This document shows positions 1 to 64,000 of a stretch of 64,000 bases of DNA, piece after piece (within the stretch, counting starts at the first letter, position 1; each line of letters opens with the position of its first letter). A program made the translations under genes and the position numbers. This stretch comes from a virus. Location of the stretch: the IMG/VR virus record IMGVR_UViG_3300033182_000581, positions 62,001 through 126,000 of that record. One strand, 5' to 3'. The notes beneath the pieces are model-generated. The model was not told where the DNA came from, did not search any database, and saw only the letters and a program-made list of their open reading frames with translations.

Positions 1-1
1 A

Positions 2-709
2 AAAGTTCGTGTAAACCGATTTATTCAGAAGTACAACCTTGCTGGGTTAATCGAATCTGTGAAGTGGGGTGTCGAGGGAGACACATTAACCACGCAATTT
101 ATTTCAGATGACAAATCCGTGCTAGGTAATGTTACTATGACAGGTTTTGATTTTGAAGATGGTGAGTATGGTATTTACGATACCACAAAGTTCACCAAAA
201 TGTTATCAGTATTATCAAATGATGTAGATATCACTCCATCTAAGTTTGATGGTAAGGTAACTGCCATTGATTTATCTGATAAAGGTACATCGGCAACTTA
301 TATGTTGGCAGACCTCTCAGTTATTCCAGTTGTTCCTGATTTGAAACAACTACCACCATTCGATGTTCAAATTGATATCGATTCTACATTTGTAGATAGA
401 TTCAATAAGGCAAAGAGTGCTCTTTCTGATGAGAAAAACTTTACATTCCAATGTAAGGGTGGTAATGGTAAAATCATCATTGGTTATTCTAAAACCAATA
501 CTAACAGAATCTCTATTGATGTAAATTGTAAATGTGAAAACGATGTAGATGGTATTTCATTCTCAGCAGATTTCTTAAAAGAAATTCTAAATGCAAATAG
601 AGATGCATCTTCGGCATCATTAAAGATTTCAACACAAGGATTGGCTAACCTAAAATTCGATGTAGACAATTATACATCTGAATATTACTTAGTAGAGGTA
701 CAATCATAA
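2..709 (+). CDS. 45: DNA sliding clamp, T4 gp45-like (5' truncated by window edge)
   Basis: The reading frame is open from base 2, so the true start lies before the window; the GTG at 59 is internal. The protein would be a ring-forming processivity factor that tethers the DNA polymerase and, in T4, also activates late transcription. The 235 visible residues follow the gp45 pattern: a DFDFEDGEYGIYD-like strand followed by a 'F..MLSVLSND' helix, an acidic beta-rich body, and a C-terminal domain ending in 'YYLVEVQS'. T4 gp45 has 228 residues, so little is missing. The stop overlaps the next start by one base. The clamp-loader genes lie 2.7 kb downstream, which supports the call. Confidence 0.85.
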   Translation, partial: KVRVNRFIQKYNLAGLIESVKWGVEGDTLTTQFISDDKSVLGNVTMTGFDFEDGEYGIYDTTKFTKMLSVLSNDVDITPSKFDGKVTAIDLSDKGTSATYMLADLSVIPVVPDLKQLPPFDVQIDIDSTFVDRFNKAKSALSDEKNFTFQCKGGNGKIIIGYSKTNTNRISIDVNCKCENDVDGISFSADFLKEILNANRDASSASLKISTQGLANLKFDVDNYTSEYYLVEVQS

Positions 710-2340
710 TGAATCATTTTTACGAACGTTCACAGTTTTCCACATTTAAATCCAATACAACTTATCATCAGTTACTACAAATGACTGATGATGAGTTTGT
801 GGATTGGGCTCGTACGCTTCGTAAAGAGGTTACAGAGCAGTGGGATGAAAGAGGTACTCCACCTGTTATAGGTAAGAATGAGAAAGGTATCATAACTTCT
901 ATGAAAAAACTTAAATCCAACTCTGCAGATTATTGGGAGAAAGATTTGAGTGGAGATAGTGGTTCATTGGGTATCATCAAAAATTTCAATAAAGATGCAT
1001 CAGTTGTAAATCAGTTTTTCCCAACAATGTTAAAAACTAAGATTTCAATTGGTAAATCTGCAGATGGTGGGTTGAGTATTTATGACCATTTCTCAGACCC
1101 CGATATGGAAGATAAGTTCGTAAAGATTATGAAACGGTCTGTAAAAAGGGATTCAATGTATTCCTGGTCGCGTTCTATTGTTAATAAGAGGGATGAGAAC
1201 CCATTTTGGAATGGTCAAACTGGATATGATTTTGTAAAAGAAGTACATGATGGTAAAATATTCAATGGGAAATATTCTAATTACTCAATAGTTCTTGCAA
1301 AGGTAAAAGAAGATACTTTAGAGAATTATGGAACTTTCAACGCAGAGTATGTTGGGTTTAGTAATCTTTATTTATCTGCAGATGAAGTTAATGAACTAAA
1401 AGATGGTGGGTATCTGAACCAAACCCAATTATCAAACATCGATAAAATAGAACCATCATATGAACTAAAAGATGGTACTAAGAAGAATTATCACTATTTA
1501 ATTCGATGGTATGATAAGACAGTTGGTATATTCCCTAAAATACTTCAGGTATTTAGATTAGGATGTGGACAACCCGCAGTTAACTTCCCGGCCCTTACTG
1601 CTAAATGGATTTATGAAAACTATACATCACATATTGAGCAAGATGAACCATTAAACATTTATGATTCATCTGCAGGTTGGGGTGGTAGAATTATGGGTGC
1701 TATGAGTAGTAGAAAGAAAATCCACTACATTGGAACTGACCCAAATCCCGATAACTTTATTGATGAATTAGGTATCACACGATATGAATATCTTGCAGAT
1801 TTCTACAATAAAAATTGTGTTGATGATTTCTCAGATAAACTAACAACATTCTTTAATGTAGAAAAACAATCTAATACATATGATGTTTATCAAGAGGGTT
1901 CTGAATTAATTCAACATAATCCAAACTTTCAGAAGTATAAAGGTAAGTTGGATTTGGCGTTCACATCACCGCCGTACTTTAATAGAGAACAATATTCACA
2001 AGATGAAAAACAATCATTTAAGGCGTATGGTGAGTATGAAGATTGGAGAGATAACTTTCTTAGACCAACTTTAACTACAATCTATGAATATCTTAAAAAT
2101 GATAGATACATCCTTTGGAATATTGCAGATATTAAAATCGGTAGTAATACATATTACCCATTAGAGCAAGATTCAATTGATATCTTAGAAGAGTTGGGTT
2201 GTGAGTATAAGGGTAAGTTGAAAATGTTGATGACAAGAATGATTGGATTAGACCCATCTAAGAGTGGTATTAAAAACGCAGTAGAGTATGAAGGAAAGGC
2301 TTATAAGTTTGAACCTATATTTGTATTTCACAAACCATGA
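709..2340 (+). CDS. DNA methyltransferase (N6-adenine/N4-cytosine type)
   Basis: A 543-residue protein with SAM-dependent amino-methyltransferase signatures in gamma-like order. A motif I-like glycine segment 'SSAGWGGRIMGA' lies near residue 319, followed by 'YIGTDPN', and the catalytic motif IV is 'TSPPYF' near residue 419. The roughly 300-residue N-terminal region carries no motif I recognise. It probably methylates phage DNA, protecting it from restriction or marking it. The product SAH could be handled by the two overlapping downstream genes, an adenine phosphoribosyltransferase and a nucleosidase. No restriction endonuclease is visible beside it, so a stand-alone modification enzyme is more likely than a full restriction-modification system. 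The target sequence cannot be told from here. Confidence 0.8.
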   Translation: MNHFYERSQFSTFKSNTTYHQLLQMTDDEFVDWARTLRKEVTEQWDERGTPPVIGKNEKGIITSMKKLKSNSADYWEKDLSGDSGSLGIIKNFNKDASVVNQFFPTMLKTKISIGKSADGGLSIYDHFSDPDMEDKFVKIMKRSVKRDSMYSWSRSIVNKRDENPFWNGQTGYDFVKEVHDGKIFNGKYSNYSIVLAKVKEDTLENYGTFNAEYVGFSNLYLSADEVNELKDGGYLNQTQLSNIDKIEPSYELKDGTKKNYHYLIRWYDKTVGIFPKILQVFRLGCGQPAVNFPALTAKWIYENYTSHIEQDEPLNIYDSSAGWGGRIMGAMSSRKKIHYIGTDPNPDNFIDELGITRYEYLADFYNKNCVDDFSDKLTTFFNVEKQSNTYDVYQEGSELIQHNPNFQKYKGKLDLAFTSPPYFNREQYSQDEKQSFKAYGEYEDWRDNFLRPTLTTIYEYLKNDRYILWNIADIKIGSNTYYPLEQDSIDILEELGCEYKGKLKMLMTRMIGLDPSKSGIKNAVEYEGKAYKFEPIFVFHKP

Positions 2341-2834
2341 TAAACTTTAATGATTATATAAGTACTGTTCCAAACTATCCAACAGATGATGTGTTGTATA
2401 GAGATATTCAACCGCTTCTAATGAATCAGATGGTATTCAAAGAGGTAATCAAACGAATGGGTAGCATGGTTACTATACCCAATTATTGGGTTGCGTTGGA
2501 ATCAAGAGGATTTCTATTTGCAACAGCGTTATCGTATAAGTTTGGTGGTGGAGTTCGATTGATTAGAAAACCAGGTAAACTTCCAAACGATGGTGTTATT
2601 ACAGTACCATATGAATTGGAATATGGAAGTGGCCACTTAGAAATGGCAGTATTTGATGAAGAAGATGCAACTTGTGTAATTGTGGATGATGTATTCGCAA
2701 CAGGTGGAACTATGAGAGCAGCACAAATTCTTTGTGAAGCAAATGGGTTAGAGGTAATTGATAAGTTAGTTCTTATTGATATTGGTATTACTGAATCGGA
2801 TGATGTAAAATCCCTAATATATTATGGCGAGTAA
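2337..2834 (+). CDS. apt: Adenine phosphoribosyltransferase
   Basis: 165 residues, the usual size for APRT, which converts adenine plus PRPP to AMP. 'YRDIQPLL' near the N-terminus matches the family's FRDI-PLL motif. 'ALESRGFLFATAL' is the conserved ESRGF segment, 'RKPGKLP' follows, and 'CVIVDDVFATGGTM' is the PRPP-binding loop. The start overlaps the methyltransferase stop as ATGA, and the stop overlaps the nucleosidase start by 11 bases, so the three are probably translationally coupled. Together they could turn SAH into AMP (see findings). Confidence 0.88.
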   Translation: MINFNDYISTVPNYPTDDVLYRDIQPLLMNQMVFKEVIKRMGSMVTIPNYWVALESRGFLFATALSYKFGGGVRLIRKPGKLPNDGVITVPYELEYGSGHLEMAVFDEEDATCVIVDDVFATGGTMRAAQILCEANGLEVIDKLVLIDIGITESDDVKSLIYYGE

Positions 2835-3390
2835 CATCCTATTACTTTCGGCAACCGATTTAGAACACAACCAAACCTCAATCGGTGATTGGCCAATACA
2901 CATTACAGGTGTGGGTAAGATATCATCTGCGTTAAGAACTACTGAATTAATAAAAGAACACAAACCTCTTTTAGTGATTAATTTTGGTTCATGTGGTAAT
3001 CTTAAAAATCACAAAGTAGGTGAGTTGTTGAGTGTGGGTAAGGTTTATAATGATATTGATGCAAGACCATTTGCAGAATATGGGCAAACACCATTTTCCC
3101 CATTAAGAGAAATTGGTTTAGATTCAAAATCAGATATTAAATGCTTCACTACTGATATTATTTATGATATTGGTAGAGGGGATTACCCAACACAATACCA
3201 ACAAATGATTAAAGAGTGTGATATCGTAGATATGGAGTTGTACTCAATTGCGTGGGTTTGTAGGTATTACTCTAAACCATTGTTATCCTACAAATGGGTG
3301 AGTGATGATGGTGAAACTGATAAGTGGGAAGAAAACGCATCAAAAGGGTTTAACAAATTTAAATCTGAGATTTTAAATAAATTTGGATAA
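2824..3390 (+). CDS. Nucleoside phosphorylase / MTA-SAH nucleosidase-like protein
   Basis: 188 residues, somewhat shorter than bacterial MTA/SAH nucleosidases (about 230). It shows the family landmarks: 'INFGSCGNL' (phosphate/ribose loop), 'VDMELYSIA' (the purine/ribose-binding Met-Glu) and a later 'WVSDDG' whose Asp corresponds to the catalytic acid. It would cleave the glycosidic bond of an adenosine derivative and release adenine. Its direct coupling to apt and a SAM methyltransferase suggests SAH as substrate. Purine nucleoside phosphorylase activity is the alternative and cannot be excluded. Confidence 0.72.
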   Translation: MASNILLLSATDLEHNQTSIGDWPIHITGVGKISSALRTTELIKEHKPLLVINFGSCGNLKNHKVGELLSVGKVYNDIDARPFAEYGQTPFSPLREIGLDSKSDIKCFTTDIIYDIGRGDYPTQYQQMIKECDIVDMELYSIAWVCRYYSKPLLSYKWVSDDGETDKWEENASKGFNKFKSEILNKFG

Positions 3391-3413
3391 TTAAAAAATA
3401 ATTAGTATATTTG
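3382..3413 (+). promoter_or_regulatory. Bacteroidota-type promoter before the clamp-loader genes
   Basis: TTTGG at 3382, 19-base spacer, TATATTTG at 3406-3413. The gene-44 start codon follows four bases later, so the transcript would be leaderless or nearly so. Confidence 0.75.
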
Positions 3414-3417
3414 TAAT

Positions 3418-4347
3418 ATGAACAAAAACGAAAATACGTTGTGGGTTGAAAAATATAGACCCGATACATTAGAAGGTTATGTTGGTAACGAACATATTCT
3501 TGAGAAGGTAAGAATTTACATTCAGAATGAGGATGTTCCACATCTTCTATTATATGGTCAAGCAGGTACTGGTAAAACCACATTGGCTAAAATCATCACT
3601 AATCAGATTGATTGTGATGTGATGTACATCAACGCATCTGATGAAAATAATGTTGATACGGTAAGAGATAAAATCAGAGGATTTGCATCATCTATGGGAT
3701 TCCGTAAGTGGAAAGTTATTATTTTGGATGAGAGTGATTACCTTACACCAAACGCACAGGCAGCACTTCGTAATCTGATGGAAACTTTTTCCAAAACTAC
3801 AAGGTTTATTTTGACTTGTAATTATGTAGAAAAAATTATTGACCCCATTCAAAGTAGATGTCAAACCTTTGGAATTACACCACCATCTAAGAAAGAGGTT
3901 GCAATTCGATTAAAAGAAATTTTAGATTTGGAAGGTGTAACTTATGAAATGCCTGATTTGGCAACATTAGTTAATAGTGGGTATCCTGATATTCGTAGGG
4001 TATTAAACGCAGCCCAAAGACAGGTTGTAAATGGTAATTTAAAGATTGATAAAGCATCTACCATTCAAGCAAACTATATGGATGAGGTTTTAGAGATTTT
4101 AAAATCTAATAGTAATCTAAAGGATTCATTCAGAAATGTAAGACAAATTATCGCGGATTCGAAGGTAAAAGATTTTACACCATTCTATCGATTCCTATAT
4201 GATAATGTTGATGAATACGCAAGTGGTAAGGCGGGTAACATTATCTTAAAGATAGCAGAAGCACAATACCAGGATGCATCAGTAGTTGATAAAGAAATCA
4301 ATGTGATGGCAATGATGTTACAAATTTTAATTGATATAAAAGGATAA
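3418..4347 (+). CDS. 44: Clamp loader large subunit, T4 gp44-like AAA+ ATPase
   Basis: A 309-residue RFC-small-subunit-type ATPase that opens the sliding clamp and loads it on primed DNA. The N-terminal 'LWVEKYRPDTLEGYVG' is the classic RFC box. Walker A 'GQAGTGKTT' lies near residues 46-54, Walker B 'VIILDESD' near 100, sensor 1 'FILTCNY' near 135, and the arginine-finger 'SRC' motif near 144. The C-terminal collar domain is helical. T4 gp44 has 319 residues. It is followed by a zinc-ribbon gene and the gp62-like partner. Confidence 0.93.
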   Translation: MNKNENTLWVEKYRPDTLEGYVGNEHILEKVRIYIQNEDVPHLLLYGQAGTGKTTLAKIITNQIDCDVMYINASDENNVDTVRDKIRGFASSMGFRKWKVIILDESDYLTPNAQAALRNLMETFSKTTRFILTCNYVEKIIDPIQSRCQTFGITPPSKKEVAIRLKEILDLEGVTYEMPDLATLVNSGYPDIRRVLNAAQRQVVNGNLKIDKASTIQANYMDEVLEILKSNSNLKDSFRNVRQIIADSKVKDFTPFYRFLYDNVDEYASGKAGNIILKIAEAQYQDASVVDKEINVMAMMLQILIDIKG

Positions 4348-4350
4348 GTT

Positions 4351-4611
4351 ATGGCAAAAGGAAAAGGAAAAGTTGTGGGTATGAAACCACAACAACAAGC
4401 ACCACAATTGAACATTGACCCAACTAAGTTGGATACTGTTTCATGTGAAAATTGTGAAGGTATCTTCTTTGAAGAAGTTACAATGTTTAAAGAAGTTCCA
4501 GCAGTTCAATCACCTAATGGACAGAAATCAATGTTACCGATTCCTGTTGTTAGATGTGCAGAATGTGGAAACGTATCAGAGAAATTCTTACCTAAAGAGT
4601 TGTTACCTTAA
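4351..4611 (+). CDS. Zinc-ribbon protein within the clamp-loader operon
   Basis: 86 residues with two CxxC knuckles, 'SCENCEG' and 'RCAECGN', about 40 residues apart, which is a typical zinc-ribbon arrangement. The N-terminus is basic and glutamine-rich. It starts three bases after gene 44 and its stop overlaps the start of the gp62-like gene, so it belongs to the same operon. It could bind nucleic acid or bridge the clamp or loader to RNA polymerase. I do not recognise a named family. Confidence 0.7.
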   Translation: MAKGKGKVVGMKPQQQAPQLNIDPTKLDTVSCENCEGIFFEEVTMFKEVPAVQSPNGQKSMLPIPVVRCAECGNVSEKFLPKELLP

Positions 4612-5063
4612 TGGCTAAGAAGAGTGATACATCGGTAAAGGCTAAGAGTATATTTGACCATCTTAGTGGTATAAAGGAAAAGAAGGTTGCTTGGGAATCT
4701 CTATCAGAGATGGATAAGAAATCATTCTCACCATTTATTATCAATCGATGGTTGAGTATGAACTTAGACCTTTTACCAATTATTAACATTCTTCAGAAAT
4801 ATACAATTGGAACTTTAAAAGAGCGAGAAGTTTACAAATTGTATTTAGATTTCCTACCTAAAGAAAAAACATTTGATAAATACATCAAAGGTAAGAAAGA
4901 AGGAAAGTACAACAAAGAACTCTTAGAGTACCTATCAAAGTGGTATGGTGTATCTCAGAGAGAAGTTAGTGATTATTTAGAGTTACTTTCAGACGATGAA
5001 GTAGTTAAGATTTTAACAAAATATGGTTTAACAGATAAAGAAGCAAAAAAGTTATTAAAATGA
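4611..5063 (+). CDS. 62: Clamp loader small subunit, T4 gp62-like
   Basis: 150 residues, against 187 in T4 gp62. Recognition rests on the order 'INRWLSM...LLPIIN', then 'YLDFLPKEKTFDKYIK', then a 'YLSKWYGVS' helix, the same landmarks as gp62, plus its position next to gene 44. The protein lacks a P-loop, as expected for the non-ATPase partner in a 4:1 gp44/gp62 complex. Its start overlaps the zinc-ribbon stop and its stop overlaps the next start as ATGA. Confidence 0.75.
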   Translation: MAKKSDTSVKAKSIFDHLSGIKEKKVAWESLSEMDKKSFSPFIINRWLSMNLDLLPIINILQKYTIGTLKEREVYKLYLDFLPKEKTFDKYIKGKKEGKYNKELLEYLSKWYGVSQREVSDYLELLSDDEVVKILTKYGLTDKEAKKLLK

Positions 5064-5314
5064 GTAGATTAGTAGATATGTTAAAAGCATCAGCAGTTGC
5101 TGATAAGGCTAAAGCACTCCTTACGTTGGAGTTGTTAGAAAACAAAGGAGTTGGTATTGGTGACCACTCAACTGGTGATTTTTATGAGAACGCAGAAGAG
5201 GCGTTGAGAATGTTAGTTGACGCGGATGATAGGTTGATTACGTTGGAAAGATACTTCACTCCACAACAACCACAAACTGAAAAGAAGGATACCAAACAAC
5301 AATTAAATGGATAG
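5060..5314 (+). CDS. Hypothetical helical protein
   Basis: 84 residues, mainly helical, with an alanine/leucine-rich N-terminal half and a polar glutamine/lysine tail. No motif recognised. It is coupled by overlaps to the gp62-like gene upstream and the nucleotide-modification gene downstream, so it is probably co-expressed with replication genes. Confidence 0.6.
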   Translation: MSRLVDMLKASAVADKAKALLTLELLENKGVGIGDHSTGDFYENAEEALRMLVDADDRLITLERYFTPQQPQTEKKDTKQQLNG

Positions 5315-5714
5315 TATAAGAGAAGCAAAAACCAAAGTAGTTCATAGGGGTGAACGTACAATGAGTACGAACAAAGAACAATCCGCAGTTGACTTTTGTG
5401 AACAAAATTATCCTGAAATGATGGAAGAGTACAAAAGGATTATGTGGGAACAATACGAAACCTTTTGTAAGAAACAACGTAACTATGGGCCTGATAACAT
5501 TTCAGTAGGTACTGATTTGAAAACTAAAGATGAGATTAAGATTTCACTTACAGGCCTGTGGTTTAGAATGAACGACAAAATTCAACGACTAAAACAATTA
5601 GTCGTATTGGGTCAACCTGATGAGGTGGGTGAATCGGTACAAGATACATACGCTGACCTTTCAGTATATGGTATCATTGCTCAAATTGTTCAAAACGGTA
5701 AATGGGGTAAATAA
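5307..5714 (+). CDS. Nucleotide modification associated domain 1 (DUF1599-like) protein
   Basis: 135 residues. 'KKQRNYGPDNISVG', a 'GLWFRMNDKIQRLKQL' helix and a later 'DTYADLSVYGIIAQ' helix match the Nmad1/DUF1599 fold, a MazG-like all-alpha family found in phages with modified DNA or unusual nucleotide pools. Acidic residues in the helices would bind Mg2+ for nucleotide binding or hydrolysis. The start at 5307 overlaps the previous stop; ATG 5361 is an alternative that would remove 18 residues of uncertain character. Confidence 0.7.
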   Translation: MDSIREAKTKVVHRGERTMSTNKEQSAVDFCEQNYPEMMEEYKRIMWEQYETFCKKQRNYGPDNISVGTDLKTKDEIKISLTGLWFRMNDKIQRLKQLVVLGQPDEVGESVQDTYADLSVYGIIAQIVQNGKWGK

Positions 5715-5715
5715 T

Positions 5716-5771
5716 TTAACAATATCTTAACATTAGAAATTTGGATTTATCAAATATTATCCGTACTTTAG
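5716..5771 (+). promoter_or_regulatory. TTAACA-tandem promoter module, copy 1
   Basis: TTAACA at 5716 and 5727, TTTGG at 5740-5744, 19-base spacer, TACTTTAG at 5764-5771. A conserved downstream segment with GAGAGATATG leads to the start at 5791. Confidence 0.8.
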
Positions 5772-5790
5772 TACTGTAATAATGAGAGAT

Positions 5791-6135
5791 ATGAAAGATA
5801 AATCAATTTTTGTAAAACTAGCCAAAATGTTGGCTGATAGTGGTGTTGATGTTGAATTCGAAAGTGATTTCGAATATTGGAAAGAACATAGTGAGATTAA
5901 ATATACTGAAGTTCCCTACATTGGTAGTGGTTGGTATGGTGGTCGTGATGGTTTCTACTTTAGGAAAGGTGCTTATAAAGATTGGAGTGAATCTGAAGAG
6001 ATAAAAATCCAATCAGTATTCGAAAACCTACAAATTGATGGATATCATTTAGAACTCAATAACATTGATGGTGTAGAATACGATGATGACCGAATTTGGA
6101 AGGCCAGTTTTGGTTTCTTTGTTGATAAAATTTAA
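5791..6135 (+). CDS. Hypothetical protein
   Basis: 114 residues, acidic and aromatic-rich, with a glycine/tyrosine cluster 'GSGWYGGRDGFYF' in the middle. I chose the second ATG because in sibling promoter modules GAGAGAT sits right before the start codon like a ribosome-binding site; the ATG at 5782 would add three residues. No family recognised. It sits alone behind its own regulated promoter. Confidence 0.6.
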   Translation: MKDKSIFVKLAKMLADSGVDVEFESDFEYWKEHSEIKYTEVPYIGSGWYGGRDGFYFRKGAYKDWSESEEIKIQSVFENLQIDGYHLELNNIDGVEYDDDRIWKASFGFFVDKI

Positions 6136-6144
6136 TATTAAAAG

Positions 6145-6176
6145 TTTGGTATATCCAAATAATTTTCGTATATTTG
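6145..6176 (+). promoter_or_regulatory. Bacteroidota-type promoter before the nuclease gene
   Basis: TTTGG 6145-6149, 19-base spacer, TATATTTG 6169-6176; the ATG follows at 6182, which predicts a near-leaderless mRNA. Confidence 0.75.
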
Positions 6177-6181
6177 TATAG

Positions 6182-7129
6182 ATGAAAGATAGTAAGATAA
6201 ACAACATATTTAGATTTGGGTTGAAAGAACCAAACCCAGATGATACGAGGGTATCTTACTCTCAATACACAATGTATGCAAGCTGTCCTAAACAATGGAA
6301 GTTGAATTATATGGATGGTCATCGTTCATTTGACCCATCACTTCATTTAGTGTTTGGTACTGCAATGCACGAAACACTTCAGAGTTGGTTGGATGTGTTA
6401 TATAACAAATCACTCAAAGAAGCAACTGAGATGGATTTGGGTAAGTTGTTGTATGATGGTATGATAGAAGAGTACAAAAAGATGCGTGAGCAGACTGGTA
6501 CTGATTTTAGTACACCATCTCAAATGGAAGAGTTCTTAGAAGATGGGATTGAGATTCTAAATTATATTACAAAAAATAGGATTGATTACTTTAATACTCG
6601 TCAACTAAATTTAGTTGCTATTGAGTTACCAATATATGCCAAAGCAATTGAATCCCACAATGTTTATATGATGGGTTTCTTAGATTTGGTATTCGAAGAT
6701 ACATATCAAAACAAATTGGTTATTTGGGATATCAAAACATCTACAAATGGGTGGAACAAATATCAGAAGGCTGATAAAACAAAAACCGCTCAGTTGGTAT
6801 TGTACAAAAAGTTCTTATCTGAACAATATGGATATCCATTGGATAGAATCGATGTTAAGTATTTCATCGTAAAACGTAAGTTGATGGAAGGTATGATGTT
6901 TGCACAAAAGAGGGTACAAGAATTTGTACCTGCGAGTGGTAAACCAACATTGAATAAGATAACTAAGAGTTTCGAGGATTTTATCAGAAACTCGTTTAAC
7001 GAAGATGGTACATATCGTACTGATTCTGAGTTCCCTGCTATGGCAGGTAAAAACAATAAGAATTGTAAGTACTGTCCTTTTAAAAATGATTTTGATAAAT
7101 GTCCTAAAGAAAATAGACACAAAGTTTAA
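6182..7129 (+). CDS. PD-(D/E)XK nuclease with probable Fe-S cluster (Cas4/RecB family)
   Basis: 315 residues. 'YSQYTMYASCPKQW' near residues 23-37 is the first-cysteine motif of RecB/Cas4 nucleases. 'FGTAMHETLQ' carries the family histidine, 'FLDLVFED' near 166 and 'VIWDIKTST' near 181 supply the D...D-x-K active site, and a C-terminal 'CKYCPF....C' gives three further cysteines for a 4Fe-4S cluster. Such enzymes are 5'-3' or endonucleolytic DNA nucleases acting in recombination or replication. No CRISPR array is present, so a replication or repair role is more likely than spacer acquisition. Confidence 0.85.
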   Translation: MKDSKINNIFRFGLKEPNPDDTRVSYSQYTMYASCPKQWKLNYMDGHRSFDPSLHLVFGTAMHETLQSWLDVLYNKSLKEATEMDLGKLLYDGMIEEYKKMREQTGTDFSTPSQMEEFLEDGIEILNYITKNRIDYFNTRQLNLVAIELPIYAKAIESHNVYMMGFLDLVFEDTYQNKLVIWDIKTSTNGWNKYQKADKTKTAQLVLYKKFLSEQYGYPLDRIDVKYFIVKRKLMEGMMFAQKRVQEFVPASGKPTLNKITKSFEDFIRNSFNEDGTYRTDSEFPAMAGKNNKNCKYCPFKNDFDKCPKENRHKV

Positions 7130-7139
7130 ATTTAGATAT

Positions 7140-7715
7140 ATGTTGTACGTTTATTGTAAAAAGGGGTTAGAGTTTAAAAACATAACCCGTAAGGCTATTT
7201 TGGGGTTGTTGGGATATACAACCTTTTTAGTATTAGGAACTTTCATATTAACTCACAATTCAGATAGACAGGTAGTTTTACAAACTATTACACCTGAAGA
7301 ACGTATGATTGTAATCAATCAAAATGAACGAACATTTAGTGAAGATACTTTGGTTGATATGTTAAAAGAGTTGAATGTTAAGTTTCCACATATTGTATTA
7401 GCACAATCAATAGTTGAAACTGGTCATTGGACTAGTAGAATCTTTATGGAGAATAATAATCTCTTTGGTATGAAAGAAGCATATGTAAGAGTTCATACTG
7501 CAAAGGGAACTCAACACAACCACGCATACTATGAGAATTGGAGAGAATCGGTATATGATTATGCATTTTATCAATGTAGATATTTGGGTGGTATCGAAAT
7601 CGAAGAAGAGTACTTTCAGTATCTATCAAAAAGTTATGCAGAAGCACCAAATTATGTACAATCTTTAAAAAGGGTTATAGCTAATGAAAAATTACGTGAG
7701 AAATTTCAAAAGTAG
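7140..7715 (+). CDS. Membrane-anchored glucosaminidase (FlgJ/LytG-like)
   Basis: 191 residues. An N-terminal hydrophobic helix at about residues 20-41 anchors or exports the protein. The rest matches the N-acetylglucosaminidase fold, with 'HIVLAQSIVETGHW' containing the catalytic Glu, 'NNNLFGMK', and a later 'YYENWRESVYDYAFYQ'. It would cut the glycan strand of peptidoglycan. I placed the start at 7140, since further upstream the frame overlaps the nuclease gene. It lies far from the lysis cassette, so it may act in entry, egress timing or virion assembly. Confidence 0.8.
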   Translation: MLYVYCKKGLEFKNITRKAILGLLGYTTFLVLGTFILTHNSDRQVVLQTITPEERMIVINQNERTFSEDTLVDMLKELNVKFPHIVLAQSIVETGHWTSRIFMENNNLFGMKEAYVRVHTAKGTQHNHAYYENWRESVYDYAFYQCRYLGGIEIEEEYFQYLSKSYAEAPNYVQSLKRVIANEKLREKFQK

Positions 7716-8166
7716 TTCAAACAAAACTCGCGTATTATATAAACGAATATCAAATGGAAATGATGATGATATGAACATAGCAATAATTGGTTCACCCAAA
7801 TATGATAATGTTAGAACCATTAGAGATTTCCTATTCAGTATCAAACAAAAGATGGGTACTGATGTTAATATTATTACGAGGGGGAATAAAGATGGATGTG
7901 AAAAGTGGGTTAGAAAATATGCATTAGAGTTTGGATTTAGATATACTGAATTCAATCCAGCACATACGACACGAAATTTGTATAGTGGGATGACTGATGA
8001 ATATTATGATAAACCATTTCATCCAACACAAAGGTTACACCAATACGACTGTGTGGTGAAACATTCTGATAAGATAATCTATTTTGGTGGAATTAAACCA
8101 TCAGAGCAGAAACATTTTGAAAAACTTCTTTTGAGGTTTGGAAAAAAAGTTGTATATTTGACTTGA
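7684..8166 (+). CDS. SLOG/YpsA-like nucleotide-binding protein (DUF2493-type)
   Basis: 160 residues from the ATG at 7684, or 131 from the ATG at 7771, where the conserved domain begins with 'MNIAIIGSPKYDN'. The pattern of a hydrophobic strand, GS, 'VNIITRGNKDGCEKWV', a later 'CVVKHSDKIIYFGG' and a final 'VVYLT' strand matches the Rossmann-like SLOG family that binds NAD- or nucleotide-derived ligands, often signals. The first 29 residues are basic and overlap the upstream gene. The exact ligand is unknown. Confidence 0.6.
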   Translation: MKNYVRNFKSSSNKTRVLYKRISNGNDDDMNIAIIGSPKYDNVRTIRDFLFSIKQKMGTDVNIITRGNKDGCEKWVRKYALEFGFRYTEFNPAHTTRNLYSGMTDEYYDKPFHPTQRLHQYDCVVKHSDKIIYFGGIKPSEQKHFEKLLLRFGKKVVYLT

Positions 8167-8179
8167 TTAAATATACTTC

Positions 8180-8190
8180 AATATTTATAT
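8180..8190 (+). promoter_or_regulatory. AATATTTATAT motif, possible late promoter
   Basis: Exact AATATTTATAT 20 bases before the first glycosyltransferase start. Same core as other sites listed; function inferred only from position. Confidence 0.4.
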
Positions 8191-8210
8191 AAAAATAATA
8201 AGGTTACGAA

Positions 8211-9599
8211 ATGAGTAAAAAGAAAAAGATTCTATTATTATCCGATGATTTGAGATTGCATAGTGGTATCGCAACCATGTCAAAGGAAATTGTATTACAT
8301 ACCTCACATATATACGATTGGATTCAGGTAGGTGCAGCAGTTAAACATCCAGATGAGGGTAAATTCTTTGATGTATCGGATTCAGTAAATGAAGAGGCCG
8401 GCATTGATAACGCAAACGTTAAGATTATACCAATGAGTGGGTATGGTAATCAAGACTTAATTAGACAATTGATTACAACTGAAAACCCTGATGCAATCCT
8501 ACACTTTACTGACCCACGTTTTTGGGATTGGTTATATGCTATGGAAGATGAAATCCGTAGACATATTCCTATCTTTTATTATAATATTTGGGATGATTTA
8601 CCAGACCCACAATGGAATGCACCATTCTATGGAAGTTGTGATTTGTTGATGGGAATCTCTAAACAAACGTATGGTATCAACAAAAGAGTAATGGATAAGT
8701 TTGGTATGACAATGGAAGATTGGCAAATCAAATATGTACCACATGGTGTATCTGAGAAGTTTAAACCAATCTTAAAAGATTCAGATGATTATCAAAAAGT
8801 AATTGATATGAAATCTAAATTGGGTATTGGTGATAAAAAGTTCGTTGTACTATACAACAATAGAAACATTCGTAGAAAGAATCCAGGTGATGTGATATTG
8901 GCATACAAAGAATTTTGTGATACTCTAACACCCGAAGAAGTTAAAGATGTTGTTCTCCTATTCCATACTCAGCAAGTAGACCCAAATGGTACTGATTTGC
9001 CTGAAGTGATTAAGAATGTTTGTCCTGATTATGATGTTCAATTCACAAACTCTCAGTTCTCAACTGATGATTTGAATGTATTATACAATCTTGCAGATGT
9101 TACAATCAATATGGCATCTAATGAAGGATTTGGATTGGCAACTTGTGAATCAGTAAAAGCAGGTACACCAATCGTAGTGAATGTAACAGGTGGGTTACAA
9201 GACCAATGTAACTTTACTATCGATGGTAAGTATATCACAGCAGACCAATATGTTGAATTAGGTTCACTTCACAATCGTAAGAAATTGCCTGAGAATCTAA
9301 GTTGGGGTAGTTGGGTAAATCCAATCTGGCCTACGAATCGTTCTCTACAAGGTTCACCTGTAACTCCATATATCTTTGATGATAGATGTTCGTATGAAGA
9401 TGCAGGTAAGGCATTAAGACAGTGGTATGATACACCAGCAGAACGTAGAACTGAATGTGGTTTGGAAGGTTCTGTATGGGTAAACTCAGTAGAAAGTGGT
9501 ATGAGTGCTAGATATATGGGTCAGAGATTTATTGATTCTATGAATGGTGCATTTGAAAATTGGAAACCAAAAACGGAAGTTACATTATGGAAAATATAA
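8211..9599 (+). CDS. Glycosyltransferase, GT4-like (GT-B fold)
   Basis: 462 residues with a GT-B layout. The N-terminal half begins with a lysine-rich start and 'ILLLSDDLRLHSGIATMS', the nucleotide-sugar transferase opening with a SGI loop. The C-terminal half has 'YNNRNIRRKNPGDVILAY', 'VTINMASNEGFGLATCESVKAG' (the E-x7-E-type donor site) and 'VVNVTGG'. It transfers a sugar from a nucleotide donor to an unknown acceptor. First gene of the glycan block; its stop overlaps the next GT gene by 13 bases. Confidence 0.85.
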   Translation: MSKKKKILLLSDDLRLHSGIATMSKEIVLHTSHIYDWIQVGAAVKHPDEGKFFDVSDSVNEEAGIDNANVKIIPMSGYGNQDLIRQLITTENPDAILHFTDPRFWDWLYAMEDEIRRHIPIFYYNIWDDLPDPQWNAPFYGSCDLLMGISKQTYGINKRVMDKFGMTMEDWQIKYVPHGVSEKFKPILKDSDDYQKVIDMKSKLGIGDKKFVVLYNNRNIRRKNPGDVILAYKEFCDTLTPEEVKDVVLLFHTQQVDPNGTDLPEVIKNVCPDYDVQFTNSQFSTDDLNVLYNLADVTINMASNEGFGLATCESVKAGTPIVVNVTGGLQDQCNFTIDGKYITADQYVELGSLHNRKKLPENLSWGSWVNPIWPTNRSLQGSPVTPYIFDDRCSYEDAGKALRQWYDTPAERRTECGLEGSVWVNSVESGMSARYMGQRFIDSMNGAFENWKPKTEVTLWKI

Positions 9600-10927
9600 A
9601 AAAGTTATGTGTAGTGAGTTGTCCTATTTCGACTCGAAGTGGGTATGGCGCACGAAGTAGAGATTTTGTTAGAGGTTTGATTGAATCTAAACCTGATTGG
9701 GATATTCGAATTCTTTCTCAGAGATGGGGTATGACCGCAATGGATGCTCTTAAAGAAGGTGAAGATGATGATTTATTAAGTAGAATCATTACTGAAAAGA
9801 TGAATACTCAACCAGATGTTTGGATTCAGATTACAGTACCAAATGAGTTCCAACCCGTTGGTAAATATAACATTGGTGTAACTGCTGGTGTAGAAACAAC
9901 TATCATGCCTGCAGAATGTTTGGAAGGTATCAATCGAATGAATAAAGTATTGGTATCATCTGAGTTTACAAAGCAGGTAATTATGAGTTCGGTGTATGAT
10001 AAGAAAGACCAACAAACAAATCAAGCAGTAGGACAGTTGAAATGTAATGTTCCTGTTGAAGTATTGTTTGAAGGTATTGATTTAGAAGTGTACAATGAGA
10101 AAGCACAACCTGAAGAACGAATCAATAATGTAATGAAGGAAATCAAAGAAGATTTCGCATTCTTATTTGTAGGACATTGGTTAAAGGGTGATTTTGGACA
10201 AGATAGAAAAAACGTAAGTGGTTTGATTTGGACGTTCTTACAAGCGTTTCAAAATAAAAAGAAGCAACCCGCATTGATTCTAAAAACATCAGCAGGTTCA
10301 ACATCATTGGTTGATAGAGTTAAGTTGAGAAAAGTAATCCAACAAATCAAAGAGCAAGTTGGTGGTACTAGACTACCAAATATTTATTTACTACATTCAG
10401 ATTTATCCGATTGGGAGATGAATGCACTGTATAATCATCCAAAGGTAAAAGCTCACATATCATTTACGAGAGGTGAGGGTTTTGGTAGACCTTTATTAGA
10501 AGCAACAATTAGTGGTAAACCTATGATTGTAAGTGGTTGGAGTGGACATATGGATTTTATTAATCCAGAATATGTAAGTGTGATAGGTGGTAAATTGGAT
10601 AATGTGCATAAATCGGCTGCAGATAAATTCTTATTAGCAGATGGACAGTGGTTTTCAATCGATTACAACCATGCAGGTAGTGTTATGAGAGATATGTTCG
10701 ATAACTATAAGAAATATTTAGAAAAATCTCGTAAACATCGTAAGTATAGTAAAGATAGATTCTCATTTGATAAAATGATAGAACGTATTGGTGTATTGTT
10801 TGATGAGAGTACGATGGATATCAAAGAACAGCCACAACAGGTTCAGTTAAAACTACCTAAACTTAAAAAAGTTGGTGAAGATAAGAAACCAGAACTTAAA
10901 CTACCAAAATTAAAGAAGGTTAAGTAA
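9587..10927 (+). CDS. Glycosyltransferase, GT4-like
   Basis: 446 residues. 'CPISTRSGYGARSRDFVRGL' is the N-terminal acceptor-side loop, and 'ISFTRGEGFGRPLLEATISGKPMIVSGWSGHMDF' contains the donor-site E-F-G-R-P-L-E pattern (positions about 293-326). The C-terminus carries two repeats of 'LKLPKLKKV', a basic tail that may hold the enzyme to a surface or partner. The upstream in-frame ATG at 9560 would overlap the previous gene further; 9587 is preferred for its normal N-terminus. Confidence 0.82.
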   Translation: MENIKKLCVVSCPISTRSGYGARSRDFVRGLIESKPDWDIRILSQRWGMTAMDALKEGEDDDLLSRIITEKMNTQPDVWIQITVPNEFQPVGKYNIGVTAGVETTIMPAECLEGINRMNKVLVSSEFTKQVIMSSVYDKKDQQTNQAVGQLKCNVPVEVLFEGIDLEVYNEKAQPEERINNVMKEIKEDFAFLFVGHWLKGDFGQDRKNVSGLIWTFLQAFQNKKKQPALILKTSAGSTSLVDRVKLRKVIQQIKEQVGGTRLPNIYLLHSDLSDWEMNALYNHPKVKAHISFTRGEGFGRPLLEATISGKPMIVSGWSGHMDFINPEYVSVIGGKLDNVHKSAADKFLLADGQWFSIDYNHAGSVMRDMFDNYKKYLEKSRKHRKYSKDRFSFDKMIERIGVLFDESTMDIKEQPQQVQLKLPKLKKVGEDKKPELKLPKLKKVK

Positions 10928-11442
10928 TGCTAGGGTATTACAATACACATCTAAGAAAAACATCAGACCCCACTCCAATTACGAAAAGTAAGATGGAGAG
11001 GGGTATGGTTGTTAAGATTAAGTACAAAAAAGATACAGGTACAAAGTTGTATCTAGTATTTGTACTTCAACCTAAATGGCCAAACACTACTGATGGTAAA
11101 TTGCATGGATTATCATTGGATGCAGTATCTCCAGGTAAACTATTAGAGATTGCAGAAATTTACAATGAGGTGATGTCTAAATCATCAAAGGTGAAACGAT
11201 TAGATTTGGCTAAGATTCAAATCAATGAAGCATCTAAGGTGTTCTACACATCAGAGATTAAAACCGAAAAACAATTAAAAGCTGCGTATCGTACATTTAA
11301 CCTTTTGGATATCAAATCGGTTCAGGCGGTAAATTATGATTGGGGTAAATATGATAAGATTCCATCAGCCGCAGAACGTAGAGCACAATTAGAAGAAGAG
11401 GCAAGATTACGACAAGAATCAGAACAAAACAAATTAAAGTAA
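10927..11442 (+). CDS. Hypothetical protein, beta-barrel-like core with charged tail
   Basis: 171 residues. The central part 'GMVVKIKYKKDTGTKLYLVFVLQPKW...LHGLSLDAVSP' reads as a small beta-barrel of the kind seen in conserved T4-like phage proteins of unknown role. The last 25 residues are a charged, glutamate/glutamine-rich helix. Its start overlaps the upstream glycosyltransferase stop by one base, so it is probably co-expressed with it. Confidence 0.6.
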   Translation: MLGYYNTHLRKTSDPTPITKSKMERGMVVKIKYKKDTGTKLYLVFVLQPKWPNTTDGKLHGLSLDAVSPGKLLEIAEIYNEVMSKSSKVKRLDLAKIQINEASKVFYTSEIKTEKQLKAAYRTFNLLDIKSVQAVNYDWGKYDKIPSAAERRAQLEEEARLRQESEQNKLK

Positions 11443-11443
11443 A

Positions 11444-12064
11444 ATGAAAATTAGTTATGCAATCCCAGTTTGTAATGAGCATGTAGAAATACAAAGATTG
11501 GTATCATTTCTACTAAAACACAAACAAACTGAAGATGAAATTGTTATATTTTTTGATTCGAACAATGGTTCAAAATCAGTAGAAGAATATCTCAGAAGTC
11601 ATTCTGTAAATGGTGAGTTTAGTTGGCACCCATATCCATTTGATGGACATTTTGGGAATATGAAAAATAAACTTAGTGAAATGTGTGATGGTGATTACAT
11701 CTTTCAGATTGATGCCGATGAATTGCCTGATATTGGTTTGATGGAAAACATCCATAGTATTCTTAATATGAATGATGTTGATGTTGTATTAGTACCAAGA
11801 GTAAATACAGTCGCCGGCCTAACTGAATCTCACATTTATAAGTGGAAGTGGCAAGTGAATGATAATGGGTGGGTAAATTGGCCTGATTTACAATGGAGAA
11901 TCTACCGTAACTCAGATGATATCAAATGGGAAAACAAAGTACATGAAGTATTGAGTGGATACAAAACAATATCACATTTACCGTTAACTGAAGAGTTGGC
12001 GTTACATCATCCAAAAACAATCGAACGACAGGAGAAACAAAACGCGTATTACGATACGTTATAA
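11444..12064 (+). CDS. Glycosyltransferase family 2-like (GT-A fold)
   Basis: 206 residues. 'ISYAIPVCNEHVEIQRLV' is the GT2 opening, 'DEIVIFFDSNNGS' the nucleotide strand, and 'YIFQIDADELPD' the metal-binding DxD motif near residues 87-94. 'WRIYRN' and 'WENKVHEVL' resemble the acceptor region of SunS/WaaE-type GT2 enzymes. Adds a sugar to a glycan or protein acceptor. No transmembrane segment is present, so it is likely soluble and cytoplasmic. Confidence 0.82.
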   Translation: MKISYAIPVCNEHVEIQRLVSFLLKHKQTEDEIVIFFDSNNGSKSVEEYLRSHSVNGEFSWHPYPFDGHFGNMKNKLSEMCDGDYIFQIDADELPDIGLMENIHSILNMNDVDVVLVPRVNTVAGLTESHIYKWKWQVNDNGWVNWPDLQWRIYRNSDDIKWENKVHEVLSGYKTISHLPLTEELALHHPKTIERQEKQNAYYDTL

Positions 12065-12067
12065 GTT

Positions 12068-13810
12068 ATGCATAAAGTAGGTATAATCGGTAAGGGTTAC
12101 TTTGGTAAAAAGATACACTCAACACTCAAATCATTTTGTGATATCAAATTCTTCACTGGAAGAGAGATGGATATTACATATGATATTGATTGGGTAGTTA
12201 TTGCATCTTCAACCGAATCTCATTATGAATTAGCAAAAGATTTCATCCAAAGGGGCATAAACGTCTTTGTTGAAAAACCAATGACTCCAACATATGAACA
12301 ATCTAAAGAGTTGGTAGATTTATCAAAAAAGTACAATGTAAAGTTGTATGTTGATGATGTATTTTTGTATCACCCAACATTACGATGGATTGCACAATAT
12401 GACCCTAAAGTTATTAGGTTCGAATGGAGAAAATATGGTTCATTTAATGATAATATTTTTAATAATTTATCATATCACGATTTATATATAGTATTACACT
12501 TAGGATACGATTTATCAGGAGATATTCATATCAAAACAAATAGAGTAAACGAAAAAGAGTTTAGTATTGGTGATATTGAATTTTATTATGATAGGACTAG
12601 TAAAAATAAAACTAAACAGGCATTCGGTGGTGGGTTCAGTTTTGATTTCAAAACAAATTTAAATCTACTTACTTTTATGTTTCATCAGGTGTTTGATGAA
12701 AAGGTATCTTTCGAATCAAACAATAAAATGGCATTAGAAGTTAATTCTATATTGGATAGATTGAATGAATATAAACCAAAAGTAGCGGTAATTGGGGCCG
12801 GTATCTTTGGAGTTACATCAGCACTTAAATTAGATGGTGATTTTGATGTAACATTATTTGAACAAAATAGTGATATATTACAAAACGCAAGTTCTATAAA
12901 CCAATATAGATTACATAGGGGGTATCATTATCCACGAAGTGTTGATACTGCTGTATCTGCTAAGCATGGTACTGAAACATTTTTGAAAGAATATCCATGT
13001 GAATTGGAATCATCAAATCAACATTATGCAATCGCATCATTTGGTTCAAAAGTAAATTCAGAAGAATACGAATCTTTTATGAATAGTGTGGGTTTAGAAT
13101 ATGAAGAAGTTGAAAGTGATTTAGTAGTTGATACAAGTATAGAAAAATTATACAAAGTTAATGAGGGATTATTTGACCCAAAAAAGTTGTATGATATGTG
13201 TAAGAGTAGATTGGATGATTCTAATATAAAAGTACTATTCAACCAACAATTCAACCGTATACATGAGTTGGAATATGATTATATAATCAATGCAACATAT
13301 TCTAATCTTAATCAAAATTCAGAAAAGCAATCGGATTATCAATTTGAGATTTGTGAGAAACCATTGATTAAGTTGCCGGAAAAATATAAAGGAGTTGGTG
13401 TTGTGATTATGGATGGCCCATTTATGTGTATAGACCCATATTCTGATACCGATTACCATATAGTTGGAAATGTGGTTCATACAATTCATCATACAAATGT
13501 GGGTAAAATCCCTGAGATACCTCAGAAGTTGAAAGGGTTATTAAATAAAGGTATTGTTAAAAACCCATCGATTACAAAATGGAATAGATTCAAAGAAACA
13601 TTAAGTGAGTTTTTTACTGATGTTGATGGTGTAGAACACATTGGTTCTATGTTTACAATCAGAACTGTATTATCTAATAGAGATTATGATGATGCAAGAC
13701 CTAGTATAGTTGATAAAGAATCTAAAAGTAAATATCTAATATTTTCAGGTAAAATATCAACCGCGGTTGATACTGCAAATGAGTTGTACAATTATATAAA
13801 AAAGAGCTAA
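12068..13810 (+). CDS. Fusion: Gfo/Idh/MocA-type oxidoreductase + FAD-dependent oxidoreductase
   Basis: 580 residues made of two dinucleotide-binding enzymes. Residues 1 to about 235 begin 'VGIIGKGYFGKKI' (GxGxxG for NAD(P)) and carry 'VFVEKPM', the Lys-containing signature of Gfo/Idh/MocA sugar dehydrogenases. From about residue 238, 'VAVIGAGIFGVTSAL...FEQN' opens a DAO-type FAD domain with 'QYRLHRGYHYPRS'. Each half is close to full size. The pair probably performs successive redox steps on a nucleotide sugar or sugar acid. I know of no standard family with this order. Confidence 0.8.
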   Translation: MHKVGIIGKGYFGKKIHSTLKSFCDIKFFTGREMDITYDIDWVVIASSTESHYELAKDFIQRGINVFVEKPMTPTYEQSKELVDLSKKYNVKLYVDDVFLYHPTLRWIAQYDPKVIRFEWRKYGSFNDNIFNNLSYHDLYIVLHLGYDLSGDIHIKTNRVNEKEFSIGDIEFYYDRTSKNKTKQAFGGGFSFDFKTNLNLLTFMFHQVFDEKVSFESNNKMALEVNSILDRLNEYKPKVAVIGAGIFGVTSALKLDGDFDVTLFEQNSDILQNASSINQYRLHRGYHYPRSVDTAVSAKHGTETFLKEYPCELESSNQHYAIASFGSKVNSEEYESFMNSVGLEYEEVESDLVVDTSIEKLYKVNEGLFDPKKLYDMCKSRLDDSNIKVLFNQQFNRIHELEYDYIINATYSNLNQNSEKQSDYQFEICEKPLIKLPEKYKGVGVVIMDGPFMCIDPYSDTDYHIVGNVVHTIHHTNVGKIPEIPQKLKGLLNKGIVKNPSITKWNRFKETLSEFFTDVDGVEHIGSMFTIRTVLSNRDYDDARPSIVDKESKSKYLIFSGKISTAVDTANELYNYIKKS

Positions 13811-13811
13811 T

Positions 13812-15239
13812 ATGCAGTTTTGGAGAACATTAGATAACAAAGTATACCCGGCCGGTGAAGTTAGTTCATTAGGGTTTCCAATAGATGACCCATCTTACAT
13901 TCCTGATGAGTATTTAGAAGCACAAAACTTTGTGATTCTGAGAACTTGTTTTGGGGTTGGTGATTGGGGAATCATTTCAGCATTTCCACAAAAGTTAAAA
14001 GAAAAATATCCCGAATGTAAAGTGTGGATTCCATCACCAAAATTGCTTCGTGAGATGTTTGGACACCTTGAACAAAACTGGTCTTCTTGGGATGACCCAT
14101 TTCAAGTAGTTCATACTATCTTCGACCACAACCCATATGTGGATGGATTTATTGATTCGTTTGAAGGGGAGGTGTTCAATGACCACTATCGTATTACGGA
14201 TGGTGGGGATGTTCCTCTTATGGAAGAAATCCTTAAATTTTGGCAATTTGATAACTTTGAGAAAATTGAGCCGGAATTGTATTGGACTGATGAGGAAAAA
14301 GAGTTTGGAGACAATATCATCAAAGAACATACGGATGGTGAATTTGGAACTCTTCTAATTTCAAATAGGTTTGATGGGACTGGTATTGAAAAGATTCAAA
14401 AGACATTGGATTGGTACAAAGCTCTACCTATATTCTATTGGACTAAATCGGTGGATGTTGATTTAGAGTTTAAAAAAGGATTGGATATGAGGCATATTGA
14501 TACTCGTATTCAGTTGTATATCAAAACTCAAGCAAAGTTCAATGTAGGTAATCAGACTGGTATGAATGATACCATTGCAAACTACTCACCGACCTTCACC
14601 GTTGCCCGTGGTAAACTTGGGTCTAACTTTATTAGAAGTCAACACTACTTGGAAGATACGATTGACCAAATTTTAAATCAAATTCCTGATAAATGGGATA
14701 GTAAAACAACTACCTCGAAGAAATGGAAAACTGATTTGTATAATTTCTGCAAAGAGAATGATGTAAAATCAATCTTGGAGATTGGAACATCATTGGGACA
14801 TACTACATACTTTGTAGCACACTTTGTTGATAAGGTTACTACAGTTGAGGTGGATTTTAATAGAGTTGAGAAGGCGAAGAAATTATCAGAGAAACATAAT
14901 AACATTCATTTTATATGCCAAAGTGCATATGGTAGAGAATGGGATTTCGGATATCACGATTTAACAATAATTGATTGTATACATGAATACGATTATGTTA
15001 AAATGGATATCGATAACGCAATTAAATTAGGAACTAAGTATATCGCATTTGATGATTATGGATTGTTTCCTGAAATAAAACAAGCAATTGATGAATATAT
15101 TTCTGAGGGGAAATTGGAAGTGGTATCTAAAATTGGATATCCCAAAGGAACTCACTTCTATATGTCTTTATCAACAAACACCACATCAGATAAGGTTTTA
15201 GCTGATAGTGAGGGTATAATTTGTAAAGTAGTATTATGA
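13812..15239 (+). CDS. Fusion: GT9/heptosyltransferase-like domain + SAM methyltransferase
   Basis: 475 residues. The first 300 or so resemble ADP-heptose:LPS transferase-like GT-B proteins: 'FVILRTCFGVGDWGIISAFPQKLKEKYP' at the start and 'FNVGNQTGMNDTIANYSP' as the donor-site segment. From about residue 312, 'NDVKSILEIGTSLGHTTYF', 'VTTVEVD' and 'YHDLTIIDCIHEYDYV' form a class I SAM methyltransferase. A combined transferase and methyl-capping enzyme for a glycan is plausible. The N-terminal assignment is less sure than the C-terminal one. Confidence 0.7.
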   Translation: MQFWRTLDNKVYPAGEVSSLGFPIDDPSYIPDEYLEAQNFVILRTCFGVGDWGIISAFPQKLKEKYPECKVWIPSPKLLREMFGHLEQNWSSWDDPFQVVHTIFDHNPYVDGFIDSFEGEVFNDHYRITDGGDVPLMEEILKFWQFDNFEKIEPELYWTDEEKEFGDNIIKEHTDGEFGTLLISNRFDGTGIEKIQKTLDWYKALPIFYWTKSVDVDLEFKKGLDMRHIDTRIQLYIKTQAKFNVGNQTGMNDTIANYSPTFTVARGKLGSNFIRSQHYLEDTIDQILNQIPDKWDSKTTTSKKWKTDLYNFCKENDVKSILEIGTSLGHTTYFVAHFVDKVTTVEVDFNRVEKAKKLSEKHNNIHFICQSAYGREWDFGYHDLTIIDCIHEYDYVKMDIDNAIKLGTKYIAFDDYGLFPEIKQAIDEYISEGKLEVVSKIGYPKGTHFYMSLSTNTTSDKVLADSEGIICKVVL

Positions 15240-15922
15240 AAAATTTAAAATCTTTAATGGAAACTGATTTAGGTGTAAATGCTGAGGTTTTATTAAATTT
15301 AATAAAAACGAAAGAAAACTCAATATTTGTAGATTTAGGAGTGCGTGATGGAAACTCATCTACTATTTTTTTAGAAGGTTCTACTGAACGTGAAAACAAA
15401 GTATATGGTGTGGATATTTCGTTTGAAACGTGTTCTACTAAAATAAAAAAACACCCCAACTATACTATGATTGAAAACGATTCTGTCATCGCTGGTGATG
15501 AGTGGGATGGTGGTGAAATAGATGTACTATTCGTAGATACCATCCATTCAGAACCACATGTAATGTGTGAATTACACAAATGGTATCCCCATATGAAAAA
15601 GGGTGGTTCGATTGTATTTCACGACTCTAATTGGCCCGATGGTAAAATTTATAAACCTATGGGGAAATCTTTTGGTAGGGTTGATACTGCGATAAAAAAA
15701 TTCTTCAATATTGATACTTTAAACTTTGTAGATGATAATATTGATGTAAAAACGTATCCTAAATCTTGGGGAATGACATTTATCAAACTACTAAAAAAGT
15801 ATGATTACATTGGTGATGTATCCGATTGGGATTCTATCTATGAGGAGCGGGCCGAGTTAATTGAGTTGTCAATACAAAACGGAGGAAGAACGACATCTAA
15901 ATTAAGTAAATTTATAAAATGA
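15236..15922 (+). CDS. Class I SAM methyltransferase (Methyltransferase_24/CmcI-like)
   Basis: 228 residues. 'SIFVDLGVRDGNSSTIFL' is motif I, 'VYGVDISF' motif II, 'IDVLFVDTIHSEPHVM' and 'MKKGGSIVFHDSN' the later strands, with His/Asp residues typical of the metal-assisted O-methyltransferases near cephalosporin hydroxylase and rhamnosyl O-methyltransferase. It likely methylates a sugar hydroxyl. It overlaps both neighbours by four bases (ATGA). Confidence 0.78.
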   Translation: MKNLKSLMETDLGVNAEVLLNLIKTKENSIFVDLGVRDGNSSTIFLEGSTERENKVYGVDISFETCSTKIKKHPNYTMIENDSVIAGDEWDGGEIDVLFVDTIHSEPHVMCELHKWYPHMKKGGSIVFHDSNWPDGKIYKPMGKSFGRVDTAIKKFFNIDTLNFVDDNIDVKTYPKSWGMTFIKLLKKYDYIGDVSDWDSIYEERAELIELSIQNGGRTTSKLSKFIK

Positions 15923-16617
15923 AAATAGCTGTATACACATCCATCTTCGGTGGATATGACAATTTGATTGAAGACCAATTCCAAATGGAAGGGGTTGACT
16001 ATATTTGCTTTACCGATAGAGATATTGAGTCTAAAACGTGGACGGTCGTTAAATCAACACCAATTTATAATGACCCTAATAGAAACGCAAAGAAGTATAA
16101 GGTTCTACCACATAGGTATCTGAAAGATTACGATTGGTCGGTTTGGATTGATGGTAATATAAAAATCATTTCAGATGTAAGACCATTGTGTAATGGTGAT
16201 GTATATAAATTATACGACCATATGCAAGTCTTTGATAAGAGAAATTGTATCTATGATGAAGCACAGGCAATCCTAAACTTCGGTAAGATAAACTCCGAAC
16301 GATATCCTGAAAAGGGTATCAAGAATTGGAAAGATAACCCACGATTGATAGTAGAACAAATGAATCGCTATATTTCAGAGGGATATCCAAAACAAAATGG
16401 ATTGGCTACAACACCAATTATGGTTCGTTCACATCACGATGAAGATGTTATCAAACACAATGAAGATTGGTGGAATGAAATTAAATATAACTCAAAAAGA
16501 GACCAGTTGAGTTTTAATTATATCGCTTGGAAAAATGAATTTAATTTTGTATATTTGAAAGGAGATTCACGAAATAATGAATATTTTGTGAGTATGGGTA
16601 AACATATAGGAAAATAA
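15919..16617 (+). CDS. DUF616 (TOD1/MUCI70-like) glycosyltransferase
   Basis: 232 residues. 'IAVYTSIFGGYDNLIED', 'VDYICFTD', 'NAKKYKVLPHRYLKDYDWSVWIDGNIKI' and a late 'RDQLSFNYIAWK' match the DUF616 family of GT-A-like enzymes, where the 'WIDGNI' takes the DxD place. Found in capsule and LPS clusters. The acceptor is unknown. Confidence 0.82.
   Translation: MKIAVYTSIFGGYDNLIEDQFQMEGVDYICFTDRDIESKTWTVVKSTPIYNDPNRNAKKYKVLPHRYLKDYDWSVWIDGNIKIISDVRPLCNGDVYKLYDHMQVFDKRNCIYDEAQAILNFGKINSERYPEKGIKNWKDNPRLIVEQMNRYISEGYPKQNGLATTPIMVRSHHDEDVIKHNEDWWNEIKYNSKRDQLSFNYIAWKNEFNFVYLKGDSRNNEYFVSMGKHIGK
16526..16557 (+). promoter_or_regulatory. Possible internal promoter in the 3' end of the DUF616 gene
   Basis: CTTGG 16526-16530, 19-base spacer, TATATTTG 16550-16557, lying inside coding sequence 63 bases before the next gene. 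The exact spacing argues for function, the coding location against. Confidence 0.4.
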
Positions 16618-16619
16618 TT

Positions 16620-18047
16620 ATGAAACATTCTCCAATAAATTTAGATTACTTTTTAGATATGGAAATCGCCAATGGTGGTCCAAGTAAACAAATAGTAACA
16701 CTAAATGGTAAGCTGAAAACGATTAGGGATTTAGTTACATATTGGAAATCCGCACCAAAACCAAATTTAACTCCTGAGACATGGCAATATTACAATTGTA
16801 TGATTGCAGGGTTCAGACGGGGTGTGGATAATCATCATGATATAGGATGGGATTCTTTAACAAAAGAATACTATGATTCATTAGAGCCGATGGATGATGA
16901 TGAAATAACTGAGTTTTTGGAAGAAAACCCAGTTGAGTTTAATAATGGGTTTATCAAACATAGCTACCACAGAGCACTCGCTATGGTTGGTAGATTAATT
17001 AAAGGGGAGAGTTATATTCCTTTTTATATGGAAACCTCTCAGATTTATGATTTACCAAGAAAAGAAGATGGTAAGTTACGAACTACTAAATTAACATCTA
17101 AGTTGAAACATCTATCTAAATTAGATGAAATGGGTATTAGTAGAAATGAATATTGTTTATGTCAAAGTTCTATTTTATCAGTTATGGGTGTTAGAGATAA
17201 TGATGATTTAGATATAATCATTTCATCTAAACTAAGAAAACAAAACATAACATTCCCAACTGGTATTGATGTATTTGATGCAGATAGAAAGAAGTTTGAT
17301 TACTTTGGTGCAGATGGTGATGATGATATATTGGAAAATTATTGTATCAATATAGATGGGTATAAGTTCTTAGAACCACGTTTTTATTTTGCAAGAAAAA
17401 ATACAAATACCCATAGAGATAAAAGTGATTGGGAAGGTATTGGTGAGTTTTTCAAAAGAGAATCTCATAAAGGGTATCCATTTAATTTTGAATTCTACAA
17501 ATGGGGATTGCCTAATTTTGTAGAGCGTATAAAATTATCAACATTAGATTTAGAATCATTAGTGTTAGTAAAAGATAAATACGATAGAGTTGTTAATGGT
17601 ATTAATCAAGGAAGAGCAGTTTATGCTGGATTGGGTTATTATGTAAAAATATTTCATCCTGAATATTGTAGATTACAAAACTTTAGAGATGCATTGAGTA
17701 GTGGATTCTTAAATGGATTAGTACCATCGTTGACTCATCTAATAGAAGATGATGATAAAAATATAATAGGGTATGTTACATTATCAGGTAAAATATTATC
17801 AGAAAACGAATCTCATTTTGAAAAGATTCCAGAATACTTTATTAGAACTGTATTAAGAAATTGTCAAAAAAGAAAGAAAGTATTTTACGATTTAGTTCCT
17901 ATTAACATTATCAGAGACTTATACTATAATCAGCTCAGTTTGATTGATTTAGAAAGTGTTTACGATTTGAATAGATTAGATGATATGAAAAAGCACAACG
18001 CAGAACTAAAACCATCTAATCTTTTAGAAATGATAGATAAGATATGA
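16620..18047 (+). CDS. Multidomain glycan-cluster protein (nucleotidyltransferase-like and kinase-like parts)
   Basis: 475 residues. A segment around 113-140 ('KHSYHRALAMVGRLIKGESYIPFYM') recurs in polysaccharide-cluster proteins as I remember them. The middle contains 'MGVRDNDDLDIIIS', which looks like the acidic active-site strand of a nucleotidyltransferase. The last third has 'NQGRAVYAGLGYYVKIFHP', reminiscent of the glycine loop and lysine strand of aminoglycoside-kinase-like proteins. Together it could activate and transfer a phosphorylated group. I regard the domain calls as tentative. Confidence 0.5.
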   Translation: MKHSPINLDYFLDMEIANGGPSKQIVTLNGKLKTIRDLVTYWKSAPKPNLTPETWQYYNCMIAGFRRGVDNHHDIGWDSLTKEYYDSLEPMDDDEITEFLEENPVEFNNGFIKHSYHRALAMVGRLIKGESYIPFYMETSQIYDLPRKEDGKLRTTKLTSKLKHLSKLDEMGISRNEYCLCQSSILSVMGVRDNDDLDIIISSKLRKQNITFPTGIDVFDADRKKFDYFGADGDDDILENYCINIDGYKFLEPRFYFARKNTNTHRDKSDWEGIGEFFKRESHKGYPFNFEFYKWGLPNFVERIKLSTLDLESLVLVKDKYDRVVNGINQGRAVYAGLGYYVKIFHPEYCRLQNFRDALSSGFLNGLVPSLTHLIEDDDKNIIGYVTLSGKILSENESHFEKIPEYFIRTVLRNCQKRKKVFYDLVPINIIRDLYYNQLSLIDLESVYDLNRLDDMKKHNAELKPSNLLEMIDKI

Positions 18048-18871
18048 AAGTATTAGTTACAGGTGGCGCGGGGTTCGTAGGAACAAATCTTATTAAACAA
18101 TTGTTGGAAGATGGTCATACCGTTATATCAATTGATAATTACAGTACTGGTTTAAAAGAAAACCATCAAGAGGGTTGTTTCTATCTCGAAGGTGATGTTC
18201 GTAAGTTTGATTTGCCATTTGAAGTAGATGTGGTTTTTCATATGGCTGCAGTTGCAAGAATCCAACCATCATTTGAAAGACCTGATGATTACATTACTAC
18301 AAATTTTAATGGAACGTATGAAATTGTTAAATTTTGTGTAGAGCGAAATGTTCCATTGATTTATGCAGGTTCATCATCTAAACATAGTGGTAGATTCAAA
18401 AATCCATATACATTCTCAAAAGATTTGGGAGAGGATATCATCACATTGTATCAGAAACATTTTGGATTAAACGCAACTATCACAAGATTTTATAATGTAT
18501 ATGGGCCGCACCAACTAACTGAAGGGGGATATACTACATTGATTGGTAGATGGATTCATAATATTGAAAATGGTATTCAATGTGAGATTTATGGAGATGG
18601 TGAACAAAGAAGAGATTTTACTCACGTTGATGATATTGTAAGTGCATTGATGATGATAATGTATCAGAAAGAATACGGACATGAGTTTGAACTTGGTAGA
18701 GGTAAAAACTATTCTGTAAACGAAATTGCAGATATGTTTGGTATTACTCCTATATATAAAGAGGCAAAACCAGGTGAGGCAAGAGAAACCTTAAACACCG
18801 ATGATGCAGCTTATGATGTGTTGGGGTGGGTTGCAACTACAAATATTGAAGATTATATAAAAGAGTTATGA
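18044..18871 (+). CDS. NAD-dependent sugar epimerase/dehydratase (extended SDR, GalE-like)
   Basis: 275 residues. 'VLVTGGAGFVGTNLIKQL' is the GxxGxxG cofactor loop, 'VISIDNYSTG' the NAD-selecting strand, 'VFHMAAVA' the conserved HxAA segment, 'YAGSSSKHSG' the catalytic Ser region and 'YTFSK' the Tyr-x3-Lys pair near residue 125. 'RRDFTHVDDIVSAL' near 192 is the classic late motif. It interconverts or modifies a UDP/GDP-sugar for the neighbouring transferases. The length is slightly below GalE (about 330). Confidence 0.88.
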   Translation: MKVLVTGGAGFVGTNLIKQLLEDGHTVISIDNYSTGLKENHQEGCFYLEGDVRKFDLPFEVDVVFHMAAVARIQPSFERPDDYITTNFNGTYEIVKFCVERNVPLIYAGSSSKHSGRFKNPYTFSKDLGEDIITLYQKHFGLNATITRFYNVYGPHQLTEGGYTTLIGRWIHNIENGIQCEIYGDGEQRRDFTHVDDIVSALMMIMYQKEYGHEFELGRGKNYSVNEIADMFGITPIYKEAKPGEARETLNTDDAAYDVLGWVATTNIEDYIKEL

Positions 18872-19632
18872 AAAACGTAGTATTCATACCAAATGTTGAT
18901 TTAGGAAATGGTCGTAGTACACCATACCACTACTCAGTAAAGAGTTGGAAAAAATGGTGTGATATGAATGGTGTTGAGTTCATTGAATGGACTGAACCAA
19001 TTACCGATGTATCTCATTTTAAGATAACCCTTCAGAGATATTGGGTACATGATATATTAGAACATAATGGTATTGATTACGACCAGGTTTTAATTGTCGA
19101 TGCAGATACTATTATTCACCCAAATACACCTAATTTTTTTAATGAAACAAATGGTAAGTTTGGAGTGGTTCTAAATAACGGATGTTATGAATGGACTACC
19201 AGAAGTATTAAGAATTGGGGAAACGCATTATTTAAGGAACAACCCAAATTGAATACTTGGGAATATTTCAATGGTGGGTTTCAAATCACAAATAAATCAC
19301 ATATACCATTTTACAAAGAGGTTCAGAAATATTATTGGGATAATATCGAAACTATCAATATGTGGAATGATAGAATCAAAGCAGGTACTGACCAAACAAT
19401 TATTAACTATCTTACAAAACTACATAAGATTGATGTAACTTATATGAGTGAGTGTTATAACCTACAAGACCTATTCAGAAAAAATCTATTATATATACCA
19501 AATCATTCTTGGTGGAAAGATGAGTTGAGGTTCTTAGAAGCGGGATGGGTATATCACTTTAATGCAATTCCATCAAACCCAAGAGATGTATCATATTGGA
19601 TGGAACGTACATATAAACATTTATACGAATGA
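18868..19632 (+). CDS. GT-A glycosyltransferase (GT8-like)
   Basis: 254 residues. 'YDQVLIVDADTIIHP' near residues 71-85 holds the DxD motif, 'YFNGGFQI' and 'AGTDQTIINYLTK' follow in the order seen in GT8-type and related retaining transferases. Starts by ATGA overlap with the epimerase gene and ends the same way into the next transferase. Specific sugar unknown. Confidence 0.72.
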   Translation: MKNVVFIPNVDLGNGRSTPYHYSVKSWKKWCDMNGVEFIEWTEPITDVSHFKITLQRYWVHDILEHNGIDYDQVLIVDADTIIHPNTPNFFNETNGKFGVVLNNGCYEWTTRSIKNWGNALFKEQPKLNTWEYFNGGFQITNKSHIPFYKEVQKYYWDNIETINMWNDRIKAGTDQTIINYLTKLHKIDVTYMSECYNLQDLFRKNLLYIPNHSWWKDELRFLEAGWVYHFNAIPSNPRDVSYWMERTYKHLYE

Positions 19633-20555
19633 AAGTAGCATTTTTTACTGAGATGGGATTCAATGGTAAAGTACCAAGAACCCATAAGAATATGAGAACT
19701 GAGTTTGCGTGGATGGTTTCGTTGGAAGCAGACCATTATAATCTGAATGATACACCACAACAATTTTATCAGTTGGGTATTGTAATCACTCCAAAGAATT
19801 CACCTGAAAAAGTTGATGTTGGTAGATTGAAACATTTTTGCAACCAGATTGCTGTGATGCAAGAGGGCCCATTTTGGTACTTCCAAGATTACGAACTATC
19901 AAATCAGATTCACTATTTTAATAATTTAGTTGAAGCTGATATCATATATGCACATAATAAGCAGGATGCTAAATATTATAAGGGGTTAACAAATCACAAA
20001 GATGTTAGAGTTTTACAATCATTGATGATAAAAGATGCTCTTTGGGATATCCAAGAACAACATCCTGAGGGTAGAGATGGTATTATGATTGGTGGTAATA
20101 TGAAGAGTTGGTATGGTGGTTTTGATTCATTTATGTTAGCATCTTCAGTAACCGATGAAATCTATTCACCACAAATGGGTAGACGGCAAGATGGTGAGAG
20201 TGAGTTGGGTATTACTCAATTACCATATTTAGAATGGGATAAGTGGATTTCCGAACTAAGTAAGAGAAAGATAGGTATCCATATGATGAGAACTCATGCA
20301 GCTGGTACGTTTGCAATGAATTGCTCTTATTTAGGAATCCCTTGTGTTGGTTATAGAGGATTAGATACACAAAGGGAGTTACACCCAAATCTATCAGTAG
20401 AGGATGGTGATTTGGATACTGCAAGAGAATTAGTAAAAAAGTTGTGGAATGATTTGGATTTCTACGAAGAAAATCGTATATTAACAGTTAAGTTGTATAA
20501 AGAAAAATACTCTGAAGAAGAGTGGAAAAGAAAGTTTTATAATGAGTTTAAGTAA
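19629..20555 (+). CDS. Glycosyltransferase, GT-B type
   Basis: 308 residues. The C-terminal half 'KRKIGIHMMRTHAAGTFAMNCSYLGIPCVGY' is a donor-binding region with an altered E-x7-E pattern, followed by 'ELVKKLWNDLDFYEENR' typical of the closing helices of GT4 enzymes. The N-terminal half starts 'VAFFTEMGFNGKVPRTHKNMRTEFAW'. Its stop lies inside the following cupin gene (14-base overlap). Confidence 0.72.
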   Translation: MKVAFFTEMGFNGKVPRTHKNMRTEFAWMVSLEADHYNLNDTPQQFYQLGIVITPKNSPEKVDVGRLKHFCNQIAVMQEGPFWYFQDYELSNQIHYFNNLVEADIIYAHNKQDAKYYKGLTNHKDVRVLQSLMIKDALWDIQEQHPEGRDGIMIGGNMKSWYGGFDSFMLASSVTDEIYSPQMGRRQDGESELGITQLPYLEWDKWISELSKRKIGIHMMRTHAAGTFAMNCSYLGIPCVGYRGLDTQRELHPNLSVEDGDLDTARELVKKLWNDLDFYEENRILTVKLYKEKYSEEEWKRKFYNEFK

Positions 20556-20563
20556 AAAAGATA
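20531..20563 (+). repeat. 33-bp direct repeat, copy 1 (at the cupin gene start)
   Basis: Bases 20531-20563 match 24539-24571 with one mismatch. The segment spans the start codon and first codons (MSLSKKD) of both downstream proteins. Confidence 0.8.
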
Positions 20564-20904
20564 ATTATAAAGAAGAAAGACCGTGGGGTGATTTTGAAAA
20601 CCTCTTAGATAATGATAAGTGTAAAGTCAAAAGAATTGTAATTAAACCTGGTCATGCACCAAGTTATCAATACCACTTTAAAAGGTCTGAAGTTTGGATT
20701 TTAGTAGAGGGTAGTGGTGAGTTAAAACTTAATGATGAACTACACAATGTAACTGTAGGTGATGTATTACAAATTCCAGTTGAAGCAAAACATCAAATGA
20801 AAAATACGGGTGGTACGGATTTAGTATTTATTGAAGTTCAGTTAGGTACTTACTTTGGTGAAGATGATATTGTTAGATTAGAGGATAACTATGGTAGAGT
20901 ATAA
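20542..20904 (+). CDS. Cupin, type II mannose-6-phosphate isomerase-like domain
   Basis: 120 residues. 'ERPWGDFENLLD' is the RPWG motif. 'IVIKPGHAPSYQYHFKRSEVWILVEGSGEL' is the cupin metal box, and the C-terminal 'YFGEDDIVRLEDNYGR' is nearly diagnostic for the isomerase domain of ManC. Bacterial ManC fuses this domain to a GDP-mannose pyrophosphorylase; here it stands alone, directly followed by a separate nucleotidyltransferase gene. Probably isomerises a hexose phosphate for nucleotide-sugar supply. Confidence 0.87.
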   Translation: MSLSKKDNYKEERPWGDFENLLDNDKCKVKRIVIKPGHAPSYQYHFKRSEVWILVEGSGELKLNDELHNVTVGDVLQIPVEAKHQMKNTGGTDLVFIEVQLGTYFGEDDIVRLEDNYGRV

Positions 20905-22435
20905 GGTACTGATAACAACAAGTGGTATTGGTAGTAGATTGGGTAAACTCACCAACTATACAAATAAATGTTTAGTTAGGGTGGGTGATATTCCTGCGAT
21001 TTCTCATATAATCGAAAGTTATCCATTAGATACTAAATTTGTAATAACTTTAGGTCATTACGGTGATTATGTAAGGCAGTTTTTAGAACTGACTTATAAT
21101 GATAGGAATTTTACATTTGTGAATGTAGATAAGTATGAGGGAGATGGTAGTAGTTTGGGATATTCAATACTCACTGCCAAATCAGAACTACAATGTCCAT
21201 TCATATTTCATGCAAGTGATACGATACTTCCAAATTTAGAAATACCCAATACAAATTCGAATTGGTGTGTTGGTGCATACAAAAAAGAAACATCTCAATA
21301 CAGAACCTTAAAGATAAGTAATGGGTATGTAGATACTATCAATGAGAAAGGTGAAATCAACTTTGATTATCCATATGTTGGTGTATGTGGTATTAACGAT
21401 TATAATCTATTTTGGGAATGTTTAGAGGAATTGGATAATCATCATGGGTTATCAGATGCACACGTAATCAACAAAATGTTAAACCACAATACTGAGTTCA
21501 AATTTTATGAAGCAAAACTTTGGTTAGATATTGGAAATACGAATGAACTTAATAACGCCAGAAATCACTTTGGCCAAACAATTGATGTGTTAGATAAAGA
21601 GAATGAATCTATTTTCTTCTTTGAAGATTTTGTGGTAAAGTTTTTCTCAGATACTAAAGTTAACCAGAATAGAGTAAAACGGGCTGAATTATTAAATGGA
21701 TTAGTTCCTACTATTTTGGGTAGTACAGAAAACTTCTACAAATACAAAAAGGCAGATGGTAAGTTATTTTCTAAATCAGTAAATACAAAAAGTTTTTCTA
21801 AGTTTTTAGATTGGGCTCAAAGTGAATTGTGGATACCATCAATTAAATCAACAGGTGATTCTGATTTTAACAATCTTTGTTGGGAGTTCTATATAGATAA
21901 AACCAAAAAAAGAGTTCTTCAATATTTGGATGGAAAATCAGATACACCTCAATTAATCAATGGAGTTGAAATTCCATCTGTATTAGATATTATAGATTCT
22001 TTAGATAAAGAATGGTTGACCGATGGATTGCCATCTCAGTTTCATGGGGATTTTATTCTTGATAATATCATAGAAACTCAGAATGGATATACATTAATAG
22101 ATTGGAGACAGGATTTTGGTGGAGATTTGGAAGTGGGTGATATTTACTACGATTTAGCAAAGTTAAATCACAACTTAGTAGTTAATCATGAAATAGTATC
22201 AAATGGTAACTTCAATTCAGATACTGATAATTGTTACATATTGTGTAATTCAAAATTAGTTGAGTGTACAAATATCCTACATAATTTTATAAAAACTAAA
22301 GGATATGATTTGAAAAAGGTAAAGGTGTTGACTGGAATCATATGGATTAATATGGCACCATTACATGAATATCCATTTAATAAGTTTTTATTCAATTATG
22401 GAAAATATATATTAACAAAGGAATTAGGGTTATGA
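20891..22435 (+). CDS. Bifunctional nucleotidyltransferase + choline/aminoglycoside kinase-like protein
   Basis: 514 residues. The N-terminal domain opens 'VLITTSGIGSRLGKLTNYTNKCLVRVGD', a nucleotidyltransferase loop in which a typical G-x-G-x-R-L is kept. 'YEGDGSSLGYSI' and 'LWLDIGNTNEL' are further landmarks. From about residue 250 it is kinase-like, with 'SQFHGDFILDNII' (catalytic HGD-x4-N) near 385 and 'LIDWRQDFGGD' (Mg-binding D) near 404. The combination recalls LicC plus LicA for phosphocholine-type decoration, or a sugar kinase plus pyrophosphorylase. Substrate unproven. Confidence 0.8.
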   Translation: MVEYKVLITTSGIGSRLGKLTNYTNKCLVRVGDIPAISHIIESYPLDTKFVITLGHYGDYVRQFLELTYNDRNFTFVNVDKYEGDGSSLGYSILTAKSELQCPFIFHASDTILPNLEIPNTNSNWCVGAYKKETSQYRTLKISNGYVDTINEKGEINFDYPYVGVCGINDYNLFWECLEELDNHHGLSDAHVINKMLNHNTEFKFYEAKLWLDIGNTNELNNARNHFGQTIDVLDKENESIFFFEDFVVKFFSDTKVNQNRVKRAELLNGLVPTILGSTENFYKYKKADGKLFSKSVNTKSFSKFLDWAQSELWIPSIKSTGDSDFNNLCWEFYIDKTKKRVLQYLDGKSDTPQLINGVEIPSVLDIIDSLDKEWLTDGLPSQFHGDFILDNIIETQNGYTLIDWRQDFGGDLEVGDIYYDLAKLNHNLVVNHEIVSNGNFNSDTDNCYILCNSKLVECTNILHNFIKTKGYDLKKVKVLTGIIWINMAPLHEYPFNKFLFNYGKYILTKELGL

Positions 22436-23379
22436 GTAATGTAAAATATTTTATCGGGCCCATGACAAAGAATGTTGTAGATGCCATTTTAGAATTTTCA
22501 GAAGAAACTGAAAATGTTATTGGATTTATACCATCTCGTAGACAAGTAGAGTGGGATGGTGGATACGTTAATAATTGGACTACAAAAGAATTTTCGGAAT
22601 ATGTAAACGGTAGATTACCAATTAAAAGAGACCACTCAGGCCCTGGCCAGGGATATATTGATGATGATGGATTTGAATCACTTAAAGAAGATTGTAAGTA
22701 TTTAGATTACATTCATATAGACCCCTGGAAAAAATATCCAAAATACGATGATGGGTTGGATTGGACTGTAAAAATGATTGAGTTCTGTTATGAGTTAAAT
22801 CCTAATATTCAGTATGAGATTGGAACTGAACAGGCTATTAGAGAGTTTGATGCAGATGAGTTAGATGACTTTGTTAATGATGTAAACAAAAGATTACCAT
22901 TTCAGATATTCAAAAAAATAACACATTTAGTAATACAAAGTGGAACATCTTTAAAAGGAAATGTAAATACGGGCGAGTATGATTCTGAGAGATTAACTGA
23001 GATGTTGGATGTTGCATCAAAATGGGGATTGATATCAAAAGAACATAATGGTGATTACATACCCGTTGAATTAATTAAAGAAAAAATGTCATTAGGATTA
23101 GATTCCATAAATATCGCGCCAGAATTTGGTTTAATTGAAACAATTTCGTATATTGAATCAAATATTGATATCGATAAGTTTTGGAAAATATGCTATGATT
23201 CAAAAAGATGGGAAAAGTGGGTAGATGATTCATTTGACCCTATCAACCAAAAAGAAGATTTGATTAAGATTTGTGGACATTACGTTTTATCTCATCCAGA
23301 TTTTATATCTATTAAACCAGATATTGATGATGTTATAAAACAAAATGTAAAGAAAAAGTTATATGAGTTATACAGATAA
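22432..23379 (+). CDS. TIM-barrel aldolase-like protein (GatZ/KbaZ-like)
   Basis: 315 residues. 'IPSRRQVEWDGGYVNNWTTKEF', then 'IKRDHSGPGQG', then 'YIHIDPW' and 'NIQYEIGTEQ' follow the strand order of the tagatose-bisphosphate aldolase GatZ/KbaZ group (Q-x-GGY, GGDH-GP, K-HLD, E-GTE). The match is at the level of motif order, so it is moderately secure. In glycan clusters such proteins may make or modify a rare sugar phosphate. ATGA overlap with the upstream bifunctional enzyme supports a shared pathway. Confidence 0.6.
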   Translation: MSNVKYFIGPMTKNVVDAILEFSEETENVIGFIPSRRQVEWDGGYVNNWTTKEFSEYVNGRLPIKRDHSGPGQGYIDDDGFESLKEDCKYLDYIHIDPWKKYPKYDDGLDWTVKMIEFCYELNPNIQYEIGTEQAIREFDADELDDFVNDVNKRLPFQIFKKITHLVIQSGTSLKGNVNTGEYDSERLTEMLDVASKWGLISKEHNGDYIPVELIKEKMSLGLDSINIAPEFGLIETISYIESNIDIDKFWKICYDSKRWEKWVDDSFDPINQKEDLIKICGHYVLSHPDFISIKPDIDDVIKQNVKKKLYELYR

Positions 23380-23734
23380 ACGGCCCCTTACTATTTTTTG
23401 TGATATTGATGGAACGTTGGTAAAGCATAGTAAACCAACCGATTCTCAAAAACCAACTCATACCTTAGAGTTACTTGATGGTACTTTAGAAAAATTATTG
23501 GAGTGGGATAAGATGGGATACAATATAATACTAACAACCGGTAGGAAAGAAAGTTTACGTTCAGTTACAGAATTGCAGCTAAGTAAAGCCGGTATCATAT
23601 ATGACCAATTGATTATGGGTATTGGTGGTGGTAAACGATATCTGATTAATGATAGAAAACCATATGGTACTGGGGATTACGCAGTTGCAATTAATATCGA
23701 TAGAAATGTAGGTATTAAAGATTTAGAATTATGA
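23363..23734 (+). CDS. HAD-superfamily phosphatase (small, capless)
   Basis: 123 residues. 'IFCDIDGTLV' (residues about 11-20) is the nucleophile motif, 'ILTTGRKESLRSVTE' motif II, and 'YLINDRKP' the late acidic motif. The same fold and many residues recur in the protein at 34889-35242. It probably removes a phosphate from a sugar phosphate made by its neighbours. It overlaps the aldolase-like gene by 17 bases. Confidence 0.82.
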   Translation: MSYTDKRPLTIFCDIDGTLVKHSKPTDSQKPTHTLELLDGTLEKLLEWDKMGYNIILTTGRKESLRSVTELQLSKAGIIYDQLIMGIGGGKRYLINDRKPYGTGDYAVAINIDRNVGIKDLEL

Positions 23735-24492
23735 AAGTAGCATTGTGTTTTTATGGATTATTGGGTAGTGTAAAAGGAAAATCAGGTGATGCTGAAAAAA
23801 GTTCATCTGATGTTTTGGATATTGCGTTTAATCATGTTAAAAAACACATATTAGATGTAAATGATATAGATGTCTTTATACACTCTTGGGATGTAGATTT
23901 GAAAGAAGAGATAGTATCTTTATACAAACCAAAGGGTAGTAAGTTTGAACAAACCAAAACATTTAAAATAGAACCACCATTAACAGATACTCGTAGAGTT
24001 CAGAACCATTATAGTAGATGGTACTCTTGTAGAGAAGTAATGAGATTAAAGAAAACGTATGAGATTGAAAACAATTTCAAATATGATTTTGTAGCACTAT
24101 CTCGACAAGATATTGCGTGGCAAACTGATGTTGATTTTTCAAAGTTTGATACAAATTACTTTTATGTACCAAATTGGAGACAACAATTCAATGGTGCACA
24201 AATGGGATGGCCACATGGTGCATACAATCGCTCTTTACAAGATATTTGGTGTTTTGGTAATTCAGATGATATGGATAGATTTGTAGACATATATGAAAAC
24301 ATACAACAATACAGTATTGATAATCCAGACCTGATGGGTAATAAAGGTATATCAAATCACAGATTAATGTATCATCAATTAGTTCTTATGAAAATATTAC
24401 CATTAAGATTAAAGTTTGCGTTCAATCACGATTTAGTAGAACGTTCTGATATGCCGTTAGTAAGGTATAAGTTTTTTGGAGATACAACATAA
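23731..24492 (+). CDS. Hypothetical glycan-cluster protein, possible glycosyltransferase
   Basis: 253 residues. 'VALCFYGLLGSVKGKSGD', 'IDVFIHSWDVD', 'YDFVALSRQDIAWQTDVDFS' and 'DIWCFGNSDDMDRF' form a pattern common in unnamed capsule-cluster proteins that are probably GT-A-like. 'SRQD' may act as the metal-binding motif. Last gene before a promoter. Confidence 0.6.
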   Translation: MKVALCFYGLLGSVKGKSGDAEKSSSDVLDIAFNHVKKHILDVNDIDVFIHSWDVDLKEEIVSLYKPKGSKFEQTKTFKIEPPLTDTRRVQNHYSRWYSCREVMRLKKTYEIENNFKYDFVALSRQDIAWQTDVDFSKFDTNYFYVPNWRQQFNGAQMGWPHGAYNRSLQDIWCFGNSDDMDRFVDIYENIQQYSIDNPDLMGNKGISNHRLMYHQLVLMKILPLRLKFAFNHDLVERSDMPLVRYKFFGDTT

Positions 24493-24493
24493 A

Positions 24494-24525
24494 TTTGGAT
24501 AATTCAAATATTATTCGTATATTAG
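24494..24525 (+). promoter_or_regulatory. Bacteroidota-type promoter before the last GT2 gene of the block
   Basis: TTTGG 24494-24498, 19-base spacer, TATATTAG 24518-24525. It splits the 8.2-25.7 kb block, making the final transferase separately expressed. Confidence 0.75.
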
Positions 24526-24538
24526 TAGTTAAAATAGA

Positions 24539-24571
24539 AAAGTTTTATAATGAGTTTAAGCAAAAAAGATA
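24539..24571 (+). repeat. 33-bp direct repeat, copy 2 (at the GT2 gene start)
   Basis: Matches 20531-20563 except for one T to C change. Here it lies 14 bases after a promoter. Confidence 0.8.
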
Positions 24572-25746
24572 TAAGTTTTATTACTCCCAGCAGAAACAAT
24601 CTAAAATATTTGAAATGGGCGTATGACTCAATCAGAAAGAACGCCGGAGAAGAACCAACCATTTGTGTTGCTGATGATTTCAGTAACGATGGAACTTGGG
24701 AGTGGTGTAAGGAAATGATGGAGAAAGACCCAAATTTTAAAGCAATCAGAAACGAAGGCCCAACCAGATTAGGACATACAATCTTATATGATAGATTGAT
24801 TAACGAAGTTGCGTCAACAAAGATTGTGGGTATCTATCATGCAGATATGTATCTTTGTCCAAATGCATTGGAATCGGTGTTAAAACATATCAAACCGTTG
24901 AGTGTAGTATCACTCACGCGTATTGAGCCAGATTTACATCCACCAGGGCCTGAGAAAGCATTGATTAAAAATGCACCAACTGAACCTGAAGATTTTGATG
25001 AGAATTGGTTCTTGAACTATTTTGATAGTGAATATTTACCAATGGCTAAAAATAAAACTACTGATGGTATATTTGCACCCTGGTTCTTATTCAAAGAAGA
25101 TTTTCAATCAATTGGTGGACATGACCCGTTATATGCACCACAATCAAAAGAAGATTCTGATATATTCAACCGATTCCTTTTGAATGGATACAAACTTATT
25201 CAGACGTGGGAAGGTGCTGTGTTTCATTTGACTTGTAGGGGAAGTAGATATAACCCAACTCTAACTGAAGTAGGTAAAGAATCAGATGAGTGGTTGGCAC
25301 AAAACATTCGTTCTACTCGCAACTTTATCAGAAAATGGGGCCACTTTGTAAAGCATGATGCATATATGATGCCAATAGTACCACCAAAGTATGATATTCA
25401 ATTCAATATTGAAAATGGAAATGAGAAGTTATTGAATATGTTAGAACCCTGGTGTAGTAGGATTGTGATTGATTTGGATAAAGATAAAATCAAAGAATAT
25501 ATTGATTTAGAACAACCAAATACTCAGTTTGATTTGACCAAAAGAATCAATGTAGATGTAGATTCGGATATTGAAATTAGTTTCGATGCAAATAAATTAA
25601 CCCAATATTCATATAATATCATAACTGAGTTATCTATGATACTTGAGAACTCTGAAATTGAGGTTGGTGAGTTTGAATTGGATATATTTAGAGTGAAAGT
25701 AAATAAAGTAAAAACATACGAAAATTCATTGATTCATTTAAAATAG
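24550..25746 (+). CDS. Glycosyltransferase family 2
   Basis: 398 residues. 'ISFITPSRNNLKYLKWAYDSIRKN' is the GT2 opening, 'CVADDFSNDGTWEW' the nucleotide strand, 'VGIYHADMYL' the DxD-like site (HADM), and 'GGHDPLYAPQSKEDSDIFNRFLLNGYKL' the ED catalytic-base region near 215. The last 120 residues ('LNMLEPWCSRIVIDLDKDKI' onward) are an unrelated extra domain of unknown role. Its first seven codons are shared with the cupin gene through the 33-bp repeat. Confidence 0.85.
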   Translation: MSLSKKDISFITPSRNNLKYLKWAYDSIRKNAGEEPTICVADDFSNDGTWEWCKEMMEKDPNFKAIRNEGPTRLGHTILYDRLINEVASTKIVGIYHADMYLCPNALESVLKHIKPLSVVSLTRIEPDLHPPGPEKALIKNAPTEPEDFDENWFLNYFDSEYLPMAKNKTTDGIFAPWFLFKEDFQSIGGHDPLYAPQSKEDSDIFNRFLLNGYKLIQTWEGAVFHLTCRGSRYNPTLTEVGKESDEWLAQNIRSTRNFIRKWGHFVKHDAYMMPIVPPKYDIQFNIENGNEKLLNMLEPWCSRIVIDLDKDKIKEYIDLEQPNTQFDLTKRINVDVDSDIEISFDANKLTQYSYNIITELSMILENSEIEVGEFELDIFRVKVNKVKTYENSLIHLK

Positions 25747-25762
25747 TGTATTTATTGATGAT

Positions 25763-26005
25763 ATGAGATACTACATTTTACTTCCAGACGATGATGGTAG
25801 TGAAGATTATTCTACCAACATTTTAGGTGAAAGTTCTTTTAAAACGTTTTGGACTGAACATGGTTTTGAAATATTTGAGAGGATGGTTCACAAATATCCA
25901 GATACACTGGAGCACATCATTATTAAAGACGAAAAGGGTAAGGAATATACACCCGAACAATTCTTAGAATCTATAAGTAAATTAACAATTAAAAGGATGG
26001 GCTGA
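25763..26005 (+). CDS. Conserved hypothetical T4-like phage protein
   Basis: 80 residues. 'YYILLPDDDGSEDYSTNILGESSFKTFW' resembles a small protein family recurring in marine T4-like phages, beginning with a conserved 'YYILLP-D' strand and an 'LGE-SF-TFW' segment. Function unknown. Its stop overlaps the next start. Confidence 0.65.
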   Translation: MRYYILLPDDDGSEDYSTNILGESSFKTFWTEHGFEIFERMVHKYPDTLEHIIIKDEKGKEYTPEQFLESISKLTIKRMG

Positions 26006-26223
26006 TGAGTAAATTAAGACTTAATCATATTGATTGGGATAATTACGATGAATTGGATGGACTTTATGATGAATCTATGGAGATGATTCATAACAAAAAA
26101 AGAAAAAATGGAAAATTTAAAGAAAACGAAAATGAAGAAGGATTTCACCAATCACAGAGGGTGTCTGCCCGAAGGGGAGAGGGTGATAGTTATATCAGTA
26201 AACGAAGAAAAGCAAGAAGTTAA
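26005..26223 (+). CDS. Hypothetical small charged protein
   Basis: 72 residues: an acidic first half ('LNHIDWDNYDELDGLYDE') and a strongly basic second half ending in 'SKRRKARS'. The second half overlaps another plausible gene (26108-26284) in a different frame, over 116 bases. Confidence 0.6.
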   Translation: MSKLRLNHIDWDNYDELDGLYDESMEMIHNKKRKNGKFKENENEEGFHQSQRVSARRGEGDSYISKRRKARS

Positions 26224-26284
26224 GGTAGCAGACCCATTCGATAGGGAATGGATTGTACCAATTTCGTATGTTAAACTAGATTAG
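26108..26284 (+). CDS. Hypothetical 58-residue protein, small beta-barrel-like
   Basis: Reads MENLKKTKMKKDF..., then 'GERVIVISVNEEKQEVKVADPFDREWIVPISYVKLD', a strand pattern like small SH3/KOW barrels. It starts inside 26005-26223 in another frame and runs 61 bases past its end. The unoverlapped part is clearly protein-like, which supports it. Confidence 0.6.
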   Translation: MENLKKTKMKKDFTNHRGCLPEGERVIVISVNEEKQEVKVADPFDREWIVPISYVKLD

Positions 26285-26286
26285 CA

Positions 26287-26297
26287 CATATTTATAT
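26287..26297 (+). promoter_or_regulatory. CATATTTATAT motif, possible late promoter
   Basis: Exact CATATTTATAT 23 bases before the DUF3008-like gene and the lysis cassette; ACGGAG before the start codon could be a ribosome-binding site. Confidence 0.45.
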
Positions 26298-26320
26298 CCA
26301 AAGAACTTACGGAGAAATCT

Positions 26321-26596
26321 ATGCCGGCTAAATCTAAAGCACAACAAAAGTTTATGGGATTGGTTTACGCTCTTAAAAAAGGAGATGTAAAACCATCCGA
26401 TGTATCTAAAGATGTGCGAGATGTTGCAAAATCTATGAAAACAAAAGATGTTAAAGATTTTGCTTCAACCAAGCATGAAGAGTTACCAAACAAAGTTGAG
26501 ATGGAATTAGAGGCATTGATTAAAAAAATTGACGAGGAATGGTCGGGTAAATACAAAAGAAGTATAGATTGTAATAACCCGAAAGGATTTTCTTAG
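26321..26596 (+). CDS. DUF3008-like protein
   Basis: 91 residues. 'MPAKSKAQQKFMGLVYALKKGD', 'VSKDVRDVAKSMKTKDVKDFASTKHEELP' matches the DUF3008 family of small basic proteins common in phages and some bacteria. The extra C-terminal 30 residues are not part of the usual domain. Role unknown; position suggests late expression. Confidence 0.75.
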   Translation: MPAKSKAQQKFMGLVYALKKGDVKPSDVSKDVRDVAKSMKTKDVKDFASTKHEELPNKVEMELEALIKKIDEEWSGKYKRSIDCNNPKGFS

Positions 26597-26646
26597 AAAG
26601 CACATTGTCAGGGTAAAAAAAGTAGGTTTGAAATTGGAGAACGAAT

Positions 26647-27591
26647 ATGTTACTAAAAGTTGGTTCACGTGGAACTGAAGTAAAAGAATTACAAGAGTTT
26701 TTAGAGGTAGGTGCAGATGGTATCTTTGGAAAAGGTACTGAAAAAGCCGTTAAAAAATGGCAAAAAGAAAACGGGTTGGTTGATGATGGTATTGTGGGTC
26801 CTGCCACTTGGAACGCTATGGGTATTGCTAGCACTGATAATTCAGAAACGTTTAAGACAACACCAGACGGATTAATTATTCATAAAGATTATCTACCTAA
26901 GGGTGAATACTTTAATGGTCCCATAGACCCTGAATATTTGTTCATACACCATACTGCAGGATGGGAAGACCCGTATAAAGTTATTGGAAATTGGGCCAAC
27001 GATACCAGAGGTCAGGTCACAACTGAATTTGTAATTGGAGGACAATCTGTTAAAGGTAATAACGACAAATATGACGGTGAGATTGTCCAAGCATTTCCTC
27101 ACCTTTGTTGGGGTTGGCATTTAGGTATTGGTAAAACCAAAATGGCGGTTAACTCTATCGGTATTGAAGTATGTAATTTTGGTTACCTTGAAGAAGGTGG
27201 ATATACCAAATATGATACGGTTAAAAAGAAGAATGTTTGGATACCAAAAACACCAGGTAAGTTTTACACTTATGCAGGTATCGAAGCTGATGAATCACAA
27301 ATTGTTAAATTATCAGAACCGTTTAGAAACCATTCTTATTGGCATAGATATTCTGACAAATCGTTGTATTCGTTAAAAGAAAACATCTTATACATTGCAG
27401 AGCGTGATAACATAGATGTGAGAGAAGGTTTACCAAAATGGATTAAAGAAAAAGGTCCTAAAGCATTTGATTATTCATCAGACGCAAGAAACGGTAAAGT
27501 AAAAGGGTTATTAACCCACACAAATGTTCGATTGGATAAGGTGGACATGTTCCCCCAACAAGAACTGTTAGATATGTTATTAGGGTTATGA
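26647..27591 (+). CDS. Endolysin: peptidoglycan-binding domain + N-acetylmuramoyl-L-alanine amidase
   Basis: 314 residues. Residues 1-60 form a PG-binding_1 domain ('GSRGTEVKELQEFL...GADGIFGKGTEKAVKKWQ...DGIVGPATWNAM'). From about 95, 'YLFIHHTAGW' is the zinc-binding amidase_2/PGRP motif, with 'VTTEFVIGG', 'CWGWHLGIG' and 'SIGIEVCNFG' following, and 'HSYWHRYSDKS' holding later histidines. It would cut the amide link between glycan and peptide at lysis. No signal peptide, so export needs the holin just downstream. Confidence 0.92.
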   Translation: MLLKVGSRGTEVKELQEFLEVGADGIFGKGTEKAVKKWQKENGLVDDGIVGPATWNAMGIASTDNSETFKTTPDGLIIHKDYLPKGEYFNGPIDPEYLFIHHTAGWEDPYKVIGNWANDTRGQVTTEFVIGGQSVKGNNDKYDGEIVQAFPHLCWGWHLGIGKTKMAVNSIGIEVCNFGYLEEGGYTKYDTVKKKNVWIPKTPGKFYTYAGIEADESQIVKLSEPFRNHSYWHRYSDKSLYSLKENILYIAERDNIDVREGLPKWIKEKGPKAFDYSSDARNGKVKGLLTHTNVRLDKVDMFPQQELLDMLLGL

Positions 27592-27668
27592 TGAAAGAAT
27601 TAGAAGATATATTTGATACGAAAGAATTTAAGTCGTTACCTTGGAAAAACGATTCATCATTAGATTAA
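27591..27668 (+). CDS. Possible small protein, 25 residues
   Basis: Starts on the last base of the endolysin stop and encodes MKELEDIFDTKEFKSLPW..., acidic and protein-like. It is too short to assign, and translation is only suggested by the tight overlap. Confidence 0.35.
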   Translation: MKELEDIFDTKEFKSLPWKNDSSLD

Positions 27669-27695
27669 AGGTAGCGTTAATCCAAACTTTTAATT

Positions 27696-28139
27696 ATGGA
27701 ATGTAATAAAATGGAATTAGTACAATCGAAAGTAACCCAATTTATTATGGGGGTATCCGCTGTATGTGGATTTATGGGTAGTTATTTTATGGATTTAACT
27801 GCCAACAATACTGAACAATACCTCGCAGTTATATGTGTGATGTTGTTGGATGGGTTCTTTGGAATTATTGCAGGAATTAAAAGAGAAGGATTTAAAACCC
27901 ACAAAGCAATTAGAGTTTTGAAAAACATTTTCGCTTGGGAATTGATACTCACAGTAATTTTATCAATTGAATTAGGATTCACAGGCACTGGTTGGTTATC
28001 TGAAACTATATTAGCACCATTTTTAGTATTCCAATTGATATCAGCTCTCAAAAATGCATCTATGGTAGGTTTCATAAAAAATGAGTTATTAAATGAAATT
28101 TTAGATAGAATAGATAAGCATAAAGGGGATAGAAAATGA
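27696..28139 (+). CDS. Holin (phage_holin_4/TcdE-like)
   Basis: 147 residues with hydrophobic segments at about 16-34, 43-61, 80-97 and 104-118. 'VICVMLLDGFFGIIAGIKREGF.THKAIRVLKN' matches the M-x-x-D-x-x-x-G-x-x-x-A/G signature of the toxin-secretion/phage-lysis holin family. It would form pores that release the amidase. An alternative start at 27711 removes five residues. Its stop overlaps the next small gene. Confidence 0.82.
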   Translation: MECNKMELVQSKVTQFIMGVSAVCGFMGSYFMDLTANNTEQYLAVICVMLLDGFFGIIAGIKREGFKTHKAIRVLKNIFAWELILTVILSIELGFTGTGWLSETILAPFLVFQLISALKNASMVGFIKNELLNEILDRIDKHKGDRK

Positions 28140-28222
28140 AACAACTTCTAAATAGTATTACCGATACACGTATGGTGTATCTTTTAATGTCAATCGTACT
28201 CTTATCAGGATATTTATTATAG
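28136..28222 (+). CDS. Small hydrophobic lysis-cassette peptide
   Basis: 28 residues with one hydrophobic stretch ('MVYLLMSIVLLSGYLL') ending at the C-terminus. ATGA overlap with the holin. Possibly a holin modulator; too short for homology. Confidence 0.5.
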   Translation: MKQLLNSITDTRMVYLLMSIVLLSGYLL

Positions 28223-28224
28223 TC

Positions 28225-28437
28225 TTGGGGAGTAGTAATTTTTGTAACATTGTAAAGGTTGCCCTTTGGGTTATTATGGGAGTGGGTTTAATCACAACTG
28301 GATTATACATCTTTGTACTACTTTTTGGACATGATTCAAAGATTATTGAATCGACATGGTCTAATTTATTTGGTATCTTATTAACTAATTCATTCAGTAT
28401 CATTGGTACTATTATGGGTGTTAAACACGCAACTTAG
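28225..28437 (+). CDS. Small two-helix membrane protein
   Basis: Up to 70 residues from TTG 28225, or 53 from ATG 28276. Two hydrophobic helices, 'VALWVIMGVGLITTGLYIFVLLF' and 'LFGILLTNSFSIIGTIMGV'. The absence of an ATG upstream leaves the start open. Third membrane protein in a row after the endolysin, so probably part of lysis or its inhibition. Confidence 0.55.
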   Translation: MGSSNFCNIVKVALWVIMGVGLITTGLYIFVLLFGHDSKIIESTWSNLFGILLTNSFSIIGTIMGVKHAT

Positions 28438-28455
28438 ACTGATAAAAAATAATAC

Positions 28456-28492
28456 CATATTTATATTAAAGAAAACATTTTAATATTTATAA
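28456..28492 (+). promoter_or_regulatory. CATATTTATAT and AATATTTATAA motifs
   Basis: CATATTTATAT at 28456-28466 and a near copy AATATTTATAA at 28482-28492, 26 bases apart, directly before the gene at 28495. Two tandem sites of the putative late type. Confidence 0.45.
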
Positions 28493-28494
28493 GT

Positions 28495-28653
28495 ATGATA
28501 CGAGAATATAGTTGGAAAGATTGGATTAGTAATCCTAAAAACAAAGAACTCTATAATAGAGATATGAACGAAGGTTTACGTCAATTCCAATTGGAAAAAC
28601 AACGTAGAGATAAAGTTGCTAAAGCGGCTGCATTTAATCTAAGGGGATTATAA
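28495..28653 (+). CDS. Hypothetical 52-residue basic protein
   Basis: 'MIREYSWKDWISNPKNKELYNRD', then an arginine/lysine-rich helix ending 'AAAFNLRGL'. The stop overlaps the next start by one base. No family recognised. Confidence 0.6.
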   Translation: MIREYSWKDWISNPKNKELYNRDMNEGLRQFQLEKQRRDKVAKAAAFNLRGL

Positions 28654-29153
28654 TGGGTAAGAAGATAAATGATGGAAACCTAATGGTGAGTAGACGGGTG
28701 TTAAAAAAACAAGCCGTTAAAACTATTAAAGACCCAATTAGTGCTACCGATGATGTTAAAGCAAAATTAGGTGGGCCCGTTAAAGATAAAATGGTAAATA
28801 AGTTAACTGACTTTTTGGCTTATTTGTATAGTAAATACGAAAAGGCAGATGTAATCGAAAGATATAAATCAGAAATCAAATCAATTATTCGTGAAGAGAT
28901 TAAGACTGTTAGTAGGCAGTTAAAAGAAGTTGATGATTCGCAAGTTCCGATGACATACGCATCTCTTGAAAGAGCTAAGAAGTATTCGGAAGGAATTTAT
29001 CGTAAGATGAAGGAGAGAGATGTTCAGGATGTTGATGGTTGGGTATTTGCAAAAATTACTCTCGCAGAAGATTATTTGAAATCGGTTTATGGGTATTTCG
29101 ATGGTAAAGACGGGTTAGATGATAAACCGAATACACCTGATGATGTGGAGTAA
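28653..29153 (+). CDS. Hypothetical helical phage protein
   Basis: 166 residues, mostly helical, with a basic N-terminus and acidic tail. 'DKMVNKLTDFLAYLYSKYEKADVIERYKSEIKSIIREEIKTVSRQL' may form a coiled coil. Starts one base inside the previous stop. Function unknown; neighbours suggest a late or virion-associated role. Confidence 0.6.
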   Translation: MGKKINDGNLMVSRRVLKKQAVKTIKDPISATDDVKAKLGGPVKDKMVNKLTDFLAYLYSKYEKADVIERYKSEIKSIIREEIKTVSRQLKEVDDSQVPMTYASLERAKKYSEGIYRKMKERDVQDVDGWVFAKITLAEDYLKSVYGYFDGKDGLDDKPNTPDDVE

Positions 29154-29156
29154 TTG

Positions 29157-30269
29157 ATGCCAAATTTGAGTAGGAAAGATATGCCACAGGTTAAAACCCA
29201 AGATTTGGGTAAGGCCCTTTCTATGGTTTCTGATAAGGTAAAAGTAACCAAAGAAACTATTCCTGCATCAAAATTGAAGAAATCACAAAAAGAACTCTAC
29301 AAAGATAAAGTAAAGGGTATTGCAAATAGACTCAATTCACCTAAAGCGATGAAACCTTTGATTATATCGAAGGATAATCATATTGTAGATGGTCATCATA
29401 GATGGGGTGCCGCAATATACAAATGGGGTGAGGATGTAAAGATTCCAGTATATAGAATCAATCTATCAGTTAACAACGCAATCAAATTATATAAACATAT
29501 CGCAGATGTGATTGATGAAGTAATCAAAGAAGCAATCACAATCCCTATTGAGATTGGTGATACTGTTTTGGGTGGTAAGTTCAAAAACAAACCAATCGTA
29601 GTAAAATCAATTGATAAGAATGAAAAGGGTGATATCACAATCAATGGTAAACCACTACTTAAATTCAGATTGGTAAACGAAGCAAACGCCGTAAGTGGTG
29701 GTAAAGTACATAAATTCATAACAGGCAAGAATCTTACATTTAAGGGTAAAAAATACCCAAACTTATATTTTGAAGTATTGAGGATTGATAATAAATCAAA
29801 ATTGGTTACTTTGAAAATATTATCACCGAAAGAATTATTTGGTAAAGAATTAGATGTACCATTCAAAACTATCAGAAGAGGCCCATTCCTAAAGACCGAT
29901 ACAAGCGGTTTGGGTGAAGATAAAATCAATGAAATCCCAATGGGAGACCTTCAGAAGATTGACCAATTTGCTGATAAGAAACTAAACCCAGTTGATGTAG
30001 TAATCACCGATAAACACTTCTTTGATAGATTGAACGACCCTCGTAATGGTAAGGAAATATCAAACGCCGAGTTGATTGGATTCTTCAAGAGATTGGCTAA
30101 ACATAAGAAAGAGTTTGTTGAATTCCTCAACAAATATAACTCCGTAGTTGCCGTTGATGATAGAACAAACATCAATATTCCGTTTATGAAGCAGGCAAAC
30201 AAAGCCATTGCAAAGACGGTGATGCGCAAAAAAGATTTCAAAACTCCTGACAAAAAATTGGATATTTAA
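29157..30269 (+). CDS. ParB-like nuclease-domain protein with phage C-terminal domain
   Basis: 370 residues. Residues about 35-100 are ParB-like: 'VTKETIPASKLKKSQKEL', 'KPLIISKDNHIVDGHHRWGAA', 'VPVYRINLS-type' closing strand. The middle is a beta-rich, lysine-rich region. The last 90 ('ITDKHFFDRLNDPRNGKEIS' to 'KTVMRKKDFKTPD') form a conserved domain I have seen at the C-terminus of large phage proteins. The TTG at 29154 could serve as start but ATG 29157 is preferred. DNA binding or nicking is possible. Confidence 0.7.
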   Translation: MPNLSRKDMPQVKTQDLGKALSMVSDKVKVTKETIPASKLKKSQKELYKDKVKGIANRLNSPKAMKPLIISKDNHIVDGHHRWGAAIYKWGEDVKIPVYRINLSVNNAIKLYKHIADVIDEVIKEAITIPIEIGDTVLGGKFKNKPIVVKSIDKNEKGDITINGKPLLKFRLVNEANAVSGGKVHKFITGKNLTFKGKKYPNLYFEVLRIDNKSKLVTLKILSPKELFGKELDVPFKTIRRGPFLKTDTSGLGEDKINEIPMGDLQKIDQFADKKLNPVDVVITDKHFFDRLNDPRNGKEISNAELIGFFKRLAKHKKEFVEFLNKYNSVVAVDDRTNINIPFMKQANKAIAKTVMRKKDFKTPDKKLDI

Positions 30270-30288
30270 CAAAAATTTCGTATATTTG
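30257..30288 (+). promoter_or_regulatory. Bacteroidota-type promoter before the metallopeptidase-like gene
   Basis: ATTGG 30257-30261, 19-base spacer, TATATTTG 30281-30288; ATG begins only three bases later, so transcription would begin at or inside the start codon. Confidence 0.6.
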
Positions 30289-30290
30289 TA

Positions 30291-31058
30291 ATGAAACTTA
30301 AAGAACTCATATTAGAAGGAATGTACGATAAACTCACTGGAGAAATCAATAAAGATGTGTTTAAAACTCTGAAGAATGCTATCAAAGGTAGTGGAACGCA
30401 GGAGAAACCAAAGAAGTACAAAGGGTACGAAGTTCGTAAAGACCCAATTCCAATGGTCGGTACAATGCAAGATATGTTCAATGCTGAAAGAGCTACATTG
30501 TATGTGGGTGGATATTCAGATAGTGTGAGTGGTGTAGAGGTTGAGGTAGAACTTAAAGTGGCGGTTACTGAAGATGGTGTAGAGCCAGGTAAGTTCTTCA
30601 TTGATGGTTCTGCAGAAGCAGATGAAGATTTTCCATCATTAGAGGTAAATATTGGTATTCATCCAAATGATGCTGAAAGTGGTAGGGTGTTCTCAAAGAT
30701 ACAACCTGTGTTGAGGGATTTGGTAAGGCATGAGATTGAACATCTAACACATGGTAAGGGTTCTGCATCTGAGAAACCGGGTAAAAGAATGAGAGGTGAT
30801 TTGGCAATGAGGAAGAAGATTCGTTCTAATCCTGAGTTGTACTACAAATACTTCTTACTACCAAAAGAGGTGGATGCAAATATACATGGGTTGTACTCAA
30901 AAGCAAAGACACTAAAACAACCATATCAAAAAGTGGTTGATGATTATTTAGATTCATTGGTAGATGATGGTGTAATAACAATTGAGAAGAGAAAAGAAAT
31001 TTATAATAAGTGGAAGAAACGAATCCCAAAAATTGGTGGAATACCAAAATTAAAGTAA
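30291..31058 (+). CDS. Putative zinc metallopeptidase-like protein
   Basis: 255 residues. 'LVRHEIEHLTHG' near residue 146 is a HExxH zinc motif in a hydrophobic context, and 'LPKEVDANIHGL' about 45 residues later could supply the third ligand Glu, as in gluzincin-type peptidases. Beta-rich N-terminal part, basic C-terminus. It may process virion or host proteins. The family name is not clear to me. Confidence 0.6.
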   Translation: MKLKELILEGMYDKLTGEINKDVFKTLKNAIKGSGTQEKPKKYKGYEVRKDPIPMVGTMQDMFNAERATLYVGGYSDSVSGVEVEVELKVAVTEDGVEPGKFFIDGSAEADEDFPSLEVNIGIHPNDAESGRVFSKIQPVLRDLVRHEIEHLTHGKGSASEKPGKRMRGDLAMRKKIRSNPELYYKYFLLPKEVDANIHGLYSKAKTLKQPYQKVVDDYLDSLVDDGVITIEKRKEIYNKWKKRIPKIGGIPKLK

Positions 31059-31663
31059 TGATGAATAAGAACGAGTTTATATCAAAAGTTTTCAAAGATG
31101 AAATCAAAATGTTGAGAGGAGGAAAAGCTCTCAGAGTTTTTGATTTTGATGATACGTTAGCAACGACTACATCATACATCTATGTAAAACATAGGGATGG
31201 TAGTGAAACTAAATTAGACCCTGCAGAATACGCTAAGTATGATGAGAAGCCGGGCGATGAATATGATTTCAGAGATTTCAATAGAAAGTTGAATAAACCA
31301 AAGGTAATCAAAAGGAACTTTAAATTACTTCAGCAAATGTTAGATAACCCACAAAAGAAGGTTACTATTCTCACTGCAAGAAAGTTGGCGTTTCCCGTAA
31401 GAAAGTTCTTTAAGGATACATATGGAATGGATGTGTATGTGGTTGCATTGGGAAGTAACAATCCAAAAGATAAAGCAGATTGGATTGAGAAACACATTAA
31501 GAAGGGTTATAGCGATATAGCATTTATGGATGATTCATCTAAAAATATCAGAGCAGTTGATTCTTTGAAATCAAAATATCCTGATGTTCGTATCAGAACT
31601 CACTTAGTAAGGGAGTTTATTGAAGAAGATGTTCAGAAATATGTACAAAAGATAATTCACTAA
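31058..31663 (+). CDS. HAD-superfamily phosphatase (polynucleotide-kinase 3'-phosphatase-like)
   Basis: 201 residues. 'LRVFDFDDTLATTTS' is the nucleophile motif, 'VTILTARKLAFPVRKFF' motif II and 'DIAFMDDSSKNIRAV' motif IV. The arrangement resembles the phosphatase half of T4 polynucleotide kinase and its stand-alone phage relatives. Start chosen at the ATG overlapping the previous stop; the ATG three bases later is equally possible. Confidence 0.78.
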   Translation: MMNKNEFISKVFKDEIKMLRGGKALRVFDFDDTLATTTSYIYVKHRDGSETKLDPAEYAKYDEKPGDEYDFRDFNRKLNKPKVIKRNFKLLQQMLDNPQKKVTILTARKLAFPVRKFFKDTYGMDVYVVALGSNNPKDKADWIEKHIKKGYSDIAFMDDSSKNIRAVDSLKSKYPDVRIRTHLVREFIEEDVQKYVQKIIH

Positions 31664-31672
31664 ATTTAAAAT

Positions 31673-31683
31673 AATATTTATAT
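31673..31683 (+). promoter_or_regulatory. AATATTTATAT motif, possible late promoter
   Basis: Exact AATATTTATAT only four bases before the ATG at 31688; transcription from it would be leaderless or start inside the gene. Confidence 0.4.
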
Positions 31684-31687
31684 TCAA

Positions 31688-31927
31688 ATGAACTACGAAA
31701 AAGAAGTAATGGTCAACGTATATCAAATCTTAACAAAAAAAGATTTTAAATGGAGTTATGAGTTTAAGCATAGTATGAAGATTCAGATGTTGAATCTATT
31801 ATTGGAATATTTTACTGATATTGAACACTATGAGAAATGTGCTAAACTCGCTACCATACTTAAAAAGTTGGAGAATATGAATGAGAATATTGGTGAAACA
31901 ACTATCACCGGAAGTGAAAACTCTTAG
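31688..31927 (+). CDS. Hypothetical protein with UVR-like helical hairpin
   Basis: 79 residues. 'IQMLNLLLEYFTDIEHYEKCAKLATILKKLEN' has the spacing of the UVR motif (helix, Y-E-K-A-A-x-L-R/K helix), a protein-interaction hairpin in UvrB/UvrC and Clp-type adaptors. A similar hairpin occurs in the protein at 45473. The next gene overlaps its 3' end, and a ClpS homologue follows. Confidence 0.55.
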   Translation: MNYEKEVMVNVYQILTKKDFKWSYEFKHSMKIQMLNLLLEYFTDIEHYEKCAKLATILKKLENMNENIGETTITGSENS

Positions 31928-32042
31928 TGGTTGGTTGGTCTATGTAATAGATGAAGCAGAACGGCCAATTGAGGCAGAAGTATGTGAATTGGATGATTTA
32001 GTAGAAACCGTAAAGGTATTTGAATCGAAATATAATTTATGA
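31881..32042 (+). CDS. Hypothetical 53-residue acidic protein
   Basis: 'MRILVKQLSPEVKTLSGWLVYV', then an acidic helix ending 'KVFESKYNL'. Overlaps the UVR-hairpin gene by 47 bases and the ClpS gene by four (ATGA), in the style of other coupled genes here. Confidence 0.6.
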   Translation: MRILVKQLSPEVKTLSGWLVYVIDEAERPIEAEVCELDDLVETVKVFESKYNL

Positions 32043-32260
32043 AACTATTTATACTAAACGATGATGTAAATTCTTTTGAACACGTAACCAGTTGTATTCA
32101 GAGATATTTGAATTATCCTTATCTACAAGCAGTATCAATAGCTGATATCGTTCACAATATTGGGAGATGTGAGATTAAAGATTCTGATGATGAAGTGGTG
32201 ATAAAAGAAATATACGAAGGTTTAGTTAAAGAAGGATTACATTTAAGAATTGAAGGATAA
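32039..32260 (+). CDS. clpS: ClpS-like N-end rule adaptor
   Basis: 73 residues, the bare ClpS core. 'LFILNDDVNSFEHVTSCIQRYL' matches the ClpS opening, with the N-D-D that grips an N-terminal residue. 'ADIVHNIGRCEI' keeps the pocket histidine, and 'IYEGLVKEGLHLRIE' the closing helix and strand. ClpS hands N-degron substrates to ClpAP/ClpCP protease. The N-terminal extension that bacterial ClpS uses to control the unfoldase is absent. Phage copies could redirect host proteolysis or block it. Confidence 0.78.
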   Translation: MKLFILNDDVNSFEHVTSCIQRYLNYPYLQAVSIADIVHNIGRCEIKDSDDEVVIKEIYEGLVKEGLHLRIEG

Positions 32261-32264
32261 TATT

Positions 32265-32432
32265 ATGAGTGAATCTAAAGGTTTAGGTGATGATATAAAG
32301 AAAGTAACTTCAGCAGTTAAGTTAGATATCTTAGCGGAGAAAGTTGCAAAGGCAGTTGGTAAATCTGATTGTGGATGTGCCAAAAGACAAGAGAAGCTCA
32401 ATAAGATGTTCCCATATGGAGACAAAAAATGA
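32265..32432 (+). CDS. Hypothetical small protein with CGC-KR motif
   Basis: 55 residues. 'GLGDDIKKVTSAVKLDILAEKVAKAV' helix followed by 'DCGCAKRQEKLNKMFPY', a cysteine pair plus basic segment that recurs in small phage proteins near virion genes. ATG 32265 preferred; ATG 32250 would add five residues. Confidence 0.65.
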   Translation: MSESKGLGDDIKKVTSAVKLDILAEKVAKAVGKSDCGCAKRQEKLNKMFPYGDKK

Positions 32433-33574
32433 ATTTAAGAGAATTTATACAATCAGAGATAAAATCACAACTAAATGAATCAGTAAACGAAAAATACACT
32501 GGAAATCCGGGCGATAAGTTAGTACATAAACACTATAAAAATATTGAAATTGAACTAATAGAACCTACAAATAAAGGATGGAAGGTATATCAAAGTGTAG
32601 ATGGTAAAAAACCAAAGATAAAATATTTTCATAAACAAGATATAGTAGGGAACACGGCTTTGTTCGAATCAGAACAATTAGATGAAAAACTAATCACATT
32701 CTCAAACAGGTCACCCTACGGACAGATAGTCTTTATGGCAGGTGGTGCTGGTAGTGGTAAAGGATTCGCAATTGATAACTTTATTGATTCAGCAGGATTC
32801 AAAGTAAGAGATGTTGATGAAATGAAAAAAGCAGTTGGTAAATTAGGCCAATTGGGTAAAATCTCAGTAGATGCTTGGTATAAGAAATTTGGTAGTAAAT
32901 TATCAGAAAAAGATAGAGCTCACGTCGAAGAGTTTGTATTGGGTAAGGGGATGAGTATTGCAGATGTTGCAGCTGATTTGAAAAACCCAAACAACGTAAT
33001 GTCTCTACACCTAATCGTAGATGCAATGGGGTTGAAAGATAAATGGTTAATCAATATGTTAAAGGGTAAATCAAATAAAGAAACCCTACCAAACCTATTG
33101 TTCGATATCACAGCAAAGAAGGTTGGTTCAATCACATCTGTAATCAAACCATTATTAGATGCCGGATATGAAGCTAACAACATTCACCTTATTTGGGTAT
33201 TAACAAACTACCATTTGGCAGTTTCTCAGAATAAGAGTAGAGCGAGAGTTGTTCCTGATGATATCCTATTGTTAACACATGAAGGTGCTGCTAAAACGAT
33301 TTGGAGTATCTTAACTGGTGGACTACCAAAAGGATTGAATGGTAGAATCGATGTGATTCTGAACAACAGAGAAAATACAGTAATGTTCAAAGATTCTAAA
33401 GGAAATGAAATGAAAGGTGCTGTGAAAGGATTCAAATCACTTCCTGTTAAGAAGCAGGGTGGTGGTATAATGCCAGAGAAGGTATGGAAGAAGATACTTT
33501 ATGGTTGGATTTCAGATAACGGACCTAAGACTGTTGATTTACGCAAACCTTTAGACCAACAAATGAGTAAATAA
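32429..33574 (+). CDS. P-loop kinase-like protein (zeta-toxin-like fold)
   Basis: 381 residues. 'IVFMAGGAGSGKGFAIDNFI' near 98-118 is a Walker A loop followed by 'GFKVRDVDEMKKAV', the order used in zeta-toxin and AAA-type kinases, and 'NNIHLIWVLTNYHLAVSQN' resembles the next strand and helix. The N-terminal 90 residues form a small separate domain. It may phosphorylate a small molecule or protein; there is no antitoxin-like neighbour. Confidence 0.65.
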   Translation: MNLREFIQSEIKSQLNESVNEKYTGNPGDKLVHKHYKNIEIELIEPTNKGWKVYQSVDGKKPKIKYFHKQDIVGNTALFESEQLDEKLITFSNRSPYGQIVFMAGGAGSGKGFAIDNFIDSAGFKVRDVDEMKKAVGKLGQLGKISVDAWYKKFGSKLSEKDRAHVEEFVLGKGMSIADVAADLKNPNNVMSLHLIVDAMGLKDKWLINMLKGKSNKETLPNLLFDITAKKVGSITSVIKPLLDAGYEANNIHLIWVLTNYHLAVSQNKSRARVVPDDILLLTHEGAAKTIWSILTGGLPKGLNGRIDVILNNRENTVMFKDSKGNEMKGAVKGFKSLPVKKQGGGIMPEKVWKKILYGWISDNGPKTVDLRKPLDQQMSK

Positions 33575-33575
33575 A

Positions 33576-33707
33576 ATGGCAAAAGTTACATCAAATTCGA
33601 TAGAATCTAAGAGTAGAAAACGTAGAGGTAGGCACTCTAAGAAGAAAAGTTCAAATAATAAGAACTCTAAACACTATAAGAAGAAATACAGAGGGCAGGG
33701 TAGGTAA
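33576..33707 (+). CDS. Very basic 43-residue protein
   Basis: About half the residues are Lys, Arg or His, with 'KSRKRRGRHSKKKS' and a C-terminal 'YRGQGR'. Such short basic proteins in phages often bind nucleic acid. It ends directly before a terminator-promoter module. Confidence 0.6.
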   Translation: MAKVTSNSIESKSRKRRGRHSKKKSSNNKNSKHYKKKYRGQGR

Positions 33708-33713
33708 TAAAAC

Positions 33714-33769
33714 TTAACAATTTCTTAACATTAAAGGCTTGGTAATACCAGGCTTTTTTTGTATCTTTA
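33714..33769 (+). promoter_or_regulatory. TTAACA-tandem promoter module, copy 2, with built-in terminator
   Basis: TTAACA at 33714 and 33725, CTTGG 33738-33742, 19-base spacer, TATCTTTA 33762-33769. The spacer holds the terminator stem. AAAGAGAGATAAGTT precedes the ATG at 33792. Confidence 0.78.
33733..33760 (+). terminator. Intrinsic terminator inside promoter copy 2
   Basis: Stem 33733-33742 with 33748-33757 (10 pairs including two G-T), loop of five, T-run 33754-33760. It would end the transcript of the 25.7-33.7 kb genes. Confidence 0.65.
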
Positions 33770-33791
33770 CTATGTAAAAGAGAGATAAGTT

Positions 33792-34139
33792 ATGAATTAT
33801 TTAGTTGACCCACAAAGTTTAGTTTTCAACTCTCACCGAATTAATGGTTTCACCAAAATGATTGGTGATGAAAAAATCCACCAATGGGAGTTGTTGGATA
33901 TCGCAACTGAAGTTGCTGAAGAATGGACTAACGATTGGCCTGAGGACCAGGGATTCGGTTCTTCAGATATGACCTATATGATTAAGGACTTCATTGATAA
34001 TGTGATTACTTCAGTTTATATGAAGAATGGTATGAGTAGTAGTATGTATATGACCAAATTTACTCCTTCTCTCTCAGTAGTTCCTTACTCTGAAGAGGAG
34101 CATCACAATAAGGTTCAACAAATGGAAAGTGGAATTTAA
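33792..34139 (+). CDS. Hypothetical protein
   Basis: 115 residues, acidic, with a tryptophan-rich centre ('EVAEEWTNDWPEDQGFGSSDM') and methionine-rich helix 'YMKNGMSSSMYM'. Expressed alone between two TTAACA modules. No family recognised. Confidence 0.6.
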   Translation: MNYLVDPQSLVFNSHRINGFTKMIGDEKIHQWELLDIATEVAEEWTNDWPEDQGFGSSDMTYMIKDFIDNVITSVYMKNGMSSSMYMTKFTPSLSVVPYSEEEHHNKVQQMESGI

Positions 34140-34190
34140 CAATTTAATAACATTAAAATTTGGTTATATCAAAAATAAGTGTTATATTAG
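34136..34190 (+). promoter_or_regulatory. TTAACA-tandem promoter module, copy 3
   Basis: TTAACA 34136 (overlapping the previous stop), ATAACA 34147, TTTGG 34159-34163, 19-base spacer, TATATTAG 34183-34190. Confidence 0.78.
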
Positions 34191-34219
34191 TACTGTAATT
34201 GAGAGTTAAGAGTTATAAA

Positions 34220-34819
34220 ATGAAAAATATGAAAAATATGAAAAATCCAAAGAAATTTAAGTTTGAGTTAGAAGGTGTAATGTTTGAATTACCAATCAAA
34301 TTCCTAAAGAAAGTAGATTGGAATGGTAATCCACTTCCAAAAGCTAAAATCAATATGAACCATGTGGCTGCTGCTAATGTGGTTAAACAATATGTTAAAA
34401 AGAAATACCCAAATGTTGTGGTGAGTTCATCATCAGATTCTTTCTCTATGGGTAACTCAGTTAATATTTACATCTCAGATGAGTATGGTAACGGAGTTGA
34501 TGAATCAATTATCAAAGATGTTGACCGATTCGGTTCTCAGTTTGAATATGGTCAGTTCAATGGTATGATTGATATGTACGAACATCACAACAAAGATGTA
34601 CGAACTGATAATGGTACTGAAATCGATTATGGTGTTAAGTACCTTCATGTTCAGAATCGACCAAAGTTCTGTACTGTTCCTGATATTGTTCGAATGATTA
34701 AAGATATGATGGCTGGTAAATATGTTTACGGACCAATCTCTTTAGAGAAAGCTATCGGTGAGGTTAAAGGTTATGGTGGTACTGAAAATAACATCAAAAA
34801 AGCCCTTCAATTAATTTAA
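34220..34819 (+). CDS. LPD29-like domain protein, paralogue 1
   Basis: 199 residues. 'NHVAAANVVKQYVKKKYPNVVVSSSSDSFSMGNSVNIYI' and 'DVDRFGSQFEYGQFNGMIDMYE' match the pattern of the large polyvalent protein associated domain LPD29, which occurs in mobile elements and phages. A second copy is at 44614-45186. It starts with a triple 9-base repeat giving three possible ATGs (34220, 34229, 34238). Function unknown. Confidence 0.65.
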   Translation: MKNMKNMKNPKKFKFELEGVMFELPIKFLKKVDWNGNPLPKAKINMNHVAAANVVKQYVKKKYPNVVVSSSSDSFSMGNSVNIYISDEYGNGVDESIIKDVDRFGSQFEYGQFNGMIDMYEHHNKDVRTDNGTEIDYGVKYLHVQNRPKFCTVPDIVRMIKDMMAGKYVYGPISLEKAIGEVKGYGGTENNIKKALQLI

Positions 34820-34870
34820 CAATTAAATAACATTAAAATTTGGAAATTACAATAATATTTCGTATATTAG
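34816..34870 (+). promoter_or_regulatory. TTAACA-tandem promoter module, copy 4
   Basis: TTAACA 34816 (overlapping the stop), ATAACA 34827, TTTGG 34839-34843, 19-base spacer, TATATTAG 34863-34870; AGAGAGAT before the ATG at 34889. Confidence 0.78.
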
Positions 34871-34888
34871 TATTGTAATAAGAGAGAT

Positions 34889-35242
34889 ATGAAACAAAAA
34901 ACTATTTTCAGCGATATTGATGGGACTCTTGTCCATCAAGTACCATTCGAACAAATCGACCCATTCCTTTCAATTGCGCTACCAGGTGTTGTTGAAACAT
35001 TCACTCGATTGTTCAAAGAAGGACACCACATCGTTTTAACAACTGCACGACCTGAAAGTTTGCGTGATTTAACTATTCAGGAGATGGATTTGTTGGGTAT
35101 TCCATTCCACCAATTGGTGATGGGTATCGGACGTTCTGAACGTATCCTAATCAACAACAAAAGTGTAGAGAATCCATCAGAAGTTCGTGCTACTGCGATT
35201 GAAGTAGAAAAAGATGGTGGCATCGAAGGTTACGGATTGTAA
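34889..35242 (+). CDS. HAD-superfamily phosphatase, paralogue of 23363-23734
   Basis: 117 residues. 'IFSDIDGTLVHQ', 'HHIVLTTARPESLRDLTIQEMDLLGI', 'FHQLVMGIGRSERILINN' parallel the glycan-block copy residue by residue in the motifs, including the unusual 'LVMGIG' segment. Here it is separately controlled by a TTAACA module, so it may act on a different phosphate ester. Confidence 0.8.
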   Translation: MKQKTIFSDIDGTLVHQVPFEQIDPFLSIALPGVVETFTRLFKEGHHIVLTTARPESLRDLTIQEMDLLGIPFHQLVMGIGRSERILINNKSVENPSEVRATAIEVEKDGGIEGYGL

Positions 35243-35556
35243 TGAAAACGATAGTAGTACATACACCAAAGCGGTGTAGGAAACCTAAGATAGATGTATT
35301 TGATGACCATATAGATAAGGTTAACAATCCACGCTCTAAAAAATACCTACCCGAAGATACAACCATTCACGCAATGGGTATGGGTGGTGATGGGTTGATT
35401 GCATACTATAAAGAAAAGTTCTTTGGTATCAAACGAACACCGTTATCTACACCTAAGAAAGTAACTAAGCAAAAGGTTGATAAATCAGAGTTAAAGAAAG
35501 CTTTAAAGAAACAAAAACAATTCCTAAACGGAAAAGTTGATAAATCTTTTTGGTAA
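35242..35556 (+). CDS. Hypothetical basic protein
   Basis: 104 residues with a lysine-rich C-terminal third ('PKKVTKQKVDKSELKKALKKQKQFL'). The start overlaps the HAD stop by one base. The promoter for the next gene begins inside its 3' end. Confidence 0.55.
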   Translation: MKTIVVHTPKRCRKPKIDVFDDHIDKVNNPRSKKYLPEDTTIHAMGMGGDGLIAYYKEKFFGIKRTPLSTPKKVTKQKVDKSELKKALKKQKQFLNGKVDKSFW

Positions 35557-35580
35557 TCTCAAAAATTATTTGTATATTTG
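35549..35580 (+). promoter_or_regulatory. Bacteroidota-type promoter
   Basis: TTTGG 35549-35553, 19-base spacer, TATATTTG 35573-35580; ATG 35585 follows after four bases. Confidence 0.75.
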
Positions 35581-35584
35581 TATT

Positions 35585-35758
35585 ATGAGTTTAACTAAAC
35601 GTTGGATAGAAGAGCAGAAAATGATGGGTAATGACCCACTCCACGAGGAACATGAAGATTTTGTGGATGAAGATTATCAGTATCGTGAATGGTGTTATTA
35701 TTCTAACCTACCATCTCCTGAAATGTATGATGATGGTGAAGAACAAGATATTGAATGA
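35585..35758 (+). CDS. Hypothetical acidic small protein
   Basis: 57 residues, 'MSLTKRWIEEQKMMGNDPLHEEHEDFV...', strongly acidic, starting directly after a -7 box. Overlaps the following membrane protein gene by four bases. Confidence 0.6.
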   Translation: MSLTKRWIEEQKMMGNDPLHEEHEDFVDEDYQYREWCYYSNLPSPEMYDDGEEQDIE

Positions 35759-36099
35759 GAGAATTGATTATGGGTATGGGCCTAATATTCGTAGGCCAGA
35801 TGTTGATTTGGTATCAAACCAATGGACAGTTTGTATGGAAATGGTTTAAACACCATCCACTACTTCTTGCCATTGGATTTGGTACTATAATCTCATATTT
35901 ACTAATTTGGGGTACACGTTTTACTGTATCTTACTTTGATGGATTACTATGGCCAGGTAGATTTATAGCATTTGGAATGGGTATCATTTCATTTACGTTT
36001 CTGACGTGGGGTTATATGGGTGAGGGTATCACTACAAAAACATTGGTGTCATTGGTATTGGCAACATCGTTGGTTTTTATTCAGATATTATGGAAATAG
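35755..36099 (+). CDS. Membrane protein, about four helices
   Basis: 114 residues with hydrophobic stretches at about 5-18, 35-53, 63-84 and 95-112. No signature recognised. Probably inserted in the inner membrane. Confidence 0.6.
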   Translation: MRELIMGMGLIFVGQMLIWYQTNGQFVWKWFKHHPLLLAIGFGTIISYLLIWGTRFTVSYFDGLLWPGRFIAFGMGIISFTFLTWGYMGEGITTKTLVSLVLATSLVFIQILWK

Positions 36100-36326
36100 A
36101 AAAAATAAGAAATCTAAGAGAATCTACCAAAATGCAACAAATCCATATGATTAACCATATTTGGGATATTATATGGAAAAGTGGGGATACAAAAGGTATC
36201 CCACAATGGAGAGATAGAAATAGATTATATAAATTAGATACGAAATTAAAAAAAGAATCATATTTATTAACGTACAAAGACTTCCAATTTTTGGATAGTA
36301 TGTACCAAAAGTATATAAGAATTTAA
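36090..36326 (+). CDS. Hypothetical protein
   Basis: 78 residues, basic and helical ('MEIEKIRNLRESTKMQQIHMINHIW'). Overlaps the membrane protein gene by ten bases. Confidence 0.5.
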   Translation: MEIEKIRNLRESTKMQQIHMINHIWDIIWKSGDTKGIPQWRDRNRLYKLDTKLKKESYLLTYKDFQFLDSMYQKYIRI

Positions 36327-36337
36327 ATTATATTAAA

Positions 36338-36556
36338 ATGAAAACAATTACAAATGCACTTTTAGGTGTATCCTTAGTAATCTCATTGGCAATCATCGCA
36401 GCATTGATTTTCGCAACACCCGTATGGTTGATTTGGAATCTCGTAGTAGTAGATGTATTCAATGCACCACATTTATCATTTTTTGATACACTATGGATTA
36501 TGTTAATGATTCGATTTATCATTCCATCTGAAACTAAAACTAAAGAAAGTAAGTAA
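36338..36556 (+). CDS. Small two-helix membrane protein
   Basis: 72 residues, hydrophobic segments at about 6-38 and 46-63, short charged tail ('SETKTKESK'). Directly upstream of the HNH gene. Confidence 0.6.
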   Translation: MKTITNALLGVSLVISLAIIAALIFATPVWLIWNLVVVDVFNAPHLSFFDTLWIMLMIRFIIPSETKTKESK

Positions 36557-36557
36557 G

Positions 36558-37166
36558 ATGAAGAAAGGTGATATCATGCCAAATGGATTTGTGCTGGGTA
36601 AGGGGAGAACTCCATTAAACCTTACTGAAGCTCAGATTCGTTATGCTATGAAGAACTCTAAATCAAATAGTGGTGCGGCTCGATTCTTAAATGTATCCCT
36701 TACTACATATGAAAAGTATGCGAGAAGATACATTGATGAAGAGAGTGGAAAAGATTTGTGGGATTTACAAAAGAATAAAAGGGGTAAGGGTGTAAAAAAA
36801 CCATACAATGTAACAAAAGGTAAATACGCTCTTAAAGATATCTTAGATGGTAAGTATCCTAAATATTCAGTACACCAACTGAAGAATCGATTATTGAACA
36901 ACGCAGATAAAGTAGATTTCAAATCATGTTGTCATAATTGTGGATATGAAGAGAAACGAATAACCGATGATAAGATTCCTTTGATATTAGACCATATCGA
37001 TGATGATTGGACTAATCACCTCAGAGAAAATCTTAGATTCTTATGTTACAATTGTTTCCACAATTTAAAAGGAAATATCAGAGGTGGACAACCTCAATGG
37101 AGAGTAGAACAGGTTCAAAAAGCAAAAGAAACTATAAAACGTAAAAACAACAAAAAAGAGGAATAA
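36558..37166 (+). CDS. HNH-type endonuclease-like protein with N-terminal helix-turn-helix
   Basis: 202 residues. 'SGAARFLNVSLTTYEKYARRY' near 38-58 reads as a helix-turn-helix. 'CCHNCGY' near 122 and 'CYNCFHNLKG' near 157 form a zinc pair of CxxC knuckles, around 'LILDHIDDDWTNHLRENLRFL', which supplies the DH and N of an HNH active site. It could be a homing-type nuclease or a DNA-binding regulator. No intron or split gene is visible beside it. Confidence 0.7.
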   Translation: MKKGDIMPNGFVLGKGRTPLNLTEAQIRYAMKNSKSNSGAARFLNVSLTTYEKYARRYIDEESGKDLWDLQKNKRGKGVKKPYNVTKGKYALKDILDGKYPKYSVHQLKNRLLNNADKVDFKSCCHNCGYEEKRITDDKIPLILDHIDDDWTNHLRENLRFLCYNCFHNLKGNIRGGQPQWRVEQVQKAKETIKRKNNKKEE

Positions 37167-37169
37167 GTT

Positions 37170-38777
37170 ATGGGTAAAGAAATCTTTCACGGAAAAGAAA
37201 GTAGGGAAAAATTACTAAAGGGTGTAAACGAGTTAGCTAATGCAGTATGTGTAACTTTGGGCCCGCGTGGTAGGAATGTCATCATTGAAAAGGAAGGAAC
37301 ACCTCACATTACAAAAGATGGGGTTACTGTCGCAAAGTCTATTGAATTTACGGACTCCACTAAAAACTTGGGTGCACAAATCATCAAAGAAGCATCTCAA
37401 CAAACCGCTGATAACGCCGGTGATGGTACAACCACATCAACCGTGTTGGCTCAACACATTTTCAACGAAGGTATGAGAGCAGTTGAGAGTGGTGCAAATC
37501 CTATTGAATTGTATAGGGGAATGCAGATTGGTGTTAAAGATATTGTAGATTCTTTGGTAAAGAATGTATCATTGAGTGTAAAAACCAATGAAGCAATTAA
37601 AAACATCGCAACTATCTCAGCAAATGGTGATGAGGAAATCGGTGGAATTATTGCAGAAGCAATTCATCAGGTTGGTAATGATGGTGTAGTTACCGTTGAA
37701 GAAGGTAACAACAATGAAACCACTTTAGAAATTGTAGAAGGTTTAGAATTCGATAAAGGGTATCTATCTCACTTCTTTATGAACAATCAATCGAAATTGG
37801 CGTGTATTCTAAATGAACCACAAATTCTATTGTATGATGGTTCGGTAAACAATATGGATGATATCATTGGTATCTTAGAGAAGGCATCTATGAGTAATTC
37901 TCCGATTGTAATTATCGCCCACGATGTACAAGGTGATGCATTGGCATCTATGGTTGTAAACTCAGCAAGAGGTACATTACAATGTTTGGCAGTGAAAGCA
38001 CCTGGCTTTGGTGGTGAACGTACTGAGATTATGAAGGATATGGCTGCGTTGACGGGTGCAACCCTAATCACATCAGAAATGGGATTAACATTGGAAGATG
38101 TTACTGAAGAACATTTGGGGAGTTGTGATAAAGTAGTATCTGATAAAACTAAAACATCAATCATTGGTGGACATGGTGAGAACGAAGATATTGAGAATCG
38201 TATTACTATTATCAAAGCAGAGAAAGAGAAATCCGAATCTGATTTTGAAAAGGATAAACTACAAACTCGTCTATCAAAACTATCAGGTGGTGTGGCAGTT
38301 ATCAAAGTAGGAGCAGAATCTGAGGTTGAGTTGAAAGAAAAGAAAGATAGAGTAGATGATGCTATTCTATCAACCAAAGCAGCACTGGAAGAGGGTATTG
38401 TACCAGGTGGTGGTGTTGCACTAATTCATTCTCGTAATATTATCAAAGAAAGACGTGGTGGATTATCTGATGATAGGAATAAAGGTATCGATATTATTGA
38501 ATCAGCATGTGAGGCACCATTTAGAGCTATTGTTAAAAACGCAGGGTTATCATCAGATTCACTATTAGATAAGTTGAATAATTCACCAAAACCAAATCCA
38601 CAAATCGGATATAATGTAGTATCAGAAGAGTTTTGTGATTTGATTGAAGCTGGTGTGGTAGACCCTACAAAGGTAACGAGAACTGCAATTGAGAAAGCAG
38701 TATCAGTAGCAGGTACATTACTTACTACTGAGTGTATGGTGGTTAATGAACCATCGGATGATAATGAAAAATCTTAA
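37170..38777 (+). CDS. groEL: GroEL-type chaperonin
   Basis: 535 residues, close to the bacterial length (about 548). 'VTLGPRGRNVIIEK' (nucleotide pocket), 'ITKDGVTVAKSIE', 'AGDGTTTSTVLAQ' near 85-97 with the catalytic Asp, 'KAPGFGGERTEIMKDMAALTG' in the apical domain, 'GGVAVIKVGA' and 'EEGIVPGGGVALI' are all kept. The C-terminus lacks the usual GGM-rich tail. No GroES is encoded in the window, so it may use host GroES or work alone on phage proteins. The J-protein gene overlaps its end. Confidence 0.95.
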   Translation: MGKEIFHGKESREKLLKGVNELANAVCVTLGPRGRNVIIEKEGTPHITKDGVTVAKSIEFTDSTKNLGAQIIKEASQQTADNAGDGTTTSTVLAQHIFNEGMRAVESGANPIELYRGMQIGVKDIVDSLVKNVSLSVKTNEAIKNIATISANGDEEIGGIIAEAIHQVGNDGVVTVEEGNNNETTLEIVEGLEFDKGYLSHFFMNNQSKLACILNEPQILLYDGSVNNMDDIIGILEKASMSNSPIVIIAHDVQGDALASMVVNSARGTLQCLAVKAPGFGGERTEIMKDMAALTGATLITSEMGLTLEDVTEEHLGSCDKVVSDKTKTSIIGGHGENEDIENRITIIKAEKEKSESDFEKDKLQTRLSKLSGGVAVIKVGAESEVELKEKKDRVDDAILSTKAALEEGIVPGGGVALIHSRNIIKERRGGLSDDRNKGIDIIESACEAPFRAIVKNAGLSSDSLLDKLNNSPKPNPQIGYNVVSEEFCDLIEAGVVDPTKVTRTAIEKAVSVAGTLLTTECMVVNEPSDDNEKS

Positions 38778-39333
38778 AAAGTTAATATACCAATATAAGT
38801 TCCTCAAACTTGAGTTGGATGATAGGAAGGATGAGCACTCAGAACTCTCAACAGAGTTCGAGTCTCTCTTTTCCGATATCATACCAAAGCAGGATTTTAA
38901 CGAAGAAGAGATTGTAAAAGAAACACTCAGTAAAGAAAATGTGGAAAAAAAACCACAACCTGAGATTGATGATAAGGTAAAGAAGATTTACAAAGATGTG
39001 GCTAAGAAGTTACATCCAGATAAAGGTGGTGATGAAAATACATTCAAAGAGTTGAATGATAGGTACAAAGCAAACGATTTATTGGGTGTGGTTGAATTGG
39101 CTACTGAAAATAATGTTGAGTTTGATATCTCAGAAGAAGATGAAGCACATTTGATTGATACAATCACTCAGATGAATAAAAAAATCGAACATTATAAAAC
39201 AACGTTGGCATATGTTTGGAAGTATGGTAATCAGATGCAGCGATATGGTGTACTACAAACACTGGCTCAACACTTAGGTAAAAAAATTGATATAGAAGAA
39301 CTGAACGAAGATATTCGTAATATGTTAAAATAA
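38764..39333 (+). CDS. J-domain (DnaJ-like) co-chaperone
   Basis: 189 residues. 'KKIYKDVAKKLHPDKGGDENTFKELNDRYKAND' near 73-105 is a J-domain core with the essential HPD that stimulates Hsp70 ATPase. The preceding 70 residues are charged and helical and the C-terminal 80 form another helical domain. No zinc finger. Start 38764 is chosen by its overlap with the groEL end; 38758 is possible. Confidence 0.85.
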   Translation: MKNLKKLIYQYKFLKLELDDRKDEHSELSTEFESLFSDIIPKQDFNEEEIVKETLSKENVEKKPQPEIDDKVKKIYKDVAKKLHPDKGGDENTFKELNDRYKANDLLGVVELATENNVEFDISEEDEAHLIDTITQMNKKIEHYKTTLAYVWKYGNQMQRYGVLQTLAQHLGKKIDIEELNEDIRNMLK

Positions 39334-39334
39334 A

Positions 39335-39366
39335 TTTGGTAAATTAGAAATTAAGTTGTATATTTG
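39335..39366 (+). promoter_or_regulatory. Bacteroidota-type promoter
   Basis: TTTGG 39335-39339, 19-base spacer, TATATTTG 39359-39366, then an A-rich 20-base leader to ATG 39387. Confidence 0.75.
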
Positions 39367-39386
39367 TATCAAACAAACACAAAAAA

Positions 39387-39638
39387 ATGAAAACAATTAA
39401 AAAATTTGGCAAGAAGATTCGTTACTCAATTGATGGAGTAAATGGTTCATGGATGGTAGTTGAAGAAGGTGGTGAACAATGGGTTCATGCTACTAAAAAG
39501 GATATGAAAATTCCAAATATTAAAACCCAACCATTACTTTGTAATCGTAAGGGTATGTGGGATTTGTTAATTCACTTTGGTTGTGATAAATCAGAGTTGA
39601 ATGAAGTGTTCAGAAAAGAGGTGAATGAATCTGTTTAG
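39387..39638 (+). CDS. Hypothetical protein
   Basis: 83 residues with a beta-rich first half ('KFGKKIRYSIDGVNGSWMVVEEGG') and two cysteines. Single gene behind its own promoter. Confidence 0.6.
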   Translation: MKTIKKFGKKIRYSIDGVNGSWMVVEEGGEQWVHATKKDMKIPNIKTQPLLCNRKGMWDLLIHFGCDKSELNEVFRKEVNESV

Positions 39639-39734
39639 AAATACTATTTTTGATAATACAGCGAAAGTAGAACAAAATAATTTCTTCCAATATTCAAATA
39701 TACTAATACCTTTAAACCTTAATACAAAACTTAC

Positions 39735-39745
39735 CATATTTATAT
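39735..39745 (+). promoter_or_regulatory. CATATTTATAT motif, possible late promoter
   Basis: Exact CATATTTATAT in the 137-base gap before the Nudix gene, 30 bases ahead of its start. Confidence 0.45.
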
Positions 39746-39775
39746 GGGAAAGATTGTACGAAGAGTATGATATAA

Positions 39776-40180
39776 ATGAAAGTAGTTTGCGGAATACTGA
39801 TATGGAATGATAAAGTTCTGATTGGTAAGCGGTTAGATAGTAACACTATTTATCCAGGTAAATGGGAATTTCCTGGTGGTAAGGTGGATGAAGGTGAAAC
39901 TGTTGATGATGCACTTATCAGAGAGTTCAAAGAAGAGTTAGATATTGATATCTACCCATTCCACGAATTTAGAACATTATCAGAGGGCGATTTAGAGTTT
40001 ACTCCTATGCCTGTGAAACTTAGAGGTGGAAAAGCAAAACTACTTGCACATGAGGAAATTAAATTTGTAGATAAGAAGGAATTCTTTGAAATGGATTTAA
40101 CACCACTAAGTAAGGAAGCAGGTCAAATATTATTTGATTCATATAGTATATTTTTAAGGAAGGAGAAACCAAATGTTTAA
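39776..40180 (+). CDS. Nudix hydrolase (MutT-like)
   Basis: 134 residues. '[23 protein letters not shown]' would be the Nudix box: G-x5-E-x7-R-E-F-K-E-E-L with Asp in place of the final Gly. '[10 protein letters not shown]' precedes it as in MutT. It hydrolyses a nucleoside diphosphate linked to another moiety, such as 8-oxo-dGTP or a nucleotide sugar. Confidence 0.87.
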
Positions 40181-40394
40181 GAAGTTCGCCCGCAAGTTTT
40201 CTAATTGGAAAGCGGAAGAAAAAAAGTTAGAGAAAGAGCAAATCGTAGAAGATTTTGAAGATTTAAGTGGTAGTTGGTATGAGAGTGCAGGTAGTGTATT
40301 TGTATCTCAGAGAGAATTGGAAAGAGAATTATTCAATCCAAACGATAGAAGTATAAACTCAGAAAAAAATGAAGGTACAAAACATAATCATTGA
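40173..40394 (+). CDS. Hypothetical charged protein
   Basis: 73 residues, basic at the start ('[22 protein letters not shown]') and acidic later. It overlaps the Nudix gene by eight bases and the next gene by 26. Unknown. Confidence 0.55.
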
Positions 40395-40629
40395 AGATGA
40401 TAAAATCATCATCGTAAACTCAGAAGGTGGCCAACACCACATTTATAATAATGAAGTTAGAGGTGCTCATAAAACATGGGTTGATAACATCAAAGCATGT
40501 GCTTTATCTCTAATGAATGATTACGAACAAAAAGATAATTTTGAATTTCAAGATTGGCAAAACACTCTGTTGGATGGGATGGATGGTTTAGATGGGTTTG
40601 ATGGATTTACAGATATCTTTGAAAGTTGA
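40369..40629 (+). CDS. Hypothetical acidic protein
   Basis: 86 residues. A short beta start ('[17 protein letters not shown]') and a C-terminal repeat-like 'DGMDGLDGFDGFTD', acidic and glycine-rich. Unknown. Confidence 0.55.
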   Translation: MKVQNIIIEDDKIIIVNSEGGQHHIYNNEVRGAHKTWVDNIKACALSLMNDYEQKDNFEFQDWQNTLLDGMDGLDGFDGFTDIFES

Positions 40630-40646
40630 ATAAAAAGAAATATTTA

Positions 40647-40657
40647 CATATTTATAT
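40647..40657 (+). promoter_or_regulatory. CATATTTATAT motif, possible late promoter
   Basis: Exact CATATTTATAT 28 bases before the next gene. Confidence 0.45.
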
Positions 40658-40685
40658 ACAAAGTAAAGTATTATAGGACATTAAT

Positions 40686-41207
40686 ATGGCAGCACAACAA
40701 TCAATTACAGAAGTTGAACTTTCCGAATATCAAGCAAGTGTATTCGTTGAGGCAGAAAATATACTAAGAAACGATGGTTACTTAGGTGAAGATTTATTTG
40801 AAGATACATACGTCATTCAAAAGGCGATGGTTGAATATATCGTTTTAAATATAACTGATATAGGTACATCGGCAGAGATTTCATCAGATGCAAGACAAGT
40901 TTATAATGGTATACTTGATATTGTAGAAACTGCAGTAGAACCAACACCAACACCATCACCATCACCATCTTCACCTCGTAGAACTGGTTCACCTGTTAAG
41001 AGTAGACGACCCATACTAGTAGGAGCCGGAACTGCAGTACCTGCCGCTGTCGATGGGTCTGGTGTAACTCAAGTTATACAACAAAATTTACAAAAGGCAA
41101 GAAACAATAATTCACCAACTACCGGAGTTGTGAAAACTGGTGGTAAAGTACCACGTACTGGTGGTAAAGGACTATTTAAAAATAAAAATCAATTAAGAAC
41201 ACTATAA
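40686..41207 (+). CDS. Hypothetical protein with Pro/Ser/Thr linker
   Basis: 173 residues. An acidic helical domain (1-78), then a linker 'EPTPTPSPSPSSPRRTGSP' and a basic glycine-rich tail. The linker is typical of exposed or virion proteins. A late-type motif lies upstream and a glycosyltransferase follows, and Ser/Thr-rich linkers are common glycosylation targets. Unknown. Confidence 0.55.
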   Translation: MAAQQSITEVELSEYQASVFVEAENILRNDGYLGEDLFEDTYVIQKAMVEYIVLNITDIGTSAEISSDARQVYNGILDIVETAVEPTPTPSPSPSSPRRTGSPVKSRRPILVGAGTAVPAAVDGSGVTQVIQQNLQKARNNNSPTTGVVKTGGKVPRTGGKGLFKNKNQLRTL

Positions 41208-41225
41208 TACTAAAACGAATAAGTT

Positions 41226-41954
41226 ATGAATTTTTTAAAGAAGTTATGGAAATCATCTAAAGGTGAAGTAAAAGAAGTGCAGCCAGAAACGAATCCAACT
41301 CCTACCGAAGAATGGATTCAGATTCCTAAAATTATACATCAGATTTGGATTGGTGATGACCCAATGCCAGAACATTGTGTTGAATTCACTCAACAAATGC
41401 AAGAACTCAATCCTGATTATGAATATCGATTGTGGGGTAATGAGATTTTTGATGAAGTTTATAAAGATGATGTATTCCTAAAATACTATCGAACTGACCC
41501 AACTGTCTATAAATGGGCGTTTATCGCGGATAGAATCAGATTATTATTACTTAGAGATTATGGTGGTATCTATTGTGATGTAGATGCAAAACCAATTCAA
41601 TCATTCGATGTGGTTAGAGATAAACTAAAACCACATCATACCTTTTTCTCAGGTATGAAACCATCACAAGAGAACAATACATTAGTAGATTGTACAGTTT
41701 ATGGTTCAGCACCCAATTCACGCATTATTAACCTTTGTTTGGATACATACACAAATATAGAATGGGCGAATGGGTGTAGAATGTTCTCAGATAAAATCAT
41801 AGAAGAATGTGATTCTGATGTTGCACTATTTAATTACAAATATTTCTATGATAGTAAAATCACCGATGATACAGTAGTTTTGCATGATGTAGAAGATACG
41901 AGGTTGATTAGTTGGGCATTTAGTGATGAGGACAGAAAAAGAGAAAATTGGTAA
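41226..41954 (+). CDS. GT32-type glycosyltransferase
   Basis: 242 residues. 'IPKIIHQIWIGDDPMPE', 'YEYRLWGNE', 'AFIADRIRLLLLRDYGGIYCDVDAKPIQSF' with the DxD near 117, all typical of GT32 (OCH1/capsular sugar transferases). It is isolated from the main glycan block, next to the proline-rich protein. Confidence 0.87.
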   Translation: MNFLKKLWKSSKGEVKEVQPETNPTPTEEWIQIPKIIHQIWIGDDPMPEHCVEFTQQMQELNPDYEYRLWGNEIFDEVYKDDVFLKYYRTDPTVYKWAFIADRIRLLLLRDYGGIYCDVDAKPIQSFDVVRDKLKPHHTFFSGMKPSQENNTLVDCTVYGSAPNSRIINLCLDTYTNIEWANGCRMFSDKIIEECDSDVALFNYKYFYDSKITDDTVVLHDVEDTRLISWAFSDEDRKRENW

Positions 41955-41956
41955 TT

Positions 41957-42325
41957 ATGGATTCTATAAAGAAGTATTACGAACTATTTGGTGATGGTGA
42001 AGAAAAATCCATCAGTAGAAAAGATTTCGGTGAAATCCTCAAACAAAAACTCAAAGAAATTGAAGAAGAAAAATCCAATCTATTAGAACATATAATGGAA
42101 TGGTATCCAGATAACCAATTCATAAAAGCAGATGGGTTAGATGACGCAATCATTGGAGTAGATATCAACGATTTAAGATTGATATATTCACAAAAAAAAG
42201 TGATGGATATTTTAATTAGTAGAGATGGTATGGATGAAGAAGAAGCACATGAATACTTTATGTTTAAGTTTCATTCAGCATATGTAGGTGATAGAACTCC
42301 GATTTGGTGTATGGATGAATACTAA
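41957..42325 (+). CDS. Conserved hypothetical phage protein
   Basis: 122 residues. The C-terminal 'LRLIYSQKKVMDILISRDGMDEEEAHEYFMFKFHSAYVGDRTPIW' resembles a recurrent phage domain with a conserved A-x-E-Y-F and G-x-x-TPI pattern. ATG 41957 is preferred over the TTG at 41948. Confidence 0.6.
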   Translation: MDSIKKYYELFGDGEEKSISRKDFGEILKQKLKEIEEEKSNLLEHIMEWYPDNQFIKADGLDDAIIGVDINDLRLIYSQKKVMDILISRDGMDEEEAHEYFMFKFHSAYVGDRTPIWCMDEY

Positions 42326-42330
42326 TAGAT

Positions 42331-42540
42331 ATGGAAGTAGATTTACACGGTGTAAGACATAGTGAAGTTGAAAAAGTATTAGAAGATAACTTCTTAGTAA
42401 GAGAGAATAGAGATGGGTGGAGAATCATAACAGGCCACTCACCTATGATGAAAGATATCGTAACTGATTTCTTAGAACGTAATGGATATCAATGGTATCT
42501 TCCAAGTTGGAATATGGGAATGGTAATCGTTATTGATTGA
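42331..42540 (+). CDS. Minimal Smr-domain protein
   Basis: 69 residues. 'MEVDLHGVRHSEVEKVLEDNFL' (DLHG motif), 'RIITGHSPMMKDIVTDFLERNGY' (TGHG-type loop) and 'GMVIVID' closing strand form an Smr domain, a nuclease-like or nucleic-acid-binding fold. No additional domain. Confidence 0.78.
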   Translation: MEVDLHGVRHSEVEKVLEDNFLVRENRDGWRIITGHSPMMKDIVTDFLERNGYQWYLPSWNMGMVIVID

Positions 42541-42541
42541 T

Positions 42542-42709
42542 ATGGTAACATATAAACATAAAGGAATAGAATACGAAATACTAGGTGAACGAAAGGAGAT
42601 ACTCTTATCTGATTTCAAATACTGCGAATCCATAGGTGATTGGAAAACCATACAAAATAGAATCACAAATGGTACGATGTACGGATGGTTAAAAGAATTA
42701 AATAAATGA
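42542..42709 (+). CDS. Hypothetical 55-residue protein
   Basis: 'MVTYKHKGIEYEILGERKEILLSDFKYCESIGDW...', beta then helix. Starts two bases after the Smr gene and overlaps the next gene as ATGA. Confidence 0.6.
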   Translation: MVTYKHKGIEYEILGERKEILLSDFKYCESIGDWKTIQNRITNGTMYGWLKELNK

Positions 42710-42993
42710 TAGTATTTGAGGCAAGAACATTAGAAGAACTTATCGTTGAGGTAAGGGAGAGAGAAGTAGAGATAGGAGTAGAATCCGTAATCTCAACTCT
42801 TATAGGATTACAAACTGGTGTTGAGGTGGTGAAATTAGATATAAAAACAACCGATGAATTAAAAGAAGAATTTGATTTTTCATTGGAAGTAATCATAGAA
42901 GATTACGAGGAAACATTCAGAAAGAATAAGGATAAGTTAATCAAAGCAGAAGAGTACGAACTCCTATCAGAAATACAAACATATATCGGATGA
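42706..42993 (+). CDS. Hypothetical acidic protein
   Basis: 95 residues, rich in Glu/Val ('LEELIVEVREREVEIGVESVISTL'), helical. Last gene before the repeat-flanked moron. Confidence 0.55.
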   Translation: MIVFEARTLEELIVEVREREVEIGVESVISTLIGLQTGVEVVKLDIKTTDELKEEFDFSLEVIIEDYEETFRKNKDKLIKAEEYELLSEIQTYIG

Positions 42994-43000
42994 TAAATCC

Positions 43001-43022
43001 AAAGTGAGGTAGAATAAAATAA
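43001..43022 (+). repeat. 22-bp direct repeat, left copy
   Basis: Bases 43001-43022 recur exactly at 43610-43631, flanking the secreted-protein gene. Confidence 0.8.
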
Positions 43023-43061
43023 GCTAAATGATATAGATAAATGTGATAATAATATTACATA

Positions 43062-43105
43062 TACCCAACTATTAAGTAATACTTACCCAACTATTAAATA
43101 ATACT
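43062..43105 (+). repeat. Tandem repeat, two 22-bp units
   Basis: Unit TACCCAACTATTAAGTAATA-CT at 43062-43083 and again at 43084-43105 with one change. The period is close to two DNA turns, consistent with a binding site upstream of the gene at 43127. Confidence 0.75.
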
Positions 43106-43126
43106 TATAGTAAAGAGGAGTCTAAA

Positions 43127-43606
43127 ATGAAACCATTATTAACACTATTACTACTGTTACTATGGACAATAGGTAATGGACAAACAAAACCGCGACCACG
43201 AACATCAGATAATTGGGGTGTAGAACTATCAGCAAATATCTCTAATTATAACTCACTATCCATTAGCATAGAAAAAGAGTTCCATTATAACAATTGGACA
43301 TTCGGGCCAAGAGTAGAGTTGGTAAATCCATTTGATTCTATATCATATAAAGGTGGTGATACTACATACCAAATGAACGCTCAGATAAGAATAAGATTAG
43401 CACAAGTAGAGTATAGGGTAAACCCATCTATAAAGATAGGAATATCTCCATTTTGGATGTTAGGACCCCTCCCACAAAGAGGATACTATAAGACACCCAC
43501 ATCTATATATGCAGATTTCAGATTGAAAAATGACCTGTTCTTTGTAACAACATTCACCACATCTCAGAGAGAAATGGTACAACTATCCGTTCGGAAGAGA
43601 TTGTAA
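43127..43606 (+). CDS. Secreted beta-barrel-like protein (possible outer-membrane protein)
   Basis: 159 residues. 'MKPLLTLLLLLLWTIGNGQT' is a signal peptide with likely cleavage after GNGQ. The mature part alternates hydrophobic and polar residues ('WGVELSANISNYNSLSISIE', 'TFGPRVELVN', 'AQIRIRLAQVEYRVN', 'SIYADFRLKNDLFFVTTF') and ends in 'VQLSVRKRL', as in small outer-membrane barrels. AGAGGAG seven bases before the ATG is an unusually good ribosome-binding site for this genome. Superinfection exclusion or surface change is plausible. Confidence 0.65.
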   Translation: MKPLLTLLLLLLWTIGNGQTKPRPRTSDNWGVELSANISNYNSLSISIEKEFHYNNWTFGPRVELVNPFDSISYKGGDTTYQMNAQIRIRLAQVEYRVNPSIKIGISPFWMLGPLPQRGYYKTPTSIYADFRLKNDLFFVTTFTTSQREMVQLSVRKRL

Positions 43607-43609
43607 AAA

Positions 43610-43631
43610 AAAGTGAGGTAGAATAAAATAA
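43610..43631 (+). repeat. 22-bp direct repeat, right copy
   Basis: Exact copy of 43001-43022. A degenerate third relative, AAAATGAGGTGTAAATGAAA, lies near 44034. Confidence 0.75.
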
Positions 43632-43786
43632 CCTCAATAATAAAGAAACTACCTTATATACTAATAATAACCCATACTATACATATTACTCTATAAAGAG
43701 AATAATAACCCATACCGTTCCCACCGTAGGTTACCGACCGAAGGTGTGTAGAGAAAAAATTCCAGAGGAATTTCTATAAAAGCCAT

Positions 43787-43814
43787 AACCTCCTAATCCA
43801 TAGGGGGTTTTTTT
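43787..43814 (+). terminator. Intrinsic terminator after the beta-barrel gene
   Basis: AACCTCCTA (43787-43795), loop of five, TAGGGGGTT (43801-43809) with one T-G pair, followed by a T-run to 43814. Confidence 0.7.
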
Positions 43815-43941
43815 ATACCCAAACTCCCCCATAAAGCCCTACTAAAATACCCACTTTCTACCACATTTCACCACTTTCCATAAAACTCTAGCACTCTCTA
43901 ACCATTCCCTATCAGTATTACCTAATATTGGGAATGGGAGG

Positions 43942-43977
43942 CCTCCCCGCCAAGGCCATAAATCCCCTCCCCGCCAA
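43942..43977 (+). repeat. Direct repeat CCTCCCCGCCAA x2
   Basis: The 12-mer occurs at 43942-43953 and 43966-43977, 24 bp apart, in unusually C-rich sequence for this genome. Confidence 0.6.
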
Positions 43978-44271
43978 AACCAATGATATCCCATTTATAC
44001 CAAACTCCCCTTAGGGGAAGGGTAGGGTAAGAAAATGAGGTGTAAATGAAATAAGCTCATGCACTTTTTTGTGAAGAAAACAAATTTTTATGCCCAGAAG
44101 TTATTAACTGACAGAGTGTCATAGTGGCTTTATGGGGCACTGAAAAAGTTATCAACACCCATTTTATGACATTATGTCACCCGAAGCGGGATAAAAATGG
44201 GGCATAAAAAGTTATCCACAAAGTTATTAACATACTGACATATTGTCTGTTGATAAGTTTCTTTAGCTTTA

Positions 44272-44303
44272 TTTGGAATTCTCCCATTTATTTCGTATCT
44301 TTA
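44272..44303 (+). promoter_or_regulatory. Orphan promoter inside the gene-free region
   Basis: TTTGG 44272-44276, 19-base spacer, TATCTTTA 44296-44303. No gene begins within 300 bases downstream, so it could make a regulatory or primer RNA. Confidence 0.6.
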
Positions 44304-44307
44304 CAGG

Positions 44308-44535
44308 GGGGTTATATATAAAAAAACTGCCCATTTATGGGTAACACTCCAAAACCCTTACCAGCAGTCGGGTTTCGAGGGTATCTCGATAGCTATAAAA
44401 GTTTATAAATCTCCAATATTGGGAAGATAAAGTTATCCACAATGCTGCCCTGTTCCTATAATTGGAATAAATAGTTACATTTGTAACACGCTGTGTTTAC
44501 TATTTATGGGGGGTTGTGGATATCTTGTGGAAAAC
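44308..44535 (+). ncRNA. Candidate structured non-coding or primer RNA
   Basis: Would start near 44308 from the orphan promoter. It contains hairpin potential: CCCAT-TT-ATGGG, an AACCC/GGGTT stem, and CGAG-GGTAT-CTCG around 44340-44395. There is no clear terminator. The 3' end given is arbitrary (next promoter). Confidence 0.3.
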
Positions 44536-44591
44536 TTAACACAAATTTAACATTAGGGATTTGGATATATGGGGATAATGTGTTATCTTTA
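44536..44591 (+). promoter_or_regulatory. TTAACA-tandem promoter module, copy 5
   Basis: TTAACA at 44536 and 44547, TTTGG 44560-44564, 19-base spacer, TATCTTTA 44584-44591, AAAAGAGAGATAAGTT before ATG 44614. Confidence 0.8.
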
Positions 44592-44613
44592 CTATGTAAA
44601 AGAGAGATAAGTT

Positions 44614-45186
44614 ATGAAAAACAAGAAAATCAAAATCGAGTTGGGTGGTCAAATGTATGAGTTGAACGCCAAGTGTTTACGAGAAAATACCTACGGAGCT
44701 GGTAAGAACGTAGGAAAATACCTTTACATCAGTCACGCTGATGCTGGGTCTTTGGTGAAACAATTTGTTAAGAAGAATTATCCTAATGTGGTATGTAAGG
44801 TGAGTTCATCCTCTTTTAGTGGTGGTAACTCTCTTGATGTTTATGTCCACGATAAATTAGGTAACCCCATCGCTCAAGACATTTACGACAATATTAACCG
44901 ATTCGCCCACCAATGGGAGTATGGTAAGTTCAACGGAATGTTCGACATCTACGAGAACTATGAGTCCGCCGGAGCGGTGTCTGACAACGGAACGACCATC
45001 CAAGCCGGTGTTAAGTATGTGAATGTTTACAACCGAGCTAAATTCGGAACGATGGAAGCTATCCTCTACGAAGTAATGGAAGAGGGTCGTGAGTTCGGTG
45101 AGGTCACCAAGTTCTACACCGATTCAACCACCAAAAACCAAGTGGTTCGAGCTCAAAAAGTTCTTTCAGAGTTAGGTAAGATTTAA
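44614..45186 (+). CDS. LPD29-like domain protein, paralogue 2
   Basis: 190 residues. 'HADAGSLVKQFVKKNYPNVVCKVSSSSFSGGNSLDVYV' and 'INRFAHQWEYGKFNGMFDIYE' align with paralogue 1 at 34220-34819; both have 'DNGT...GVKYVNV'. The codon choice looks richer in C and G than its neighbours (for example ACC, GCC, GAG), which may mean higher expression or a different history. Function unknown. Confidence 0.68.
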   Translation: MKNKKIKIELGGQMYELNAKCLRENTYGAGKNVGKYLYISHADAGSLVKQFVKKNYPNVVCKVSSSSFSGGNSLDVYVHDKLGNPIAQDIYDNINRFAHQWEYGKFNGMFDIYENYESAGAVSDNGTTIQAGVKYVNVYNRAKFGTMEAILYEVMEEGREFGEVTKFYTDSTTKNQVVRAQKVLSELGKI

Positions 45187-45238
45187 CACAAAGTTAACAT
45201 TAAAAGTTTGGAACTTTGAGAATTATTCACTACATTTA
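45183..45238 (+). promoter_or_regulatory. TTAACA-tandem promoter module, copy 6
   Basis: TTAACA 45183 (overlapping the stop) and 45194, TTTGG 45207-45211, 19-base spacer, TACATTTA 45231-45238. Confidence 0.78.
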
Positions 45239-45260
45239 CTATGTAAAAGAGAGATAAGTT

Positions 45261-45476
45261 ATGAAACAACTAGAAGAATTAGTAAATGATGGATATGAAG
45301 ATTTAACTATATCAAAACAAAACTTTATTACATTAATAGAAAAATATGGACATAATATACCGATACTTATCAATAATAAAAAGGTATGGATTCACTTTAC
45401 GGAATCTGATAAAATATTAGTAGAATGTGATATAAGTGATGGAAGTGGTATAGAATTAAATATTGAAGAAATATGA
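45261..45476 (+). CDS. Hypothetical protein
   Basis: 71 residues, acidic, alternating strands ('IPILINNKKVWIHFTESDKILVECDI'). Overlaps the next gene as ATGA. Unknown. Confidence 0.6.
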   Translation: MKQLEELVNDGYEDLTISKQNFITLIEKYGHNIPILINNKKVWIHFTESDKILVECDISDGSGIELNIEEI

Positions 45477-45736
45477 AACATAAAAGACTAACTCAAGAAC
45501 AATTAAAAGAGTATGAAAATAAAAAACTCACTTCAAAAGATATAATAGAAATGGAAGAAAAGGGTTTTAGAATACCGCTAATGGTAAAATTATATAATTT
45601 AGAAAAAGAAGATAAAATAAGTTTTACCGAAGATACACTAACAGATATGTTAAAATTTGCTATTGAAAATGAGTATTATGAAAAAGCAGCTATATTAAAA
45701 TCGTATTTAGATAATCACATCACACCCAACAATTAA
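45473..45736 (+). CDS. Hypothetical protein with C-terminal UVR-like hairpin
   Basis: 87 residues. 'LTDMLKFAIENEYYEKAAILKSYLDNH' has the UVR motif spacing (Y-E-K-A-A-x-L), like the protein at 31688. N-terminal half charged and helical. Confidence 0.55.
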   Translation: MKHKRLTQEQLKEYENKKLTSKDIIEMEEKGFRIPLMVKLYNLEKEDKISFTEDTLTDMLKFAIENEYYEKAAILKSYLDNHITPNN

Positions 45737-45814
45737 AGCACCTTTATCAAATTAATTGATATTTATTAGTATAGATGAGATAATCGAAAAAATAATAATC
45801 TAAATTCAAGATAT

Positions 45815-46009
45815 ATGAAGAATCAGTATGGTAAGAAGTATCAGTATGGATACCAACCCAAAATTAATTACTGGAAGTACAAGTGGAATCAAGCCTTAGA
45901 GATGGGTGATGTAGAAGGAGCACTCCGAGCAGAGTGGAAGGTAGAATACTTTACCCAACGCCAGTTAGATATCTACGGGCACCATATGGTGGTAGGGAAT
46001 GTAATATAA
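45815..46009 (+). CDS. Hypothetical aromatic-rich protein
   Basis: 64 residues with 9 tyrosines and several Trp/Lys ('NQYGKKYQYGYQPKINYWKYKW'). No family recognised. Confidence 0.55.
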   Translation: MKNQYGKKYQYGYQPKINYWKYKWNQALEMGDVEGALRAEWKVEYFTQRQLDIYGHHMVVGNVI

Positions 46010-46210
46010 GAGATGGGCCACAACCACCCTTCGTAAGCCATTATAGGCGATGAAAGATACTCGTGCAGGGGGGTGGGGGTATTTTCTCGTAATCCTCTGA
46101 GAATCAATGACTTAGACGTGGGCTTAGTTGGTTTTTATGCAGAGGTCGCTTTTTCTCTCTAGGGAAAACCTATCTGAAGTGGTATGTAGTACATATGAGG
46201 TAAATAATAA
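46010..46210 (+). other. Gene-free GC-richer stretch, possible structured RNA
   Basis: 200 bases without a credible gene (the longest ATG frame is 16 codons). It contains GCC-ATTATA-GGC and a G-run at 46069-46077, unlike the surrounding AT-rich DNA. It is not a tRNA by the arm pattern. Confidence 0.35.
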
Positions 46211-46266
46211 TTAACATAAAGTTAACATTGGAGATTTGGTAGTTTGGGTTATTATTATTATATTAG
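46211..46266 (+). promoter_or_regulatory. TTAACA-tandem promoter module, copy 7
   Basis: TTAACA 46211 and 46222, TTTGG 46235-46239, 19-base spacer, TATATTAG 46259-46266, GAGAGATATG at the start codon. Confidence 0.8.
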
Positions 46267-46285
46267 TAGTGTAATAATGAGAGAT

Positions 46286-46567
46286 ATGATTTACAATAAA
46301 GAAAGTTTTAAGAGTTCGGTTGTTGGACTTCCAAAAGAAGAGTTAGTGTTACTCCACTCATCTATCAGAGTGGCAATGGCCAAAACTCCAAAAGAGAAAC
46401 GTCGTGTTATGAACCAATGTGAAAGACTAAGGAAGGTTGTGTTTGGAACTGATGTGATTGAACGATTAGAAGGGTTGGATAGAAAGGTACTACTATCTAT
46501 GTTGAATTCAACCAACGGAATCTTAATGAAGAAATCATATAGTGAAACAGGTAGAATGAATTGGTAA
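46286..46567 (+). CDS. Hypothetical basic helical protein
   Basis: 93 residues, helical and basic ('LHSSIRVAMAKTPKEKRRVMNQCERLRKVVFG'). ATG 46286 is chosen after GAGAGAT; ATG 46277 would add three residues. Confidence 0.58.
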   Translation: MIYNKESFKSSVVGLPKEELVLLHSSIRVAMAKTPKEKRRVMNQCERLRKVVFGTDVIERLEGLDRKVLLSMLNSTNGILMKKSYSETGRMNW

Positions 46568-46578
46568 TTAGATAATCT

Positions 46579-46965
46579 ATGAAAAACCCAATTAACGAAT
46601 CTGGCCTAAAACTTGAAGAGTCATTAGAGAACTACTTGAGGGTCAATGGGTTACCTTATAAACGAAACTCCAATGGTATTGATTTTATTGTAGGCGATGG
46701 TCAGTATTATATAGAATGTAAGAATCAAACACAAGGTGGTTCAGTAAATGAGAAGTTACCACATACCATTTGGAAGTATCAGCAAAAGTATGGAATGGAC
46801 ACGATGTACATTATTCAACCATATACTGATGGTATGGGTGTGGTTATGAACCATATACAATGGTTGGAGTCTATGTTAGGTATTAATGTACATATTGTAT
46901 CGTATGAAGATATGTGTAATGTGTTGAGTGGTAATAAAATTGACCCACCATCAATCTATTGGTAA
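46579..46965 (+). CDS. Putative PD-(D/E)XK endonuclease
   Basis: 128 residues. 'GLPYKRNSNGIDFIVGDGQYYIECKNQTQGGSVNEKLPHTIWKY' near 27-75 has the D...E-x-K active site of small restriction-like or Holliday-junction-type nucleases, and a later strand-helix pair. It probably cuts DNA; the substrate is unknown. Confidence 0.65.
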   Translation: MKNPINESGLKLEESLENYLRVNGLPYKRNSNGIDFIVGDGQYYIECKNQTQGGSVNEKLPHTIWKYQQKYGMDTMYIIQPYTDGMGVVMNHIQWLESMLGINVHIVSYEDMCNVLSGNKIDPPSIYW

Positions 46966-47046
46966 ACAAGCGACGCAGGATTAGATATCCATTCTTCAGA
47001 AGTAAAGGATGACAAGTGGAATGGTATAACACTTAAAAGATTATAG
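46966..47046 (+). pseudogene. Possible dUTPase remnant
   Basis: In frame after the nuclease stop, 'TSDAGLDIHSSEVKDDK' reads like motif 1 of dUTPase (AGLD), then stops after 26 codons. The rest of the enzyme is absent here. Could be chance. Confidence 0.25.
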
Positions 47047-47050
47047 AGAT

Positions 47051-47161
47051 ATGAATAATGTTATATACATAGATGGTATTGGGTATAAGGTTATTACCAA
47101 AAATCGAATTAACTCAGATGGTGTATCAGAGCCATATGATATTTATGAACCTTTAAATTAA
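47051..47161 (+). CDS. Hypothetical 36-residue protein
   Basis: 'MNNVIYIDGIGYKVITKNRI...', a strand-rich small protein following AGAGAT. Supported only by composition and the ribosome-site-like sequence. Confidence 0.45.
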   Translation: MNNVIYIDGIGYKVITKNRINSDGVSEPYDIYEPLN

Positions 47162-47164
47162 GAT

Positions 47165-47284
47165 ATGAAACGGGATAAACAATATAGGGATTCAGCCCTA
47201 TTCGCGGGAATTGGTATGATTAGTTTCGTTGCCATAGTTATTGGAATGATAATCTATAATATAGTGGTAAATGGGATTGGTTAA
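47165..47284 (+). CDS. Small single-helix membrane protein
   Basis: 39 residues, one hydrophobic helix ('ALFAGIGMISFVAIVIGMIIYNIVV' in parts), short basic N-terminus. Overlaps the next gene by 14 bases. Confidence 0.55.
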   Translation: MKRDKQYRDSALFAGIGMISFVAIVIGMIIYNIVVNGIG

Positions 47285-47444
47285 AAAATGGAAAGGAAAA
47301 CTGCTCACCAAACTATTTGTGGAATGGGTGCGGGAATCTAAGGATGTCGAAGCCCTTCAGTTCTCTAAGGAACTGATTTCCAATAGGTTAGATATGGTAG
47401 AGGGTAGAATTAGAGTTATAGGATTCCGAAATGATATTAAGTGA
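47271..47444 (+). CDS. Hypothetical 57-residue protein
   Basis: 'MGLVKKWKGKLLTKLFVEWVRESKDVEAL...', basic amphipathic start then acidic helix. Overlaps both neighbours by 14 bases each, in the compact style of this region. Confidence 0.55.
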   Translation: MGLVKKWKGKLLTKLFVEWVRESKDVEALQFSKELISNRLDMVEGRIRVIGFRNDIK

Positions 47445-47694
47445 ACGACAGTGGAATGCATTGGGTAAAATGCTTGGTGGTAACTCTGAGTATTCGGATA
47501 GGATTTCAGGCGGGGGTTCTACCATAACCCTTAAACGCATATCCCATCTTCAGAACTCTTATCTACTTACCTATAATGGGAATATAGAAGTAGAGATACA
47601 TAGGTATTCAGAGATATCTAATTATGATTTAACCCTTTTACATACTCTATGGAATCTATGGGTAGCTCGTAATTATCCTAAAGAGTTAGATTAA
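47431..47694 (+). CDS. Hypothetical protein
   Basis: 87 residues, 'LSERQWNALGKMLGGNSEYSDRISGGGSTITLKRI...', helix then strands. No family recognised. Confidence 0.55.
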   Translation: MILSERQWNALGKMLGGNSEYSDRISGGGSTITLKRISHLQNSYLLTYNGNIEVEIHRYSEISNYDLTLLHTLWNLWVARNYPKELD

Positions 47695-47723
47695 GTAATT
47701 TATTTTTTACATCACTTTTGAAA

Positions 47724-47834
47724 ATGTACAGATACAATATAGATTCGTTTGATTGGGATGGAATCCTTTTCCACGCAAAGTTATCCCAATTATGGGATTC
47801 CGATAGGCGAGGTAGGTGGCTTTCCCAATGGTAA
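47724..47834 (+). CDS. Possible 36-residue protein
   Basis: 'MYRYNIDSFDWDGILFHAKLSQLW...', aromatic-rich. Weakly supported. Confidence 0.35.
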   Translation: MYRYNIDSFDWDGILFHAKLSQLWDSDRRGRWLSQW

Positions 47835-47854
47835 ACGACAATTCGTTATAGAGA

Positions 47855-47980
47855 ATGAAAGGGCTGGTGGGTTTCGTAGAATTCCAATGTGAAGAGTGGG
47901 AAGAAGAAGGTCTTTACTGGCGATTCACATCTGAGGATGGGATTCCCCTAAGAGTATTTGTAGATGGTGAATGGGCGTAG
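47855..47980 (+). CDS. Possible 41-residue acidic protein
   Basis: 'MKGLVGFVEFQCEEWEEEGLYWRF...', acidic strands. It starts after GAGAATGA; support is composition only. Beyond it, 47981-48064 has a small ACCAC-TTCGG-GTGGT hairpin and no gene. Confidence 0.4.
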   Translation: MKGLVGFVEFQCEEWEEEGLYWRFTSEDGIPLRVFVDGEWA

Positions 47981-48064
47981 ATTGTTGACGGGCCTGCATG
48001 CGAAAGGAATTGAAAATTTCTTTTAAAAGCACACCACTTCGGGTGGTCTGATGGGCACGAAGAT

Positions 48065-48119
48065 TTAACAATTTTTTAACATTGGGATTTGGATATATAA
48101 AAAATTATTCGTATATTAG
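48065..48119 (+). promoter_or_regulatory. TTAACA-tandem promoter module, copy 8
   Basis: TTAACA 48065 and 48076, TTTGG 48088-48092, 19-base spacer, TATATTAG 48112-48119. Confidence 0.8.
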
Positions 48120-48144
48120 TACTGTAATAAGAGATTAAAACAAT

Positions 48145-48504
48145 ATGATTATGAACTTCAATGACATTAAATTCGGAACTCACCCAAATGGGAGAGGTAT
48201 TCAAGGTAAGTTAAAAGTGAATGGGTTTACCCTAAGTGTGGTGGCCGGTTCATCTGCTTACAGTACACCGCGCGAAGATTTGAATTCACCTGATGATTTC
48301 AGTTCGTTTGAAATTGCAGTGTTTGATTCCAATGGTGATTGGGCAACTCAAACATTCTTTCCTGATTTAGGTGATGATGTTAAAGGTTGGGTAGATAGAG
48401 ATGAGATTACTGAGTTGATTGGTAAACTTCAAAACCACATCCCTAATAACACAATTGCTGGTGTTGATTTTACCGATTCACTAAACCTACTGAATAATCT
48501 TTAA
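48145..48504 (+). CDS. Hypothetical protein
   Basis: 119 residues, beta-rich ('KLKVNGFTLSVVAGSSAYSTP', 'SSFEIAVFDSNGDWATQTFFP'). Start 48145 or 48151. Unknown. Confidence 0.58.
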   Translation: MIMNFNDIKFGTHPNGRGIQGKLKVNGFTLSVVAGSSAYSTPREDLNSPDDFSSFEIAVFDSNGDWATQTFFPDLGDDVKGWVDRDEITELIGKLQNHIPNNTIAGVDFTDSLNLLNNL

Positions 48505-48515
48505 AACAAAAGAGA

Positions 48516-48653
48516 GTGAGTAAGGCAAAACTTGTTGGTATGATATGTAAAGAGCAGTTGCAAATGCTTGAGGAAAACCACCCATTTTTTGGAATAAAGA
48601 AAGTCCTCACACCTTACTCTATTTTAACCTTTAACACCAAAGACAATGAATAA
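48516..48653 (+). CDS. Hypothetical 45-residue protein, GTG start
   Basis: Read from GTG 48516 (preceded by AAAAGAGAG) as MSKAKLVGMICKEQLQMLE...; an ATG-only version begins at 48540. It overlaps the next gene by eight bases. Confidence 0.5.
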   Translation: MSKAKLVGMICKEQLQMLEENHPFFGIKKVLTPYSILTFNTKDNE

Positions 48654-49206
48654 ATTTAAGTTTTTAAAAGTATTTAATTCACCATTCAAAAGACCAAAAC
48701 TTAAATGGTATTTTGGAAAGGTTGCAATTGGTACTCCATATTTTTATCCACGAAGATGGGTTAAACATACACCAAAAACTGCATCTAAAATTGCATTTGA
48801 AAAAGTTAACAAAATGAATGTTGACATTAGTAAACGTAGAGATGCTTACAATAAATGGTATAATTCAACGTTGAATTCTAGATATGCCGTTCCAAAAAAG
48901 ATTGGATTTGACTTTGTAGGATTAGGTTGGAAAATAAAATGGACTGATACGGATTACCGATTTGAATGGAATCCTATTTGGTCATTCGTTTTCTTTAAGT
49001 GGCAAATTGCAGTATCATTTGTACCAGATGATTGTCATCACTATTGGGCTTGTTGGTTAACTTATGAAAATAATACTGATAAAAATCTACCAGCTGAAGA
49101 ACGAATTAAGATAGCCAAAGAAATTAATCCTGAGGTTTGGACTTCAAGTCGTGAGGGTAAAGAAGAAACAATTTGTTATTGGGATAAAGTTTTAAAAGAA
49201 AAATGA
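48646..49206 (+). CDS. Hypothetical protein
   Basis: 186 residues, rich in Trp, Phe and Lys ('FKRPKLKWYFGKVAIGTPYFYPRRW', 'WNPIWSFVFFKWQIAVSF'). 'DDCHHYWACWLTYE' holds two Cys and two His. Reminiscent of unnamed proteins in large phages. Unknown. Confidence 0.58.
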   Translation: MNKFKFLKVFNSPFKRPKLKWYFGKVAIGTPYFYPRRWVKHTPKTASKIAFEKVNKMNVDISKRRDAYNKWYNSTLNSRYAVPKKIGFDFVGLGWKIKWTDTDYRFEWNPIWSFVFFKWQIAVSFVPDDCHHYWACWLTYENNTDKNLPAEERIKIAKEINPEVWTSSREGKEETICYWDKVLKEK

Positions 49207-49601
49207 AAGAGTTTATTAATCGATACAATGATGTATTCACATTTGAATACAATGATAGAGGTAACATCCAATGGAGTGGTAACTTTGAACATTGTCGTTT
49301 TGGAGTTGCTAATGTGTATGATGATGCATACAATGAATATAAGAAAGATGGTGGTACACTATCTATGAAAGAATTCATTAAGGAAGTTCATTACTACGAT
49401 TCTGAATCCTTTGAATCATCGGAGATTTCCAAAGCATATCGTGGGTTGGTGTACTCTGATTGGAATACCATCACAATGGTAGACCCAAGTGGTGGCCCAT
49501 ACATTAGTAAGGGATTGGATATGGGTCTTTTTGAAATGGAAGGAAAAGTAACTGGATTCACTCCTAATGAGAGTGGATACGAAATTCATATAGAAAAATG
49601 A
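49203..49601 (+). CDS. Hypothetical acidic protein
   Basis: 132 residues, acidic and tyrosine-rich, mixed alpha/beta. ATGA overlap with the previous gene. Unknown. Confidence 0.58.
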   Translation: MKEFINRYNDVFTFEYNDRGNIQWSGNFEHCRFGVANVYDDAYNEYKKDGGTLSMKEFIKEVHYYDSESFESSEISKAYRGLVYSDWNTITMVDPSGGPYISKGLDMGLFEMEGKVTGFTPNESGYEIHIEK

Positions 49602-49699
49602 TAGAGTTTAAATGGATGGTAGTGATACTAACGATTGTTGTTAGTGCATTGTTTATATACTTAACAGGTAAAGAAGAAAATGAAAATATCAATAAGTAG
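49598..49699 (+). CDS. Small membrane protein, 33 residues
   Basis: 'MIEFKWMVVILTIVVSALFIYLTGKEE...': one transmembrane helix and an acidic tail. ATGA overlap upstream and a 20-base overlap downstream. Confidence 0.55.
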   Translation: MIEFKWMVVILTIVVSALFIYLTGKEENENINK

Positions 49700-49817
49700 T
49701 ATATGGGGTCAGATTTATATCTTACCCTTTATTAAGTTGACACATACCCGAACACTAAATGGTGATTTGGAACTAATCATTGGTTGGTTAAAGTGGGAGA
49801 TTATTTTTGGAATTTAA
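49680..49817 (+). CDS. Possible 45-residue protein
   Basis: 'MKISISSIWGQIYILPF...' ending 'WEIIFGI', hydrophobic and aromatic, ending at the next promoter. Moderately plausible. Confidence 0.42.
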   Translation: MKISISSIWGQIYILPFIKLTHTRTLNGDLELIIGWLKWEIIFGI

Positions 49818-49849
49818 TTTGGTAGTTTCAAAAATATTTAGTATATTAG
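49818..49849 (+). promoter_or_regulatory. Bacteroidota-type promoter before the phosphoesterase
   Basis: TTTGG 49818-49822, 19-base spacer, TATATTAG 49842-49849; ATG 49854 after four bases. Confidence 0.72.
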
Positions 49850-49853
49850 ATGT

Positions 49854-50534
49854 ATGAGAATTTGGCACATATCAGATACACACACGTATCATAGATTGTT
49901 GGAAGTTCCAACTGATATTGATATGGTGATTTTTAGTGGGGATTGTTCTAATCCAAGAGACCCTTATCCAAACGAAGTTGAGGTAAGGGGTTTTATTGAT
50001 TGGTATCGTACACTAAAGATTCCCCATAAGATATTTGTTGCTGGAAATCACGATACTTCTATTGAAAAACGATTTGTAACAAAAGAAGATTTTGAATATC
50101 ACAAAATCATCTACTTAGAAAACGAAGATGTAACTATTGATGGACTGAAAATCTTTGGTTCACCTTACACTCCAAGATTTGGATACGGTTGGGCGTGGAA
50201 CAAAGAACGACATAAGTTAGATAGGATTTGGAGAAACATCATTGATGAAGATGTGGATATCATTATCACTCACGGACCACCAAAAGGAACTTTAGATTTA
50301 TCGTTTGATAGAAATAGGTGTTTAGAGAGATGTGGTGATAAATCTCTACTCAATAGAGTAATGGAAGTTAATCCAAAGTTGTGTTTATTTGGACATATTC
50401 ATAATTGTGAAGATGTGATAAATCAAGGTACAATGACTTTAAGCGGATTAGATACTATCTTTTCAAATGGTTCGGTAATGAAAGATGGTAAATTTGGTAC
50501 ATTAACATCAAACGGAAATATATTTGAACTATGA
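49854..50534 (+). CDS. Calcineurin-like metallophosphoesterase
   Basis: 226 residues. 'ISDTHTY' (DxH), 'MVIFSGDCSN' (GDC in place of GD), 'FVAGNHDTS' (GNHD), 'IIITHGPP' (GH-type H) and 'CLFGHIHN' (GHxH) form the dimetal site in order. Hydrolyses phosphomono- or diesters such as nucleotides, RNA ends or signals. Downstream partner overlaps by four bases. Confidence 0.88.
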   Translation: MRIWHISDTHTYHRLLEVPTDIDMVIFSGDCSNPRDPYPNEVEVRGFIDWYRTLKIPHKIFVAGNHDTSIEKRFVTKEDFEYHKIIYLENEDVTIDGLKIFGSPYTPRFGYGWAWNKERHKLDRIWRNIIDEDVDIIITHGPPKGTLDLSFDRNRCLERCGDKSLLNRVMEVNPKLCLFGHIHNCEDVINQGTMTLSGLDTIFSNGSVMKDGKFGTLTSNGNIFEL

Positions 50535-50890
50535 TAACTGGAGCACAACCTAAGATTCTGTTAAAACAAGATGAGAATGGGAATCTTAAAATGAATGATG
50601 AAATGGGTAAGCTACTATTTGGCGATACCGAAATGAACTGGAAGTTAGTTAGAGAACGAGATGGATTAACCAAACAATCTAAGGAAGTAATATGGCTTGA
50701 ATGGAATGAAGATGGTACATTCAAATCTAAACATGATGAACCTGCAGTTAATAGGAGTTTGATTATGTCCCCATTCAATCAGTTCTTTACCTGGCAAACC
50801 ACATCGATTACTGAGATTGTAGAAGAAAGAGATGGGTATCTAAAGTTCAAAACACAAAATTCAAACTATGAGTTATTTAGATTATCTTAA
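50531..50890 (+). CDS. Hypothetical protein
   Basis: 119 residues, acidic, beta-rich, with 'EVIWLEWNEDGTFKSKHDEPAVNRSLIMSPFNQFFTWQTTSITEI'. Coupled to the phosphoesterase gene; possible partner. Unknown. Confidence 0.58.
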   Translation: MITGAQPKILLKQDENGNLKMNDEMGKLLFGDTEMNWKLVRERDGLTKQSKEVIWLEWNEDGTFKSKHDEPAVNRSLIMSPFNQFFTWQTTSITEIVEERDGYLKFKTQNSNYELFRLS

Positions 50891-50897
50891 AAATAAA

Positions 50898-50929
50898 TTT
50901 GGATATATCAAAAATAAGTTGTATATTTG
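50898..50929 (+). promoter_or_regulatory. Bacteroidota-type promoter
   Basis: TTTGG 50898-50902, 19-base spacer, TATATTTG 50922-50929, 27-base leader to ATG 50957. Confidence 0.75.
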
Positions 50930-50956
50930 TATCAAATAAACATTGAGTATAGCGTA

Positions 50957-51343
50957 ATGAGTAAACGAAAAGTAATTAACGTAACCTATCGGAAGGATAG
51001 TCAAACGTTTCCTGATTGGATGAAGTATGAGGTTGAAATCCTCAACGAAGATGGTACTACTGAATTGATTCCAGCGTATGGTAAAGACCTGCAGGATGCA
51101 TTGAGTAGAGTAGTACATGATTCCAAAGTAGAGAAGGTATCAAAGGTAGTGGATAAAATTCCAACAGTTGTATGGCCATTTGTATGGCTTGTATTGTTGG
51201 GTATTGCAGTAACATACATCACCACATATGGTTATTTGTTTGGTGATTGGATTGGGTTCGCATACATTGGTAGTATGTTTATAATTAGTGGTATCACACT
51301 ATCCATTTCAAATTGGTTTAACCTAAAGAATAGGGATAAGTAA
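50957..51343 (+). CDS. Membrane protein with cytoplasmic N-terminal domain
   Basis: 128 residues. A beta-rich first 70, then two hydrophobic helices ('VVWPFVWLVLLGIAVTYITT' and 'GFAYIGSMFIISGITLSI'). Start placed after the leader. Unknown. Confidence 0.6.
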   Translation: MSKRKVINVTYRKDSQTFPDWMKYEVEILNEDGTTELIPAYGKDLQDALSRVVHDSKVEKVSKVVDKIPTVVWPFVWLVLLGIAVTYITTYGYLFGDWIGFAYIGSMFIISGITLSISNWFNLKNRDK

Positions 51344-51511
51344 ATGAGTGGACCATATAAGAGATACGTTCCTGATATTGAGGATTTAGAAAAGAAAGAT
51401 AAGAAAACTATTTGGGAGATGTATCATAAGGTAGAAATCTTTATCGGGCCATCCGATAGTATCAAATACATAAATAAAGTTTTAGAAGAATATGGCAAAG
51501 AAGAAAAGTAA
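51344..51511 (+). CDS. Hypothetical 55-residue protein
   Basis: 'MSGPYKRYVPDIEDLEKKDKKTIWEMYHKVEIF...', charged. Begins directly after the membrane protein stop and overlaps the next gene by 20 bases. Confidence 0.58.
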   Translation: MSGPYKRYVPDIEDLEKKDKKTIWEMYHKVEIFIGPSDSIKYINKVLEEYGKEEK

Positions 51512-51941
51512 AGACTACGATAATATATGGAAGGAGTTTCAATCCGACCTTACCAATGGTGAGTTGCAGAATAACTACAATGGATTCAAAGATAAGGTAA
51601 ATGATTTGATTCCTCAACATGAAGATGCGTTTATCCACCACCAAAAGATGGAGAAACAAATTTCAGAATTGAAGGATGCTATTCTGATGTCTGCCCTTAA
51701 TGGTGTATCATCTGAATCTCTTAATCGTAAGATGCGGGATTTGGAATCTGCATGTGAAGAGTTAGAAGAACAAATGAATATTATTTATTCTCAAATCAAA
51801 TACTATGAAGATTTGATTTCTAAGTATGAAGATTGGTCTGAACGCAAACTCTTTATTTGGTGGAGAGTGTTTACCACATTAGATGATACTACACCTAATT
51901 GGGTTGAGTGGAAAGAAATATATAAAGATAATATTATTTAA
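51492..51941 (+). CDS. Coiled-coil protein
   Basis: 149 residues. 'LNRKMRDLESACEELEEQMNIIYSQIKYYEDLISKYED' and the preceding helix show heptad spacing. C-terminal tryptophan-rich end. Unknown role. Confidence 0.58.
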   Translation: MAKKKSKDYDNIWKEFQSDLTNGELQNNYNGFKDKVNDLIPQHEDAFIHHQKMEKQISELKDAILMSALNGVSSESLNRKMRDLESACEELEEQMNIIYSQIKYYEDLISKYEDWSERKLFIWWRVFTTLDDTTPNWVEWKEIYKDNII

Positions 51942-51943
51942 TT

Positions 51944-52312
51944 ATGAAACTTGATTTTAGAACTCGTACTACCTATACGATTACACAGGTATCACCAAAT
52001 CCAATTACATTGGATAGTGAACAATTCAGAAATGCAAACCCACCATTCGAAGGTAGTACCATTGAAGATTTTTGGGATTACATCACCGATGTACTTTCTG
52101 ATTTTGAAGCAGAAGAGTTTATAAATGATAACGAAGGTGTACTATCCGATGATTTATTGGATTCGCTATACGAAACGTTTGTAGAATACCCATCAGAGAT
52201 AATGTTTGATTCACGTACTAAGAGTGAAGATATTATTATTGAAGGTGGGGTTATCGATAAAGAGTACACAAAATACAATGGATTTAACGCAGAATTTAAT
52301 ACTGATTACTAA
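51944..52312 (+). CDS. Hypothetical acidic protein
   Basis: 122 residues, acidic ('IEDFWDYITDVLSDFEAEEFINDNEGVLSDD'). Overlaps the following gene start by one base. Unknown. Confidence 0.58.
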   Translation: MKLDFRTRTTYTITQVSPNPITLDSEQFRNANPPFEGSTIEDFWDYITDVLSDFEAEEFINDNEGVLSDDLLDSLYETFVEYPSEIMFDSRTKSEDIIIEGGVIDKEYTKYNGFNAEFNTDY

Positions 52313-52854
52313 TGGCAAATCACGTAACAACAACACTAGAAGTGGTATCCGATGAACCACAAGTATTTCAACAACTAAAGAGTTGGTTTGATAATAAGAA
52401 TTGGGATGAACTTTCCGATACTATGTTCCTATACAATACATTGTATCCAGAAGCAAATGGAGTTTATGATAGAAGTGAATATACAGATAGGATGGGTTCT
52501 AAATGGGCATACATTGATGATATGGAAATAGAAGATGATTACTTTAGAATGAATGTTGTATCTGCATGGTATTTTATTGAATATGGTATTGATAAATTAG
52601 GAAAACTTCTAAATCAAATTGATGAGAAGGTATTACTTAAATACACATTTGAAGATGAATCATTAGACCCAATTGGTGGTGGTGCTTGGTACAAAGGTGA
52701 GATGGAGTTTGAAGAGGATTCATATGAATGGCCTGATGAAGAAGAGTTATCAGAAGAAGAGTATGATTTAGAAATGGATTCGATGTATGAGAACGTATAT
52801 ACCATATGTGAAGAACTTATGGAAGATGCTGTAACATCCTTAACATCTGAGTAA
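52312..52854 (+). CDS. DUF1281/Api92-like protein
   Basis: 180 residues. 'MANHVTTTLEVVSDEPQVFQQLKSWF' and later 'WGTKW-type' segment 'MGSKWAYIDDM' with an aromatic 'VSAWYFIEYGIDKLGKLL' recall the Api92/DUF1281 family of ferredoxin-like phage and plasmid proteins. Highly acidic C-terminus. Function unknown. Confidence 0.6.
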   Translation: MANHVTTTLEVVSDEPQVFQQLKSWFDNKNWDELSDTMFLYNTLYPEANGVYDRSEYTDRMGSKWAYIDDMEIEDDYFRMNVVSAWYFIEYGIDKLGKLLNQIDEKVLLKYTFEDESLDPIGGGAWYKGEMEFEEDSYEWPDEEELSEEEYDLEMDSMYENVYTICEELMEDAVTSLTSE

Positions 52855-52858
52855 ACAT

Positions 52859-52914
52859 TTAACAATTATTTAACATTAGAGGTTTGGTTATTCCAAACCT
52901 TTTTTGTATATTTA
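52859..52914 (+). promoter_or_regulatory. TTAACA-tandem promoter module, copy 9, with built-in terminator
   Basis: TTAACA 52859 and 52870, TTTGG 52883-52887, 19-base spacer, TATATTTA 52907-52914. The TTTGG lies in the left arm of the terminator stem. Confidence 0.8.
52880..52905 (+). terminator. Intrinsic terminator inside promoter copy 9
   Basis: AGGTTTGG (52880-52887), loop TTATT, CCAAACCT (52893-52900), then TTTTT. A perfect eight-pair stem. Confidence 0.75.
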
Positions 52915-52936
52915 CTATGTAATAAAAATGAGAGAT

Positions 52937-53167
52937 ATGAATAGTATAGATTTAAGTCGAGAGATGGCATGGGTAACATTCTTCAATGAAGGTTGGCAAA
53001 CTGTATGGTATCCTGTAACTGATGTTGCTGGTAACCATTTAGAGTGGAGTGATTCTATTATGGATTTCTGCCGAGCACAATTCAATAACGAAAATAATTG
53101 GGTATCGTTTGGTATTGCACCTACATCTCAAATGATACTGATGAACTCCGTTCGTGATAATCTTTAA
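52937..53167 (+). CDS. Hypothetical protein
   Basis: 76 residues, 'MNSIDLSREMAWVTFFNEGWQTVWYPVTDVAGNHL...', tryptophan-rich, mixed fold. ATG 52937 is preferred after GAGAGAT; 52928 is the alternative. Confidence 0.6.
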   Translation: MNSIDLSREMAWVTFFNEGWQTVWYPVTDVAGNHLEWSDSIMDFCRAQFNNENNWVSFGIAPTSQMILMNSVRDNL

Positions 53168-53177
53168 TGTATAGTAT

Positions 53178-53504
53178 ATGAGAAAAGTTGTTAGTAAACA
53201 AAAAGCATTAGACCTAATTGGTGGTACTTATTTGGTTGGTAAGTTGGTTGGATACACTTACTCCGAATTAGTAGACCTTATGGGTGAACCTACCTTTAGT
53301 GAAGGTAGTGATGATGGTAAGGTTCAAAAAGAATGGGTAGTTATTGATGGTGATAATGTGTTCACTATCTATGATTGGAAAACATATGATGTTGAATATA
53401 CCATTACTGAAAATACCATTTGGAATGTGGGTGGTAAGAAACTTGCATACGAATTCATTGGTAAGTTAGAATCTAAGTTGAACGCCAAAAAAGAATTAGT
53501 ATAA
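53178..53504 (+). CDS. Hypothetical protein
   Basis: 108 residues. 'GKLVGYTYSELVDLMGEPTFSEGSDDGKVQKEWVVIDGD' with a following strand resembles a small phage fold with a 'W-V...FTIYDWK' core. Unknown. Confidence 0.6.
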   Translation: MRKVVSKQKALDLIGGTYLVGKLVGYTYSELVDLMGEPTFSEGSDDGKVQKEWVVIDGDNVFTIYDWKTYDVEYTITENTIWNVGGKKLAYEFIGKLESKLNAKKELV

Positions 53505-53986
53505 TGGGATACAATCCGTTCCGATGGTACACATCAGGTAAGTATCGTAAGAAACCACTATACTCGTCTGCACCACTATTACTGAAAATTCGTAATGGTG
53601 ATTTTGAGTATTCACCTTTTTATAAAGAGGCAGAAGATAATCATAAGATGTATGATAAGATGTATAATGAGTATATGAATACATCTCCAATTCAGAACAT
53701 CAATGATAAGAAGCATGAAGCCCACCAACACGCTAAGATGAAACGAATCAAAGCGATGAAGTTAGAAGAGAAGGGTTGGGAAGAAGAGCAGGTTCGTTTG
53801 GCTCAATTACGAAAAGAGTTGGAATCTGAATTCGGTAAAGACCTTTGGGATAAGTGTTTAGAGCGTCAAAGGGGAAAGGGTACTACTGAGGATATGTATT
53901 GGTGGTATAAGAAACAATGTAAGATGGGTATGACACCATCGGAGATTGCTATTCAATTAGGTAGAAAAACAACTAAAGGATTATAA
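53504..53986 (+). CDS. Hypothetical basic protein, possible DNA-binding
   Basis: 160 residues, strongly basic with a helix-rich centre and C-terminal 'GMTPSEIAIQLGRKTTKGL' that resembles a helix-turn-helix. Overlaps the previous gene by one base. Confidence 0.58.
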   Translation: MGYNPFRWYTSGKYRKKPLYSSAPLLLKIRNGDFEYSPFYKEAEDNHKMYDKMYNEYMNTSPIQNINDKKHEAHQHAKMKRIKAMKLEEKGWEEEQVRLAQLRKELESEFGKDLWDKCLERQRGKGTTEDMYWWYKKQCKMGMTPSEIAIQLGRKTTKGL

Positions 53987-53987
53987 T

Positions 53988-54206
53988 ATGAAGTACGACC
54001 CAAACAAACCTTTAACAGCCGAGGAAGTAGATAAACTTGGAAAAGATGATTTTGATGCGTTTCTCGAATACTTAGATTCAATGCAGGAATACAAACAAAA
54101 AAACTTTAAAGAAAAGGTAAGGGCTGCTAAAAAAAAGAAGCACGATATGTTAAAAGAAAGTGGTGTAAAGAATGTTAAAACACATCGTTCTCAATGGTTC
54201 GATTAA
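53988..54206 (+). CDS. Hypothetical charged protein
   Basis: 72 residues, acidic first half, lysine-rich second ('KVRAAKKKKHDMLKESGVKNVK'). Unknown. Confidence 0.55.
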   Translation: MKYDPNKPLTAEEVDKLGKDDFDAFLEYLDSMQEYKQKNFKEKVRAAKKKKHDMLKESGVKNVKTHRSQWFD

Positions 54207-54207
54207 A

Positions 54208-54239
54208 TTTGGAAATTTAAAAAATAATTTGTATATTTG
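54208..54239 (+). promoter_or_regulatory. Bacteroidota-type promoter
   Basis: TTTGG 54208-54212, 19-base spacer, TATATTTG 54232-54239; ATG 54244 four bases later. Confidence 0.75.
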
Positions 54240-54243
54240 TAAT

Positions 54244-54408
54244 ATGAAAATAACTAAATATGGACACTCTTGGATTTTAATGGTATTGGGTATATTATTT
54301 ACCTCATCCGATTCATTACTATCCTCATTCATTGGTGGTATCTTAATTGGTACATCTGTTTTAATGGCTAGACAATCAGGTATAGAGGATGCCTCCAAAA
54401 ATGAGTAA
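54244..54408 (+). CDS. Small membrane protein
   Basis: 54 residues. Hydrophobic segments 'WILMVLGILF' and 'LLSSFIGGILIGTSVLM', then 'ARQSGIEDASKNE'. Unknown. Confidence 0.6.
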   Translation: MKITKYGHSWILMVLGILFTSSDSLLSSFIGGILIGTSVLMARQSGIEDASKNE

Positions 54409-54599
54409 TGGGTTATTGGTCAGATAAATGTTTTATGTGTTACTTCGTTGGTACACTTGTTGCGATTGTATCATTATCAACACATAGTATTGTAAAACAA
54501 AATAAAAAAGAGAAACGTTATGAACATAACACAAGAGGGAGAGGACCAGTTTCAGATACGACAAAAACCGCAGGATATGAAAGCAATTTTAGAATTTAA
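54408..54599 (+). CDS. Hypothetical membrane-associated protein
   Basis: 63 residues, 'MGYWSDKCFMCYFVGTLVAIVSLSTHSI...': CxxC and one hydrophobic helix, then a basic tail overlapping the next gene by 80 bases in another frame. The tail may be artefactual. Confidence 0.45.
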   Translation: MGYWSDKCFMCYFVGTLVAIVSLSTHSIVKQNKKEKRYEHNTRGRGPVSDTTKTAGYESNFRI

Positions 54600-54813
54600 T
54601 TTACCTGAAGATAATCAGGACTTCAAACTAGCAACCAAAGGTTCATGTTGGTGGCATGTTTGTTGGGAGATGGACCAATGGTTGAGACAACAATACAAAT
54701 ATATGTCCGATGATGAATATAGTGCGGATAAGTATAATGCTTATTATGAAGCTAGACAGAAACTCTTTGAGTTGATGCAGGTGAATGGTGTAAGTTTAGC
54801 TGATGTAGAATGA
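54520..54813 (+). CDS. Hypothetical protein, paralogue A
   Basis: 97 residues. From 'MKAILEFNLPEDNQDFKLATKGS' onward it is nearly the same as the protein at 57241-57477, with 'WWHVCWEMDQWLR-QYKYM-D-E' conserved. A, but not B, has an extra 19 N-terminal residues ('MNITQEGEDQFQIRQKPQD'). Function unknown. Confidence 0.65.
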   Translation: MNITQEGEDQFQIRQKPQDMKAILEFNLPEDNQDFKLATKGSCWWHVCWEMDQWLRQQYKYMSDDEYSADKYNAYYEARQKLFELMQVNGVSLADVE

Positions 54814-55127
54814 GAACAATCAAACAATTCATTCGTAGAGTAAAACGTACTTATGCGTTTCTACCCATCATTTGGAAAGGATATGATTGGGATTATGGAT
54901 ACGCAATCGAACTATTCAGATACCAATTAGAACGTACTGCTGATTTCTTAGAAAGTGATAAGGCAGTTACAATGGATGCACATCTACACGCTAAAAAAAT
55001 CAGAACCGCAATTAGATTGATTGATATGGTTTATGGTGATGAGATGATATCTTTTGAAAGATGGAAAAAGGCTGAAAGAGTACTTTGGAAATTTATTTCA
55101 CATAATATCAAACATTGGTGGGATTAA
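54810..55127 (+). CDS. Hypothetical helical phage protein
   Basis: 105 residues, basic N-terminus, 'WDYGYAIELFRYQLERTADFLESDKAVTMDAHLHAKKIRTAIRLIDMVY' as a long helical region found in several phage proteins. ATGA overlap upstream. Confidence 0.58.
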   Translation: MRTIKQFIRRVKRTYAFLPIIWKGYDWDYGYAIELFRYQLERTADFLESDKAVTMDAHLHAKKIRTAIRLIDMVYGDEMISFERWKKAERVLWKFISHNIKHWWD

Positions 55128-55128
55128 A

Positions 55129-55160
55129 TTTGGATATATAAACTTTGTGTTGTATATTTG
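55129..55160 (+). promoter_or_regulatory. Bacteroidota-type promoter of the tRNA operon
   Basis: TTTGG 55129-55133, 19-base spacer, TATATTTG 55153-55160, 24 bases before the first tRNA. Confidence 0.78.
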
Positions 55161-55164
55161 TAAA

Positions 55165-55174
55165 AGTTCTTTGA
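55165..55174 (+). promoter_or_regulatory. boxA-like antitermination element, copy 1
   Basis: AGTTCTTTGA just before the tRNA-Leu gene, resembling the GTTCTTTGA leader element of Bacteroidota rRNA/tRNA operons. Confidence 0.4.
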
Positions 55175-55184
55175 TATTTAAGAA

Positions 55185-55273
55185 GCTCGGGTGGTGGAAT
55201 TGGTAGACACGCCGGACTTAAAATCCTGTGGGCAGTAATGCCCGTGCGGGTTCGATTCCCGCTCCGAGTACCA
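55185..55273 (+). tRNA. tRNA-Leu (UAA)
   Basis: Acceptor GCTCGGG/TCCGAGT with A then encoded CCA (55271-55273), D-loop GGTAGACAC, anticodon loop CTTAAAA giving UAA, long variable arm, T-arm GCGGGTTCGATTCCCGC. Serves UUA codons, abundant in this AT-rich genome. Confidence 0.93.
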
Positions 55274-55274
55274 A

Positions 55275-55329
55275 GTGGGGAGTTACACAATACGCGTTGG
55301 AACTATGTAACTTTAAAATAGAACCCCAC
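55275..55329 (+). other. Spacer stem between tRNA-Leu and tRNA-Arg
   Basis: GTGGGGAGTTACA (55275-55287) can pair with TGTAACT (55306-55312) and CCCCAC (55324-55329); may guide RNA processing. Confidence 0.4.
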
Positions 55330-55334
55330 AATAT

Positions 55335-55408
55335 GCACCCATAGCTCAATTGGATAGAGCAACGCACTTCTAATGCGTAGGCTACAGGTTCGACTCCTGT
55401 TGGGTGTA
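55335..55408 (+). tRNA. tRNA-Arg (UCU)
   Basis: Acceptor GCACCCA/TGGGTGT, anticodon loop CTTCTAA giving UCU for AGA codons, T-arm ACAGGTTCGACTCCTGT. CCA is not encoded. Confidence 0.93.
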
Positions 55409-55587
55409 CAAAAAGTACTTACCACGCTACCCATAAGAACAGCGTCCCAGGGTAAGTCTTTTGCGAGAGAGATAGTGAAGCTGTTAGTTAATGGTGGTGT
55501 TAAAAGGATGAAAAAGGGTTTAGAGTAATCCGAGCGCAAACAAACCATTAATCAGTAACCCTGAAAGACCCGAAGTCTCTCTTTAAT
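55409..55587 (+). other. Spacer, possible gene remnant
   Basis: One frame reads '...VLTTLPIRTASQGKSFAREI' then '...NGGVKRMKKGLE' and stops at 55527, protein-like but without a proper start; it may be a 3' fragment. The rest shows no feature. Confidence 0.25.
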
Positions 55588-55672
55588 GGAAGATTGGCAG
55601 AGTGGTCGAACGCACTTGACTTGAAATCAAGCGTACAGCAATGTACCGTAGGTTCGAATCCTACATCTTCCG
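55588..55672 (+). tRNA. tRNA-Ser (UGA)
   Basis: Acceptor GGAAGAT/ATCTTCC, anticodon loop CTTGAAA giving UGA, long variable arm, T-arm GTAGGTTCGAATCCTAC, discriminator G. Confidence 0.92.
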
Positions 55673-55683
55673 CAAAGGTTATC

Positions 55684-55693
55684 GTTCTTTGAT
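55684..55693 (+). promoter_or_regulatory. boxA-like element, copy 2
   Basis: GTTCTTTGAT between tRNA-Ser and the coiled-coil gene, matching copy 1 over 8-9 bases. Confidence 0.35.
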
Positions 55694-55711
55694 TTAAAAA
55701 TAGGAGAAACT

Positions 55712-56140
55712 ATGGAAATAACATCATTTATTTTAGGTGTATGTGCGGCTATCGCATTGTTGATAGTTGTGGGTACGTTTGTGAATTATATGAGTTTTAA
55801 ATTACTCAAAAAGCAAATGGATGATATCAGTAGAACACTACATGATATTGAGCGTGATATCTACGATAATGTAGATGAGTTAAATAAAGAACTTCACAAC
55901 GAAGTTGATGAGTTAAATAAAGAACTTCACAACGAACTTGATGAGGTTTACAAAACAATCGATTCCAGATTTGATAAGTTTGAGAATCGAATGAATCGTG
56001 ATATCTACGATAATGTAGATGAGTTAAATAAAGAACTTCACAACGAAGTTGATGAGTTACACAACGAACTTGATGAGGTTTACAAAACAATCGATTCCAG
56101 ATTTGATAAGTTTGAGAATCAAATCAATCAAAACAAATAA
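55712..56140 (+). CDS. Membrane-anchored coiled-coil protein with internal repeats
   Basis: 142 residues. 'ITSFILGVCAAIALLIVVGTFV' anchors it; the rest is a negatively charged coiled coil built of nested repeats: 'YDNVDELNKELHNEVDEL' occurs twice, each followed by 'DEVYKTIDSRFDKFEN'. TAGGAGAAAC precedes the start. Location inside the tRNA cluster is unusual. Possibly forms filaments or a spacer at the inner membrane. Confidence 0.75.
   Translation: MEITSFILGVCAAIALLIVVGTFVNYMSFKLLKKQMDDISRTLHDIERDIYDNVDELNKELHNEVDELNKELHNELDEVYKTIDSRFDKFENRMNRDIYDNVDELNKELHNEVDELHNELDEVYKTIDSRFDKFENQINQNK
55853..56128 (+). repeat. 144-bp tandem duplication within the coiled-coil gene
   Basis: 55853-55996 repeats at 55997-56128 with a 12-base in-frame loss (four codons). 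Inside each unit a shorter heptad-like module also recurs. Confidence 0.85.
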
Positions 56141-56168
56141 TTAATTAACCCTAAAGAATGATAACCTT

Positions 56169-56250
56169 CGGGATGTGGTGAAATTGGTAGACACGCTGGT
56201 TTTAGGCACCAGTGCTTCACGGCTTGTGGGTTCGAGTCCCTCCATCCCGA
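56169..56250 (+). tRNA. tRNA-Leu (UAG)
   Basis: Acceptor CGGGATG/CATCCCG, D-loop GGTAGACAC, anticodon loop TTTAGGC giving UAG for CUA codons, T-loop TTCGAGT, discriminator A, no encoded CCA. Confidence 0.9.
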
Positions 56251-56276
56251 CTTTAGAAAAAAAATTCGAAAATATA

Positions 56277-56308
56277 TTTGGAAGTTTGAAAAAACTTTTG
56301 TATATTTG
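56277..56308 (+). promoter_or_regulatory. Bacteroidota-type promoter
   Basis: TTTGG 56277-56281, 19-base spacer, TATATTTG 56301-56308; ATG 56316 seven bases later. Confidence 0.75.
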
Positions 56309-56315
56309 TATTCAA

Positions 56316-56582
56316 ATGAAATGGGATAGTGTAAATATAACCGATAAGATTCATTACTTGAAAAAGTTAATGGAGAATACTGATAGTGTTGATATCGGTG
56401 ATATGTATATTGTTCAAGCCCTAATTACAGGTTCCCTAAACACAAGAGATGCTGATGATGATTATGGATTCAAAATCCAACCACATCACATTGAGTTTAT
56501 GAGAAAGTTATGGAATGTTGCTATTGAGAATCAGCACGATAATTCCGTTATTAATAAAATCAAACAAGAAATTAAATCATAA
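56316..56582 (+). CDS. Hypothetical protein
   Basis: 88 residues, 'MKWDSVNITDKIHYLKKLMENTDSV...', helical. Overlaps the next gene by one base. Reading further upstream would run through the tRNA and is rejected. Confidence 0.58.
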   Translation: MKWDSVNITDKIHYLKKLMENTDSVDIGDMYIVQALITGSLNTRDADDDYGFKIQPHHIEFMRKLWNVAIENQHDNSVINKIKQEIKS

Positions 56583-56923
56583 TGGATTACAAATCAATAC
56601 ATAAACTGATGGAAATTCAGTACCTTAAAGGCAGGTTAGATGAGTTGTACAAAGGATATGTTCCTAACAGTAATTCATCTAATAATCGATATGTAGATTG
56701 TCGTATCTCTAAGTATGAGGATAAGTTGAAAGAGATAGATGAGATTGCGTACCATTTGTATGAAGTAGAACGTACCAATGTTAAATTCTCTAAGGATAAA
56801 TCTAAAAGAGATATGAAGCAACTCTTATCCGAAATAATGGATGTTATGAATACAACTCCATTGAATCCAGATGTTTCAACTCTTATGGATAAGATTAAAT
56901 TACAAATTCTTAAATATGACTAG
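56582..56923 (+). CDS. Hypothetical helical protein
   Basis: 113 residues with a likely coiled helix 'DCRISKYEDKLKEIDEIAYHLYEVER'. Unknown. Confidence 0.57.
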   Translation: MDYKSIHKLMEIQYLKGRLDELYKGYVPNSNSSNNRYVDCRISKYEDKLKEIDEIAYHLYEVERTNVKFSKDKSKRDMKQLLSEIMDVMNTTPLNPDVSTLMDKIKLQILKYD

Positions 56924-57074
56924 CGAAGAAGAAATTGAAGAGATTCTATATGAAGCATCCGCATATGGACTTCGTACTGAAGTGATGGATTCGGCAAACA
57001 AAGAGATGGAAGAAAATCCAAACCTTTCTAAGGTCGACGCATATCAACGGGCATATTATGAATGGATTAAATGA
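56916..57074 (+). CDS. Hypothetical 52-residue acidic protein
   Basis: 'MTSEEEIEEILYEASAYGLRTEVMDSANKEMEENPNLSKVDAYQRAYYEWIK' in three parts, acidic helices. Overlaps both neighbours. Confidence 0.6.
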   Translation: MTSEEEIEEILYEASAYGLRTEVMDSANKEMEENPNLSKVDAYQRAYYEWIK

Positions 57075-57244
57075 AACCAACTACGAAGGAAGTAGAACAG
57101 GCAATTGATAGAACATGCATTCACTATGATTCAATCGTAGAGAATGTTGTACGTCATAGTGTATATAAGTTAGACAAGAACTTTGCTAAACACATTGATG
57201 ATACATTAGAAGCATTAACAAAAGCACACCAATCGATATTATGA
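57071..57244 (+). CDS. Hypothetical 57-residue protein
   Basis: 'MKPTTKEVEQAIDRTCIHYDSI...', helical, charged. ATGA-style overlap with both flanking genes. Confidence 0.57.
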   Translation: MKPTTKEVEQAIDRTCIHYDSIVENVVRHSVYKLDKNFAKHIDDTLEALTKAHQSIL

Positions 57245-57477
57245 AAGCAATTTTAGAATTTAATCTACCCGAAGATAACCAAGAGTTCAAACTTGCAACC
57301 AAAGGTTCGGATTGGTGGCATGTTTGTTGGGAGATGGACCAATGGTTGAGAGCACAATACAAGTATATGCCTGATGAAGAATTTACGCAAGATAGATATG
57401 ATGCGTATGTTGAGGCCAGAGAAAAACTATTTGAATTGATGAGTGAGAATGGTGTAAGTTTAAATGATGTACAATGA
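57241..57477 (+). CDS. Hypothetical protein, paralogue B
   Basis: 78 residues matching 54520-54813 from its Met-20 ('MKAILEFNLPEDNQEFKLATKGSDWW'), conserved in 'HVCWEMDQWLR', 'YDAYVEAREKLFELM' and 'NGVSLNDV'. The DNA is also alike, so the duplication is recent. Function unknown. Confidence 0.65.
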   Translation: MKAILEFNLPEDNQEFKLATKGSDWWHVCWEMDQWLRAQYKYMPDEEFTQDRYDAYVEAREKLFELMSENGVSLNDVQ

Positions 57478-57722
57478 TAGAACAAGAACTTATTGATTTA
57501 GGATTTGAGAAGTTTGAAGAAACTGCTGAGAACAGTGGGTATCCTAACGATTGGTATTACTATACAATTGATATAGGTGATATCTCTTTCATTACAAATG
57601 ATAGCGATGATGCAGAAAAGAATGGGTGGAAGGTTTATCTCTTTGATTATGAATCAATGGAAATCGCCGACTCCACTCAAGCACGAACCCTAATTGAAAT
57701 CATAAAGAGTAACACCAAATGA
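57474..57722 (+). CDS. Hypothetical acidic protein
   Basis: 82 residues, acidic strands ('WYYYTIDIGDISFITNDSDD'). ATGA overlap on both sides, with paralogue B and the methylglyoxal synthase gene. Unknown. Confidence 0.58.
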   Translation: MIEQELIDLGFEKFEETAENSGYPNDWYYYTIDIGDISFITNDSDDAEKNGWKVYLFDYESMEIADSTQARTLIEIIKSNTK

Positions 57723-58090
57723 AGTTAGCAGTAATCGCACATGATGGTAAGAAAGCGGATATGGTATCGTTCGTAATGAAACGATTACCATTCTTCAAAC
57801 GTAAAGATGTTGAACTTGTGGGAACTGGAACTACTGGCACTATGATTATTCATGCTGGCCTAAAAGTAGAGAGAGTGGCATCGGGTCCAATGGGTGGTGA
57901 TGCGGAGATTGGTGCGATGGTAACCAGAGGTGAGATTGATGGAGTAATCTTCTTTAGAGACCCGTTAGATAAACACCCACACGATGTAGATATCTCAATG
58001 TTGATGCGATTGTGTGATGTACACGAAGTACCACTTGCTACCAACTATCGTTCAGCACATATTATGATTAAGTATTTTGAAAACAAATGA
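57719..58090 (+). CDS. mgsA: Methylglyoxal synthase
   Basis: 123 residues, the MGS-domain core (E. coli MgsA has 152). 'LAVIAHDGKKADMV', 'VGTGTTGTMI', 'ASGPMGGDAEIGAMV', 'VIFFRDPLDKHPHDVDISML' and 'PLATNYRSA' match the catalytic and phosphate-binding motifs in order, including the Asp/His residues. It would convert dihydroxyacetone phosphate to methylglyoxal. A metabolic gene unusual in a phage; the truncated thyA follows with a four-base overlap. Confidence 0.87.
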   Translation: MKLAVIAHDGKKADMVSFVMKRLPFFKRKDVELVGTGTTGTMIIHAGLKVERVASGPMGGDAEIGAMVTRGEIDGVIFFRDPLDKHPHDVDISMLMRLCDVHEVPLATNYRSAHIMIKYFENK

Positions 58091-58299
58091 ATAAGCTCGA
58101 TAAACAATATCAAGAACTACTAATGACCATACTTGAGTATGGAGTAGATAAATCGGATAGGACTGGTACAGGTACCAAGTCCATCTTTGGTTACACCATC
58201 CGACATAATATGGAAGATGGATTTCCCCTACTAACCACAAAGAAGATAGCAGTCAAAACTATGATGACTGAGTTGAAGTGGTTCTTAGAGGGAGATTAA
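58087..58299 (+). pseudogene. thyA: Truncated thymidylate synthase (N-terminal 70 residues)
   Basis: 'KQYQELLMTILEYGVDKSDRTGTGTKSIFGY' and 'FPLLTTKKIAVKTMMTELKWFLEGD' are the exact start of ThyA including the dUMP-phosphate Arg (DRTGTGT). Then a stop replaces the expected T-N-I. The Cys-containing active site and about 200 residues are missing from here to the next gene. The stop lies at the border of a TTAACA promoter module. Either a remnant or the 5' part of a split gene whose rest lies elsewhere. Confidence 0.82.
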
Positions 58300-58302
58300 C
58301 AT

Positions 58303-58358
58303 TTAACAATTTCTTAACATTGGGGGTTTGGAAAAATCCCCTTTTTTTGTTATCTTTA
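58303..58358 (+). promoter_or_regulatory. TTAACA-tandem promoter module, copy 10, with built-in terminator
   Basis: TTAACA 58303 and 58314, TTTGG 58327-58331, 19-base spacer, TATCTTTA 58351-58358. Confidence 0.8.
58322..58348 (+). terminator. Intrinsic terminator inside promoter copy 10
   Basis: GGGGGTTT (58322-58329), loop GGAA, AAATCCCC (58334-58341) with one G-T pair, then seven T. Confidence 0.72.
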
Positions 58359-58387
58359 CTATGTAAAAGAGATAAAGATTAAATAGT

Positions 58388-58585
58388 ATGAAAAATTATC
58401 AAGCAATTTTGTTAGTGTTAGTTGGATTCGGATTGAGTATCGGAACTATGTTCGGTAAGGTTCAATCCTTAATACATTTTGCGGGTGTTATCAATGAAAT
58501 GGGATTCGCGTTTTTGTCATTTATGATAGGTATAATCGGATTGTGTTCGATTAACTACACTAAAATTTACAAAGCACTGATTTAA
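58388..58585 (+). CDS. Small two-helix membrane protein
   Basis: 65 residues, 'AILLVLVGFGLSIGTMFG' and 'GFAFLSFMIGIIGLCSI'. Between two TTAACA modules, so individually controlled. Unknown. Confidence 0.62.
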   Translation: MKNYQAILLVLVGFGLSIGTMFGKVQSLIHFAGVINEMGFAFLSFMIGIIGLCSINYTKIYKALI

Positions 58586-58609
58586 GGTGTTGATAACTTG
58601 TTGATAACT

Positions 58610-58665
58610 TTAACAATTATTTAACATAGAACATTTGGATATATCAGAAATATTCACTACTTTAG
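58610..58665 (+). promoter_or_regulatory. TTAACA-tandem promoter module, copy 11
   Basis: TTAACA 58610 and 58621, TTTGG 58634-58638, 19-base spacer, TACTTTAG 58658-58665. TTGATAACTTGTTGATAACT directly upstream is a short tandem repeat. Confidence 0.8.
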
Positions 58666-58693
58666 TACTGTAATAATGAGAAAGGATAAACAT

Positions 58694-60856
58694 ATGAGAG
58701 ATAACACAAAATATTCTTCGTACTGGTTACGTGGTGATTTGTTTGATGATGACTCTAATGATGTTGTTGATGCAGTTGAGAAGAAACAATCGAATCTTCT
58801 CGCTCTCGCTTCATATAAACGAGCTATCTCAAACTTTGTTAACATTGTAACCAATGAGAACATCAAAGTAATGTTCGACCAACGTGGTGATAATTCCTAC
58901 ACCGATGGTAAGACGGTTACCATTTCCGCTAAGATGGATGATAAGGAATTTGACCCGACAGTTGGTTTGGCGTTGCATGAGGGTTCTCACATTAAGTTAA
59001 CTGATTTTAGTTCCCTTCAACAACTAAACAATCACAACTTTCCACATCCATTAGATTATGATTACATTTCTTCTTTGGAAGAAAAACACAATATGGGATA
59101 TGATAGTGTTCGTAATTGGATTGCTGGTGTTGTTAAGGATTTGTTGAATGTGATTGAAGATAGACGTATTGATTATTACATCTACTCTACCTCACCTGGT
59201 TACAAAGGTTACTACCACGCAATGTACGATAAGTACTTCAACGCTAAGATTATCGATAAAGGACTTCAATCCTCTGAGTATCGTACTGAGGATTGGGAAT
59301 CTTATATGTTCCGTATCATCAACATCACCAATGAGAATCGTGATTTGGATGCACTTCCAATGTTACGAAAAGTTTGGGAGTTGATTGATTTGAAAAACAT
59401 CAACCGACTTCAGAATACTCAACAGGCGTTTGAGTTGGCTTGTGAGGTTTTCAAAATGGTAGAAGATTCACTTCCAAAATCTCAACAACCTGAGCAGGGT
59501 GATGGTAATGGTAATGGTGATTCTGATAACAATGAACAACAACCGGGTGAAGGTGCTGGTGGCGGTGGTGATAACTCCGAAACCAATGGTACTGATAATA
59601 CTGAAGGGCCTGAGAATGATGGTCAATCTAAGCAAGATTCCAATGGTACTGATGATACCAAAGGTGATGCAGAAGGAGATGATGTAAAGAGTGGTCGTTC
59701 TTCTTACAATCCCAATGGTGCTGGTGGTGATGGTTCTAATAACCAACCTACTGATAACAAAGTTGATGGTGGTGAAGGCCCACTTTCAGACCGACAAAAG
59801 AAACAATTAGATAACGCTATTAATAAACAAAAGAAGTTTCAAAATGGTGATATCACAAAGAAGAAAGTTGGTAAGAACGAAAATCAAAAGTTAGAAACTC
59901 TATCTAAGGCTGGTATCGATGAGAAGCTGGCAGGTAAGGATTACCAATCAGGTCGTTATTGGAGAAATGATAAAGCAACATCTGTTGTGATTGTTCGTAA
60001 CTTCACTAAGGCATTGGTTGATTCAGATACCATTGATATGTTATCTTCTTACTCTTGGTACACTGACCGTAATCAGGAGGCCATCAACAAAGGTATTCAG
60101 ATTGGTACTATGTTGGGTAAGCGTTTGAAGATTCGTTCTGAAGAACGTTCGTTGATTACTCCGCGAATGAAGAGTGGTCGTATCTCTGGTCGTTTGTTAC
60201 ATGAGTTGGGTATGGGTAATACACAAATCTTTGACCAGACTGTAATCAACAAACACAAACCGGCATTGATTCACATCTCCATTGATGCAAGTACTTCGAT
60301 GGGTGATGGTAAGTGGACTAACTCACAAATTGCGGCAGTTGCAATCGCTAAGGCCGCTTCGATGACTAATAATCTTGATGTGGTTATCTCATACCGAGCC
60401 ATTCAAGAAGGTGGTCGTTCACATAAATCAGTACAACCTTTGATGTTCATTGCTTACGATTCTCGTAAGGATAAGTTCACTAAGATTCAACAATTGTTCA
60501 AATACATTCGGACGTGTGGTACTACTCCAGAAGGTTTGTGTTTTGAATCAATTTTAAATGAGATTACCAAAACCAATGGTGGTGTTGATTCTTACTTCAT
60601 CAACTTCTCAGATGGATGGCCAGGATTCTCTAACTCTGATATTGAGTATAGTGGACAGGCTGCTATTGACCACACCGCGAATCAGGTTAAGAAGATGAGA
60701 ATGGCTGGAGTTAAGGTTCTATCTTACTTCATCGAAGAAGGTTACTATGGTGGGGCTATTGATAACTTCCAAAAGATGTATGGTAAATCTGCTGAGAAGA
60801 TTGATGTTACATCACTCATCCCATTGACACGAACTTTAAATAAAATGTTTGAATAA
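58694..60856 (+). CDS. HExxH + VWA-domain protein (CobT-like partner of MoxR/CobS)
   Basis: 720 residues from ATG 58694 (after AGAAAGGAT); ATG 58676 is possible. 'LALHEGSHIKLTD' near 93-105 is a zinc HExxH-type motif. About 260-390 is a low-complexity Gly/Asn/Asp linker like that of CobT. From about 525, 'IHISIDASTSMGDG' is the VWA metal-ion site (DxSxS), then 'TCGTTPEGL' and 'YFINFSDGWP' complete it. With the AAA+ protein 0.6 kb downstream it fits MoxR-VWA chaperone or metal-insertase systems. The target is unknown. Confidence 0.82.
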   Translation: MRDNTKYSSYWLRGDLFDDDSNDVVDAVEKKQSNLLALASYKRAISNFVNIVTNENIKVMFDQRGDNSYTDGKTVTISAKMDDKEFDPTVGLALHEGSHIKLTDFSSLQQLNNHNFPHPLDYDYISSLEEKHNMGYDSVRNWIAGVVKDLLNVIEDRRIDYYIYSTSPGYKGYYHAMYDKYFNAKIIDKGLQSSEYRTEDWESYMFRIINITNENRDLDALPMLRKVWELIDLKNINRLQNTQQAFELACEVFKMVEDSLPKSQQPEQGDGNGNGDSDNNEQQPGEGAGGGGDNSETNGTDNTEGPENDGQSKQDSNGTDDTKGDAEGDDVKSGRSSYNPNGAGGDGSNNQPTDNKVDGGEGPLSDRQKKQLDNAINKQKKFQNGDITKKKVGKNENQKLETLSKAGIDEKLAGKDYQSGRYWRNDKATSVVIVRNFTKALVDSDTIDMLSSYSWYTDRNQEAINKGIQIGTMLGKRLKIRSEERSLITPRMKSGRISGRLLHELGMGNTQIFDQTVINKHKPALIHISIDASTSMGDGKWTNSQIAAVAIAKAASMTNNLDVVISYRAIQEGGRSHKSVQPLMFIAYDSRKDKFTKIQQLFKYIRTCGTTPEGLCFESILNEITKTNGGVDSYFINFSDGWPGFSNSDIEYSGQAAIDHTANQVKKMRMAGVKVLSYFIEEGYYGGAIDNFQKMYGKSAEKIDVTSLIPLTRTLNKMFE

Positions 60857-61050
60857 TGATACTAAATTTAGAACGATTAAATTTGGAATACATCTATTGG
60901 ACTGTTGATAATGGAGAATGTCGAAACTCAGATGATTTGAGATTCGGCCAGTTTCTCCACAACAAATACCAATTGGATGGATTATCGGATGTGTTTTATG
61001 TAGAAAACGCAACATCTGCTTACGAAACTTTGTTAAAAGATTTAACATAA
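60856..61050 (+). CDS. Hypothetical acidic protein
   Basis: 64 residues, 'LNLEYIYWTVDNGECRNSDDLRFGQFL...', alpha/beta. Overlaps the VWA gene by one base. Its stop overlaps the next TTAACA element. Unknown. Confidence 0.57.
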   Translation: MILNLERLNLEYIYWTVDNGECRNSDDLRFGQFLHNKYQLDGLSDVFYVENATSAYETLLKDLT

Positions 61051-61097
61051 ACTTAACATTAAAAGTTTGGATATATCAGAAATAAGTGGTACTTTAG
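61042..61097 (+). promoter_or_regulatory. TTAACA-tandem promoter module, copy 12
   Basis: TTAACA 61042 and 61053, TTTGG 61066-61070, 19-base spacer, TACTTTAG 61090-61097, GAGAGATATG at the start. Confidence 0.8.
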
Positions 61098-61116
61098 TAC
61101 TGTAAGATTGAGAGAT

Positions 61117-61335
61117 ATGAGAACGACAATTGAAGTAAAAAAAGTTTTGGATTACGTTAACAACCAACTTGCTCGTACTGATGAGTATTGTGATGATAAG
61201 TTTAAGGCTGGTATGTGTACGATGATTGAACGAGTGTTGTATGATACTAATCAGTATAATGGTTATACTCCATTGAATGATGCGAATGTAGGTGAGGTTG
61301 GTTACTACAATCGATTTTACCACATGAAAAGTTAA
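61117..61335 (+). CDS. Hypothetical protein
   Basis: 72 residues, 'MRTTIEVKKVLDYVNNQLARTDEYCDDKFKAGM...', helical, between the CobT-like and MoxR genes. Here the first of the two usual ATGs is TTG, which supports the second as the real start in sibling modules. Confidence 0.6.
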   Translation: MRTTIEVKKVLDYVNNQLARTDEYCDDKFKAGMCTMIERVLYDTNQYNGYTPLNDANVGEVGYYNRFYHMKS

Positions 61336-61387
61336 CAATTTGATAACATTAAAAATTTGGAGTTGTGAACCTAAATCACTATCTTTA
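61332..61387 (+). promoter_or_regulatory. TTAACA-tandem promoter module, copy 13
   Basis: TTAACA 61332 (overlapping the stop), ATAACA 61343, TTTGG 61356-61360, 19-base spacer, TATCTTTA 61380-61387. Confidence 0.78.
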
Positions 61388-61425
61388 CAAAGTAATAAAA
61401 GTTAAAAAATAAACAATAATTAGAT

Positions 61426-62694
61426 ATGGCAAAAGCACAAAGATTTGTATTCCTCAAAGTTGTTCGTAATGAGAACAAAGAGTTGATTTTGGTAGACACC
61501 AATGGTGTTGAGTTTTTAGTTCCTCAGATAAATGAGAAAGGAACTTCACTTTATAAACGAGCCGTTGCATCGGCTAACAATCCTTCAAAGTATTGTTTCA
61601 AAGCTCGTGTTAGTGGTAACCTTACTAATGGTTCGGTTGAATTCGGACGTGTTCCGGCTGAGAAGTTTAATGGGGCTGAACCTGTTACAAACTTCAATCA
61701 ACCAAATGGTGGTTTGGAAGCATTCAAAATGACTGTAACTCCTACACCATCGGAAGCTGTTGAGAAACCAATGGAAGAAGATTTCCTAAAGTTCATTCAC
61801 TCTGAGGCTAATGGTTTGAAACCAAAGATGTTGTTTATGAGTGAACTGAAATGGAAGTATCTGATTCGTAACATTCTTCGTGGTAAGAACATTATGATGA
61901 CTGGCCCGGCCGGTTGTGGTAAGACCATGGCGGCTAAGGCGGCTGCAAATTCCATTGAAGGTTACAATACCGAAATCTTCAATTTGGGTTCAACGCAAGA
62001 CCCCCGAGCTACTCTGATTGGGAATACTCAGTTCGATACTAAGAAAGGTACGGTCTTTAACCCATCACCTTTCGTTAAAGCAATTCAAACTCCAAACACT
62101 GTGATTGTGTTGGATGAGATTAGCCGGGCTCACCCTGAGGCTCACAACATTCTGATGACTGTGTTGGATGCTGGACAACGTTACCTACGTTTGGATGAGG
62201 CTGCAGATTCACCTGTTGTGAAGGTTGCTGAAGGCGTTTCCTTCATCGCCTCCGCTAATATCGGTAATGAATATACCGCAACTCGTCAACTTGACCGTGC
62301 GATTGTTGACCGATTCACAATCATTGAGATGGATACTCTTACTACTGAAGAGGAATCTAAACTACTTCAAATGATGTACCCATCGGTTGATATGGCACTT
62401 ATCAAATCAGTTGCAGAGATTACTTCAATGACCCGTTCTGAGGTTAAGAAAGAAACTCCACAACTTACGAACTCACTATCGACTCGTACAGCGGTTGAGA
62501 TTGGTTCTCTACTATACGATGGGTTCTCATTGGCTGAGGCTGCTGAAATCACTATCTATCCTCTCTTCGATGACGCGGGTGGGGCTCAATCAGAACGTAC
62601 TTACATTCGACAGTTCGTTCAGAAGTTCGTTGGTTCTACTGAAGAAGAAAATCTCTTCAATACTGAAACCGAAGATTTAAATAACCCTTTCTAA
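61426..62694 (+). CDS. MoxR/CobS-type AAA+ ATPase
   Basis: 422 residues. 'NIMMTGPAGCGKTMAAKAAA' near 155-174 is Walker A, 'NTVIVLDEISRAHPEAHNILMTVLD' near 223 Walker B with the MoxR-type helix insert, 'VSFIASANIGNEYTATRQLDRAIVDRF' sensor 1 and arginine finger. The first 130 residues are a separate beta-rich domain. CobS-like genes are common in T4-like cyanophages, where their role is unproven; the VWA partner makes a chaperone role likely here. Confidence 0.88.
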   Translation: MAKAQRFVFLKVVRNENKELILVDTNGVEFLVPQINEKGTSLYKRAVASANNPSKYCFKARVSGNLTNGSVEFGRVPAEKFNGAEPVTNFNQPNGGLEAFKMTVTPTPSEAVEKPMEEDFLKFIHSEANGLKPKMLFMSELKWKYLIRNILRGKNIMMTGPAGCGKTMAAKAAANSIEGYNTEIFNLGSTQDPRATLIGNTQFDTKKGTVFNPSPFVKAIQTPNTVIVLDEISRAHPEAHNILMTVLDAGQRYLRLDEAADSPVVKVAEGVSFIASANIGNEYTATRQLDRAIVDRFTIIEMDTLTTEEESKLLQMMYPSVDMALIKSVAEITSMTRSEVKKETPQLTNSLSTRTAVEIGSLLYDGFSLAEAAEITIYPLFDDAGGAQSERTYIRQFVQKFVGSTEEENLFNTETEDLNNPF

Positions 62695-62720
62695 TTGTTT
62701 AGTGTTTAACTAATGGGTAG

Positions 62721-62747
62721 ACCCCACCACTTCGGTGGGGTTTATTC
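62721..62747 (+). terminator. Intrinsic terminator after the MoxR gene
   Basis: ACCCCACC (62721-62728), loop ACTTC, GGTGGGGT (62734-62741), then TTATTCT. Confidence 0.78.
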
Positions 62748-62756
62748 TAAATTAAA

Positions 62757-62788
62757 TTTGGAAAACAATTTTATTTTTTGTATATTTA
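62757..62788 (+). promoter_or_regulatory. Bacteroidota-type promoter
   Basis: TTTGG 62757-62761, 19-base spacer, TATATTTA 62781-62788, then an A-rich leader to ATG 62808. Confidence 0.75.
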
Positions 62789-62807
62789 TCAAACAACAAT
62801 AAAAGAT

Positions 62808-63128
62808 ATGGATATAAAATCCCTTACAAACGACATTTACGAATCCTTAAAAGAAGATGGGCTCTTTAAAAGTGAGTTTATAGATGGGTATAAGTTTAAA
62901 GCTCGATTCTATAAAACAATGAGTAACTCAAATGTTACTACAAAACAACTAAATGCTGAATCAATTATGGGTTTAGTAATGGAAATCACCAAAGAGATAA
63001 TCAAAGAGAATGTTGATAATACAATTTCCGAATTAAAAGATAAGGGAATACTCAATGAGGTTGAAATTGAAGATGGTGAGATTGGTTATGTATTAAATGA
63101 AAATGTAAATATAGAAAGTTATGAGTAA
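62808..63128 (+). CDS. Hypothetical protein
   Basis: 106 residues, acidic and helical ('IMGLVMEITKEIIKENVDNTISELKDKGIL'). Overlaps the next gene by eight bases. Unknown. Confidence 0.58.
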   Translation: MDIKSLTNDIYESLKEDGLFKSEFIDGYKFKARFYKTMSNSNVTTKQLNAESIMGLVMEITKEIIKENVDNTISELKDKGILNEVEIEDGEIGYVLNENVNIESYE

Positions 63129-63525
63129 CGAAAACGAAAATTTAATACCTGAAGATTATTGGAATGAACTAACTCAGGAAGAAAAAGATGTACTCGCATC
63201 CGCAGCATCTGAAATGGAAGAGTATCTATCACAACCTACCGATGAGTGGCATGAGATGGATGAGGGTTATTACCAACATCTAAGACAACGATTTGGTAAA
63301 GGTGAAGATGAGATTGGCCCACGTCATTTTAAACAATACCAAAATGCGTTTCTGCCAATCCAAATGATGGTAATTCCAGCAGGTAGACAACACAATGGTG
63401 AAGAGATGATTCAGTACTTCCACACCTTAACTGAAGATATGGAGTTGGGTGAATGTAATGGTTCTTATGAATTAGTTACTGAATCAGAATTAGAAGAAAA
63501 ATTTAATATCAAATATAATAATTAA
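63121..63525 (+). CDS. Hypothetical acidic protein
   Basis: 134 residues, strongly acidic ('LTQEEKDVLASAASEMEEYLSQPTDEWHEMDEGYY'). Unknown. Confidence 0.58.
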   Translation: MSNENENLIPEDYWNELTQEEKDVLASAASEMEEYLSQPTDEWHEMDEGYYQHLRQRFGKGEDEIGPRHFKQYQNAFLPIQMMVIPAGRQHNGEEMIQYFHTLTEDMELGECNGSYELVTESELEEKFNIKYNN

Positions 63526-63535
63526 AATCAAAGTT

Positions 63536-63736
63536 ATGAAGTATTACATTGCAAAAGTAAAAGTAGTTACAACCGATGACAAGGGTCGTCAAAAGAAAAC
63601 GATGGAACAATATTGTGTACACGCAGTATCAGTAACCGATGCAGAAACTAAGGTACATGAAGAATTTAAAAACGATGGTTTGGAATTCGAAGTTACATCA
63701 GTATTAGAAACTAAAATCATAAAAGTTATTAGTTAA
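63536..63736 (+). CDS. DUF4494-like protein
   Basis: 66 residues. 'YYIAKVKVVTTDDKGRQKKTMEQYCVHAVSVTDAETKVHEEF' and 'FEVTSVLETKI' match DUF4494, a family I associate mainly with Bacteroidota chromosomes, conjugative elements and their phages. It supports the host inference. Function unknown. Confidence 0.75.
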   Translation: MKYYIAKVKVVTTDDKGRQKKTMEQYCVHAVSVTDAETKVHEEFKNDGLEFEVTSVLETKIIKVIS

Positions 63737-63745
63737 GGAGAATTA

Positions 63746-63967
63746 ATGAATTATGTAACTGGTTCGACTGTAATAGTTAGTGTATTTAATGTTCTTAAAG
63801 TAGGTAGTGTTGTAGATAAAGCTACTGTTAAAAAGGGTATTAGATACACTATTAAAACCGAAGATGGTAAGATACATGATAACGTATTTGTTGATACTAA
63901 AAATGTAGATTCATTTATTAATAGTAGTCTTACTAAATCATTTTTGAAATCTAAGGATAATGGATAA
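63746..63967 (+). CDS. Hypothetical basic protein
   Basis: 73 residues, beta-rich ('GSTVIVSVFNVLKVGSVVDKATVKKGIRYTIKTEDGKIHDNVFV') like a small barrel. AAGGAG before the start. Unknown. Confidence 0.58.
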   Translation: MNYVTGSTVIVSVFNVLKVGSVVDKATVKKGIRYTIKTEDGKIHDNVFVDTKNVDSFINSSLTKSFLKSKDNG

Positions 63968-64000
63968 GAAAAAATTCAATCGTATAAAGAAGCAGGTTCT
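63960..64000 (+). CDS. Start of a gene cut by the window end
   Basis: ATG at 63960 overlaps the previous stop and opens 'MDKKKFNRIKKQV', basic. Only 13 codons are visible. Confidence 0.5.
   Translation, partial: MDKKKFNRIKKQV

Follow-up and report, generated by a model that had tools for sequence, protein, structure and literature searches.

The T4-like virus record IMGVR_UViG_3300033182_000581 (169 kb) carries a glycan gene block whose ends are conserved among related phages, whose middle is a gene-level mosaic and into which, as sequence comparison indicates, five genes were inserted as one unit. Four of these five genes form a module that is found repeatedly, in 74 viral loci. That T4-like phages can carry large glycan gene blocks is already known, as the earlier note on this DNA stated; the conserved ends with a mosaic middle, the single-unit insertion and the recurrent module are new here. 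We give about an even chance to the reading that the cassette assembles a glycan in the cytoplasm, with stem glycosyltransferases, a variable extension, a dedicated donor-sugar module and, as the most likely acceptor, a virion protein.

Gene content of the block

In the window, the 64,000 nucleotides analysed here (positions 62,001 to 126,000 of the record), the block comprises 18 open reading frames between 8211 and 25746, named below by their start positions. All lie on the plus strand and are packed as one operon, with overlaps at 12 of the 17 gene junctions and a sole gap above 3 nt, of 57 nt, directly 5' of the last gene (24550). Nearly all encode sugar enzymes. The earlier note had placed a phage-borne glycan block at exactly these boundaries, which is confirmed; its genes are consecutive as described, but number 18 rather than about sixteen. 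The same operon genes occur in the same order in independent contigs, and a chance origin is therefore not credible. A gp44-type clamp loader and a capsid protein homologous to gp23 of Flavobacterium phage vB_FspM_immuto (MW353176) mark the record as T4-like, and a long run of glycosyltransferase and sugar genes inside such a genome is what characterizes the glycan/LPS clusters of T4-like phages. The phage is a large marine one, probably with a host in the Bacteroidota.

Five glycosyltransferases have profile support (8211, 9587, 11444, 15919, 24550). Four more (the N-terminal half of 13812, 18868, 19629 and 23731) were called at motif level, and no Pfam, PHROGs or PDB profile search established them, including Pfam and PDB searches made with alignments; the "seven or more" glycosyltransferases of the earlier note hold with these calls but not by profiles alone. 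The epimerase, ManC-type isomerase, nucleotidyltransferase-kinase, HAD phosphatase, dehydrogenase fusion and two methyltransferase modules (13812 C-terminal; 15236) that it listed all have profile matches, those of the HAD protein below cut-offs, and most of its domain calls proved real. It was also right that flippase and polymerase are absent: a hydropathy scan of the block found neither transmembrane segments nor multi-helix membrane proteins, and across the 169-kb record it turned up no multi-spanning protein resembling a flippase or polymerase. The initiating transferase PF02397 was not found by profile search either, so that all three hallmarks of a Wzx/Wzy-dependent capsule or O-antigen locus are missing.

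Conserved edges and mosaic middle

The block opens with a core pair of GT4-type glycosyltransferases. The first (8211..9599, +; PF00534 3.2e-10, phrog_2170) has a homologue in 82 of 82 related loci compared, all fetched by the second core glycosyltransferase, and is 49% identical to its immuto counterpart. For the second (9587..10927, +; phrog_2170 4.2e-18, PF00534 5.6e-5, below cut-off), viral contigs yielded at least 569 relatives; four large records retrieved through the GatZ gene, and not through a glycosyltransferase, also encode a homologue. The second gene starts with ATG at 9587; a longer form from TTG at 9560 is an alternative. The following small protein (10927..11442, +) has no assigned function and no family match in Pfam and PHROGs profile searches; it is conserved, being 70-94% identical across 11 close relatives, and a hypothetical gene occupies the equivalent place in immuto. 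Family 2 glycosyltransferases flank the variable part, at its left edge 11444..12064 (+; PF00535 3.8e-8), with homologues in 66 of the 82 loci, and at its right edge 24550..25746 (+; PF00535 8.9e-14), 47% identical to the immuto protein in the matching place. Among relatives, the edge genes are mostly 64-94% identical while the middle genes come and go, and in some relatives, such as L021, the middle is short.

The variable middle begins with a Gfo/Idh/MocA dehydrogenase fused to a DAO-type FAD oxidoreductase (12068..13810, +; PF01408 6.5e-17, PF01266 5.5e-9), which occurs in only some relatives. It is followed by a fusion of a region that appears GT9-like by eye with a C-terminal methyltransferase (13812..15239, +; methyltransferase profiles at 293-454), whose homologues in many relatives consist of the N-terminal part alone (~308 aa), without the methyltransferase domain. 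Next come a methyltransferase of the Methyltransf_24 / rhamnosyl O-methyltransferase-CmcI type (15236..15922, +; PF13578 7.1e-14, PF04989 3.3e-7) and a TOD1/MUCI70-type glycosyltransferase (15919..16617, +; PF04765 9.3e-15, phrog_26101 2e-17). The two-part protein 16620..18047 (+), which the earlier note did not single out, has no family match in Pfam and PHROGs profile searches. By eye it contains a nucleotidyltransferase-like motif in its middle, and its C-terminal half is kinase-like by fold (Foldseek E ~1e-4 to protein kinases over ~170 residues); its AF2 model is of moderate quality (pLDDT 75.9), and the N-terminal part of this model had no Foldseek match. A nucleotide-sugar epimerase/dehydratase of the SDR type (18044..18871, +; PF01370 3e-46, phrog_540 1.7e-65) is 62% identical to its immuto homologue. 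Two putative glycosyltransferases complete this part: 18868..19632 (+), GT8-like by eye through a DxD motif (VDADT) alone and with no Pfam or PDB profile match, and 19629..20555 (+), possibly of GT-B type (weak BshA match, E 0.17) and with 25% identity to an annotated mannosyltransferase of immuto.

The homologous block of immuto (~49.1-59.9 kb) likewise sits after a PD-(D/E)XK nuclease, in the same place, and shares both GT4 genes, the GT2 gene, the epimerase and the final GT2 gene (47-62% identical). Its middle also consists of sugar genes, a methyltransferase included, but differs in having WecE-type aminotransferases and in lacking the cupin, nucleotidyltransferase-kinase, GatZ-like and HAD genes described below. 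The LPS clusters of the T4-like cyanophages P-SSM2, S-SSM7 and S-SM2, which belong to a different phage lineage, are also big sugar-gene clusters in a plastic T4-like region, with an unproven role; the accounts of them, in the parts available to us, mention neither conserved edges nor a GatZ module. More than ten years after phage glycan clusters became known, no role has been assigned to them; the contrast of conserved and variable genes suggests how the genes divide into those for a common stem and those that determine the outer sugar.

Insertion and recurrence of a proposed donor-sugar module

The five genes at 20542-24492 are flanked by 33-nt direct repeats (left copy 20531..20563, +; right copy 24539..24571, +; 97% identical, spacing 4008), and in a module-less relative (L180) a single repeat copy joins the homologues of 19629 and 24550. 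These two observations argue that the genes were inserted as one unit, at a point that the repeat resolves to within 33 bases. The left copy provides the start codon and first seven codons (MSLSKKD) of 20542; another relative (L100) has the module and one repeat copy. The junction points to recombination at a gene start as a way in which sugar modules move between phages.

The first module gene encodes a PMI-type cupin, the ManC C-terminal domain (20542..20904, +; PF01050 3.8e-29, TIGR01479 C-terminal part 5.5e-32). This domain defines type II phosphomannose isomerases, and the protein is a predicted ketose-/aldose-6-phosphate isomerase. The second is a fusion of a nucleotidyltransferase and an APH-type kinase (20891..22435, +; PF01636 1.1e-5, Arch_glmU-like 1e-9) with conserved catalytic motifs. 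The third (22432..23379, +) is GatZ/KbaZ-like by AF2 and Foldseek, the fourth a HAD phosphatase (23363..23734, +; PF03767 6e-6, TIGR00099 3.5e-7, both below cut-offs). A putative glycosyltransferase (DUF7796/phrog_13607; 23731..24492, +; phrog_13607 1.6e-17), for which six of 11 homologues match DUF7796, was inserted along with them.

In all of the 74 viral loci except three edge-truncated ones, the GatZ-like gene adjoins the nucleotidyltransferase-kinase. The cupin, tallied per domain so that fused forms are included, is separate in 34 loci and fused to the nucleotidyltransferase-kinase in 31, and about 50 of the 74 have a HAD gene close to module genes 2 and 3. Catalytic residues of the module are kept across diverse viral sequences. 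Bacterial copies sit in polysaccharide-type clusters (L198-L200). Of 11 marine Flavobacteriaceae genomes with a related GatZ-like gene, only one has the kinase gene; GatZ alone therefore need not feed the route proposed below. Our literature search found no report of a viral GatZ or tagatose route.

The earlier note had called 22432 aldolase-like. Weak KbaY-type sequence matches had made a class II aldolase a candidate, but GatZ is the better match in both fold and residues. The AF2 model (pLDDT 95.7) has 3txv and 2fiq as best Foldseek matches (TM 0.76-0.79, E 2e-13 to 1e-14), and D67, H68, E133 and H205 are invariant in 32 sequences. E. coli GatZ/KbaZ converts fructose-6-phosphate to tagatose-6-phosphate, with an active site modelled as Asp87, His88, Glu171 and His257 (PMC11907403). 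The four invariant residues match this zinc ligand/base set, the DH and H..DY motifs by alignment to 3txv and E133 through the GTE motif rather than residue by residue. No direct match to PF08013 (GatZ/KbaZ) was above the Pfam cut-off for 22432; a 28%-identical homologue, the Listeria protein L014:7923-9188, does match this family. Because the GatZ/KbaZ fold and catalytic residues are present, 22432 is probably a fructose-6-phosphate C4-epimerase and not an aldolase. It probably shares C4-epimerase chemistry with the E. coli proteins, from which it differs in length (~315 versus ~420 residues) and in context, since its gene belongs to a glycan module and theirs to a hexitol catabolic operon.

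A possible route to a nucleotide sugar

Judged from these enzyme families, the block 20542-23734 may provide a dedicated sugar donor. The GatZ-like protein would epimerize fructose-6-phosphate at C4 and the cupin would convert the ketose-6-phosphate to the aldose-6-phosphate; the HAD enzyme would then take off the 6-phosphate, the APH domain of 20891 would phosphorylate the anomeric carbon, and its nucleotidyltransferase domain would make the NDP-hexose. Phosphatase and anomeric kinase would stand in for the usual phosphomutase, which would make the path from fructose-6-phosphate to NDP-hexose mutase-free. AmgK is an APH-type kinase. MupP, AmgK and MurU in muramic acid recycling are the precedent for this combination (PMC5371407), leading from a sugar-6-phosphate to an NDP-sugar via HAD phosphatase, anomeric kinase and nucleotidyltransferase; here, kinase and transferase are fused, an isomerase and an epimerase are added, and MurNAc is not indicated as the substrate. 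The 31 loci with cupin and nucleotidyltransferase in one chain also resemble bifunctional ManC (GMP-PMI), but with reversed order (cupin first), an extra kinase and a module without phosphomutase.

We infer substrates, order of steps and sugar identity from the enzyme set, and only tentatively, as a somewhat doubtful proposal, do we suggest that the module, as an insertable block traded among many phages, leads on its own and in a way not described before from fructose-6-phosphate to a rare, galacto- or talo-configured NDP-hexose. If so, a nucleotide sugar would be made in a new way, viruses would be employing a GatZ-type epimerase, and virions would display a rare sugar that the host need not make. 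The closest solved relatives of the 20891 nucleotidyltransferase are cytidylyltransferases, so the product could instead be a CDP-linked polyol. The earlier note saw a nearly complete path leading from sugar phosphate to a methylated glycan; as an inference, this is reasonable for one nucleotide sugar (20542-23734).

Acceptor and alternative roles

In the glycan assembly proposed here, 8211, 9587 and 11444 would probably assemble a shared stem, and the acceptor that bears it would be carried along with the phage. The variable transferases would extend this stem, the conserved GT2 24550 would close the cassette, and the methyltransferases would cap or modify sugars. The variable genes appear to be traded between phages blockwise, and related virions would therefore bear different outer sugars. 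That immuto and Mel-JY01, phages with recorded hosts from different phyla, share the core glycosyltransferases favours a phage-encoded acceptor, most likely a virion protein. The recorded host of Mel-JY01 is a cyanobacterium and could be mislabelled. Host lipid-linked glycans are further possible acceptors for soluble glycosyltransferases.

Similar gene sets in pelagimyophages (PMC7029224) and cyanophages (PMC9602691) are usually read as host-surface modification. Soluble glycosyltransferases would extend or cap cytoplasmic LPS or capsule intermediates, which the host would export, and superinfection would be blocked or the receptor altered. The hypervariability of the middle suits host serotype matching, and the polysaccharide-type surroundings of the bacterial module copies point the same way. 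However, the missing flippase, polymerase and initiating transferase, the conservation of the core pair across recorded host phyla and the smaller benefit of recoating for a lytic phage than for a lysogen leave this role possible but rather unlikely. The core pair could also glycosylate phage DNA at hydroxymethylated pyrimidines, with the variable genes diversifying the DNA-linked glycan. Replication genes lie near the pair, the protein G000:52205-52903 resembles the CMP hydroxymethylase MilA (E 8e-5), and virus glycosyltransferases that hypermodify DNA with diverse glycans are reported by Pyle et al. 2024, as cited in PMC12619734. Yet in immuto and Mel-JY01, which share the pair, the search for a dCMP hydroxymethylase led instead to a ThyA that is canonical, judged by eye on its LPFN motif, and to a protein resembling ThyX. 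Among 10 large records with the pair, moreover, seven lack a thymidylate synthase-family gene and only one has a distant match to the 52205 protein, and we regard DNA as an improbable acceptor. A further reading treats a large part of the cassette as cargo, genes of host origin that fill a plastic region and are unnecessary for a phage glycan. It recalls the "stuffer DNA" raised by Sullivan et al. for cyanophage LPS clusters (PMC3037559) and would agree with the short middle of some relatives; intact, overlapping reading frames, retained catalytic residues and conserved edges make it very improbable.

For the favoured virion-protein acceptor, immuto is an isolated relative with a cultured host, Flavobacterium sp. 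LMO8, which makes the question directly testable. Outside the block, the window encodes a further glycosyltransferase of the DXD sugar-binding type (41226..41954, +; PF04488 3.7e-11).

Gene content of the glycan block

The block (8211-25746; genes are named by window start) lies in a virus record of 169,380 bases, of which the window spans bases 62001-126000. It comprises 18 ORFs, all on the plus strand, which overlap at 12 of 17 junctions, and the single gap of more than 3 nt is the 57 nt ahead of the last gene. Profiles support a Gfo/Idh-DAO fusion, two methyltransferase domains, an epimerase, a PMI-type cupin, a nucleotidyltransferase-kinase fusion and an HAD protein. The seven or more glycosyltransferases of the earlier note hold for five by profile (8211, 9587, 11444, 15919, 24550); the N-terminal part of 13812 as well as 18868, 19629 and 23731 are four further putative ones, recognized by motifs only. 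A hydropathy scan detected no transmembrane segments in any block protein and, in the rest of the record, picked out one tape-measure-like and one holin-type protein, plus a few others that are small or unassigned. The suggested lack of a flippase or polymerase was borne out, as the scan revealed no such protein in block or remaining record; the initiating transferase family PF02397 is also absent from the record. Outside the block, 34889-35242 encodes another HAD protein, which looks by eye like a close paralogue of HAD 23363.

A recurrent module with a GatZ-like protein

The product of 22432, previously described as aldolase-like, is GatZ-like instead. Its AF2 model (pLDDT 95.7) has as top two Foldseek matches 3txv and 2fiq (TM 0.76-0.79), both titled (putative) tagatose 6-phosphate kinase, which we take to be GatZ/KbaZ-family structures; true class II aldolases rank lower (TM 0.51-0.60), and aldolase identity was therefore rejected. 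Residues D67, H68, E133 and H205 are invariant across 32 diverse sequences. By motif (GTE for E133), they correspond to the Zn ligands and base in the modelled active site of E. coli GatZ, an enzyme that turns F6P into tagatose-6-phosphate (PMC11907403).

With 22432 as query, 76 viral loci were retrieved and 74 parsed, in all of which, except three truncated at an edge, the nucleotidyltransferase-kinase adjoins the GatZ-like gene. In 34 of the 74 the cupin has a gene of its own, and in 31 it is fused to the nucleotidyltransferase-kinase N-terminus; every fused form, and no separate one, is accompanied by a shikimate dehydrogenase-like gene (PF08501). An HAD gene is nearby in about 50 of 74, and in one locus (L153) its place is taken by another protein, which carries the motif FDLDDTL. 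This fusion and constant company suggest that the module genes encode successive steps of one pathway. We infer the sugar, the nucleotide and the step order: the GatZ-like epimerase would act first, followed by the isomerase, the phosphatase, an anomeric kinase and finally nucleotidyl transfer, the last three steps having a precedent in MupP, AmgK and MurU (PMC5371407). Among solved structures, cytidylyltransferases are the nearest to the nucleotidyltransferase, so a CDP-linked polyol is an alternative product.

Whole-module copies occur in three bacterial loci with polysaccharide-like surroundings (L198, Flavobacteriaceae; L199; L200). Beside the module, L198 encodes a 1016-aa protein (9833-12883) that apparently begins as a nucleotidyltransferase and also has PPDK_N/PEP-utiliser domains. 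Most marine Flavobacteriaceae matches (L186-L197, L201) hold the GatZ-like gene alone, mostly adjoining apparent succinate dehydrogenase genes (by eye), and the kinase was not found in 10 of 11 such genomes. In the tree, these stand-alone genes nest among viral ones.

Large LPS-type clusters of T4-like cyanophages (PMC3037559), pelagimyophage glycosyltransferases (PMC7029224) and viral PMI (PMC9602691) are already known. A literature search of incomplete coverage returned no description of the present module, or of any GatZ-type epimerase, in phages.

Probable insertion at a 33-nt repeat

The isomerase, nucleotidyltransferase-kinase, GatZ-like, HAD and 23731 genes are flanked by a pair of 33-nt direct repeats at 20531-20563 and 24539-24571 (97% identical, 4008 apart). 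In the related locus L180, the 19629 and 24550 homologues are neighbours, with a single copy at the join between the end of the former and the start of the latter; the same adjacency is seen in L185 and L176. Another relative, L100, has the five genes behind a different version of 19629 (43% identical), and its single repeat copy lies where 24550 begins. The window matches L180 as far as 20563 and L100 thereafter, which locates the crossover at the repeat. Because the repeat takes in the 24550 start region, the window isomerase begins MSLSKKD, as 24550 does; that of L100 begins directly at MNYKEERPW. Since 19629 adjoins 24550 in three relatives, insertion of the five genes is, by parsimony, likelier than their loss.

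Mosaic structure and acceptor

The block is a mosaic, like bacterial surface-glycan loci. In Flavobacterium phage vB_FspM_immuto (MW353176), the same PD-(D/E)XK nuclease precedes a block in which the two GT4 enzymes, the GT2, the epimerase and the final GT2 have homologues in unchanged order, with other genes in between. The second GT4 (9587) has at least 569 relatives on viral contigs. Among 82 loci holding it, some of them truncated, 8211 was found in all and 11444 in 66; 12068, 15236, 15919 and 16620 each occur in only 0-2. Across 13 close contigs, edge genes are 64-94% identical (two more distant contigs excepted), yet the middle varies gene by gene, through presence, absence or replacement.

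Both core glycosyltransferases (8211, 9587) are common to phages whose recorded hosts are Flavobacterium and Microcystis (the latter label being the record's own), and all 11 large records contain the second. As such hosts have different surface glycans, this sharing favours a phage-encoded acceptor. Virion glycosylation is reportedly documented for mycobacteriophages by Freeman et al. 2023, as cited in PMC12619734. DNA is a less likely but conceivable acceptor: of 10 large records with the glycosyltransferase, 7 lack any thymidylate synthase-family gene, but this phage itself encodes a CMP hydroxymethylase-like protein (G000:52205; MilA, E 8e-5). Outside the window, G000:C1:52205-55237 consecutively encodes this protein, an asparagine synthase-like amidotransferase and a PLP-dependent enzyme, which may together form an island for hypermodifying nucleotides or DNA bases.

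Other features of the record

A truncated thymidylate synthase (58087-58299) matches the canonical ThyA N-terminus over its first 70 codons (PF00303, 9e-22) and then stops; no continuation was found nearby, and we read it as a remnant or recombination scar. The neighbouring 57719-58090 encodes a small protein with an MGS-like domain (PF02142, 2e-14), which by eye is a methylglyoxal synthase, here in a phage. A phage GroEL (37170-38777) is 45% identical to that of immuto, and the GroES homologue is encoded at a separate site of the record (G000:131321-131617). A MoxR/CbbQ-type AAA protein (61426-62694; PF07728, PF08406) adjoins a large protein with, by eye, a VWA-like C-terminus (58676-60856), and the two resemble the pair of CobS/CobT type that T4-like phages carry.
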